Assembly: GCA_017402445.1 (NCBI GenBank)
Contig: JAFPME010000003.1
Coordinates: forward strand, 1-38,753
Direction of reading: 5' to 3'
Length of the DNA stretch: 38,753 nt
Source: Prevotella sp.
GTDB lineage: Bacteria > Bacteroidota > Bacteroidia > Bacteroidales > Bacteroidaceae
The position numbers and the translations under genes are program-made. Under the pieces are notes generated by a model. It saw nothing but the letters and a program-made list of their open reading frames with translations. It did no database searches and was not told where the DNA came from. This document shows, piece after piece, positions 1-38,753 of the stretch (within the stretch, counting starts at the first letter, position 1; each line of letters begins with the position of its first letter).

Positions 1-100
1 GGATTTTTCGGTAAAAAATGTTTATAAAGCATGCGGTTCCGGTTGCGGTGACAGCGCAACATTCTGGACTGGAGGAAGTGCTTCGTGCAGGGTGAAACAC

Positions 101-131
101 ACTCCCCCCCTCGGGGGCAGGAGAAGGGGCG
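101..131. repeat. GC-rich palindromic tract
   Basis: A run of seven C, a TCGGGGG turn and AGGAGAAGGGGC form an imperfect palindrome. Its reverse complement resembles the insertion inside the helicase gene at 8809-8861: both contain CCCCGAG followed by a G-rich arm and are preceded by CCCCTYCYCTGCC-like sequence. I infer that they are two copies of one interspersed element, found once between genes and once inside a gene. Confidence 0.5.
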
Positions 132-154
132 GTGACATCAATCAAAAACAATAA

Positions 155-212
155 ATAAAGTGAGTTCGAAGAATCAACCGTCTTTGTTTTAAATTCGTCG
201 AACTCACGTTAT
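155..212. repeat. imperfect inverted repeat
   Basis: GTGAGTTCGA at 160-169 is exactly complementary to TCGAACTCAC at 198-207. Pairing continues inward with one mismatch (GAAT against ATTC) and outward through AT-rich bases with one mismatch, giving arms of about 19-20 nt around an unpaired loop of roughly 18 nt. It has no T-run like that of a standard terminator. It may be a relic of a mobile-element end or a stem-loop belonging to a gene outside the window. Confidence 0.55.
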
Positions 213-356
213 ATTAGTTAGCGGTAAATCATCTTGAGACATCATCCAGGACTATTGGGGGGCTTTGTCGAAGCTGTCTGATTACCTGTCGAGATTGTTC
301 TCGTTATCTTATGGGTGCGCAGAAAGGCCTTGTTATGCAGCGCTTCTGTCAGGAGG

Positions 357-1331
357 TCAGAATTCCACATAGGGCTCAAGCTTTTCGATGACATCGGCAG
401 GAAAGTCCTTCAGCAGACGCAGGTCCTGCAGGCTTTGCAGCGGTCCATGCAGCCGTCTGTAATCCGCAATAGCCTTGGCACGATGGAAATTCAAGTAAGG
501 ATGTGCTCGCATCTGCTCAACAGACATCTTGTTCAGGTTAAGCTTGCGCAGATTTGGCGTCTGTGGCGGTGTGAAATAGTCGAGAGCCGATTCGGGAAAG
601 TTCCTGATCTCGAGCAACTGCAACACACTGTGGTAGCCACCGAGGCGTTTGCCGTATGCTACGATGGCCCGTGCAAAACCACTGCCGACGCCTGGAACGC
701 GCTTCAGTGTCGTAGTGTCGGTCGTGGTCAGCGCTATTTGTTCTCCCATTCGTAGTTTTCGGGGGTAGAGCAAAGTGTCACGCACGGGGTATGGGCGGTC
801 GGTTTCAGTGTCGGATAAGCGTGTCGTCGCAGAACCCGAACTGGCTGACAGCGGTCGTGTCGTGCGAGGATAACGGTCAGCGTAACCTTCGTCGGCAAAG
901 AGCGTCGATGCAGGCCGGAAGCCCGGAGCAATGCGGATGTAGGGCTCCAGAGCCTTGAACTGGTCTACAGTGAGTCCGTAGAGCCTTGCAAAGTCGCGCG
1001 GTTCGCGGTAGACACCACCCTTCTCTCTGAAGCGATAGATGTTCCTGACCTGCCAAGGCTGCAGTCCCAGTTCAAGAAAGTCTGTCGAGTCAGCCGTATT
1101 CGGGTCGAAGGGGAAGAGTCGGTGCTCCGTTTTCGGCGAAGCAGCGGCCGTGGTGCCTGCGACAGCCGAATCTGTCTGTGTGTGCTTGTTGTCAGCGTTG
1201 ACGTTCGTCGTGGCTTGCTGAGTGTGCCCGATGATGCCGAACACGATGCAAGCCACAATCACCAGTATCGTCAGAACGATGATGACGTTGCGGTCTGAGC
1301 GCTGAAAATAGAAAAACTCCCTGATGTCCAT
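357..1331 (-). CDS. ComEA-like helix-hairpin-helix protein, membrane-anchored
   Basis: Protein of 324 residues. After a short charged N-terminus a single hydrophobic segment (about residues 14-35) should anchor it in the inner membrane. Two ComEA-type helix-hairpin-helix regions follow: one near residues 75-135 (FDPNTAD start) and a C-terminal one that begins LNLNKMSVEQM and ends in the last residue. Such HhH repeats bind DNA without sequence preference. In Bacteroidetes these proteins are widespread but poorly studied, and a role in DNA uptake is only suggested by the ComEA likeness. The open frame extends to 1559, but the ATG at 1331 (MDIREFF) is preferred because the extra residues look non-native and would run through the dnaG promoter on the other strand. 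Confidence 0.75.
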   Translation of the reverse strand: MDIREFFYFQRSDRNVIIVLTILVIVACIVFGIIGHTQQATTNVNADNKHTQTDSAVAGTTAAASPKTEHRLFPFDPNTADSTDFLELGLQPWQVRNIYRFREKGGVYREPRDFARLYGLTVDQFKALEPYIRIAPGFRPASTLFADEGYADRYPRTTRPLSASSGSATTRLSDTETDRPYPVRDTLLYPRKLRMGEQIALTTTDTTTLKRVPGVGSGFARAIVAYGKRLGGYHSVLQLLEIRNFPESALDYFTPPQTPNLRKLNLNKMSVEQMRAHPYLNFHRAKAIADYRRLHGPLQSLQDLRLLKDFPADVIEKLEPYVEF

Positions 1332-1368
1332 GAATCCCGGTTTTTCGTCTTCTGCGATGCAAAATAAG

Positions 1369-1376
1369 CAAAAATA
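1369..1376 (-). promoter_or_regulatory. candidate -7 box for the ComEA-like gene
   Basis: TATTTTTG on the minus strand fits the Bacteroidetes -7 consensus TAnnTTTG and lies 37 bases upstream of the chosen ATG. No good TTTG -33 box is seen at 19-21 bp spacing, so the call is tentative. It supports the short start over the long open frame. Confidence 0.35.
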
Positions 1377-1525
1377 AATGGAAACTGCAAGCGAAAAGCC
1401 GAAAAGTTGACTGCTGTTCAGCAGTATGACAGCCTGTATGGTCTTTTGGCGCGGTCTGCATGAGGTTCCGAAAGCTTCTTCCCGATGCGATTTGACGGCC
1501 TTGACACAGAAAAAACACATTTGAT

Positions 1526-1556
1526 TTTGGCATGTGGGCAATTTGTCGTATCTTTG
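1526..1556 (+). promoter_or_regulatory. dnaG operon promoter (TTTG-N19-TATCTTTG)
   Basis: TTTG at 1526-1529 and TATCTTTG at 1549-1556 are separated by exactly 19 bp, a full match to the primary-sigma promoter of Bacteroidetes. Transcription should start near 1563, only a few bases before the dnaG ATG at 1566, so the mRNA would be almost leaderless. Confidence 0.75.
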
Positions 1557-1565
1557 CATTCAGAT

Positions 1566-3587
1566 ATGATAGACCGCGTAACCGTAGACCGAATCATGGA
1601 TGCCACGAACATTGTGGACGTGGTATCGGAGTTTGTGACGCTCAAGAAGAGTGGCGCCAACTACAAAGGACTGTGCCCGTTCCACAACGAGCGCACGCCG
1701 TCGTTCTACGTTTCGCCCTCGCGCGGCATCTGCAAGTGCTTTTCGTGCGGCAAGGGCGGCAATGCCGTCAACTTCATCATGGAGCATGAGCAGATGACAT
1801 ACCCTGAAGCGCTGCGCTGGCTGGCCAAGAAATACAACATCGAAATCAAGGAAAAAGAGCTCACCAGCGAAGAGCGTGAACAGGAAAACCGCCGCGAGTC
1901 GATGTTCATCGTCAATGAATGGGCTGCCGGCTACTTCGAAGACTTGCTTCACGAGCACGCCGACGGTCAGGCCTACGGCATGCAATACTTCCGTTCGCGA
2001 GGCATTCGCGACGACATCATACGCAAGTTCCGCCTTGGCTACGACCTGCGCGACGGCTATGTCCTGCCCGAGACAGCCCAGAAGAAAGGCTACAAAGACG
2101 AATACCTCGTCGCTACCGGACTCTGTTACCATCGCGAGAAAGACGGACGCACGGTGGACCGGTTTGCCGGACGCGTCATTTTCCCGTGGATAGGAATGAG
2201 CGGCAAGGTTGTCGGATTCGGCGGTCGCAAGCTCGACCAGGCCACGAAAGGCGTACAACAGAAGTATGTCAACTCGCCCGATTCCGACATCTACCATAAG
2301 GACCAGCAGCTTTACGGCATCTATCAGGCTAAGAAAGCCATTGCGAAAGAGAATTGTGTCTACATGGTCGAGGGCTATACCGACGTCATTGCCATGCATC
2401 AGTGCGGCATCGAGAACGTGGTGGCCAACTCGGGCACGGCTCTGAGCTTCCATCAGATACGCATGTTGCACCGCTTCACGCCCAACATTGTGCTGCTCTA
2501 CGACGGCGACGAGGCCGGCATCCACGCAGCCATGCGTGGCACCGACATGCTGTTGCAGGAGGGAATGAACGTGAAGGTATTGCTGTTGCCCGACGGCGAC
2601 GACCCTGATTCGTTCGCCCGTAAACACGCGGCAGACGATTTCAGGCAGTACATTGAAGCCCATCAGACCGATTTCATACAGTTCAAGACGCAACTCATGA
2701 TGCAAGGCGTCACCGACCCCGTCAAACGGGCTGAAGCTGTCAACTCCATCATTCGCAGTGTGAGCGTCATTCCAGACCAGATTGTGCGTGCCACCTATCT
2801 CACCGACTGTTCCCATCGCCTGGGAATCAGCGAGGACACGCTCATCTCTTCTATGAACAAGATGATCCGTCGGGACAAGGAACAGCGGCAGAAAGAGGCT
2901 GAACGCGAACGTGAGCGAGCGCTGCGCGACATGCAGGAGGGCCTTGACGGAGACGCCGACCACATGGTAGCAGCATCGCCGGGTCCGCTCCGCCCCATCG
3001 ACCCTACGCGCAATCCGCAAGAACCCTTGCGCCCTGCCACTCCGATGGAGCAGGCGGGCTCTGTGGAGCGCATGATTGTGCGGGTGCTGATTCGCCACGG
3101 TGGTGAGATCCTCTACCGCGACGTGGAGACAGAAGACGGCGAAACGGTGAACCTGACCGTTGCGCAGTACATCAGCTACGACCTCGGAGCCGACGGACTC
3201 ACCTTCAGTAATCCTCTCTACAACCGCATTCTCGACGAGGCAACCGAACATTCTACCGACGAGAACTTCAGGTCCGACCTCTACTTCTCGCGCCATCCCG
3301 ACGTGAACATCAGCCGACTCGCATCCGAAATGGTCATCGACCGTGTTCAGCTGACCAAGAGCCTGCAGCCGAAAGAAGACGAAGATTCGCTGCGACAGCA
3401 CGTGGAGCACCTCATCCTCGACTTCCGTATGGACTACGTTGAGCACAGGCTGAAGTCGTTGCAGCGCGAAATATCGCAAGCCCACGACGACATGGGGCGC
3501 ATGATGGAGCTCATGAGCCAGTACAAGGACCTGCAGCTCATCCGTAACAACATGGCACAGAAGCTGGGCAGCAGCATCATTGTCTGA
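1566..3587 (+). CDS. dnaG: DNA primase DnaG
   Basis: Makes RNA primers for DNA replication in complex with DnaB helicase. The 673-residue protein has the N-terminal CHC2 zinc finger (C37, H40, C58, C61), then the primase core with a TOPRIM fold: EGYTD near residues 269-273 and DGDEAG near 313, which hold the metal-binding acidic residues. A charged linker near residues 435-470 leads to a C-terminal region expected to bind DnaB. The start at 1566 is chosen because the protein aligns from MIDRVTVDRI and because the promoter ends at 1556, so the upstream ATG at 1485 cannot be on the main transcript. It heads a probable operon with queD, queE and cls (gaps of 51, 49 and 31 bases). Confidence 0.96.
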   Translation: MIDRVTVDRIMDATNIVDVVSEFVTLKKSGANYKGLCPFHNERTPSFYVSPSRGICKCFSCGKGGNAVNFIMEHEQMTYPEALRWLAKKYNIEIKEKELTSEEREQENRRESMFIVNEWAAGYFEDLLHEHADGQAYGMQYFRSRGIRDDIIRKFRLGYDLRDGYVLPETAQKKGYKDEYLVATGLCYHREKDGRTVDRFAGRVIFPWIGMSGKVVGFGGRKLDQATKGVQQKYVNSPDSDIYHKDQQLYGIYQAKKAIAKENCVYMVEGYTDVIAMHQCGIENVVANSGTALSFHQIRMLHRFTPNIVLLYDGDEAGIHAAMRGTDMLLQEGMNVKVLLLPDGDDPDSFARKHAADDFRQYIEAHQTDFIQFKTQLMMQGVTDPVKRAEAVNSIIRSVSVIPDQIVRATYLTDCSHRLGISEDTLISSMNKMIRRDKEQRQKEAERERERALRDMQEGLDGDADHMVAASPGPLRPIDPTRNPQEPLRPATPMEQAGSVERMIVRVLIRHGGEILYRDVETEDGETVNLTVAQYISYDLGADGLTFSNPLYNRILDEATEHSTDENFRSDLYFSRHPDVNISRLASEMVIDRVQLTKSLQPKEDEDSLRQHVEHLILDFRMDYVEHRLKSLQREISQAHDDMGRMMELMSQYKDLQLIRNNMAQKLGSSIIV

Positions 3588-3638
3588 CAGCGCAGATTGT
3601 CGGCACGTACAGAATAAAAAACAAAATCAAGTATAAGC

Positions 3639-3974
3639 GTGTATTACATCAAGAAAACCATCGAAATCTCAGCCGCACACAGGCTGGAGCTGGACTATGA
3701 GAGCAAGTGCACCAGGCTGCACGGGCACAATTGGATCATCACCATCTACTGTCGGTCGAAGGAACTGGACGCGAACGGAATGGTGATCGACTTCACCGAG
3801 GTAAAGCGAAAGGTGAAGCGCGTGCTCGACCATCAGGTTCTGAACGACGTGCTGCCTTTCAATCCGACGGCAGAAAACATTGCGCGCTGGTGCACCGAGC
3901 AGGTTCCGCTCTGCTACAAGGCCGAAGTGCAGGAGAGCGACGGCAACGTGGCTGCCTATGTCGTAGACGACTGA
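3639..3974 (+). CDS. queD: 6-carboxytetrahydropterin synthase QueD
   Basis: Converts 7,8-dihydroneopterin triphosphate to 6-carboxy-5,6,7,8-tetrahydropterin, the second step of queuosine/7-deazaguanine synthesis, in the cytoplasm. The 111-residue protein is of normal length for the family. Zinc ligands H14, H28 and H30 (LHGHNW motif) and the catalytic Cys24 are visible, as is the LDHQ motif in the second half. The start codon is GTG: homologues begin MYYIKKT-like and no ATG lies in frame nearby. The next gene, 49 bases on, is queE, which uses the QueD product, so the pair is functionally linked. Co-transcription with dnaG is inferred from spacing. Confidence 0.93.
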   Translation: MYYIKKTIEISAAHRLELDYESKCTRLHGHNWIITIYCRSKELDANGMVIDFTEVKRKVKRVLDHQVLNDVLPFNPTAENIARWCTEQVPLCYKAEVQESDGNVAAYVVDD

Positions 3975-4023
3975 CGCGCACAACGACCGCCAGCGACAAC
4001 TGTCAGGTACAAACAAAAGAGTT

Positions 4024-4602
4024 ATGACAAAGACATATCGTATCAACGACATCTTCTACTCCTTGCAAGGAGAGGGCCGCCAGACAGGAAGGGCTGCGGT
4101 CTTCGTGCGCTTCAGCGGCTGCAACCTGAGCTGCCCCTTCTGCGATACTGACTTCAGCGGCTACCGCGAGATGACGGCCGAGGAGCTCTTGGCCGCCATC
4201 TCGGACTTCCCTGCGCGCTACGTCGTGCTGACCGGAGGCGAACCGACGCTGCAAGTGACCGAGACGCTCATCGAACAATTCCACCAGGCGGGCTACACCG
4301 TAGCCATGGAAACGAACGGCACGCACCCCTTGCCCGCCAATCTTGACTGGAGCACCGTGTCGCCAAAGGGCGAAGTCACCGTCAGGCGGTGCAACGAACT
4401 GAAGGTCCTTTTCGGAGCCGGCGGCCAGCTGAAGCCCATGACGCTGCCCCAAACGGAGGCCGACTACTACTATCTGCAGCCCTGCGACACGGGCGACGAC
4501 GCCCGTAACCGCCTCATCATGCAGGCATGCGTTGAGTTTATCAAGGCCAATCCCCAGTGGCGATTGTCGCTGCAAACGCACAAGCTGGCAGGTTTCAAAT
4601 GA
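4024..4602 (+). CDS. queE: 7-carboxy-7-deazaguanine synthase QueE
   Basis: Radical S-adenosylmethionine enzyme that contracts the ring of 6-carboxytetrahydropterin to 7-carboxy-7-deazaguanine. The 192-residue protein shows the FYSLQGEG substrate motif at residues 11-18, the iron-sulfur ligands C33-x3-C37-x2-C40 typical of radical SAM enzymes, and the LTGGEPTLQ motif that helps bind SAM. Length and order fit the QueE family. It directly follows queD. The later steps (queC, queF, tgt) are not in this window. Confidence 0.94.
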   Translation: MTKTYRINDIFYSLQGEGRQTGRAAVFVRFSGCNLSCPFCDTDFSGYREMTAEELLAAISDFPARYVVLTGGEPTLQVTETLIEQFHQAGYTVAMETNGTHPLPANLDWSTVSPKGEVTVRRCNELKVLFGAGGQLKPMTLPQTEADYYYLQPCDTGDDARNRLIMQACVEFIKANPQWRLSLQTHKLAGFK

Positions 4603-4633
4603 TTTTCCGCTTTCCACCTCATCTTTATCAACT

Positions 4634-6109
4634 ATGATTTACGTCCATTGGCTCATCCTGACTGTCTACGTACTGATCATTTTCGGTACGATGCTCACGG
4701 TGCTGATGGACAACCGGCAACCGGCCAAGACCATGGCTTGGATGCTGGTGCTCGTGTTCTTGCCCGTCGTGGGCATCATTCTCTACTTCTTCTTCGGTCA
4801 GAACACCCGCAAGGAGCACCTCATTTCGCAGAACTCGCTCGACATGCTGACCAAACGCTCCATGTCTGAGTTCACCGAACAGCGCGACCTTCAGATTCCC
4901 GACGACTATCGGACGCTTGTCAACCTCTTTGTCAGCCAGAACCTGGCATTGCCGTTCAAGGACAACAAGGTGGACATCCTCACCAACGGCTACGACTTCT
5001 TCCACCTGTTGCTGCGCGACATTGCGCAAGCCCGCGAGCACATCCATCTTGTTACCTACATCTTCAACGACGACGCGCTGGGCAACATGGTGGCCGACGC
5101 ACTCATCGACAAGGCCCGGCAGGGCGTGGAGGTGCGTGTCATCTACGACGACGTGGGCTGTTGGAACGTGAACGGCGACTTCTTTGAGCGCATGCGCGAC
5201 AGCGGAGTGGAAGTGCATGCCTTCATGCCCGTGAAGTTTCCTGCCTTCACCAGCAAGGTGAACTACCGCAACCACCGCAAGATGTGTGTCATCGACGGTC
5301 GCATCGGCTACATCGGAGGCATGAACATTGCCACGCGCTACGTGAAAGGCAAGTGGAAAAAGGTGGGGGGGGAAACCGTGGGACAGTCCTGGCGCGACAC
5401 GCATCTGCGCATTCAGGGCGGTGCCGTCTACGGCATACAGCGCGCATTCCTCGTCGACTGGTATTTCGTTGACCGCACACTCATCTCCAGCCGCCGCTAT
5501 TATCCCGAGGCCATCTGGAGCGACGGCTCTGGAGCGGCATCCGGACTGCTGCGGAACAACTGCATCATCCAGATTGTCACAAGCAGTCCTGTTGCTCCGT
5601 CGCCCGACATCATGCAGGGCTATGTGCGCATTCTGTCGCAGGCCAAGAGCTATGTCTACATGGAGACGCCCTACTTCCTGCCCACTGAAACGGTGCTCTT
5701 CGCCATGCGAATGGCTGCCGAGTCGGGCGTCGACGTGCGGCTGATGATTCCGAAAACCACCGATGCGAAGCTCGTGGAGTGGGCCAGTAGGCCCTACGTG
5801 CACGAGATAGCGAAGGTCGGCGTCACCGTTTGCCTCTACAGCGCAGGCTTCAACCACTCGAAACTGCTCGTTTGCGACGACAGTCTTTGCACATGCGGCT
5901 CGTCGAACATTGACTTCCGCAGTTTTGAAAACAATTTCGAGGGCAATGCTTTCATCTACGATCGCCAGTTGGCCATGCGGATGAAAGCTGTGTTCTTGGA
6001 GGATCAGGCGCAGAGCGTGCTCCTTGCCGACGCGGAGACGCTGAGCAAGCGGCCCTTTGTCAGCCGCTTGTGGGAATCGGTTACTCGCTTGTTGGCGCCG
6101 CTTCTCTGA
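4634..6109 (+). CDS. cls: cardiolipin synthase, phospholipase D family
   Basis: Joins two phosphatidylglycerol molecules into cardiolipin at the inner membrane. The 491-residue protein has two N-terminal membrane segments (about residues 4-24 and 34-54) and two phospholipase D HxKx4D motifs: HRKMCVID starting at H214 and HSKLLVCD starting at H408. The start at 4634 (MIYVHWLIL) is preferred; the open frame reaches 4532 but would overlap queE with hydrophilic, unfamiliar residues. A run of eight G lies at 5365-5372 between the two catalytic motifs, a slip-prone tract. The last 29 bases overlap the 3' end of rsmD on the other strand. Confidence 0.92.
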   Translation: MIYVHWLILTVYVLIIFGTMLTVLMDNRQPAKTMAWMLVLVFLPVVGIILYFFFGQNTRKEHLISQNSLDMLTKRSMSEFTEQRDLQIPDDYRTLVNLFVSQNLALPFKDNKVDILTNGYDFFHLLLRDIAQAREHIHLVTYIFNDDALGNMVADALIDKARQGVEVRVIYDDVGCWNVNGDFFERMRDSGVEVHAFMPVKFPAFTSKVNYRNHRKMCVIDGRIGYIGGMNIATRYVKGKWKKVGGETVGQSWRDTHLRIQGGAVYGIQRAFLVDWYFVDRTLISSRRYYPEAIWSDGSGAASGLLRNNCIIQIVTSSPVAPSPDIMQGYVRILSQAKSYVYMETPYFLPTETVLFAMRMAAESGVDVRLMIPKTTDAKLVEWASRPYVHEIAKVGVTVCLYSAGFNHSKLLVCDDSLCTCGSSNIDFRSFENNFEGNAFIYDRQLAMRMKAVFLEDQAQSVLLADAETLSKRPFVSRLWESVTRLLAPLL

Positions 6110-6698
6110 ACAGAGAGAAGTTCACACTGCCGTAAGACCGGTGTTCCAGAAAGCAGGGATGCTGCGTGAAGTCGTTGCGCTTGCCGTGCTCGAAGACGAG
6201 GATGCCGCCTGGTTTCAGCAGCGAGGAGCGAGGCGTAAGGAGTGAAGACGCCTGGGCCGAGGCTGACGAACCGCCTTCGGCCGATGGCTTCGTTCCCAGT
6301 ATCAGGTCGGGAATGAGCGGCAGTTCGGGCAGTGCGTAAGGCGGATCGGCAAAGATGAAGTCGAACTGCTGGCGGCACGACTTGACAAAACGGAACACAT
6401 CGCCCCGGATGGCAATGCAACGGTCGGTGCCGAGCTTCTTCAGGCACTGCTTGATGAAGGCATGATGGTCGCGGTCGGCTTCCACACTGACCACCTGCGA
6501 GCAGCCTCTCGACACCAGTTCGAGCGATATGCTCCCCGTACCCGAGAACAGGTCGAGCGCAAGGGCACCTTCAAAGTCGATGTAACCGTTGAGCACGTTG
6601 AAGATGTTCTCCTTCGCAAAGTCGGTGGTGGGGCGCGCCTTGAACGAACGAGGGATGTCGAAGTGGCGCCCTTTGTATTCTCCTGTGATGATACGCAT
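6081..6698 (-). CDS. rsmD: 16S rRNA (guanine-N2) methyltransferase RsmD
   Basis: Methylates G966 of 16S rRNA (E. coli numbering) using SAM. The 205-residue protein starts MRIITGEYKGR, the usual family start, and carries the SAM-binding motif DLFSGTGSISLE (residues 49-60) and the catalytic DPPY (118-121). Residues about 135-158, rich in Ser, Ala and Gly, sit between PDLIL and SSLLKPGG, where homologues as I remember them have only a few residues; this looks like an in-frame insertion. The C-terminus runs past the usual VNFSLF end and overlaps cls tail to tail. It lies 27 bases after the DUF3822 gene, probably in one operon. Confidence 0.93.
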   Translation of the reverse strand: MRIITGEYKGRHFDIPRSFKARPTTDFAKENIFNVLNGYIDFEGALALDLFSGTGSISLELVSRGCSQVVSVEADRDHHAFIKQCLKKLGTDRCIAIRGDVFRFVKSCRQQFDFIFADPPYALPELPLIPDLILGTKPSAEGGSSASAQASSLLTPRSSLLKPGGILVFEHGKRNDFTQHPCFLEHRSYGSVNFSLFREAAPTSE

Positions 6699-6725
6699 GT
6701 CGGTTCTTGCTTTTGTTCTTCTTTT

Positions 6726-7562
6726 CTACACGGTCGAGTACATGGCCATCAGGTCGTAAGGCATGCCGGGCGTCTTGCTTGCTGCGGAACGGTTGAAGTC
6801 GGCCGAGGGATTGATGACGTACACGTTGCGCACATATTGGTGCAGCTCGTCCTGTAACAGGTCGCGGTCGGGGATGTCGCCGACCATGTAAAGCTCGTCG
6901 TCGTGCTGGCTGAAACCCAGCTGTTTCCACACGTTCAGGACGAAATAGACAGCGTCGGCCTTGTGCGATGCGTCGTAGCTGTTCGCGAAACGGAAACGGT
7001 TCTGCTGAAACGACAGCAGGTCCATGCGCCGTTCGTGGAAGTAGGCATAGACTTTCCGGCGCTGGCCCGTGAAGCTGCGGCGGTAGAGATGTGTCCAGAC
7101 GGGTATGCAGACGTGGCTCCACTTCACGTCGTCGAAGTGGTCCTCCACCACGGTTCGCAGGTCTTTGTTCACGGTGAACACGGCCACGGCGTTCAGTTGC
7201 GGTATGACGGACCACACAATCTGCGTGCCCTCCAGGCTGGACGAGAAGGTATGCCGGTAGAGCACGGGTGCCTGATTCGTGGAAAACTCCTCAACCGGGA
7301 CTATCATCACGGGCGTGTCGACGATGGCCTGCGCCCGGTCAGTTGCAGGGTGGGCGAGCAAACGGCTGTTCTTGAACGCCTCGCGCAGGTTGGCCGCCTG
7401 CGAGATGCTGCCGTTGATGTCGTACTCCTCATAGTCAATCTGACTGTTTTTCGGACCTTCCGACAGTGCGAACGACATCGTAGACTGCCCCATTCTGATG
7501 GTGATGCGGGGCTTACGGTGCTGCGTCGGAGCGGTCAGGGTGCTGTTTTCTGTTTCTGCCAT
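6726..7562 (-). CDS. DUF3822 family protein
   Basis: A 278-residue protein matching the Bacteroidetes family DUF3822 in start (ITIRMGQSTMSFAL), length and position next to rsmD. The family has no proven function known to me. No signal peptide or membrane segment is visible, so it is probably cytoplasmic. The open frame extends upstream to 7655, but those extra residues are encoded by the 88-bp promoter repeat and lie upstream of the predicted transcription start (near 7594), so the ATG at 7562 (MAETENSTL) is used. It is read with rsmD and probably expressed from the tandem promoters listed below. Confidence 0.82.
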   Translation of the reverse strand: MAETENSTLTAPTQHRKPRITIRMGQSTMSFALSEGPKNSQIDYEEYDINGSISQAANLREAFKNSRLLAHPATDRAQAIVDTPVMIVPVEEFSTNQAPVLYRHTFSSSLEGTQIVWSVIPQLNAVAVFTVNKDLRTVVEDHFDDVKWSHVCIPVWTHLYRRSFTGQRRKVYAYFHERRMDLLSFQQNRFRFANSYDASHKADAVYFVLNVWKQLGFSQHDDELYMVGDIPDRDLLQDELHQYVRNVYVINPSADFNRSAASKTPGMPYDLMAMYSTV

Positions 7563-7600
7563 TCTCTTTTTCTTGCCTGTTACAATGTGATTCTTCGCTG

Positions 7601-7631
7601 CAAAGTTACGAATAAACGAGTGAAATGCAAA
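7601..7631 (-). promoter_or_regulatory. DUF3822-rsmD promoter, copy 1 (proximal)
   Basis: On the minus strand TTTG (7628-7631), a 19-bp spacer and TAACTTTG (7601-7608) form a perfect Bacteroidetes promoter. Transcription should start near 7594, leaving a leader of about 32 bases before the ATG at 7562. Confidence 0.75.
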
Positions 7632-7688
7632 AGGAAAGCTTGCTTTTCTTTTCATTTCCGAGTGAAAGTAAGTTCGCGAATTTTATCG

Positions 7689-7719
7689 CAAAGTTACGAA
7701 TAAACGAGTGAAATGCAAA
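7689..7719 (-). promoter_or_regulatory. DUF3822-rsmD promoter, copy 2
   Basis: Exact duplicate of the proximal promoter, 88 bp further upstream (TTTG, 19 bp, TAACTTTG on the minus strand). A transcript from here would carry the palindrome of the first repeat copy in its leader. Confidence 0.65.
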
Positions 7720-7776
7720 AGGAAAGCTTGCTTTTCTTTTCATTTCCGAGTGAAAGTAAGTTCGCGAATTTTATCG

Positions 7777-7807
7777 CAAAGTTACGAATAAACGAGTGAA
7801 ATGCAAA
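7777..7807 (-). promoter_or_regulatory. DUF3822-rsmD promoter, copy 3 (distal)
   Basis: Third copy of the same promoter, 176 bp upstream of the proximal one. The repeat ends at its -33 box (7804-7807). A transcript from here would carry two copies of the palindrome. Confidence 0.6.
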
Positions 7808-7837
7808 GTGAAAAAGCAAGATTTCTGCGGTGAAGCG

Positions 7838-7868
7838 TTTGAGAAACCATTTTTTTATGCTATTTTTG
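7838..7868 (+). promoter_or_regulatory. helicase gene promoter (TTTG-N19-TATTTTTG)
   Basis: TTTG at 7838-7841 and TATTTTTG at 7861-7868 with a 19-bp spacer match the Bacteroidetes consensus fully. Predicted start near 7875, about 23 bases before the ATG at 7898. It diverges from the tandem DUF3822 promoters only 31 bp away. Confidence 0.75.
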
Positions 7869-7897
7869 TCACCTCAAATGTTTCCAACAAACCGACA

Positions 7898-9349
7898 ATG
7901 ATAGAAGACGAGATTTCATGGATGGTCCGACAGCAAATGGAACACGAGCCCACGGACGACCAGCAGCAGGCCATCAGCGTGTTCGGTCGCTTCCTGGCCG
8001 ACCGCAACGACCGTGCCGTCATGGTGATGCGAGGCGCGGCCGGAACGGGAAAGACCACGTTGGCGTCGGCCATGGTGCGCACGCTCAGGCAGCTGAAGCA
8101 GAAGGTGGTGCTCATGGCTCCTACCGGACGGGCTGCCAAAGTGTTTGCGCAGAACAGCGGACTCGCCGCGTTCACCATCCACCGGCGCATCTACCGGCAG
8201 CGCACGGCGGGCGACCTGAGCCGCTTCAACCTGAACTTCAACACCGCCACCGACACGCTCTTCCTCGTCGACGAGGCGTCGATGGTGGCCAATTCGGGCT
8301 TCGCCGACAGCATGTTCGGCGAGGGACGGCTGCTCGACGACCTTGTGCGCTTTGTCTACACGGCGCGCAACTGTCGGCTGATGCTCATCGGTGACCATGC
8401 GCAGCTGCCGCCCGTGGGCGAGGAAGAGTCGCCCGCACTATCGGCAACGGTGTTGCGCGCCATGGGACTGCGCGTCTACGACTGCAGTCTGGACAAGGTG
8501 TTGCGGCAGAGCGAGGGCTCGGGCATCCTCTGGAACGCCACGCGCATCCGTGCCATGGCCGACGGGCAGCTGCCGCGAATACGCTTCGCCGGCTTTGCCG
8601 ACATCTGCGTGGTGCCTGGCAACGAGCTCATCGAGCAGCTCAACTCGTCCTATTCGGCCGTCGGCGTGGACGATACCATTGTGGTGACGCGCAGCAACAA
8701 ACGGTGCAATATATATAATATAGGTATACGTAACACCATTCTCGACCGCGAAGAGGAGCTTTGCCGCGGCGACCAGCTCATGGTGGTGAAGAACAACTAT
8801 TATTGGAAAGCCCCCTCCCTGCCTCCCCCGAGAGGGGAGGAGGCAAATGGTGGGGGATTGTCGTTCCTTGCCAATGGCGACCGTGCGCGGGTGCTGCGGG
8901 TGCGCAACGTGCGCGAACTCTACGGTTTCCGCTTCGCCGATGTTGTGTTACAGCTTCCCGACTACGACGACTGCGAGCTGCAGGCCACCGTGCTCCTTGA
9001 TACCCTTGCTGCTGAGGCGCCCGCCCTGACGCGCGAACAGCAGGAAACGCTGTTTGAGAAAGTGATGGAGGACTACGCCGACATTCCGCAGAAGGGCGAA
9101 CGCCTGCGCAAACTGAAGGAAGATGCCTATTTCAACGCCTTGCAGGTGAAGTATGCCTACGCCGTGACTTGCCACAAAGCGCAGGGCGGACAGTGGGCCC
9201 ACGTCTACGTGGACCAGGGCTACATGACGGACGACATGCTCACCCCCGACTACATTCACTGGCTTTACACTGCCTTCACGCGCGCTACGGAGAAACTGTA
9301 TCTCGTGAACTGGCCGAAAAATCAGGTGGAAGAGGCGGCAACAACATAG
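7898..9349 (+). CDS. RecD-like ATP-dependent DNA helicase
   Basis: Superfamily 1B DNA helicase, 483 residues. Visible motifs: Walker A GAAGTGKT (46-53), Walker B VDEAS (124-128), GDHAQLPPVG (165-174), and in the C-terminal part YAVTCHKAQGGQW and YTAFTRATEKLYLV, the UvrD_C_2 type end. It resembles the stand-alone RecD-like helicases common in Bacteroidetes, not a RecBCD subunit; its precise repair role is not known. The ATG at 7898 is used because the open frame's earlier start (7796) lies upstream of the promoter. Residues 304-321 (KAP to GGL) are encoded by a GC-rich palindromic insertion between NNYYW and the conserved ANGD. Confidence 0.9.
   Translation: MIEDEISWMVRQQMEHEPTDDQQQAISVFGRFLADRNDRAVMVMRGAAGTGKTTLASAMVRTLRQLKQKVVLMAPTGRAAKVFAQNSGLAAFTIHRRIYRQRTAGDLSRFNLNFNTATDTLFLVDEASMVANSGFADSMFGEGRLLDDLVRFVYTARNCRLMLIGDHAQLPPVGEEESPALSATVLRAMGLRVYDCSLDKVLRQSEGSGILWNATRIRAMADGQLPRIRFAGFADICVVPGNELIEQLNSSYSAVGVDDTIVVTRSNKRCNIYNIGIRNTILDREEELCRGDQLMVVKNNYYWKAPSLPPPRGEEANGGGLSFLANGDRARVLRVRNVRELYGFRFADVVLQLPDYDDCELQATVLLDTLAAEAPALTREQQETLFEKVMEDYADIPQKGERLRKLKEDAYFNALQVKYAYAVTCHKAQGGQWAHVYVDQGYMTDDMLTPDYIHWLYTAFTRATEKLYLVNWPKNQVEEAATT
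8809..8861. repeat. GC-rich palindromic element inserted in frame
   Basis: The stretch consists of C-rich and G-rich arms (CCCCCTCCCTGCCTCCCCC, then GAGAGGGGAGGAGGC) and a GGTGGGGG end. Composition and palindromic layout differ from the surrounding gene, and it resembles the tract at 101-131. It keeps the reading frame open and adds a Pro/Gly/Glu-rich segment to the helicase. Confidence 0.6.
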
Positions 9350-9519
9350 CCGAAACGAGCGAACGGCGACGGTCCGGCGGTCGAACGTGAGTGTCACGGT
9401 GCCCTGCGTCGTGGCGGCCCGGGTGTCCGTTCGTCTTTCTGAACAGTGGCGTCAGGTCATTTCACGCCTGTCAGAAGGGCGTGGAAAACGTGACAAACGG
9501 CAGCACTTGAATTGTCATT
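9350..9519. other. intergenic stretch after the helicase gene
   Basis: No coding sequence. TTTCACGCC (9460-9468) can pair with GGCGTGGAAA (9478-9487) with one extra base, a weak stem-loop without a T-run. The 22-bp array begins directly after. Confidence 0.4.
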
Positions 9520-9717
9520 TCACTGAAATTGCCGCGCAATCTCACTGAAATTGCCAAGCAATTTCACTGATTTTACGCAGCAATATCACTGAAATGTCAT
9601 AGCAGAAACACTCTCGCGACAGCACAGAAACGCTCACTTGACAGCACAAAGACTCTTGTTAGACAGCACAGAAATGCTCTCAAGACTGCACGAGACACTT
9701 TTCCGACGACTCGGAAC
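9520..9717. repeat. 22-bp-period degenerate array, 9 units
   Basis: Nine units in strict 22-bp phase fill the gap between the convergent helicase and manA genes. Units 1-4 begin TCACTGAAAT or a close variant; centred on that motif each core is an imperfect 15-bp palindrome of the form AATnTCA-C-TGAnATT (5-6 of 7 positions paired), followed by a 7-bp spacer (GCCGCGC, GCCAAGC, ACGCAGC, TCATAGC). Units 4-8 share instead CAGMACAGAA-like ends and ACAGCAC at the same phase. Unit 4 joins both types: it has the front of the first and the tail of the second. Unit 9 is weak. 22 is not a multiple of 3, so this is not a coding repeat. Confidence 0.85.
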
Positions 9718-9728
9718 AGACGTCGTAC

Positions 9729-9762
9729 AGCTGGTGAATGGCTGGCTTGCCATTCACCCATG
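9729..9762. terminator. bidirectional stem-loop between convergent genes
   Basis: GGTGAATGGC (9733-9742) pairs perfectly with GCCATTCACC (9749-9758) around a 6-base loop, and CAGC/GCTG outside can extend it with a bulge. It sits 36 bases beyond the manA stop. There is no T-run, so termination is inferred from position and stem strength only. Confidence 0.5.
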
Positions 9763-9798
9763 CTGTATGGTTGCCCGTAACAAATGGTTTCGGGAGCG

Positions 9799-10761
9799 TC
9801 AGACGTAGGTTTCGAGGAACTTCACGGTGCCTTCCACCTTCAGTTCCTGTGCTGTGGCCGGGACAAGCAGCGTCTCGCCGGCCTTCAGTGAGGTCTGGTT
9901 GCCCTCTTCGTCGGTGATGGTGGCGCTGCCGCTGAGACCGATGAGTATGACGAACGAGTCGAGCTCGGAGTAGTCGAGCGTCATGGGTTCGTCGAGGTCG
10001 TACACTGCTGTCGTGAAGTAAGGGCACTGCACGAGCTGCACGCCTTCGTTCTTCATCGGCGTGTAGTGCGTGCGGTAGTCGGACTCCACTTGGTAGTTGA
10101 TGCTTTCGGCGGCTTCGTGCGTGTGCAGCTGGCGGTAGTTGCCGTCCTTGTCGCGCCGCTTGAAGTCGTAGATGCGGTAGGTGACGTCGCTCGTCTGCTG
10201 TATTTCGGCCAGGAAGCAGCCTGCCCCGATGGCGTGGATGCGCCCTGCGGGCAGGAAGAAGACGTCGCCCTCGCTGACCTCATACTGCGCGAGTGCGTCG
10301 CAGATGGTGTCGTCCTCCACCATTTCCTTGTAGCGTTCGGGTGTGATCTGCTGTCGCAGTCCGCAGTAGAGCTTTGCTCCCGGGTCGCAGTCCATGATGT
10401 ACCACATCTCGGTCTTGCCGCGCGGCTTTCCCTGCCGGTGGGCTATTTCGTCGGTGGGGTGCACCTGGATGCTCAGGTCCTGTCGTGCGTCGATGAACTT
10501 GATGAGCAGCGGGAACTCGTTGCCGAAGCGCTCGTAGTTATCTTTGCCGACCAGTTCGGCTTTCAGTTCGGCCACCAACTGGTTGAGCGGTTTGCCTTGG
10601 TGCTCGCCCGATGCGATGATGGTCTCGTTGTCCTTGACGCCTGAGATTTCCCAGCTCTCGCCGACTTGTTCCTGCTGGGCGTCCAGCTGTTTGAACGGAA
10701 TGATTTTTTCGCCGCCCCAGATGGTCGATTTCAGAAGCGGTCTGAATTTGATGAGTTGCAT
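9799..10761 (-). CDS. manA: mannose-6-phosphate isomerase, class I
   Basis: Interconverts mannose-6-phosphate and fructose-6-phosphate, linking glycolysis to GDP-mannose and surface glycans. The 320-residue protein has the short-form type I architecture. Zinc-site residues are visible: QVHP with H101, E118 in KTEMWY, and H176 in GRIHAIGAG. The protein begins MQLIKFRPLLKSTIWGG, a standard family start. It is the last gene of a five-gene minus-strand run, 31 bases after the beta-helix gene, with the array and a stem-loop downstream. Confidence 0.93.
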   Translation of the reverse strand: MQLIKFRPLLKSTIWGGEKIIPFKQLDAQQEQVGESWEISGVKDNETIIASGEHQGKPLNQLVAELKAELVGKDNYERFGNEFPLLIKFIDARQDLSIQVHPTDEIAHRQGKPRGKTEMWYIMDCDPGAKLYCGLRQQITPERYKEMVEDDTICDALAQYEVSEGDVFFLPAGRIHAIGAGCFLAEIQQTSDVTYRIYDFKRRDKDGNYRQLHTHEAAESINYQVESDYRTHYTPMKNEGVQLVQCPYFTTAVYDLDEPMTLDYSELDSFVILIGLSGSATITDEEGNQTSLKAGETLLVPATAQELKVEGTVKFLETYV

Positions 10762-10792
10762 GTTATTTGGTGATTAAAGTACTTCTTTCTCC

Positions 10793-12634
10793 TTATGGCT
10801 TGCCGTTTTTCGCCCTTGTCCATGTCTTGAAATAGTCTTGCGACGTGACGACGTTGCCCTGCTCGTCGATGTGTCCCCACGGGTCGCTCAGCAGGAGCTT
10901 CCCGTCGGTGGTGTTCACTTCGCTGGAGGGCGGTGTGAAGTTGTTCTTCGTGGTGCGCCGTACCAGCACGTTGCTCTTGAAGGTGCAGTTGGAACGTTCG
11001 CGCAGGTCTCTGTTCCACTCCAGCCAAAGGTAGCCGTTGCAGACGTTATGGGCAATGTAGTTGTTCATGTTTGCGCGGAATCCCTTGAGCACCTGGCGTC
11101 CGCCGCTGCCCCCTTCGGGCACGTAGCGTGAGTAGATGTCGTAGCCCGACTCTGTATCGGCAATCACGTTGGCGTAGATCTGAACGTTGTAGGCCCCGTC
11201 GTCAGCGTAGATGGCGTGGTTTCCGCCTGTCCCTCCGAAGTTGAGCACCTTGTTGTAGCGTACCACGGCTTCGCAGTTGTTCGTGGCGATGTAGATGGCG
11301 CCTGAGTCTTTCAGCCCCAAGACGCGCTGCCAGGGCTTCCATGCGGCTGTCTGTCGGACGATGTTGTTCTCCACGAGGTGCTGACTGCAAGTGGGTTTCA
11401 CGTCGCCCACGAAGATGGCTCCGTAGTTGATGTCGGTGAAAGTGTTATTGGCGATGTAGCCTTTGTGCTTGCTCAGTACGGCGAAGGCGTTGGCACCGTA
11501 GTGGCCGATGTTGGTGAACCGTGAGTTGGTCACTTCCAAGTAGGCGCACTCGGAGTCGGTTTCGATGCCGTAATCCTTGATGTCGTGGAAGTCGCAGTCG
11601 TCGACGAAGATGCGTGAATGGGGTCCGATGAGCTCGATGGCCTGTCCTGTGGTGTTCGAGATAGCCGTTCGCCGCATGACGAGCTCTCCTTTGTTCAGTA
11701 TGCAGCGTCGTCCTTCTCCGCCGATGTCCACGTTTTCCAGTTCAAGCGTGCCGCCCGGTTCGATGGTGATCAGGGGCTCTTGCGACATGCTTTTGGTGAT
11801 GGTGGTGCCTTCTTTGAACCAGATTCTCCTGTTCTTCACCTTCACTCCTTCGCCGTCAGCCTGTGAGTCGAAAGGTCCGAAGTTCGACAGGAAGAAGTAG
11901 TTGTCGTTTCTCCACTGCTGACCGGCCTGGTCGGGGTCGTAGTACCATCCGTCCCACTCGTAGTCGACATAGTAATGGCGTCCGCGTCTGGTGAAGGAAA
12001 GAACCTTGCCCGTGTTTCGGTAGAACCACCATCCGTAGCTGATGAAGACGTTGTCGGTGTCGAGCCGGGTGTTTTTCTTCTTGATGTATTGCTTCACGAA
12101 GTCGTCGGGGAGCTCGATCCGGTAGATTCTGGAACCGCTTTTGCCGTCGGCTTTTTCCAGATGCACTATTCGGAAGAAACCGGTGCGCGCCAGTTGCAGG
12201 TGGTTGCCGTCGGACTGGCGGAAGAAAACGTCGCGGACGCTGACCGGCTTGTCGTAGGTGTCGCCGCTGCGCAGGCGTCGGCCGTCTTCCGAACGGCCGT
12301 CTACGATCCTGGTTTTGCTGCCGTTGGCTTTGGAACCGACAATCCTGACGTGTGTGTCCTTCCTGACGGTGATGCTTCTGGTGCGGACGTCGTCGTCGGT
12401 GAGCCTAATGAGCGTGTTGCCCGAGGTGGTTTCTCCGATGGTCGAGGCCGTCCGGTAGTTGTTTTTTGTGAAAACGGAAGGCGATGGCGATTCCCGCTGC
12501 AGTGAACAAGGCGGATAAGTGGGTGTGGAAGCTTGGATGAGCGAGACGGAACGCATGGTCTGCGCCTTGCTTCCGGCCGTGATGAGCAGGAAACAGAGCA
12601 GAATACCGATGCCATGGCTGCCGATGGTTTTCAT
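10793..12634 (-). CDS. secreted right-handed parallel beta-helix protein
   Basis: A 613-residue protein with a signal peptide (hydrophobic stretch in residues 8-20, likely cut after GSKA). From about residue 250 on it is rich in short Asn/Gly/Val repeats such as VENNIVR, IAHNVCNG and VRYNKVLNFGG, the pattern of right-handed parallel beta-helix folds found in polysaccharide lyases, hydrolases and surface proteins. A Trp/Tyr-rich segment (WWFYRNTGKV, EWDGWYYDPD) precedes it. It may act on a glycan, but no catalytic residues can be named. The open frame runs to 13150, overlapping trkH; the ATG at 12634 (MKTIGSHG) is used because it gives a signal peptide and follows the trkH stop by 35 bases. 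Confidence 0.75.
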   Translation of the reverse strand: MKTIGSHGIGILLCFLLITAGSKAQTMRSVSLIQASTPTYPPCSLQRESPSPSVFTKNNYRTASTIGETTSGNTLIRLTDDDVRTRSITVRKDTHVRIVGSKANGSKTRIVDGRSEDGRRLRSGDTYDKPVSVRDVFFRQSDGNHLQLARTGFFRIVHLEKADGKSGSRIYRIELPDDFVKQYIKKKNTRLDTDNVFISYGWWFYRNTGKVLSFTRRGRHYYVDYEWDGWYYDPDQAGQQWRNDNYFFLSNFGPFDSQADGEGVKVKNRRIWFKEGTTITKSMSQEPLITIEPGGTLELENVDIGGEGRRCILNKGELVMRRTAISNTTGQAIELIGPHSRIFVDDCDFHDIKDYGIETDSECAYLEVTNSRFTNIGHYGANAFAVLSKHKGYIANNTFTDINYGAIFVGDVKPTCSQHLVENNIVRQTAAWKPWQRVLGLKDSGAIYIATNNCEAVVRYNKVLNFGGTGGNHAIYADDGAYNVQIYANVIADTESGYDIYSRYVPEGGSGGRQVLKGFRANMNNYIAHNVCNGYLWLEWNRDLRERSNCTFKSNVLVRRTTKNNFTPPSSEVNTTDGKLLLSDPWGHIDEQGNVVTSQDYFKTWTRAKNGKP

Positions 12635-12669
12635 GGGCGATGCTGTTTTTACGTGGGAATGAAGCAATA

Positions 12670-14127
12670 TCAGTTGTCTTTCCAGAAAGCGGGTGTGAAA
12701 AGAACGATGACGCTGAAGATTTCGAGACGTCCCATCAGCATGAGGGCGGAGAGCAGCCACTTCACCACATCGGGCAGGATGCTCCACGACATGGTCGGTC
12801 CGATTTCCAGTCCGAGTGTAGGTCCTACGTTGCTGGCGCAGCTGATGGCGATGGTGATGGAGTTCGTGCTGTCCACTCCCATCACAATCATGCAGAAATA
12901 GGTGAAAAGACACAGGAACATGTACGCCGTGAGAAAGGCCAACAGCGTGACTTGTGCGGAATAAGGGATGGTGTTGTCGTTCACTTTCACGGGCAGAACG
13001 GCTCTGGGATGGAGGATTCGGCGGATTTCGTTCTTCAGAATGGTGAGCACCATGGCCGTTCGGATGCACTTGAATCCGCCGCTGGTGGAGCCGGAACAAG
13101 CCCCGAGGAACATGCAGATGCTGAGAATGACCCATGTGATGTGGTGCCACTGGGCAGGATCGTCGTTAAGAATGCCTGTCGTCGTGATGAACGATGTGAC
13201 CTGGAACAGGCTCACGCGGATGGCATCGGCCCAGTGGTAGTTGTTGTCATAGACCAGAATGATGGAGATGGACAGTGCGCCTACCAGGACAAGAATGATG
13301 TAGAGCCGAAACTCGGAGTTCTTGAAGAACTGCTTGATCCTGCCTTTAAACAACGACGTGTAGAGCAGCGTGAAGCTGGTTCCGGAAAGGAACATGAACG
13401 TAATGGCTGTGTAGTCGATGTAGGGATTATGGAAATAGCCCGTACTGGCGTTGTGGGTTGAGAAGCCTCCGGTTGCCGTTGTCGTCATGGCATAGTTCAG
13501 ACAGTCGAAAAGCCCCATGCCCGAGAGGTAGTAGCACAGTCCGCATCCGATGGTAAGCAGGAAGTATATGCTCCAAATCCACTTCGCCGTGGTGCTCAAC
13601 CGGGGGTGCATCTTTGCGCGGATGGGGCCTGTTGCCTCGGCAGAGAACACCTTCACGTTGCCGCCTACGAGCGATGGTATGATGGCAATGGTGAAGAATA
13701 CGATTCCCAGACCGCCTATCCACTGCGTCATGGTGCGCCAGAAAAGGAGCGCGTGAGGCAGGCATTCCACGTCGTCGAGGATGCTGCAGCCCGTCGTGGT
13801 GAAACCGGAGATGGTCTCAAAATAAGCATCGGTGAAGTTGGTGATGTAGCCGCTGATCATGAAAGGCAGCGATCCGAACAGGCTGAAGATGAGCCAGGTG
13901 AGCGTAACCAGCAAGTAGGCTTCGCGTCGTCCGAGCGAATTTTCGGTGTCGCGGCCGGCATATTTGAATCCGATTCCTCCCAGAATGGTCGTGACGATGG
14001 AAATGACGAATGACAGAGAATCGTCTTCACCGAAATAAACTGACATGCAGAGACACCACGACATCATCGCCGCTTCGATGAAAAGCAGCGTGCCGATGAT
14101 CTTATAGATGATTTTATAGTTCAGCAT
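12670..14127 (-). CDS. trkH: Trk-type potassium uptake channel TrkH
   Basis: Integral membrane subunit for K+ uptake, working with the cytoplasmic TrkA gate encoded just upstream. The 485-residue protein is almost entirely hydrophobic and shows four pore-loop motifs with the selectivity-filter glycine: FTTTGCS, TATGGFS, ITTTGIL and SNVGPTL. Family members work as dimers. The start at 14127 (MLNYKIIYK) is preferred; an in-frame ATG 12 codons earlier is possible. It follows trkA by about 94 bases and precedes the beta-helix gene by 35. Confidence 0.93.
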   Translation of the reverse strand: MLNYKIIYKIIGTLLFIEAAMMSWCLCMSVYFGEDDSLSFVISIVTTILGGIGFKYAGRDTENSLGRREAYLLVTLTWLIFSLFGSLPFMISGYITNFTDAYFETISGFTTTGCSILDDVECLPHALLFWRTMTQWIGGLGIVFFTIAIIPSLVGGNVKVFSAEATGPIRAKMHPRLSTTAKWIWSIYFLLTIGCGLCYYLSGMGLFDCLNYAMTTTATGGFSTHNASTGYFHNPYIDYTAITFMFLSGTSFTLLYTSLFKGRIKQFFKNSEFRLYIILVLVGALSISIILVYDNNYHWADAIRVSLFQVTSFITTTGILNDDPAQWHHITWVILSICMFLGACSGSTSGGFKCIRTAMVLTILKNEIRRILHPRAVLPVKVNDNTIPYSAQVTLLAFLTAYMFLCLFTYFCMIVMGVDSTNSITIAISCASNVGPTLGLEIGPTMSWSILPDVVKWLLSALMLMGRLEIFSVIVLFTPAFWKDN

Positions 14128-14221
14128 CTGAAGAATAATGGTTGTCGTAAGGATGATGGGCAACGGTCAGTGTCTGCTCTTCCTCGGTATGGGATGGCAG
14201 AGTATAGGGACTGGCGTGGGG

Positions 14222-15565
14222 TCAGTTGAAGAATTTTTCAATCTTCGTCATGTTGATGTCGTGGCAGAACACCACAACGGTATCGCCCGCTTCAATCTGC
14301 GTTCCGCCTGATACAAGCTGGCCTTCGCCGTTTCGTACCAGTCCGCCGATGGTTGCTCCTTTGGGCAATCCGAGCTCGAACACCTTCTTGCGCGTCACTT
14401 TTGACCCCTGTTGCGCCGTGAATTCAGCCACGTCGGCGTTGGCAGACATGAGGAAACGGATGTTGTTCACGTCGGCATCGAGCATCATCTGATAGATGTA
14501 ACTGGCTGCCAGCGCTTTCTTGTTGATAATGGTTCCGATGTCAAGGCTTTCGGCCATGCTTACATAATCGAAGTTCTCAACCATGGCTACGGTTTTCCTG
14601 ACGCCCATCCGCTTTGCTGTCAGGCAAGCCAGGATGTTGGTTTCTGCGTTACCTGTGAGCGCCACGAAGGCTTGTGTGTTCTTGATGCCCTCCTCGGTGA
14701 GCAGTCCTACGTCGCGACCGTCGCCGTGAATGACCATCACCCGGTCCGTGTTCACCAGCTCGTTGAGCTTTTCGCAGCGCGCTTCGTCGTATTCGAAAAT
14801 CTTCACGTCCATGTATTCGGGCATCATGGTCGTAGCTCTGACGGCCGTGGCACCGCCTCCCATGATCATGACATTCTTCACATCGACGTAGTGTTCCTTC
14901 CCGACAATCTTACGAATGTAGGGGATGTAGTTGCGGGTGGTCATGAAATAAGCGATGTCGTGCAGCTGAAGAACATCGTCACCGCGTGGGATGATGGTCT
15001 CGTCATGGCGCTTGACGGCCACGACATGATACGGCGATTCCGGCTTGCAGAGGTCTTTCAGCGGTTCATTCAGGATTTCACAAGTCTCCCGAAGTTTTAT
15101 TCCCAGCATGACAAGTGCGCCGCCGTGGACGTCCCATCGCTGCCTGACCCATGACATTTTCAGCCCGCTTGCGATGTCGCGCGCTGCGAGATTCTCGGGA
15201 TAGATGAGTGAGGAAATGCCTACATTCTCGAAGATTCCGTTCATTCTCGGGTCAATGTATTCACTGTTGTCCACCTTGGCGACGGTGCGTTTTGCACCGA
15301 GTGCCTTGGCCAGCATGCAGGCATTGATGTTCAGATTCTCGTCCGGAGTCACGGCGATGAAGAGGTCTGCTCCGGCAACTCCGGCGTCTTTCAGTGTCTT
15401 GATGCGCGAATTGGATGCATGGATGGTCATCAGGTCATAGTCGCTGCTGATGCTTGAGAGTCGTTCCTCGTCAGAGTCGATGAGCACCGTGTCGTGGTTG
15501 TTCCTCGACAGGAGCTTGGCCAAATGGGTTCCGATGGCATACGCGCCTACGATGATAATCTTCAT
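14222..15565 (-). CDS. trkA: Trk potassium uptake regulator TrkA
   Basis: Peripheral membrane protein that binds NAD(H) or nucleotides and gates TrkH. The 447-residue protein contains two copies of the RCK module: the first Rossmann motif GAYAIGTHLA lies at residues 7-16 and the second, MIMGGGATAVRA, about halfway, each followed by a TrkA_C-type domain. Length fits two-module TrkA. The ATG at 15565 (MKIIIVGAYAIG) is the expected start. A GTG at 15616 overlaps the dxs stop by 4 bases (GTGA) and would add 17 basic residues; I consider it less likely but cannot exclude it. Read in one direction with dxs and trkH. Confidence 0.93.
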   Translation of the reverse strand: MKIIIVGAYAIGTHLAKLLSRNNHDTVLIDSDEERLSSISSDYDLMTIHASNSRIKTLKDAGVAGADLFIAVTPDENLNINACMLAKALGAKRTVAKVDNSEYIDPRMNGIFENVGISSLIYPENLAARDIASGLKMSWVRQRWDVHGGALVMLGIKLRETCEILNEPLKDLCKPESPYHVVAVKRHDETIIPRGDDVLQLHDIAYFMTTRNYIPYIRKIVGKEHYVDVKNVMIMGGGATAVRATTMMPEYMDVKIFEYDEARCEKLNELVNTDRVMVIHGDGRDVGLLTEEGIKNTQAFVALTGNAETNILACLTAKRMGVRKTVAMVENFDYVSMAESLDIGTIINKKALAASYIYQMMLDADVNNIRFLMSANADVAEFTAQQGSKVTRKKVFELGLPKGATIGGLVRNGEGQLVSGGTQIEAGDTVVVFCHDINMTKIEKFFN

Positions 15566-15612
15566 GGTTGTTCGCTCTCTTCTTTTTGTTGTTTGTTTTG
15601 CATGCTTGCGGG

Positions 15613-17583
15613 TCACATCAGCGATGTGATGGCACTGGCAATGCTGTCAGCGTCCAGGCCAACGATGTGCTGAAGTTCCTGAACGGTGCCGTGTTCTACG
15701 AACTCGTCGGGCAGACCCAGACGCACCACACGGGGTGAATAGCCGTGGTCGTTCATCCATTCGAGGACGGCAGAGCCCAGCCCGCCGTTTCTGACACCGT
15801 CTTCCACTGTGACGATACGGCTGAAACGGCATCCTACTTCTTGCAGGATCTGTTCGTCGAGAGGCTTCAGGAAGCGCATGTCGTAGTGGGCTACGCTGGG
15901 ATGGCCTTCTTTTGTCCCGAGCAGTCTGATGGCTTTCGTAACGTTGTTGCCCACCGGTCCGATGCTCAGCACGGCCACATCGTCGCCGTCGCACAGCTTG
16001 GTTCCTGTTCCGATGGGCACTTCCTCCAGCGGACAGCGCCAATCGACAATCGAACCGCGCCCCCTTGGGTAGCGAATGACAAACGTTCCCTTTCCCGGCA
16101 GCTGCGCGGTGTACATCAGTCTGCGCAATTCGTGCTCGTTGAGAGGCGATGCGATGGTCAGGTTGGGGATGGGTCTGAGTGCCGACATGTCGAAGGCTCC
16201 GTGGTGAGTAGCCCCGTCTTCGCCCACCAGTCCGGCCCTGTCGAGGCAGAGAACGACCGGCAGCCCGAGTATGGCGGTGTCGTGTATGATGTTGTCATAG
16301 GCGCGTTGTGCGAAAGCGCTGTAGATGTTGCAGAACGGGATGAGCCCGTCCTTCGCCATTCCGCCGGAGAATGTGACGGCATGGCCCTCTGCTATGCCTA
16401 CGTCGAAGGTTCGATTGGGCAGTTCTTTCATCATGATGTTCATCGAACAGCCTGTCGGCATGGCCGGTGTGACGCCGACGATTCTCGGATTCTGGCGTGC
16501 CAGCTCCAACAGGGTGTGCCCGAATACATCCTGAAACTTCGGCGGTTTGTTGTCACATTCCTCTTTGATGCGCTCACCCGTTTCCGGATCGAACTTCCCG
16601 GGAGCGTGCCAGACGGTGACATCCTTCTCGGCGGGGGCGTAACCGTGGCCTTTCTGTGTGTGCAGATGGAGCAGTCTGGGGCCCTTCATGTCCTTCAGCT
16701 GTCGCAGGATGCGCACGATTTCCTTCACGTCGTGCCCGTCGAATGGTCCGAAATAGCGGATGTTCAGTCCTTCGAAAATGTTCTGCTGGTGGCTGATGGC
16801 CGATTTCAGTGCGTTGCTCAGTCGGATGATGCCGTTGCGGCGGTCATCCTGCAGCATACCTTTGCGGTGCAGCCAGCGTGCCGCCTTGAAACGGTACTTG
16901 TTGTAGGTCTCGTTGGTGCTGATGTTGAGCAGATATTGCTTCATGCCGCCTACCGAACGGTCGATGGACATGTTGTTGTCGTTGAGGATGATGAGCAGGT
17001 CGTTGGGCGAGGACGACACGTTGTTCAGACCCTCGAAGGCCAGACCGCCCGACATGGCGCCGTCTCCGATGACGGCCACCACCTTTTTCTTATGCCGTGC
17101 AGCGCCCGTCTTGTCGTTGCCGCCCCCTTGTTGCTTTGCTTTCAGTGCTTCAGCTTCGCTCTTCACGCGTTCGGCCACCGCCATGCCGAGAGCAGCCGAG
17201 ATGCTGTTGGAGGCGTGTCCACAGGTGAAGGTGTCGTATTCGCTCTCCTTAGGCGAGGGGAACGGCATCAGTCCGCCCAGCTTTCGGTTCGTACAGAAAG
17301 CTTCTCGTCGGCCTGTCAGAATTTTATGTCCGTAGGCCTGGTGCCCGACGTCCCATACGATGCGGTCGTCCGGCGTGTTGAACACATAGTGAAGAGCCAC
17401 TGTGAGCTCCACCACGCCGAGGCTCGAAGCCAGATGTCCGGGGTTCATCGATACCTCTTTGACGATGTCGTTGCGCAGTTCGTCGCACAGCAACGGCAGC
17501 TGGTCAACGCTCAGTTTGCGCAGGTCGGCAGGCCATTTGATGCTGTTGAGTAGGTTATAATTCGTTTCGTCCACGTTTATCAA
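15613..17583 (-). CDS. dxs: 1-deoxy-D-xylulose-5-phosphate synthase
   Basis: Thiamine-diphosphate enzyme that condenses pyruvate and glyceraldehyde-3-phosphate, the first step of the MEP isoprenoid route. About 656 residues. Visible: PGHLASSLG (H50), VGHQAYGHK (H81), the ThDP motif GDGAMSGG (173-180) ending in NDNNMSI, catalytic Glu in GIAEGHAV, and the C-terminal transketolase domain. Residues about 141-166 (Lys/Gln/Gly-rich) look like an extra linker before [10 protein letters not shown]. The annotated start is TTG; a GTG at 17574 (VDETNYN) would also do, and no ATG is available. It heads the run dxs-trkA-trkH-beta-helix-manA. Confidence 0.94.
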
Positions 17584-17597
17584 CGCTATATTTTTTG

Positions 17598-17605
17598 CAA
17601 AAATA
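17598..17605 (-). promoter_or_regulatory. candidate -7 box for dxs
   Basis: TATTTTTG on the minus strand fits TAnnTTTG. Transcription would start near 17591, a few bases before the TTG start, or about 17 bases before the alternative GTG. The -33 region is poor (GCTG at 19-bp spacing). Confidence 0.45.
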
Positions 17606-17638
17606 CAATTTATTTTTCAGATAGCAGCCGTTCTTGAC

Positions 17639-17681
17639 AAAAAAAAGTCGCTCTGAAGGTTGCTCAGACAGTAGCAAAGCG
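17639..17681 (-). terminator. terminator of the lipoprotein/barrel gene
   Basis: Read on the minus strand, CGCTTTG and CAGAGCG form a 7-bp stem (one G-T pair) around a 19-base loop, followed by AC and eight T. An alternative inner stem TTGCT/AGCAA is possible. It lies 33 bases downstream of the stop at 17715 and separates that gene from dxs. Confidence 0.5.
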
Positions 17682-17714
17682 TCTTGAGGGTGCCTGTAGC
17701 AGTCGTTCGTAACC

Positions 17715-18692
17715 TTAGAAATAGTAGCGCAGGCCGGTCATCAGACAGAAGTTGCCGAGCCCGAGATCCTTCACTCTTTCATCGAGAATGACCTCATCGG
17801 GTTTCTTGAACACGCCCGCGTTGATGTCCAGTTCGGCGCCGACAGCCAGCCGGGAGCTGAGCAGATAGTCCAGTCCGCCGCTGAGGAACACGCCGAGACC
17901 GCCACGGTGGTGGAAGTCCTTGATGTCGTAGTGGGCGTATCCAAATCCGACGTTGATGTCGTAGAGCCACCGAGGATGGTTGGCAAAGCGACGGGCCAGG
18001 CCGAGGGTGGGCGTCAGACAGTCGAGACGGTAGTCGCCCAGACCGCGGTATTCGGCCATGGTGCGCATGTAGGTCAGTCCGAAACTGAGGCCGTTTTTCA
18101 TGATGTGGGCGTAGCTGGCCAGCAGTTGCAGACCGACGTGCTGCCGATAGTTGCCGCCGATGGTCTTCAGCTTGTCGGGATTGAGCGCCACGCCGCCGCT
18201 CAGACGGAGACGGTTGGCAGGCGTCTGCCGTGCCACTTCGTGCTTGTAGAAGCGCTCCTCGTTGGCCAGTGCCGACTCCAGATAGTTCTGGAAGTCGTCC
18301 ATATAGCTGCCCATGGCGATGGAGTCGGTGTCAATCTTTCCGTCGAGGAGCATGTTTCCCATCATCTGATGGCACGTCCCGTTCCACAGCGAGGGCCTCC
18401 GATGCTCCACGATCTGCAGCACATTGCCGCCGATGCGCGCCGTTTCCTTCTTGGCCAGCGCCAACACCTGGTCGTATTTGCAGTGTACGGACGTGCCGCG
18501 GTCCACCACGGCCACGCGTCCCAGCGTGATAGCGCCCTTGGGCGCAGGCATTCCCGGCTCGACGACGGTCACCGAATCGGCCGACCGCGCAGGGTAGGTG
18601 AGCAACTGGTCGGTGATGACTTCCGGATTCGTGCAGCCAGACATGGTAAAGAGTATGGCTCCGGCGGCCACGATGAAAAAGACTCGTTTCAT
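17715..18692 (-). CDS. lipoprotein with C-terminal barrel-like region, unknown function
   Basis: A 325-residue protein. The N-terminus is a lipoprotein signal: hydrophobic residues 5-16 and the lipobox MSGC with Cys20. The middle (VDRGTSVHCKYDQVLALAKKET) resembles small periplasmic domains I cannot name. From about residue 165 onwards alternating Gly/Tyr-rich strands (FGLTYMRTMAEY, YDINVGFGYAHYD) end in GLRYYF, the pattern of an outer-membrane beta-barrel with terminal Phe. A lipid anchor joined to a barrel-like domain is unusual. The ATG at 18692 is chosen for the signal sequence. It is monocistronic, with its own promoter and terminator. Confidence 0.7.
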   Translation of the reverse strand: MKRVFFIVAAGAILFTMSGCTNPEVITDQLLTYPARSADSVTVVEPGMPAPKGAITLGRVAVVDRGTSVHCKYDQVLALAKKETARIGGNVLQIVEHRRPSLWNGTCHQMMGNMLLDGKIDTDSIAMGSYMDDFQNYLESALANEERFYKHEVARQTPANRLRLSGGVALNPDKLKTIGGNYRQHVGLQLLASYAHIMKNGLSFGLTYMRTMAEYRGLGDYRLDCLTPTLGLARRFANHPRWLYDINVGFGYAHYDIKDFHHRGGLGVFLSGGLDYLLSSRLAVGAELDINAGVFKKPDEVILDERVKDLGLGNFCLMTGLRYYF

Positions 18693-18716
18693 GATGATAT
18701 TTGATAATAAGCAGTG

Positions 18717-18748
18717 CAAATGTCGGTAATTTCTACGAAATGGACAAA
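18717..18748 (-). promoter_or_regulatory. promoter of the lipoprotein/barrel gene
   Basis: TTTG (18745-18748), a 20-bp spacer and GACATTTG (18717-18724) on the minus strand match the Bacteroidetes consensus except for the first base of the -7 box. The start site would fall near 18710, leaving a leader of about 18 bases. Confidence 0.5.
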
Positions 18749-18856
18749 CGTGACGCGGTATTTTTTCCTCATCGAACAGTTTTATTGGCTTTTTCGCGGT
18801 GGTACAAGTTTTTTTTCGTAACTTAGCGCGCAAAATCACAACAAAACATCAAACTA

Positions 18857-20290
18857 ATGAAAGTCAGAATTTACATGGCGGCAGGCATGCTGACGGCAGC
18901 CTTGTCACTCACGGCGCAGACGCGCGACGGCGGCATTTCGCAAAAAATGCTTTCCGAGATGGAGAAAGCGCAGGGCTCGCTGCCCCAGAACCGCGCCATC
19001 TTCAACGCTATTGCTTCCAACAAAATCGATGACCTGGCGAAGAATTTCCGCAACCAGGGCACGCTCGACACCTTTTTCAGCATTGAAACGGAGAAACAGA
19101 GCATCACCGACCAGAAGTCGTCGGGCCGTTGCTGGATGTTCAGTGGCATGAACGTGCTGCGGTCGAACTTCACGCAGCGCCTCGACACCGTCTGTGGCTT
19201 CGTGCCCGGCACGAACGACGTGCAGTTAGAGTTCTCGCAAGACCATCTCTTCTTCTACGACCAGCTGGAGAAGGCCAACCTCTTCCTGCAGGGAGTCATC
19301 GACACAGGCCGCAAACCCATCGACGACCAGCGCGTGCAGTTCTTCTTCAAAGCCCCGATCAACGACGGCGGCACCTTCTGCGGTGTGTCCGACCTCGCTG
19401 CCAAGTACGGTTTGGTGCCCAAAGAGGTGATGCCCGAGACCTTCTCGGCCGACAACACGTCGAAGATGGCGCAGATCATGAAGAGCAAGCTGCGCGAGCA
19501 GGGCCTCGAACTGCGCGACATGGTGGCTAAGGGCCGCAAGGCCGCTGACCTGCAGAAGCGCAAGACGGAGATGCTCACCGAGGTCTACCGCATGCTTTCG
19601 CTCACCCTGGGTGAGCCTGTGAAGCAGTTTACCTACGCCTTCCGCGACAAGAGCGGCAAAGCGCTCGGGCAGACGCGCAGCTATACGCCGCAGGAGTTCT
19701 ACCAGACCGTGGTGGGCCATCCGCTCAACGGCACCTTCATCATGGTGATGAACGATCCGCGACGCGAATACCACAAGACCTACGAGGTGGAGTATGACCG
19801 CCACACCTACGACGGTACCAACTGGAAATACCTCAACCTGCCGATGGACGAGATAGAGCAGCTGGCCATCGCCTCGCTCCGCGACGGGCGCAAACTCTAC
19901 AGCTCCTACGACGTGGGCAAGCAGCTCGACCGCACGCGCGGCTACTGCGACCTGGAGAACTACGACTACGCCTCGCTCTTCGGAACGGAGTTCAAGATGG
20001 ACAAGGCGCAGCGCATCGCCACCTTCGACAGCGGATCGACTCATGCCATGACGCTGACGGCCGTGGATCTGGATGCCGACGGCAAGGCCACGAAGTGGAA
20101 GGTGGAGAACTCGTGGGGCGCCTCATGGGGACAGAAGGGCTGCCTCATCATGACCGACCGCTGGTTCCGCGAGTACATGTTCCGCCTGGTGGTCGACAAG
20201 AAATACGTCTCCGAGCAGCTGCTTCGCGAGGCCGAGCAGAAGCCAATCATGGTGATGCCCGAAGATCCGCTCTTCCAGATGGACGAATAG
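18857..20290 (+). CDS. secreted C1B cysteine aminopeptidase (PepC/bleomycin hydrolase type)
   Basis: A 477-residue papain-fold peptidase of the bleomycin hydrolase family. Catalytic residues are visible: Q86, C92 in GRCWMF, H396 in THAMTLTAV and N418 in VENSWG. Classic PepC enzymes are cytosolic, but this one starts with a signal peptide (residues 1-20, ending SLTAQ), so it should act in the periplasm or outside, as in other Bacteroidetes homologues. A weak -7-like TAACTTAG lies at 18819-18826 with no good -33 box. It diverges from the lipoprotein gene and is followed by 491 gene-free bases holding the second 22-bp array. Confidence 0.9.
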   Translation: MKVRIYMAAGMLTAALSLTAQTRDGGISQKMLSEMEKAQGSLPQNRAIFNAIASNKIDDLAKNFRNQGTLDTFFSIETEKQSITDQKSSGRCWMFSGMNVLRSNFTQRLDTVCGFVPGTNDVQLEFSQDHLFFYDQLEKANLFLQGVIDTGRKPIDDQRVQFFFKAPINDGGTFCGVSDLAAKYGLVPKEVMPETFSADNTSKMAQIMKSKLREQGLELRDMVAKGRKAADLQKRKTEMLTEVYRMLSLTLGEPVKQFTYAFRDKSGKALGQTRSYTPQEFYQTVVGHPLNGTFIMVMNDPRREYHKTYEVEYDRHTYDGTNWKYLNLPMDEIEQLAIASLRDGRKLYSSYDVGKQLDRTRGYCDLENYDYASLFGTEFKMDKAQRIATFDSGSTHAMTLTAVDLDADGKATKWKVENSWGASWGQKGCLIMTDRWFREYMFRLVVDKKYVSEQLLREAEQKPIMVMPEDPLFQMDE

Positions 20291-20347
20291 GGTAGCTCCC
20301 GTCCTGTCGTTCTGCGCGTTCCGGTTTGCCGCGAAGCTCTTTCTGGA

Positions 20348-20480
20348 TTGACGGAAGACTGCCAGTGTGCTGACATTTCAGTGATATTGCTCGGCAAAGT
20401 CACTGAAATTGCTGGCCAATATCACTGAAATTGCTGGTCAATATCACTGAAATGCCAACACTTCGCGGGCAGTCTGTCAA
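20348..20480. repeat. MITE-like long inverted repeat around part of array 2
   Basis: The left arm (20348-20387) and right arm (about 20441-20480) are complementary over about 37-40 bases with small gaps: TTGAC/GTCAA outermost, then AGACTGCC/GGCAGTCT, AGTGT/ACACT, and CATTTCAGTGATATT/AATATCACTGAAATG. The outer two blocks lie outside or at odds with the 22-bp core motif, so the symmetry is not just a by-product of the palindromic units. No target-site duplication or transposase was recognised. Confidence 0.65.
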
Positions 20481-20597
20481 GCCGGAAAGGCTTATTTGGT
20501 AATCCGTACAGGCTCATTCGGCAATCCGGACAGGTACTTTCGTCATGCCCGACAGGCGCTTACTGCAACCCCGACAGGCGCTGCTGTTTTCCCCGTG
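20378..20597. repeat. 22-bp-period degenerate array, 10 units
   Basis: Ten units in strict 22-bp phase. Units 1-4 have the same core as array 1 (AATATCACTGAAATT and variants) with spacers GCTCGGC, GCTGGCC, GCTGGTC. Units 6-10 switch to a second type starting AGGCKC or AGGTAC and ending CCCGAC-like. Unit 5 is intermediate. Placed in the same phase, unit 7 here and unit 6 of array 1 share 12 of 22 positions (A-GCTCA-T-G-CA). The rest of the 20291-20781 gap has no coding sequence or terminator I can see. Confidence 0.85.
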
Positions 20598-20731
20598 TGT
20601 TCGTAACGGTCGGGCATTCAGGTCGTCTCCCTGTGGTGAGCTGACGGAACAAGCGAGGCTGACAGCAGAATCCGAATCTTAAAATAACGTAAAAGATGGT
20701 GCCGAAAGTGGCTCTGTATCTTTTTTTCGGC

Positions 20732-20739
20732 TATATTTG
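20732..20739 (+). promoter_or_regulatory. candidate -7 box for the DUF4332 gene
   Basis: TATATTTG fits TAnnTTTG and would start transcription near 20746, about 36 bases before the ATG. No clear TTTG lies at 19-21 bp spacing. Confidence 0.45.
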
Positions 20740-20781
20740 CATTCATATTATTATTGTATAACCATTTAATCTATCAAGAGT

Positions 20782-21192
20782 ATGGCAGCTTATAAAATCA
20801 TTGACGTAGAGGGCATCGGCCCTGTGTATGCAGAGAAATTACTCGCAGCAGGTATCAAGGACACTGACGTCCTTCTGGAAAAGTGCGCAAAACCCGCCGG
20901 TCGCAAGGCGTTGGAAGAGGAGACAGGCATCAGCGGAAAGCTCATCCTTACGTGGACCAACCATGCAGACCTCATCCGTATCAACGGCATCGGCCCGCAG
21001 TTTGCCGAACTGCTTGAGGCTGCCGGCGTTGATACCGTGAAGGAACTGAAGCACCGTAAGCCCGAGAACTTGCAGCCGAAACTCGTGGAAATCAATGAGG
21101 AGAAGAAGCTCGTGGGGCGCGTTCCCGCTCTGAAGGAGGTGGAGCGCATGGTGGCCGAGGCAGCCGAACTGCCCGCCGTCATGGAATACTAA
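20782..21192 (+). CDS. DUF4332 helix-hairpin-helix protein
   Basis: Small protein of 136 residues with two helix-hairpin-helix signatures, VEGIGPVYAEKLLAAGI (residues 9-25) and INGIGPQFAELLEAAGV (about 73-89), the arrangement of DUF4332. Such motifs often bind DNA non-specifically, but the cellular role of this family is unknown to me. No signal peptide. It stands alone: its own candidate promoter lies upstream and a strong terminator follows 34 bases after the stop. Array 2 occupies the upstream region, so any effect of the array on transcription would fall on this gene first. Confidence 0.85.
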   Translation: MAAYKIIDVEGIGPVYAEKLLAAGIKDTDVLLEKCAKPAGRKALEEETGISGKLILTWTNHADLIRINGIGPQFAELLEAAGVDTVKELKHRKPENLQPKLVEINEEKKLVGRVPALKEVERMVAEAAELPAVMEY

Positions 21193-21226
21193 GCCCGCTC
21201 CTTCAACTGATTGAGGACAATATTTC

Positions 21227-21290
21227 GCGCAAATCTCTGAACCACCTGTCACCAATGGTGTACAGGAAGGCAGAGGTTGCGCTTTTTTTT
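21227..21290 (+). terminator. intrinsic terminator after the DUF4332 gene
   Basis: GCGCAAATCTCTG (21227-21239) pairs with CAGAGGTTGCGC near 21271-21282, with an inner stem CCTGT-ACC/GGT-ACAGG, followed by eight T (21283-21290). A clear factor-independent terminator on the plus strand. Confidence 0.8.
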
Positions 21291-21386
21291 GTGATACGAG
21301 GAACACTTTCCCTGTCTTGTTTTCGGCCATTGCTACCTTGACAATGGGTCTTACGGCCTCTTGCGATCAAAAAATCAGGGCGTTAT

Positions 21387-21417
21387 TTTGCAATTATAGA
21401 CTTTTTTAGTATTTTTG
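21387..21417 (+). promoter_or_regulatory. subtilase operon promoter (TTTG-N19-TATTTTTG)
   Basis: TTTG at 21387-21390, a 19-bp spacer and TATTTTTG at 21410-21417 match the consensus fully. The start site near 21424 leaves a leader of about 107 bases before the ATG at 21531, longer than for the other well-matched promoters here. Confidence 0.75.
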
Positions 21418-21436
21418 CATGCAAATTGTCTTCAGC

Positions 21437-21517
21437 ATGAAAGACGTCGTTCCAGTTACCACTCAAGGAAACAAGGATGCCGCTCAGTTCAATGAAAGGA
21501 ATAACATTACATTTTAA
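21437..21517 (+). other. possible 26-codon leader ORF
   Basis: Within the subtilase leader an ATG at 21437 opens a frame of 26 codons ending in TAA at 21515-21517, 13 bases before the subtilase ATG. The predicted peptide starts MKDVVPVTTQ. It has no recognisable ribosome binding site or similarity. It could be a translated upstream ORF or chance. Confidence 0.2.
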
Positions 21518-21530
21518 CACATAATCGATT

Positions 21531-23672
21531 ATGAGAAGAATTACTACGTTATTATTATTGACAGTCCTCTGCCTCACCGCGATGGCACAGGGAAAACTGA
21601 CAATGCAGGCACAGATGAAGCTAATGGAACAGAAAGCCAAGATGGAACGCATGGAGAAAGCTGAGCCCGCCAGGGCCCAGCAACTGCAACGCATAACACT
21701 GGTGGTGAGCGTCGACGAAGGCGCTATGGCGGCCGCGGTCAACGAGATGAAAGCCGCCGGAGCCGAGGTGCGCGCCCGCCTGGGCCGCCAGGTGGTGGTG
21801 AGCATGCCCACCGACAACGTGGAGGCACTGCAGCGCATCGAGGGCGTGAAGCGTATCGACATCGGCCACAAGGGCAAGCTGAAGACCGACGTGGCACGAG
21901 AGGAAACGGGCGTGGCCCAGCTCAACGGCACCACACTGCCCGCAGGAACCACCACCTACACGGGCAAGGGCGTCACCGTGTGCCTCATCGATGTGGGTTT
22001 CGACTTCCAGCATCCGGCCTTCAAGGATGCCGAGGGGCGCTCGCGCATCAAGTGCGTCTACATGTTGAACGATAATGATGGTAACAAATTCACCGTCGGC
22101 GACCCCGAGATCGGCGAGTACACCTTTCCCGGTTCGGTCTACGACACACCTGAGCTCATTGCCAAGCTGACCACCGACAACATCATGGAAGAACACGGCA
22201 GCCACACAGCAGGCATTTCAGCCGGAAGCATATCGCCCATGGGCTTCGGCGGAATGGCTCCCGAGGCCGACATTGTGCTGATTCCCCTTAATGAGGTGGA
22301 AAATGAGGACGGAGAAGAAATGGGTGAAGACGAAATCATAGAGACAGTCTTTGCGTTCATCGCCGCATACGCCGACCAGAGCCAGCAGCCCGTGGTGGTC
22401 AGCGCAAGTTTGAACAGCCACAGCGGCCCGCACGACGGCACGAGCACCGTCACACAGGCTCTCGAGGAGCTGTCGAATCATGTCGTTCCGGTGTTCTCGG
22501 CAGGCAATGAGGGCGGCTACCCCATTCACCTCTACCAGAAGTTCAGTGAAGAACAACCTTCCGTAAAAACCTTCCTCATCGCCATGATGGAAAACGAGGA
22601 GGAGGAAGGACATAAGTATCTCTACTTGCCAAATGTCACAGGCTTCGTCCGTAAGGGGGACGAGGTGAGCATACAGTTGGCTCTGAAGACCATCAACCCG
22701 ATGACAGGCAGGTTCATTACCGCCTGGAGTTCAGAGAAATGCACCGCCAAACCTGGCTGCGAGGAGCAGATGTTCATTTCTTCGAGCGAAGAAGATGCCA
22801 CACTGGCCAAGAATTTCGACGGTAAAGTAGGCGTTGGAGCCATGGAAGACGAAAACGGACGGCTCACTGTCGCCGCCCATGTCGAAGGCGGATGGGACAA
22901 TGTTGTGATGTGGGAGCTCACCGTGAGTGGCAGCGATGGCACCGAGGTAGACCTGTGGGATGATTCAGTCGGATTCGGCGGCGTAAGAATGGTCGGACTC
23001 AAGGGGTATGTTGATGGCGACAACGAAATGTCGGCCGGCGACTGGACCTGTACCGACCGCGTCATCAGCGTGGGAGCCTACTGTACCAACGTGATGGAGC
23101 GCAGACTCGACGGCACAGTTGTCGACACATCGGTGGCTCAGAGCGAAGATGCAGAAACCTACCAAAAGGATGAAATAGCATCGTTCAGCAGCTTTGGCAC
23201 GTCGTTCAACGGTGTGCAGCAGCCCCTGATCTGCGCACCCGGCGTGAACATCGTATCGTCGCTCAACCACTTCAAAAACATGGGAACTTATGCCGACGGC
23301 ATGCAATGGGACAGCTATCCTTACGGTGCCATGACCGGTACATCGATGGCATGCCCCGTCGTGTCGGGCATCGTGGCTCTGTGGCTGCAAGCCAAGCCCG
23401 ACATGAAGCTCGATGACGTGAAGAATGTGCTGAGCCAAACTTCGCGCAACGACGAATACACTCAGGATGACGCCGAAGGTCGCTGGGGCTACGGTAAGAT
23501 TGATGCCGCCGCCGGTATCAAGTACATCCTCGACATGCCCGTTGCCATCCGCAACGTAGACTTTGTCTCCACCACAACCGATGCCGTCTACGACCTGCAG
23601 GGCCGACGTGTCAACGACCGTCCTGCTCCCGGTCTCTACATCAAGAATGGCCGCAAGGTCGTCATCCGATAA
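21531..23672 (+). CDS. secreted S8 subtilisin-like serine protease with C-terminal sorting-type tail
   Basis: A 713-residue subtilase. Signal peptide in residues 1-19 (ends AMAQ), then a pro-region (about 20-125) resembling an inhibitor domain. Catalytic triad: D154 in LIDVGFD, H222 in EEHGSHTAG and S605 in GTSMACP. A large insert between His and Ser carries beta-rich sequence. The C-terminus (VYDLQGRRVN, then GLYIKNGRKVVIR) resembles the tails that direct Bacteroidetes proteins through type IX secretion, and the SprA translocon is encoded 3 kb downstream of this gene. It is followed by the acid phosphatase gene after 33 bases, probably in one operon, with a terminator after that. Confidence 0.9.
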   Translation: MRRITTLLLLTVLCLTAMAQGKLTMQAQMKLMEQKAKMERMEKAEPARAQQLQRITLVVSVDEGAMAAAVNEMKAAGAEVRARLGRQVVVSMPTDNVEALQRIEGVKRIDIGHKGKLKTDVAREETGVAQLNGTTLPAGTTTYTGKGVTVCLIDVGFDFQHPAFKDAEGRSRIKCVYMLNDNDGNKFTVGDPEIGEYTFPGSVYDTPELIAKLTTDNIMEEHGSHTAGISAGSISPMGFGGMAPEADIVLIPLNEVENEDGEEMGEDEIIETVFAFIAAYADQSQQPVVVSASLNSHSGPHDGTSTVTQALEELSNHVVPVFSAGNEGGYPIHLYQKFSEEQPSVKTFLIAMMENEEEEGHKYLYLPNVTGFVRKGDEVSIQLALKTINPMTGRFITAWSSEKCTAKPGCEEQMFISSSEEDATLAKNFDGKVGVGAMEDENGRLTVAAHVEGGWDNVVMWELTVSGSDGTEVDLWDDSVGFGGVRMVGLKGYVDGDNEMSAGDWTCTDRVISVGAYCTNVMERRLDGTVVDTSVAQSEDAETYQKDEIASFSSFGTSFNGVQQPLICAPGVNIVSSLNHFKNMGTYADGMQWDSYPYGAMTGTSMACPVVSGIVALWLQAKPDMKLDDVKNVLSQTSRNDEYTQDDAEGRWGYGKIDAAAGIKYILDMPVAIRNVDFVSTTTDAVYDLQGRRVNDRPAPGLYIKNGRKVVIR

Positions 23673-23705
23673 CTCCGACAGGATTTCAAACAGAAAAAGA
23701 AAATA

Positions 23706-24563
23706 ATGACGAAAAAGTTTTTCATGGTGGCCTTAGCCGCCATAATGGCCACCGAAAGCGTCAATGCGCAGGACGTTGCGCCGCAGGTGTACTTTCAACT
23801 GGATCAGATGCCCAAGCTGATTAACATCATGCCCGCACCGCCGGCTTTCGAGAGCCCTGAGTTTGCCAACGACATCGTGCGCTACGGATGGGGGAAGCAA
23901 CAACGGCAGGATCCCGATCGCGTGGCTCTGGCCATTGCCGATGCCGAGTGGGACGACCATGCCAAGCTCTTCCTGCAGTGGAAAGATGCCTTCGGACTGG
24001 CAATTAACGAGGCGGAGACGCCCGAAATATGGAAACTGATGGAGACAAGTCTGGCCACTACCGACCCTATGCGCAAGGAAACGAAGGCCTACTATCACCG
24101 CCAGCGACCCTTTGAACGCTTCGACGACACCATGCCCTCGCACGAAGAGGACGAGCTGCGCGGCGAAGGAAGCTACCCATCGGGACACAGTCTGCGCGGA
24201 TGGACCATTTCGTTGCTGCTGGCTCAGATAGCTCCTCAGCGCGCCGAACAGATTTTCGTTCGTGGGTGGGACTACTGCAACAGCCGCGTCATACTGGGTG
24301 CTCACTGGCAGAGCGACGTCGATGCCAGCCGCACGGCAGCCAGCATTGGGTTCTGTGCCCTGCAGGGCAGCCCCGAGTTCATCGAGCAGATGAAGAAGGC
24401 GCAGGCTGAGTATGCCGCGAAAACGGGACAGACCGACGGCGTACAGTCGGCAACCATCGTCGAGCATCCTGCCACACGTGCCTACCAGCTCAACGGCACT
24501 ACTGCTTCCGACAGCTATCACGGCATTGTGATTGAAGGACAGCAGAAAGTGGTGAAGAAATAA
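23706..24563 (+). CDS. class A acid phosphatase, PAP2 family (PhoN-like)
   Basis: Hydrolyses phosphate monoesters outside the cytoplasm. The 285-residue protein has a signal peptide (residues 1-21, ends VNAQ) and the full PAP2 signature: K127-x6-R134-P135, PSGH at 158-161 and S193-R194-x5-H200-x3-D204. The SYPSGHS context and length fit class A non-specific acid phosphatases. It sits directly behind the protease gene; co-expression is inferred from the 33-base gap and the shared promoter and terminator. The last 50 residues beyond the catalytic domain are not recognised. Confidence 0.92.
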   Translation: MTKKFFMVALAAIMATESVNAQDVAPQVYFQLDQMPKLINIMPAPPAFESPEFANDIVRYGWGKQQRQDPDRVALAIADAEWDDHAKLFLQWKDAFGLAINEAETPEIWKLMETSLATTDPMRKETKAYYHRQRPFERFDDTMPSHEEDELRGEGSYPSGHSLRGWTISLLLAQIAPQRAEQIFVRGWDYCNSRVILGAHWQSDVDASRTAASIGFCALQGSPEFIEQMKKAQAEYAAKTGQTDGVQSATIVEHPATRAYQLNGTTASDSYHGIVIEGQQKVVKK

Positions 24564-24583
24564 TAAGGAAATTACCGCATAAC

Positions 24584-24634
24584 AAAAACATGCTGGAATG
24601 GTCTTCCTTTGAAGACGGTTCCAGCATGTTTTTT
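24584..24634. terminator. bidirectional intrinsic terminator
   Basis: ACATGCTGGAA (24588-24598) pairs with TTCCAGCATGT (24619-24629), with an inner TCTTC/GAAGA stem, and is flanked by A-rich sequence on the left and a T-run on the right. It lies between the convergent acid phosphatase and ddh genes and can serve both strands. Confidence 0.85.
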
Positions 24635-24692
24635 GTATGGGATGTGTGGATTTGTTGATGGCAGATGCTTGTCACATGGCCATCTGTACTCG

Positions 24693-25592
24693 TTACACCA
24701 AGTGCTCGATGAGGTCTGCACGCTCACCGGGAAGCATGTCGATGACAGGAATCTCGACCATTGTGTAGCAGCCGGGCTGCTGACGCATTGAGGCGCGAGC
24801 TACGTTGACCAGCACCTGAGCCGTCAGGGCGGGGTTGTTGATGCTCATGTTGAATTCCAGACGCTGGTTCTGCGTCTTGCCGCTGACGCCCTTGCGAACG
24901 AGGTTCACGCCGTGTCCCATGTCCTTCACGGCATCCACCGACTCCACGGCGAAGACGTGCGTCTCGTCGTTGGCGAAATAGGGGTCGGCCTTGATGGCAG
25001 CCGTGACGTCTTCCAGCTTGGCTCCGTCTTCCAGTTCAACGTAGACCATGCGGCGATGGATGCCTTCGCCGAGCGGGATGGTCATCGACAAAGCATTCTT
25101 CACGCCTGCTTTCGAGCGTACGCAGACCGAATGCCCCATCGACATGCCCGGTCCGAAGTTGGTGTACGACAAACCTTTCGGTGCAAGACTCTGCATCAGC
25201 GTGCGCACGATGCTGTCCGACCCCGGATCCCAGCCTGCTGCAATCACGCTGACCGTGCCGGTCTGCTTGTTCAGTTCCATCAGTCGCTCGCGGTATCCGC
25301 GTATGTTTGTGTGGATGTCGAAGCTGTCCACCGTGTTGATTCCTAATGGCAGTATTTGTTTGGCGAATTCTTCGCATGAACGAGTAGGTGTTGCCAGTAT
25401 GGCGACATCGACGTCCTTCAGTTCCTTGATGTCCTTCACTACGTCGTAGGCTGCCAGTTCGGCGGGTTTGTTTTCGGCTCCGCTGCGTCTCACGATGCCT
25501 GCAATCTCGAAGTCTTCCGATGCTTCAAGAGCCTCGACGGTGAATTTTCCGATGTTTCCGTATCCAACTACGGCTGCTCTGATTTTCTTCAT
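24693..25592 (-). CDS. ddh: meso-diaminopimelate D-dehydrogenase
   Basis: NADPH-dependent enzyme that aminates L-2-amino-6-oxopimelate (tetrahydrodipicolinate) directly to meso-diaminopimelate, a one-step route to lysine and peptidoglycan precursors. The 299-residue protein starts MKKIRAAVVGYGNIGK with the nucleotide-binding motif G10-x-G12-x2-G15, and shows the family segments ATPTRS, SFDIH, AAGWDPG and FGPGMSMGHS. It is monocistronic, with a candidate promoter upstream and a shared terminator downstream. Confidence 0.95.
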   Translation of the reverse strand: MKKIRAAVVGYGNIGKFTVEALEASEDFEIAGIVRRSGAENKPAELAAYDVVKDIKELKDVDVAILATPTRSCEEFAKQILPLGINTVDSFDIHTNIRGYRERLMELNKQTGTVSVIAAGWDPGSDSIVRTLMQSLAPKGLSYTNFGPGMSMGHSVCVRSKAGVKNALSMTIPLGEGIHRRMVYVELEDGAKLEDVTAAIKADPYFANDETHVFAVESVDAVKDMGHGVNLVRKGVSGKTQNQRLEFNMSINNPALTAQVLVNVARASMRQQPGCYTMVEIPVIDMLPGERADLIEHLV

Positions 25593-25893
25593 TTTGCTTA
25601 CGTTTTATATGGTTTGTATTGTTTTCGCTTGCAAAATTACATGTTTTTCGTTGAATTAGAGAACAAATGGCATTTTTTTTTCTTCGCTTTCTTGCTCTCA
25701 GTCCAGTCCCTTCATGGTTTCCCGTAGTCTTTTACTGCCTTTTCGCCGTGCAGCATGAAGCCTTGTGGCAGTTCCTCCCCGTTCGTTTCCACCTCCTTAC
25801 TTTTGCTCCTTCGACGACAAAAAACACCAGAGAATACAATAAAAGGCGGCTTCCTGCGTTTTATTGGATGTATATATACAAGAAAAACGACTT
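25593..25893. other. divergent intergenic region ddh/ruvA
   Basis: About 300 bases without a convincing gene. It holds the candidate ddh -7 box (25632-25639), a possible ruvA -7 box TACTTTTG on the plus strand (25798-25805, no good -33 box), and a weak inverted pair ACTGCC/GGCAGT (25734-25772). A 76-codon hydrophobic open frame (25667-25897) that overlaps the ruvA start by ATGA was judged spurious. Confidence 0.45.
25632..25639 (-). promoter_or_regulatory. candidate -7 box for ddh
   Basis: TAATTTTG on the minus strand matches TAnnTTTG and lies 40 bases upstream of the ddh ATG. The -33 position is not conserved. Confidence 0.4.
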
Positions 25894-26499
25894 ATGATAG
25901 AATATGTAAAGGGTGAACTGACCGATGTCACCCCTGCATACGCTGTGATTGAAGCGCATGGAGTGGGCTACGGCATGAACATTTCACTGAACACCTACAG
26001 TGCCATTCAGGGCAACAAAGAGGCGCGGTTGTGGGTCTATGAGGCTATTCGTGAGGACGCCTACGTGCTTTTCGGGTTTTCCACGCGCCAGGAGCGCGAC
26101 ATGTTCTTGCTGCTCATTACGGTGAGCGGCGTCGGAGCGAACACGGCTCGAATGATTCTATCGTCCATGTCGGTGCAGGAACTCTGCAACGTCATCTCCA
26201 CGGGCAACGAAAAGCTGCTGAAGGGCGTCAAGGGCATCGGCTTGCGCACTGCCCAGCGTATCATCGTAGACCTGAAAGACAAAATAGTGACGAGTGGCAT
26301 TGCGCAGGAACTGCCTTCGAACGCTGGCCAGGACGGCATGCTGGTGAACAGCAGTGTGAAGGACGAGGCCGTCGGAGCACTCACCATGCTGGGCTTCGCT
26401 CCTGCTCCTTCGCAGAAGGTTGTAGTCGCCATTCTGAAGGAACAGCCCGAGCTGCCTGTTGAACAGGTGGTGAAGTTGGCGCTGAAACAGATAAAATGA
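25894..26499 (+). CDS. ruvA: Holliday junction branch migration protein RuvA
   Basis: Binds four-way junctions and loads the RuvB motor. The 201-residue protein has the normal three-part form: N-terminal OB-fold domain (MIEYVKGEL to about residue 64), two helix-hairpin-helix motifs (VSGVGANTA near 77-85 and [11 protein letters not shown] near 112-122), a flexible linker and the C-terminal RuvB-binding domain (about 155-201). The ATG at 25894 is the family start; the open frame begins ten codons earlier. sprA follows after 84 bases without an obvious promoter between them, so the two may be co-transcribed. Confidence 0.95.
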
Positions 26500-26583
26500 A
26501 GAGTAGAATGATGAGTTAACTTGTCTTTTTAGACATTAATTCGGCACATTCCACCTTAATTAATATATGTAAACATCGAATCA

Positions 26584-29500
26584 ATGAGACGTCTGAAGCA
26601 AATCATCTGGATGCTGCTGGTGGGCATGAGCGTGCTCGCCTGGAGCGGTGCCCCCGTGCTTCAGGACGTCAGACGGGCGAACAGAACTCCCAATGGTGAC
26701 ACGATACCTGCCAACAGAAACAAAGACTCGGTGAAGGCGCAGCCCGTTATACAGGACGATGAGGAGATTCCAGACTCGTTGCTCCATCCGCGCTGGAAAA
26801 TACAACGCACGCAACCAGTGACCGAGGAAGACCTTCAGCGGGGGTCTTCCGACCTGCAACTGCCCGAGAACATCGAGCAGAAAGTGGTCTACAACGACTC
26901 ACTCAACCGTTACATCATGGGCTCGAAGATGGGCGACACCTACTTAGGTGCTCCCTTCATGTGGACGCCCGAGGAGTACAGACGGTGGAGCGAGCGCCAG
27001 ATGCGCTGGGATTTCTTCCGCTCGAAGAACTCGGAAACCTTTAAGGAACAAGGCAAGGAGAAGTTCTCGTTCACCGATATGCACTTCGACTTGGGACCTG
27101 CCGAGAAGATTTTCGGTCCCGGTGGCGTACGCATCAGGACCCAAGGAACGGCCGAACTGAAGTTCGGAGTCACCATGAAGGACATCGACAACCCTTCGTT
27201 GCCCATTCGCAACCGCAAGACCACGACGATGGACTTTGACGAAAAGATCAATCTGAACGTGAACGGCAAGGTGGGTGACAAGGTGAACATGAACCTGAAC
27301 TACAACACCGATGCCACTTTCGACTTCGATACGCAGAACCTGAAGTTGAAATACGACGGCAAAGAGGACGAAATCATCAAGCTTGTGGAGGCAGGAAACG
27401 TGTCGTTTCCAGCCAATTCGTCGTTGGCTCGAGGGGCTTCCTCTCTCTTTGGTATCCGTACCGACCTGCAGTTTGGCAAGCTGAAGCTCGAAACGGTTAT
27501 CTCGCAGAAGAAGTCTTCGTCGAAGAGTGTGTCGTCGAAAGGCGGTAAAACAACTTCTGCCTTCGAACTCGATGCTGTCAACTACGAGGAGAACCGTCAC
27601 TTCTTCATCTCACATTACTTCCGCGACCGCTACGATGCGGCCATGCAGACCTTGCCCAACGTCACGTCTGGTATCACCATCAAACGCATTGAGATATGGG
27701 TAACGAACAAGTCGGGAAACGCATCGAACACGCGCAACATCATTGCACTGACCGATCTGGGCGAGAACACGAAGGTGAGCAACTCCAACTGGAGCCTGAG
27801 CGGACTGAACGTACCGTCTAACAATGCCAACACGGAGTACTCTGAGATGGTCACCAACTACGCCGATGCCCGTGACGTCAATCAGACCAACACCGTGCTC
27901 GACGCCATCCCAGGGTTCGTGGGCGGCAGCGACTACGAGAAACTGGAGAGTGCACGACTGCTCAATTCGTCGGAATATACGCTGAACAGTGCTCTCGGAT
28001 ACGTGTCGCTGAAGTCGACGCTCCAGACCGATCAGGTGCTGGCTATCGCTTACGAGTACACTCATGGCGGGCAGGTGTATCAGGTCGGTGAGTTCTCCAC
28101 CGATATCTCTGACGTCAGTCAGTGCCTTTTCGTGAAGTCATTGAAGAACACCAGCAACCACCCCACACAGGGAAACTGGGACCTGATGATGAAGAACGTT
28201 TACTACTTGGCCACCAACGTGGAGAAAGAACAGTTCCGGTTGGACGTGAAATATCAGAGCGATACGACCGGTGTGTACCTTAGTTATATACCAGAGACGC
28301 AGGTAAAGGACCAGCCGCTTATCCGTGTGCTGGGTGCCGACCGTTTGGACGACAACCTGAAAGTGCGCTCTAACGGATTCTTCGACTACGTGCAGGGTTA
28401 CACGGTCAGCAACGGACGCGTCTTTCTTCCGAAGGCTGAGCCCTTCGGCGATTATCTTTACAACTACCTGACCAGTAAGGGACTTTCGCCAGCCGACGCC
28501 GAAAAATACTGCTTCCGCGAACTATATGACTCCACGAAAACCATAGCACAGCAGATAGCCGAAAAGGATAAGTTCATACTGGAGGGCCAGTTCAGGGGTA
28601 CTTCCGCCAGTGTCATCCCATTGGGAGCTTACAATGTACCCCACGGAAGCGTCCGTGTGACAGCCGGAGGCGTGGAGCTTGTCGAGGGTGTTGACTACAC
28701 TGTTGACTACTCTGCAGGTGAAGTGACCGTCCTGAATCAGAGTATTCTTGACTCGGGAACAAAAGTCGATGCAACGTTCGAGAGTAACACTGACTTTGCA
28801 CAGCAGCGGAAAACCATGTTCGGAGTGAACTGGGCCTACGACTTTTCGAAAGACTTCCAGCTCAGCGGAACACTGCAACACCTGTCGGAACAAGCCCTCA
28901 CCACGAAGGTAGCCATGGGTAGCGAACCGCTGAACAATACGCTTTGGGGGTTGAATATCAACTGGAAACGCGAAAGCCAGTGGCTCACCAATATGCTCGA
29001 CATGCTGCCCGGACTGCACTGTACGGCCCCGTCGCGCATCTCGTTCAAGGGCGAGTTCGCGCAGCTCATAGCCGGACAAGCCCATGGGACGCAGGACAAC
29101 GCCTCCTATTTGGACGACTTCGAGAACACGAAGAATGCGCTCAGCGTGGGACAGCCTTCTTCTTGGATCATCTCCAGCGTGCCTTCGATGTTCCCCGAGC
29201 ACTCGGACAAGACGTCGGTCAGCAGTGGCTACAACCGTTCGCTGCTCGCATGGTACTCCATTGACCCGCTCTTCACGCGCCGTTCGTCGTCACTGACGCC
29301 AAGCCACATCAAGAGCGACCTCGATCAGCTCTCTAACTGGTACGTGCGCGAGATTTACGTGAACGAACTGTACCCCTACCGCGACCAGAACAGCTATAGC
29401 GGTGCCACGAATACGTTGCCCATTCTGAACCTGGCTTTCTATCCTGACGAGCGTGGACCGTACAATCTGAACACCAACCTGAATTCGGAAGGAAAACTGA

Positions 29501-32500
29501 TGAACCCGAGACAGACCTGGGGAGGCATGATGCGCAAGCTCGATACGAACGATTTCGAGGCAGCCAACATCGAATACGTGGAGTTCTGGATGCTTGATCC
29601 TTTCATCTACAGCCGCCGCGACGGCACAGCTTCGCAGCATGGTGGCGAACTGTACATCAACCTCGGCGAGATGAGCGAGGATGTCTTGCGTGACGGGAAG
29701 AAATTCTATGAGAGCGGCATGCCCGTCAACAACAACGGAAGCTACACCACGACGCAGTGGGGTAAGGTGCCCACACAGGCATCGGCGACCTATTCCTTCG
29801 ATACTTCTACTGGATCCCGGTCGTTGCAGGATGTCGGTTTCAATGGTCTCAACAATGAAGAAGAGCGGAACTACGGTGCTTATCAGGAATTCCTCAATAA
29901 CATTCAGGGCAAGGTGAGACCTGAAGTCTTCGACAGTATTCAGGCCGACCCTGCCAACGATGACTACCATTACTACCGAGGTTCCGACTTCGACAGGATA
30001 GAAGCTCCCATTCTGCGCCGCTACAAGCGTATCAACATGCCGCAAGGCAACTCGGCTGACAACGAGAACTCGCCCGAAAGCTACAGCACGGCCTATAAGT
30101 CTACGCCTGATGTGGAGGACATCAACCAGGACTTCACGCTCAACGAGTACGAAAAGTACTACCAGTATCATGTCAGCATACGCCCCGAAGACCTTGTTGT
30201 CGGGCATAACTTCATCGTTGACAAGCGCGAAACGCGCCGCGAGCTCCGCAACGGTGCGGAAGAAGAGGCCACATGGTACCAGTTCCGCATACCTATTCGT
30301 GACTTCGAAGAGAAAGTAGGGTCCATCAACGGCTTCACAAGCATACGCTTCATGCGCATGTTCCTCACCGGATTTGAACAGCCCATCATACTTCGTTTCG
30401 GCTCACTCGACCTCGTCAGGGGCGAATGGCGTATCTACGAGCAGAATCTTTCGGGCGGTACCGAGAGCGGACGGCTGGCTGTCAGTGCTGTCAACATCGA
30501 GGAGAACAACGACAAGGAGCCGGTGAACTATGTGCTTCCCCCAGGTATCAGACGTGAACAGGATCCCACGCAGCCCCAGCTGGTCGAGTCCAACGAGCAG
30601 GCTTTAGACATCATGGTGACCAATCTCTCCAACGGTGAGGCTAAAGCTGTCTATAAGAACACGAATGTCGACATGCGACAGTACAAGCGGCTGCAGATGT
30701 TTGTGCATGCCAATGCGATGCAGCAGAACTTGACCAATCTGCAGGACAACCAGCTTGCACTGTTCATCCGATTGGGAAGCGACTACAAGAGCAACTACTA
30801 TGAATACGAGGTGCCGCTGAGGCTGACACCTCCCGGCAGCAATTACAACCGCTATTCGCAGGCCGACTGCCGTGCCGTATGGCCCGAAGAGAACATGGTC
30901 GACGTGCCGCTGAGTGTGTTCACGCAGCTGAAGAAGGACCGAAACATCGCGAAGGCAGAAGGTCGCGCGGCGTTCAACCGTGTCTTCACCACCTACATGG
31001 ATGACAAACCGAACAACAAGATCAGCATACTTGGCAATCCGTCGCTCGGAGAAGTGAAGACGATGATCATCGGTGTGCGCAATCTCTCGCCCGACGTCAA
31101 GAGCGGCGAGGTCTGGGTCAACGAGCTTCGACTGAAGGAATACAACAACGATGGCGGCTGGGCCGTGCAAGGTTCGCTGAACATGCAGCTCTCCGATGTC
31201 GGTACCGTGGACCTGTCCGGACGCTACACTACCGAAGGTTTCGGCGGCTTGGAAGAGGGTGTGAACCAGCGAAGTACTGATAACTTCAGCTCGTACAGCG
31301 CAACCCTGAACTTTGAACTGGGCAAGTTCTTCCCCGACAAGGCCAAAGTGTCGGCCCCCATCTACTATACTGTCACGAAAGAGAAGTCGAGTCCGAAGTA
31401 CAACCCCTTAGACACGGACATGAGACTGAAGGATGCACTCGATGCGGCGGCCAGCAAGAGCCAGCGCGACAGCATCGAGAGCATTGCCGTCACGAAGCAG
31501 ACGAGTACCAATTTCTCGCTGACGAACGTCAGGGTGGGCATTGTCACCAAGCGTCACCCCATGCCTTACGATCCCGGTAACTTCTCTTTCTCCTACAGCC
31601 ACTCGCATAACAGCAACCGCGGAGAGACCACTGTCTACGAGAACGAAGACAAGTGGCGTGGCTCTATGAGCTATAACTACACGCCGGTGTACAAGCCGTT
31701 CGAGCCTTTCAAGAAGCTCTTGGCCAAGAATAGAAGCAAATGGTTCGACATCCTGAAGCGTTTCGGACTGAACTACCTGCCACAGAACGTGTCGTTCGAC
31801 ACGGACATCATCCGTAACTACTACGAGCTGCAGCGACGTGACATGCAGTCGCAGGACAATGCGCTCTTGCCGCTGAACTTCAACGAGCAGTTCCTCTGGA
31901 ACCGTGAGTTCTCCATCCGATGGGATCTGACGAGAAACCTCCACCTGAACTTCAATTCCGCAACCAATGCACAGATAGAAGAGCCTTACACACCTATCAA
32001 CAAGGAACTCTATCCCGACCAGTATACGGCCTGGAAAGACTCCGTCAAGACCAGCCTGCTGCATTTCGGATCACCTCTCGAATACAACCAGGACTTCAAG
32101 GCTTCCTATCAGTTGCCGCTCAACTTGCTGCCCATCTTCGACTGGATCAATTCCGATGCCTCTTTCGATTCCAAATACGGATGGCAGCGGGGCTCCGAGC
32201 TCGACGACGGAACGTCGCTCGGCAACACCATCAACACCAACCGGACGCTGAATCTGAATGCTTCGCTGAACATGGAGAAGCTCTACAACCACATTCCCTT
32301 CCTGAAAAGCGCCAATGACCGGTTCAACAAGTCGCAGCGTCCCTCCGTCATGAACAAGCCGAAGGGCAGCAAGGACAAGAATTCGGACGACAAGAAGAAC
32401 AAGGACAGCAAGAAAGAGAAAGATAAACTGCCGAGGAACAAGCAGAGCTTCGAGAAGGAAGTGGAGCTCCGGCCGGACACGACCATCACTGTGAGACACA

Positions 32501-34149
32501 ACAAAAAGAGCAAGCGGCTCATCGTTTCGGCCAAGACCGCCGACGGTAAACTGTTCCGCATCAGGTACAAAGTGGTCGATCCGAACACCATCAAGATTAC
32601 GTCCCAGGTCGATTCGCTCACCAAGGTGAAGGTGACTGTCTCTGCCAAGCAGCCGCTCGAAGAGAAGTCGTGGTACAAGACGGCGCAGGTCGTGGCCCGC
32701 GGACTGATGATGGTGCGCAACGTCAGCATCAGTTATCGCGACCTGTACTCCATGACGCTGGCTGGTTTCAAACCCATGATCGGCGACATGTTCGGCCAAC
32801 GCACGGGCGGTGTGATGTCGCCGGGACTCGATTTCGCCTTCGGTATGATTGACGACAGCTACATCGACCGCGCCGTGGAGAACCGATGGCTCCACATGAC
32901 CGACAGCGTAGTGCCTGCCGTGACCAATTCGACGAGGGACTTGCAGCTGCGAATGACCCTCGAACCGGTGAAAAACCTGAAGATTGACCTGAACGCATTC
33001 CGGACAGAGCAGAAAGCTCGCAACATTCAGTATATGTATCAGGGCAAGCCCTCCACGCAGACAGGTACGTTCTCCATGTCTACCCTCTCGCTCAAGAGCG
33101 CTTTCGAGGGCATGGGCGATGCCAGCGACGGCTATTACTCGCCGTCGTTCGAGCGCTTCTGCCAGTCGCTCGACGGTTTCCGCGACCGGGTGGAAGCCCA
33201 GTACGCCGGTGCCGTGTACCCCGAGGGGACGGCCTACGCGGGTCAGCAGTACAATGCTGCCAACGGAGCCGTGAACAAATACAGCTCCGACGTGCTCATA
33301 CCGGCCTTCTTAGCCAACTACACAAGTATGGGTGGAAGCGGACTGAGCATCTTCCCCGCCATCATGAAGATGCTGCCCAACTGGTCGCTGCGTTTCAGCG
33401 GACTCAGTCAGATTCCATGGTTCAGCGAGCACTTCAAGAGCGTTAACATCACCCATGCTTACAAGAGCGTCTACAGCGTCGGTTCCTACAGCACCTACAG
33501 CACTTACATGGAGTACATGAACGGACTGGGCTTTATCAACGACGTGAAGACCAATTCTCCCGTCCCCAGTTCCATGTTCAACGTGTCCAGTGTCAGCATC
33601 AACGAATCCTTCATGCCCCTGCTGGGTCTTGATGTGACGCTGAACAACAACCTGAATACCAAGCTGGAATACCGCACCACGCGCGTGCTCGGACTGTCCA
33701 CGACCAGTGTTCAGATCAATGAGGCCATCAGTCGCGACTGGGTGATTGGCCTGGGCTATAAGATCAACAACTTCAATATCTTCGGTGGTGGCGGACGCCG
33801 TAGGAAAGTGAGCAACGGAGCGGGCAATAACGACGACGACAAGAAGAAAACCACGACCACCACAAGCTCGAAGAAGAACGACGTCAACCACGACCTGAAT
33901 CTCCGGCTGGACCTGTCGCTGCGCAATCAGGCATCCATCGTGCGCGACATCGCTTCCATGACCAGCACCGCCAGCAGCGGCAACAAGGCTTTCAAGCTCT
34001 CGTTCTCAGCCGACTATACGCTTTCCAAGCTGATCACCATGAGCTTCTACTTCGACCGTCAGACGAACACCCCCCTGCTCTCCAGCAGTTCCTATCCCAC
34101 GACCACGCAGGACTTCGGCCTTGCCTTGAAGATGTCTCTCACCCGATAG
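26584..34149 (+). CDS. sprA: T9SS outer-membrane translocon SprA (Sov)
   Basis: Giant outer-membrane barrel through which the type IX secretion system exports folded proteins. At 2521 residues it is close to the known size (about 2400-2500). It has an N-terminal signal peptide (about 1-22), then the typical SprA start region (YNDSLNRYIMGSKMGDTYLG, FGPGGVRIRTQGTAELKFG, LNVNGKVGDKVNMNLNYNT) and many alternating beta-strand segments. Two low-complexity inserts stand out: a Lys/Asp-rich stretch at about residues 1917-1955 and a Gly/Arg then Asp/Lys/Thr-rich stretch at about 2401-2434. It ends in a strand-like LALKMSLTR. Its presence implies a T9SS elsewhere in the genome; other components are not in this window. 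Confidence 0.95.
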   Translation: MRRLKQIIWMLLVGMSVLAWSGAPVLQDVRRANRTPNGDTIPANRNKDSVKAQPVIQDDEEIPDSLLHPRWKIQRTQPVTEEDLQRGSSDLQLPENIEQKVVYNDSLNRYIMGSKMGDTYLGAPFMWTPEEYRRWSERQMRWDFFRSKNSETFKEQGKEKFSFTDMHFDLGPAEKIFGPGGVRIRTQGTAELKFGVTMKDIDNPSLPIRNRKTTTMDFDEKINLNVNGKVGDKVNMNLNYNTDATFDFDTQNLKLKYDGKEDEIIKLVEAGNVSFPANSSLARGASSLFGIRTDLQFGKLKLETVISQKKSSSKSVSSKGGKTTSAFELDAVNYEENRHFFISHYFRDRYDAAMQTLPNVTSGITIKRIEIWVTNKSGNASNTRNIIALTDLGENTKVSNSNWSLSGLNVPSNNANTEYSEMVTNYADARDVNQTNTVLDAIPGFVGGSDYEKLESARLLNSSEYTLNSALGYVSLKSTLQTDQVLAIAYEYTHGGQVYQVGEFSTDISDVSQCLFVKSLKNTSNHPTQGNWDLMMKNVYYLATNVEKEQFRLDVKYQSDTTGVYLSYIPETQVKDQPLIRVLGADRLDDNLKVRSNGFFDYVQGYTVSNGRVFLPKAEPFGDYLYNYLTSKGLSPADAEKYCFRELYDSTKTIAQQIAEKDKFILEGQFRGTSASVIPLGAYNVPHGSVRVTAGGVELVEGVDYTVDYSAGEVTVLNQSILDSGTKVDATFESNTDFAQQRKTMFGVNWAYDFSKDFQLSGTLQHLSEQALTTKVAMGSEPLNNTLWGLNINWKRESQWLTNMLDMLPGLHCTAPSRISFKGEFAQLIAGQAHGTQDNASYLDDFENTKNALSVGQPSSWIISSVPSMFPEHSDKTSVSSGYNRSLLAWYSIDPLFTRRSSSLTPSHIKSDLDQLSNWYVREIYVNELYPYRDQNSYSGATNTLPILNLAFYPDERGPYNLNTNLNSEGKLMNPRQTWGGMMRKLDTNDFEAANIEYVEFWMLDPFIYSRRDGTASQHGGELYINLGEMSEDVLRDGKKFYESGMPVNNNGSYTTTQWGKVPTQASATYSFDTSTGSRSLQDVGFNGLNNEEERNYGAYQEFLNNIQGKVRPEVFDSIQADPANDDYHYYRGSDFDRIEAPILRRYKRINMPQGNSADNENSPESYSTAYKSTPDVEDINQDFTLNEYEKYYQYHVSIRPEDLVVGHNFIVDKRETRRELRNGAEEEATWYQFRIPIRDFEEKVGSINGFTSIRFMRMFLTGFEQPIILRFGSLDLVRGEWRIYEQNLSGGTESGRLAVSAVNIEENNDKEPVNYVLPPGIRREQDPTQPQLVESNEQALDIMVTNLSNGEAKAVYKNTNVDMRQYKRLQMFVHANAMQQNLTNLQDNQLALFIRLGSDYKSNYYEYEVPLRLTPPGSNYNRYSQADCRAVWPEENMVDVPLSVFTQLKKDRNIAKAEGRAAFNRVFTTYMDDKPNNKISILGNPSLGEVKTMIIGVRNLSPDVKSGEVWVNELRLKEYNNDGGWAVQGSLNMQLSDVGTVDLSGRYTTEGFGGLEEGVNQRSTDNFSSYSATLNFELGKFFPDKAKVSAPIYYTVTKEKSSPKYNPLDTDMRLKDALDAAASKSQRDSIESIAVTKQTSTNFSLTNVRVGIVTKRHPMPYDPGNFSFSYSHSHNSNRGETTVYENEDKWRGSMSYNYTPVYKPFEPFKKLLAKNRSKWFDILKRFGLNYLPQNVSFDTDIIRNYYELQRRDMQSQDNALLPLNFNEQFLWNREFSIRWDLTRNLHLNFNSATNAQIEEPYTPINKELYPDQYTAWKDSVKTSLLHFGSPLEYNQDFKASYQLPLNLLPIFDWINSDASFDSKYGWQRGSELDDGTSLGNTINTNRTLNLNASLNMEKLYNHIPFLKSANDRFNKSQRPSVMNKPKGSKDKNSDDKKNKDSKKEKDKLPRNKQSFEKEVELRPDTTITVRHNKKSKRLIVSAKTADGKLFRIRYKVVDPNTIKITSQVDSLTKVKVTVSAKQPLEEKSWYKTAQVVARGLMMVRNVSISYRDLYSMTLAGFKPMIGDMFGQRTGGVMSPGLDFAFGMIDDSYIDRAVENRWLHMTDSVVPAVTNSTRDLQLRMTLEPVKNLKIDLNAFRTEQKARNIQYMYQGKPSTQTGTFSMSTLSLKSAFEGMGDASDGYYSPSFERFCQSLDGFRDRVEAQYAGAVYPEGTAYAGQQYNAANGAVNKYSSDVLIPAFLANYTSMGGSGLSIFPAIMKMLPNWSLRFSGLSQIPWFSEHFKSVNITHAYKSVYSVGSYSTYSTYMEYMNGLGFINDVKTNSPVPSSMFNVSSVSINESFMPLLGLDVTLNNNLNTKLEYRTTRVLGLSTTSVQINEAISRDWVIGLGYKINNFNIFGGGGRRRKVSNGAGNNDDDKKKTTTTTSSKKNDVNHDLNLRLDLSLRNQASIVRDIASMTSTASSGNKAFKLSFSADYTLSKLITMSFYFDRQTNTPLLSSSSYPTTTQDFGLALKMSLTR

Positions 34150-34284
34150 AGGAGCCTTGACGCCGCCGTAGCAGTCTCTTTTCCGGCGCTTCCGTCACCT
34201 TCGTCACAGTCGGTTCCTTCTTCCTGACGTCAACCCACGCAGTTCAACATCAAAAAGAAAACATCATCTAATCATAATTGAATC

Positions 34285-35817
34285 ATGAAAAAAATCCTTT
34301 TTACCCTTTCATTCGCACTCTTCGCCTTGGCCTCCGTGGCACAGGAACGTCCTAAGCTGGTCGTCGGCATCGCTGTTGACCAGATGAGATGGGACTATCT
34401 CTACCGTTTCTACGACGAATACACCACCGGCGGCTTCCGCCGGATGCTCGACGAAGGCTTCACCTGCGAGAATTGTCAGATTAACTACATCCCCTCTGTG
34501 ACCGCCATCGGCCACACTTCAATCTTCACAGGCAGCGTGCCCAGCATCCATGGCATCGCAGGCAACAACTTCATGATTGACGGACAGATGGTTTATTGCA
34601 CTGAAGACAAAACCGTCAGCACCGTAGGCAGCGATACCAAGGCCGGACAGATGTCTCCGCGCAACATGCTGGCAACCACTATCGGCGACGAATTGAAGAC
34701 CGCCACCAACTGGCAGGCGAAGGTCATCGGCGTGAGCTTCAAGGACCGGGCCGCCATTCTGCCCGCCGGACACTCGGCCGACGCCGCTTACTGGTTCGAC
34801 AAGAAAGCTCTCTGCTTCATTTCCAGCACGTACTACATGCAGGAACTGCCGAAGTGGGTGAAAACGTACAACGACCGCATCAGCGGCGAAATCAAACAGC
34901 TCGCCAAGAAAGGCAAGGACACGCCTGTCATCGACCTCATTCAGTACGAACCCTACGGCAACGAAATCACTGTCGGCTTGGCGAAGGCCGCCATCAAGAA
35001 CGAACGGTTAGGCCAGGGCAAGACAACCGACATGCTCACGCTGAGCTTCTCCTGCCCCGACATCACCGGCCACCGCTACGGAACGCACCACGAGAAGACA
35101 CACGCACAGTACATAGAGCTCGACAAACAGCTGGCCGAGTTCTTCCGCTATCTCGACGACAATGTCGGCAAAGGCAAGTATCTCGTCTTCCTCTCGGCCG
35201 ACCACGGCGCTGCCAACGGCATCCTGCAGAACCAGGCGCACAAGATACCGTCCGACGGATTCTTCATCGACAAGGAAGAACCCGCACTGAACGCCTACCT
35301 TCGCGAACATTTCGGCTTGGACTCTGCACTGCCCAATGACAACTTCAACCTGACGAAGCGCATCATGGACTACAAAGTGGTGCTCGACCGTGAGAACATC
35401 CGGAAGTGGGGCATTAACGAGGACGAGGTGAAAAAGGCCATCATCGACTACTTCAAGCAGCGGCCCGGCGTGAACTACTGCTTCGATCTGGAGCGCATCA
35501 ACGATGCCAGCGTGCCGTCGCTCATCCGCGAGAAGGCCGTCAACGGCTACAACCACGCGCGCAGCGGCGACATTCAGATTATTCTGAAACCAGGCTACTA
35601 CGGTGTGTGGAAGCAGATTGACAGCGGTACGACCCACGGATGCTGGAATCCCTACGACTGCCACATCCCGTTCCTGCTCATGGGCTGGCACGTAGAGCAC
35701 GGTTCGACGGCAGCCGAGGTCCACATCACCGACATTGCGCCCACCATCTGCAACCTCATTCACATCCAGATGCCGTCGGGCTGCATCGGAAAGTCTGTCG
35801 AACAGGTCAACGACTGA
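34285..35817 (+). CDS. PafA-like alkaline phosphatase
   Basis: Zinc-dependent phosphate monoesterase of the alkaline phosphatase superfamily, secreted (signal peptide 1-19, ends SVAQ). The 510 residues show the PafA pattern: metal ligand D32 (AVDQMRWD), nucleophile T73 in PSVTAIGHTS (Thr where classic alkaline phosphatases have Ser), K153 and R155 in FKDRAA, D259/H263 in CPDITGHRYG, D306/H307 in SADHGAAN and H451 in TTHGCWNP. PafA-type enzymes are a main route of phosphate release in Bacteroidetes. It lies 135 bases after sprA and heads a tight group with the next two genes (gaps of 32 and 28 bases). No matching promoter was found upstream. Confidence 0.92.
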   Translation: MKKILFTLSFALFALASVAQERPKLVVGIAVDQMRWDYLYRFYDEYTTGGFRRMLDEGFTCENCQINYIPSVTAIGHTSIFTGSVPSIHGIAGNNFMIDGQMVYCTEDKTVSTVGSDTKAGQMSPRNMLATTIGDELKTATNWQAKVIGVSFKDRAAILPAGHSADAAYWFDKKALCFISSTYYMQELPKWVKTYNDRISGEIKQLAKKGKDTPVIDLIQYEPYGNEITVGLAKAAIKNERLGQGKTTDMLTLSFSCPDITGHRYGTHHEKTHAQYIELDKQLAEFFRYLDDNVGKGKYLVFLSADHGAANGILQNQAHKIPSDGFFIDKEEPALNAYLREHFGLDSALPNDNFNLTKRIMDYKVVLDRENIRKWGINEDEVKKAIIDYFKQRPGVNYCFDLERINDASVPSLIREKAVNGYNHARSGDIQIILKPGYYGVWKQIDSGTTHGCWNPYDCHIPFLLMGWHVEHGSTAAEVHITDIAPTICNLIHIQMPSGCIGKSVEQVND

Positions 35818-35849
35818 TCCCAATAAACCAACCTTAACACACAAAAAAC

Positions 35850-36428
35850 ATGAAGAAAACGACATTTTTGATGGCGTCGCTGAGCGCGATGTTCATGCTC
35901 TGCGCCTGCGGAGGCGCAGCCAACAAGGCAGAGGCCGCGGCAACCGAACAACCCGAAACGACCGAGACCACAGCCGCCGAGGCGCCTGCTGCCAAGGAGT
36001 CCGTCACCTATCAGAACAAGGACTTCAAGTATTCCGTCCAGCTGCCGGCAGGTTTCGAGCAGCAGAACGACGACGCCGAGATGGAAGCCAGCCGCGGCGG
36101 CAAGCTCTTCCTGCGCGACGGCTGCATGATTGATGTCACGGCGCGTAAGATGGACTACACGTACATCAAGGCCGAAGAGTCCATCAAGCAGTCGGGCGAG
36201 TTCGCTGCTTCGGCCTACGAAAGCGACGAAAACGGGAAACTGCTGTCGAAAGACATCCAGCCCGACCACTTCCTGGTGAAGGGACTCGACGAATTCGGCC
36301 TGCGTGCCAACTACGAAATGCAGAAGAACGGCGTGTCCGTAATCATCCACGTCACCTATCCGCAGGACCAGGAGGCAGCATTCAACAAGGAAGTCGACCA
36401 GGTGGTGCAGTCGCTGGTCGTGGAGTAG
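35850..36428 (+). CDS. small lipoprotein, unknown function
   Basis: A 192-residue protein with a lipoprotein signal: hydrophobic residues 6-17 and lipobox LCAC with Cys20, followed by Gly-Gly. A disordered Ala/Glu/Thr-rich linker (about 22-50) leads to one compact domain (about 52-192) that starts VTYQNKDFKYSVQLPAGF and ends VDQVVQSLVVE, the look of small periplasmic or surface lipoprotein domains in Bacteroidetes. No catalytic residues can be named. It lies between the phosphatase and lipid A deacylase genes in a likely operon, which points to the envelope but not to a function. Confidence 0.8.
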   Translation: MKKTTFLMASLSAMFMLCACGGAANKAEAAATEQPETTETTAAEAPAAKESVTYQNKDFKYSVQLPAGFEQQNDDAEMEASRGGKLFLRDGCMIDVTARKMDYTYIKAEESIKQSGEFAASAYESDENGKLLSKDIQPDHFLVKGLDEFGLRANYEMQKNGVSVIIHVTYPQDQEAAFNKEVDQVVQSLVVE

Positions 36429-36456
36429 GGCAGACTTCAGTGCTCCGTCTGCAACC

Positions 36457-37737
36457 GTGCCGTTGCGGCGGAGCCCACAGACCGTGCGGAATCTCGTATT
36501 GCTGATACTCCTGGGGGTGGCCGCGGCGGTGCAAGCCGCCAGTGGCGACACCCTACGCATCGTGGGCTTCACGGCCTACGCCAATCCCACATGGCAGTTT
36601 CCCATCGGCGGTCCGGAGAAGAAATGGCTCCGCGATACGCAGGCTTTCGTCTTCGGAGGCGAACTTCACTTCGGCGCCTTGCCCTGCGACAGCGACGCTT
36701 TTGCCGAAGACTACAACTATCCGACGCTCAGCCTGGGCGCAAAGCTCGCTCTCAACAACGGTGTCACCATGCGACGGACGGCCGATCCCTTGTGGGGAAA
36801 GCTCGTTCCTGTGGATTACGACTCGCACCTCGGCGACATCTTCACCCTCTACGGGGCCTTCTCGCGCCCGTTGCTGCGCCGCGGCCGCTGGCAGGTGGAC
36901 TATAGCTTGCGCGCAGGCGTGGGCTACGGACCGCACATCTACAACCGTACCGACAACATCGACAACGAACTGATAGGCTCCCGCTTCACCATTTTCTTCG
37001 GAGCCGGGCTGCTCGCCAGCTGCAGAATCAGCAGTCAGTGGGCACTCACGGCAGGCGTTCTCTACGGGCACCACAGCAACGGGGCCCTCGACCGGCCGAA
37101 CAAGGGCGAGAACCACGTGGGGCCCGTCGTCGGACTGCGCTATGCGCCGCGTCAGCTCGACCTGCCGCAGCGCGCGCCGAGTCCGCTGCGGCCTTTCCGT
37201 CGTTACTGGTATGCCGACCTGCGGTTAGGCTTCGGCGGCAAGACGCTGCTCGAAGACTGGCAGAAGACGCAGTACCAGACCGACCCGTCCGACCCCGACT
37301 ACCGCACAGACCACTTCCGTTTCTACACGGCCTACTCGCTTCAGGCCAGCCTCATGTGCCGCTATGCGCGCCGCTGGGCGTCGGGCTTGGGACTCGATGT
37401 CTACTATGGCAGCTACTACAAGCGTGTGCGCGATCTCGACAGAGCTGCCGGAGAGACGTGCAGCCACTCTCCTTGGTCGGTGGGAATCTCGGCAAAGCAC
37501 GAGGTGTACTACCACAACCTGTCGCTCAACATGGCTCTCGGACTCTATCTCTACCGACAGATGGGGGCCGGGGCAAAGGCCATCGAGCAGCCTTACTACG
37601 AGCGCATCGGCGTCTACTATACCTTTCCGCGGCTTGCCGGACTGCGCATCGGTGCCAGCGTGAATGCCCATTTCGCCAAGGCCGACATCACCGAATTCAT
37701 CGTCGGCATTCCTTTCCGTCTGTCAGCTGCTCCTTAG
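36457..37737 (+). CDS. acyloxyacyl hydrolase / PagL-like lipid A deacylase
   Basis: Outer-membrane barrel of the PagL/acyloxyacyl hydrolase family, which removes an acyl chain from lipid A. Up to 426 residues, with a hydrophobic signal (about 11-28, ends VQA), Gly/Tyr-rich beta strands throughout and the motif YGHHSNGAL near residue 205, whose His-x-Ser fits the catalytic pair of PagL; an acidic partner may be the Glu in KGENH. It is much longer than PagL of Pseudomonas (about 170), with the motif in the middle. There is no ATG: the start is GTG at 36457 or GTG at 36484 (VRNLVLLIL), and I cannot decide. It lies 28 bases after the lipoprotein gene. Confidence 0.7.
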   Translation: MPLRRSPQTVRNLVLLILLGVAAAVQAASGDTLRIVGFTAYANPTWQFPIGGPEKKWLRDTQAFVFGGELHFGALPCDSDAFAEDYNYPTLSLGAKLALNNGVTMRRTADPLWGKLVPVDYDSHLGDIFTLYGAFSRPLLRRGRWQVDYSLRAGVGYGPHIYNRTDNIDNELIGSRFTIFFGAGLLASCRISSQWALTAGVLYGHHSNGALDRPNKGENHVGPVVGLRYAPRQLDLPQRAPSPLRPFRRYWYADLRLGFGGKTLLEDWQKTQYQTDPSDPDYRTDHFRFYTAYSLQASLMCRYARRWASGLGLDVYYGSYYKRVRDLDRAAGETCSHSPWSVGISAKHEVYYHNLSLNMALGLYLYRQMGAGAKAIEQPYYERIGVYYTFPRLAGLRIGASVNAHFAKADITEFIVGIPFRLSAAP

Positions 37738-37900
37738 CAGTGCGCTCGCGCTTGCCTTTCGCAAGCTTCACAGTTGTCGTTTCTGTCAACTATTATTACC
37801 GAAAAATTGTGTCGGAATTTTTTGTCGTTTTAGAAAGCCGATTGCTCTTCTGACGGTAAAAAGTTCAAACAAAATTGCAGAAAAAATCTCTCCGTTTTTC
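37738..37900. other. intergenic stretch before array 3
   Basis: No gene seen. GCTTGC (37750-37755) and GCAAGC (37761-37766) form a small perfect hairpin with a 5-base loop right after the deacylase stop, but no T-run follows, so it is at best a weak terminator. The sequence turns AT-rich from about 37785 on. Confidence 0.4.
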
Positions 37901-38010
37901 AAAATGGCCCGTTTTACATTGCGAAATGGCCCGTTTTGCTCGTCAGAATGATTCATTCTGCGCCGCAAAACGGGCCATTTTCATGTGTAAAATGAGCCAT
38001 TTTGGAAGCT
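37901..38010. repeat. 22-bp-period array, 5 units, forming a long quasi-palindrome
   Basis: Five units in exact 22-bp phase, each a 15-bp odd-centred palindrome plus 7-bp spacer. Cores: AAAATGGCCCGTTTT, GAAATGGCCCGTTTT, AGAATGATTCATTCT, AAAACGGGCCATTTT, AAAATGAGCCATTTT; spacers ACATTGC, GCTCGTC, GCGCCGC, CATGTGT, GGAAGCT. Unit 3 is a perfect palindrome and units 4-5 are inverted versions of units 1-2, so 37901-38003 folds on itself about base 37952 with 40 of 51 positions paired and most mismatches in the spacers. A further 22-bp stretch (38011-38032) has GTCTTTT/AAAAGAC ends. It sits between convergent genes. Confidence 0.88.
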
Positions 38011-38174
38011 GTCTTTTTGTAAAGAAAAGACAAGTACTTCGCTTTCAGTGTCTTAGACGACTCTCATAATTCGCGCGTACGCGTCCGTCGGATTTTAATT
38101 TTAGAATTTTTCATTCTCAGAGGGCAAAATCGACATTTTTGTCCTGATTATTCAGCATTCTGCGGTCGTCCGCC

Positions 38175-38753
38175 TTACTTCTTGTCGTAGGCGTGGACAG
38201 GGTAGTCGATGGTGAAGTGCAGGCCGCGGCTCTCCTTGCGCTCCAGGGCGAAGCGCGTGATGAGGTAGCCCACGTTGATCATGTTGCGCAGTTCGCAGAT
38301 GTCCTTGCTGGCTTTCACGCGTTTGAAGAGCTGTTCTGTTTCTTCGTAGAGCGTGTCCAGGCGCACCCATGCGCGCTTCAGACGGAGGTCGCTGCGCACG
38401 ATGCCCACGTAGTTGGACATGATCTCGCCCACCTCTTTCACCGACTGCGTGATGAGCACCTGCTCCTCGTTGGTCATCGTTCCCTCGTCGTTCCACTCTG
38501 GAACCTTGTCGTTGAAGTCGTACAGGTCGATGTGTTCCAGCGAGTGTTTGGCTGCTGCGTCGGCATAGACCACGGCCTCGATGAGCGAGTTGCTGGCCAG
38601 TCGGTTGCCGCCGTGCAGTCCGGTGCACGAGCATTCGCCGATGGCGTAGAGCCGTTCTATCGACGAGCATCCGTTCAGGTCAACCTTGATGCCGCCGCAC
38701 ATGTAGTGGGCCGCGGGCCTGACGGGAATGTAGTCGGTGGTGATGTCGATGCC
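38175..38753 (-). CDS. nadB: L-aspartate oxidase, C-terminal part (truncated by window edge)
   Basis: FAD enzyme that oxidises L-aspartate to iminoaspartate for NAD synthesis. Only the last 192 residues are in the window; the frame stays open to base 38753, so the gene begins outside. Visible: HYMCGGIKVD, the flavin-binding LYAIGECSCTGLHGGNRLASNSL region (given here in family terms; the key parts are IGE and GGNRLASNS), and a C-terminal helical domain ending YPVHAYDKK, typical of NadB. The stop is at 38175-38177. No clear terminator follows, though array 3 lies about 165 bases downstream. Confidence 0.9.
   Translation of the reverse strand, partial: GIDITTDYIPVRPAAHYMCGGIKVDLNGCSSIERLYAIGECSCTGLHGGNRLASNSLIEAVVYADAAAKHSLEHIDLYDFNDKVPEWNDEGTMTNEEQVLITQSVKEVGEIMSNYVGIVRSDLRLKRAWVRLDTLYEETEQLFKRVKASKDICELRNMINVGYLITRFALERKESRGLHFTIDYPVHAYDKK

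Follow-up and report, generated by a model that had tools for sequence, protein, structure and literature searches.

Phased 22-bp dyad arrays in a Prevotella genome: putative binding lattices of an HU-HIG protein

We propose, as the likely reading, that A1 and A2, two of three intergenic arrays in the window (the whole 38,753-nucleotide stretch of Prevotella sp. DNA that was analysed), are binding lattices of a dedicated, autoregulated HU-HIG protein, which would assemble on them as a phased filament, mostly at transcription-unit borders. The proposal draws on the geometry, symmetry and graded strength of the arrays, the absence of a hairpin signature, their intergenic position, the array found upstream of clade A/B HU-HIG genes and the matching dyads of the genomes tested. 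The third array, A3, has the same geometry in a separate MITE-like family.

Three intergenic arrays keep a 22-bp period

Autocorrelation at 22 bp was compared with mononucleotide shuffles at A1 (0.62, z 11.2), A2 (0.64, z 12.8) and A3 (0.61, z 7.6); period 22 was the top period at all three and exceeded every other period in the window. The three arrays were also recovered by TRF. A sequence-only reading had described their 22-bp phase and a unit made up of an odd 15-bp dyad and a 7-bp spacer; both descriptions stand, and the phenomenon is larger than first noted. The same reading took the core of A3 to be unrelated to that of A1 and A2. The cores do differ (TGGCCCG versus TCACTGA), but the two unit types share A/T tracts and an RC-NNN-GY spacer. 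Similarly, the in-phase change of unit type within A1 and A2 is real, but in the profile it amounts to four strong dyads grading into weaker units on both sides; the extents originally given for these arrays had overlooked the left flanks (Table 1). Mutually similar 22-bp units run on beyond the lattice, to about 9700 in A1 and about 20597 in A2. The middle dyad of A3 (AATGATTCATT) is unlike the other four. A CRISPR array, for which near-identical repeats and unique spacers are expected, does not fit the variable units and the conserved ends of the 7-bp spacer.

Table 1 Positions of the arrays in the window
Feature	Position	Strand	Details
A1, four strong dyads	9515..9597	.	starts 9515, 9537, 9559, 9581; 17 bp each, 22-bp steps
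A1, ten-unit family I lattice (3 weak + 4 strong + 3 weak)	9444..9668	.	extent from family profile
A2, four strong dyads	20373..20455	.	starts 20373, 20395, 20417, 20439
A2, ten-unit family I lattice	20302..20526	.	extent from family profile
A3, five family II dyads	37901..38003	+	starts 37901, 37923, 37945, 37967, 37989
A3, whole MITE-like T2 element, ~375 bp, bearing the five dyads	37783..38159	+	extent from conservation drop, 37 aligned copies

Family I is a symmetric lattice and family II a MITE-like element

A1 and A2 belong to a dispersed family (family I), of which this half-complete genome contains at least 27 intact copies. Its plan comprises ten gap-free 22-bp units in mirror symmetry, four strong dyads being flanked by three weaker units on each side; in the family profile the central units carry 25-27 bits each and the flank units 8-10, with values near zero outside the lattice. 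The profile includes all 30 T1 hits, of which L034 1818 is false and L017 and L040 are degenerate; without these three the strict set of 27 remains; L021 was excluded by choice, and L029 and L041 were under the threshold. Locus counts given here are lower bounds, and hit totals are complete. Outside the constrained columns the copies have no shared ancestry (identity averages 0.279 over 55 columns and is 0.491 in the best pair), and a search for target-site duplications at family I copies found none.

A3 is a member of a second family, which in this genome takes the form of a MITE-like element (T2), about 375 bp long and bearing five dyads. There are 38 T2 elements, one of which was excluded as too near a contig end. 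Identity between copies is as high as 95%, and 29 of 666 pairs are at or above 85%. The 12 best pairs have unrelated flanks (17-37% identity), and the element has sharp borders. In its near-identical dispersed copies with unrelated flanks T2 resembles MITEs in general. The T2 consensus, inspected by eye only, has no clear inverted ends, and no clean target duplication was seen at borders that are only approximate. Family II arrays are also present in G004, G069, G074, G055, G105 and G012, and because a search of these six genomes found no clade A/B HU-HIG, we do not claim this protein for A3; a family II binder was sought and none was found.

Arrays are dispersed between genes and change sequence between species

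The check suggested with the sequence-only reading, an excess of 22-bp periodicity elsewhere, was applied to samples. At a fixed cut, 138,753 bp of the genome (the window and five stretches, of which the window and two stretches were known beforehand to bear arrays) yielded seven arrays with period 22 and at most two for any other period; the three blind-picked stretches (C24, C40, C42) held one 22-bp array each. The relative G366, sampled over 400 kb at fixed steps, gave 20 arrays with period 22 and at most three for any other. In contrast, only 2 arrays with period 22, and 8 with period 14, came from about 300 kb of other relatives, so the excess is not universal. Related plans were found in G010, G074 and G005 (at least 40, 20 and 12 loci, chosen for their hits). 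In relatives the dyad sequence differs and the 22-bp geometry is kept, and at locus L215 the dyad sequence changes inside a single array with the phase preserved. The initial suggestion of conserved geometry with free sequence is supported both inside the genome and between species.

The dispersed copies are intergenic and enriched at transcription-unit borders. Of the T1 and T2 copies, 10/29 and 14/37 lie between convergent genes, and 7/29 T1 and 9/37 T2 copies between divergent ones. When the genes flanking 138 sites were compared, no interspecies pair had both flanks in common, which counts against a fixed regulatory role, as such a role predicts constant gene pairs. Arrays on the complete G366 chromosome are spaced no more evenly than at random (CV 0.89 versus 0.95). 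The G366 arrays show a second-harmonic excess near mid-replichore (P ~0.009), a post hoc observation in one genome.

Array positions that vary between species, together with the high identity, unrelated flanks and sharp borders of T2, would also fit mobile repeats of MITE type whose spread depends on a transposase, with the dyads as its sites. We regard this as a serious though unlikely alternative: family I copies lack shared ancestry outside the constrained columns, no target-site duplication was found, and the HU-HIG genes of many genomes have an array of their own.

A clade of HU-HIG genes accompanies the arrays

Of 39 genes that closely match one HU-HIG clade and were identified by protein or family search, 29 have an array just upstream, an upstream array being defined as one within 320 bp for which 22 is the best of 29 periods and at least 38 of 66 positions match. 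Among controls there was none (0/225 ORFs, 0/7 ordinary HU-HIG genes and 0/9 short HU genes). The total comprises 10/12 in the first set of clade A/B genes, 7/7 in new genomes and 12/20 in further genomes, these last 20 hand-picked, blind to upstream sequence, from 94 genomes with matches, among those not already collected; the HU-HIG tree leaves out the 7 and the 20. Genes found via arrays (G048, G178, G250, G272) are outside the 39, and the G074 match is without upstream sequence. Ten of the 39 have no upstream array over the cut; for G003, G005 and G185 (scores 32, 33 and 35) 22 is still the top upstream period, and G382 offers merely 186 bp of upstream sequence.

In the genome studied here, an array of the A1/A2 type (C44:5734-5816) precedes by about 120 bp the HU-HIG gene that starts at C44:5936. 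In few-array genomes one group of HU-HIG genes stands beside 4/20 loci, with no group member detected within 4.5 kb of the remaining 16; the next most recurrent neighbour group occurs at 3/20, two of which are near-identical (L216, L221). The array before the HU-HIG gene is a poor TCASTGA match in G240, and in G010 the first unit of this array alone looks like the dispersed type.

Profile and model evidence places the linked protein in the HU-HIG family of the HU/IHF superfamily, with a predicted HU/IHF fold. All four proteins matched Pfam PF18291 at 79-87 bits (cut-off 26.2; own-genome protein 81.3), a family that also matches ordinary HU in 9/14 control genomes, and only two of the four passed the TIGR01201 cut-off. 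In Foldseek, the AlphaFold model (pLDDT 86.7) had Bacteroides 4fmr (E 9e-5) and HU proteins as best PDB matches, and a sequence profile search also returned HU/IHF chains. We know of no established role for HU-HIG-type proteins; the clades of the superfamily were reportedly surveyed computationally by Burroughs and others in 2017. Such proteins can be numerous, with 28 family matches in G003. HU-type proteins usually bind DNA with little sequence preference. P. gingivalis HU PG0121 is termed non-discriminatory in a section heading of one report (PMC3969353).

In three relatives, the dyad before the HU-HIG gene predicted the dispersed arrays of the same genome. The dyads from G044, G006 and G310 recur there as 22-bp pairs 135, 156 and 40 times on the forward strand, under a search pattern that did not separate the G006 type from the G310 type and with one dispersed G044 array of the predicted type (L215) known beforehand; the other genomes searched gave 0, apart from G016 (1) and G366 (10). 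G310 additionally bears a TCATTGA type. Among 398 genomes, the TCASTGA pair is present in 17/22 with a clade A match (E 1e-55 or better) versus 20/376 others, counts that are not independent because the lineages are related. Close HU-HIG orthologues accompany close dyads (TCASTGA and TCGSCGA groups), and in close relatives residue 15 tracks TCA versus TCG (S 10/10, D 4/4), as do positions 8, 111 and 121. As a general specificity code, residue 15 fails farther out (S in G008, R in G379, D in G005).

From this association we infer that the HU-HIG protein probably binds the arrays directly. A different DNA-binding protein might instead own them, the HU-HIG gene being merely its most conserved target; the evidence is all correlational, HU-type proteins are generally undemanding of sequence, and family II arrays occur in genomes without detected clade A/B HU-HIG. 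We consider this distinctly improbable, as among the loci compared (138 sites; 20 loci) no second gene recurred next to arrays of several unrelated genomes, and closely related HU-HIG orthologues accompany closely similar dyads.

Neither hairpins nor slippage readily account for the arrays

Pairing statistics speak against an RNA or cruciform hairpin. Watson-Crick pairs at variable dyad positions were below expectation (51 versus 64.3; 30 versus 40.9), and arms matched no better within a copy (0.729) than between copies (0.752). The stem-loop ladder suggested earlier thus found no support, and the same deficit at the variable positions does not fit an RNA stem-loop or REP-like hairpin, in which compensating changes would keep the pairing. 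Terminators or regulatory RNA hairpins could explain why many copies lie 3' of genes, including those between convergent genes, but such transcribed structures are very unlikely given this pairing and the copies between divergent genes, a position that calls for no terminator.

Neighbouring flank units are more alike within than between copies at 12/12 flank steps tested (P <=0.036). This local likeness agrees with the block copying in 22-bp steps once envisaged, but the process operates inside a constrained lattice. A neutral minisatellite growing by 22-bp slippage would produce such likeness too, yet is hardly credible with a nearly fixed number of strong dyads, mirror-symmetric ends and gap-free copies without shared ancestry.

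A proposed phased-filament model

In the proposed HU-HIG lattice, HU-type dimers would occupy the dyads on one DNA face, every two helical turns, a spacing raised in the sequence-only reading that fits a protein lattice. The species-specific core would be read in the major groove, and the A/T tracts on either side through the narrow minor groove. Nucleation at the four strong sites may be followed by extension over the three weaker mirror-image units per side, giving a filament of about 220 bp. Because a same-type array lies just upstream of its own gene, the HU-HIG protein probably represses or tunes that gene; the remaining copies may have an architectural or insulating role, as anchors of loops or as boundaries. 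Where the specificity of the protein shifts in a lineage, the arrays would follow, so that letters change and geometry stays.

On a broader claim we are evenly divided: that chromosomes are marked in this way genus-wide, the specificity of dedicated HU-type proteins drifting along with tens of lattices, including the one at their own gene, that act as loop or boundary anchors. If true, this would be an unrecognised mode of bacterial chromosome marking. If the link holds, one HU-HIG clade would be a sequence-specific architectural protein whose sites are mapped, and the genus would offer a natural specificity-change series within one protein family (TCASTGA, TCGSCGA, TAGSCTA, CAATTTG), showing a genome rewriting tens of binding sites while their spacing is preserved.

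Comparison with known systems

Among the titles and abstract openings listed by searches of open-licence PMC papers we found no earlier description of such arrays, nor of a dedicated site array for HU-HIG / HU_rel proteins (PF18291, TIGR01201); here, one clade of PF18291 members accompanies species-specific phased dyads. IHF sites, Noc/NBS, SlmA/SBS and MatP/matS provide tens of palindromic chromosome-wide sites per small protein, and these sites are single and sequence-stable. In the present arrays, in contrast, 2-5 dyads stand in phase, the flanks are graded and the core changes by species.

Kinship with BrickBuilt of P. gingivalis had been suggested, and BrickBuilt likewise occurs in a Bacteroidales genome as tandem repeats scattered between genes, each unit spanning about two helical turns. 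As described (PMC4596501), however, it is a different element, with a 23-nt unit (AGAYCATARTATCCTCTCRTRTG) rather than the period of 22 in A1, A2 and A3, a unit number that varies between strains, and a leader and tail with inverted ends resembling those of insertion sequences. The family I profile, by comparison, is near zero beyond the lattice, and the T2 consensus, as judged by eye only, shows no clear sign of this arrangement. In the same description, BrickBuilt_14 flanks a PF00216 (HU) gene.

The family I arrays form a mirrored lattice of dyads

The strongest autocorrelation in the window falls at period 22, and the three 22-bp arrays described in the sequence-only reading (A1, A2 and A3) are all present. 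Searching the genome of origin, G000 (1.87 Mb in 44 contigs, 51% complete), with the A2 core at ≤3 mismatches returned 84 forward and 79 reverse matches, spaced mostly by 22 bp, versus 1 and 0 for the reversed control. Family I, the TCASTGA-core type of A1 and A2, was profiled from 30 matches, of which one is false and two are degenerate, aligned gap-free on their midpoints. Four central dyads, CAAWWTCASTGAWWTTGCNNNG, carry 25–27 bits each and are flanked by three weaker units per side (8–10 bits), with almost no signal past ~112 bp from the centre. The right half mirrors the left, and the spacer is contained in a further dyad, TTGCNNNGCAA.

This symmetry looks like that of a double-stranded-DNA protein site rather than a hairpin, because in 27 strict copies Watson–Crick pairs at variable pair positions were rarer than expected and the arms were no more complementary within a copy (0.729) than between different copies (0.752); the same figures speak against the stem-loop ladder suggested earlier. 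Beyond the constrained columns no relatedness is seen among copies (mean identity 0.279). Neighbouring flank units nevertheless resembled each other more within than between copies at every one of the 12 steps, so local duplication of 22-bp blocks is probably also at work. The family I plan and this probable duplication together account for the in-phase change of "type" that had been noted in A1 and A2 and is indeed seen there.

Coordinates of the arrays and of features associated with them or lying in the window
Feature	Sequence	Position	Remarks
88-bp tandem repeat	window	7600-7807	2.4 copies, 100% matches; unrelated to the 22-bp arrays
Helicase-like gene	window	7937	preceded by the 88-bp repeat
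A1	window	9520-9717	family I
A2	window	20378-20597	family I
DUF4332 protein gene	window	20782-21192	next gene past A2; helix-hairpin-helix match
A3	window	37901-38010	family II
HU-HIG gene	C44 (G000 contig)	5936	best match in G000; ~120 bp downstream of a family I array
Chimeric array	L215 (G044)	8060-8169	two TCA-type, then three TAG-type dyads; 22-bp phase unbroken
Family II array	L284 (G012)	1896-1980	~110 bp past a short HU gene

Arrays precede genes of a distinct HU-HIG group

In 4 of 20 loci from genomes with few arrays, the array lies 35–130 bp upstream of a ~143-codon gene encoding an HU-HIG protein (HU/IHF superfamily, PF18291), and a protein search over 20 genomes found a match in 19. 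When 28 HU-HIG proteins were placed in a tree, two clades linked to arrays, A (12 rows) and B (4 rows), grouped together with support of 100/98 for the pair, set apart from ordinary HU-HIG. Under a fixed rule, by which 22 had to lead all 29 periods scored and reach ≥38 of 66 matches inside the 320 bp upstream of the gene, an array precedes 14 of 36 HU-HIG genes: 10/12 in clades A/B, 4/17 among the remaining genes and 0/7 among ordinary ones, where G012 scores 41 at 22 but has its top period at 38. None was found before 9 short HU genes or 225 control ORFs, and two later gene sets gave 7/7 and 12/20. Several loci carry, between array and start codon, a TATCTTTGCA-like sequence that resembles the Bacteroidota -7 promoter element. 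The arrays could nevertheless belong to a protein other than HU-HIG. One genome, G003, holds 28 HU-HIG family matches; two of these that were inspected (L274, L286) have 22-bp periodic sequence upstream.

AlphaFold modelled the G000 HU-HIG protein with a pLDDT of 86.7 and a pTM of 0.64 (24 sequences). The predicted fold matches the Bacteroides protein 4fmr (E 9e-5), with HU structures, HU–DNA complexes among them, matching more weakly; the sequence profile hits chains of both HU and IHF, with a best E of 2e-7.

The geometry persists while the core changes

One or more TCASTGA-type pairs with 22-bp spacing occur in 37 of 398 genomes of the genus (control, one genome). The same geometry carries other cores: AAAACGRNCCGTTTT in G074, AAAATGGTGCGTTTT in G064, AAAATAGSCTATTTT in G044, AAATYAATTTRATTT in G006 and G310, and, noticed through matches of the reversed control pattern, AAAAGGTNACCTTTT and relatives in G010, G004, G069 and G055. 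The claim of conserved geometry with free sequence is thereby borne out across species. In the profiles of G010, G074 and G005, two weaker units on each side accompany the strong dyads (~4–7 and 3–5 bits; background in the AT-rich G010 profile, 1–3 bits). Searches of open-licence PMC papers returned no title or abstract opening that describes these arrays.

Dyads upstream of HU-HIG in G044, G006 and G310 were then used as queries for paired matches in eight genomes. The G044 pattern gave 135/135 matches (forward/reverse) in G044, where one dispersed array of the predicted type was known beforehand; a second pattern, pooling the G006 and G310 dyad types, gave 156/145 in G006 and 40/30 in G310. 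Outside the source genomes there were none, except 1/1 in G016 (first pattern) and 10/11 in G366 (second); control patterns gave no matches in the eight genomes. TCGSCGA lies upstream of HU-HIG in four genomes; their clade A proteins share 59–79% identity with the TCA-group proteins.

Exact two-dyad TCASTGAWWTTGCNNNGCAAWWTCASTGA matches occur in Pseudomonas (L055, L057, L058, L060) and a Cytophagales bacterium (L059) as single hairpin-like places, not arrays; surroundings are similar in the four Pseudomonas species. G009 (L116, L117) has long tracts of TCAACTG-like 7-bp repeats.

Family II resembles a mobile element

AAAATGGCCCGTTTT at ≤2 mismatches matched G000 152/128 times (forward/reverse), versus 5/2 for the control. 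Over ~375 bp, 37 copies align gap-free and end at sharp borders; 29 of the 666 pairs of copies reach ≥85% identity within the element, and sequence outside it is unrelated in the 12 best pairs. In this genome, then, family II is a MITE-like element carrying five phased dyads. By manual count, 17 of 20 sampled 22-bp arrays in G366 have AAAAGTTGAACTTTT-like units and three TCASTGA units. Six genomes with family II arrays, three of them only 77–81% complete, yielded no clade A/B HU-HIG gene; for family II, and hence A3, no partner protein was found among the genomes examined. A short HU gene lies ≤1 kb from an array in G064 and G005, as well as in L284.

Arrays favour transcription-unit borders

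None of 66 elements (29 family I, 37 family II) overlaps a call of a simple gene caller. Family I elements lie between 10 convergent, 7 divergent and 12 tandem gene pairs, and family II between 14, 9 and 12 (two undetermined). Both families favour transcription-unit borders, since the convergent and divergent share exceeds that of 95 neighbouring background pairs (12 convergent, 12 divergent, 71 tandem); neutral tolerance at borders would yield the same pattern. Lattice, HU fold and location together suggest an architectural role. Between species, array positions turn over.
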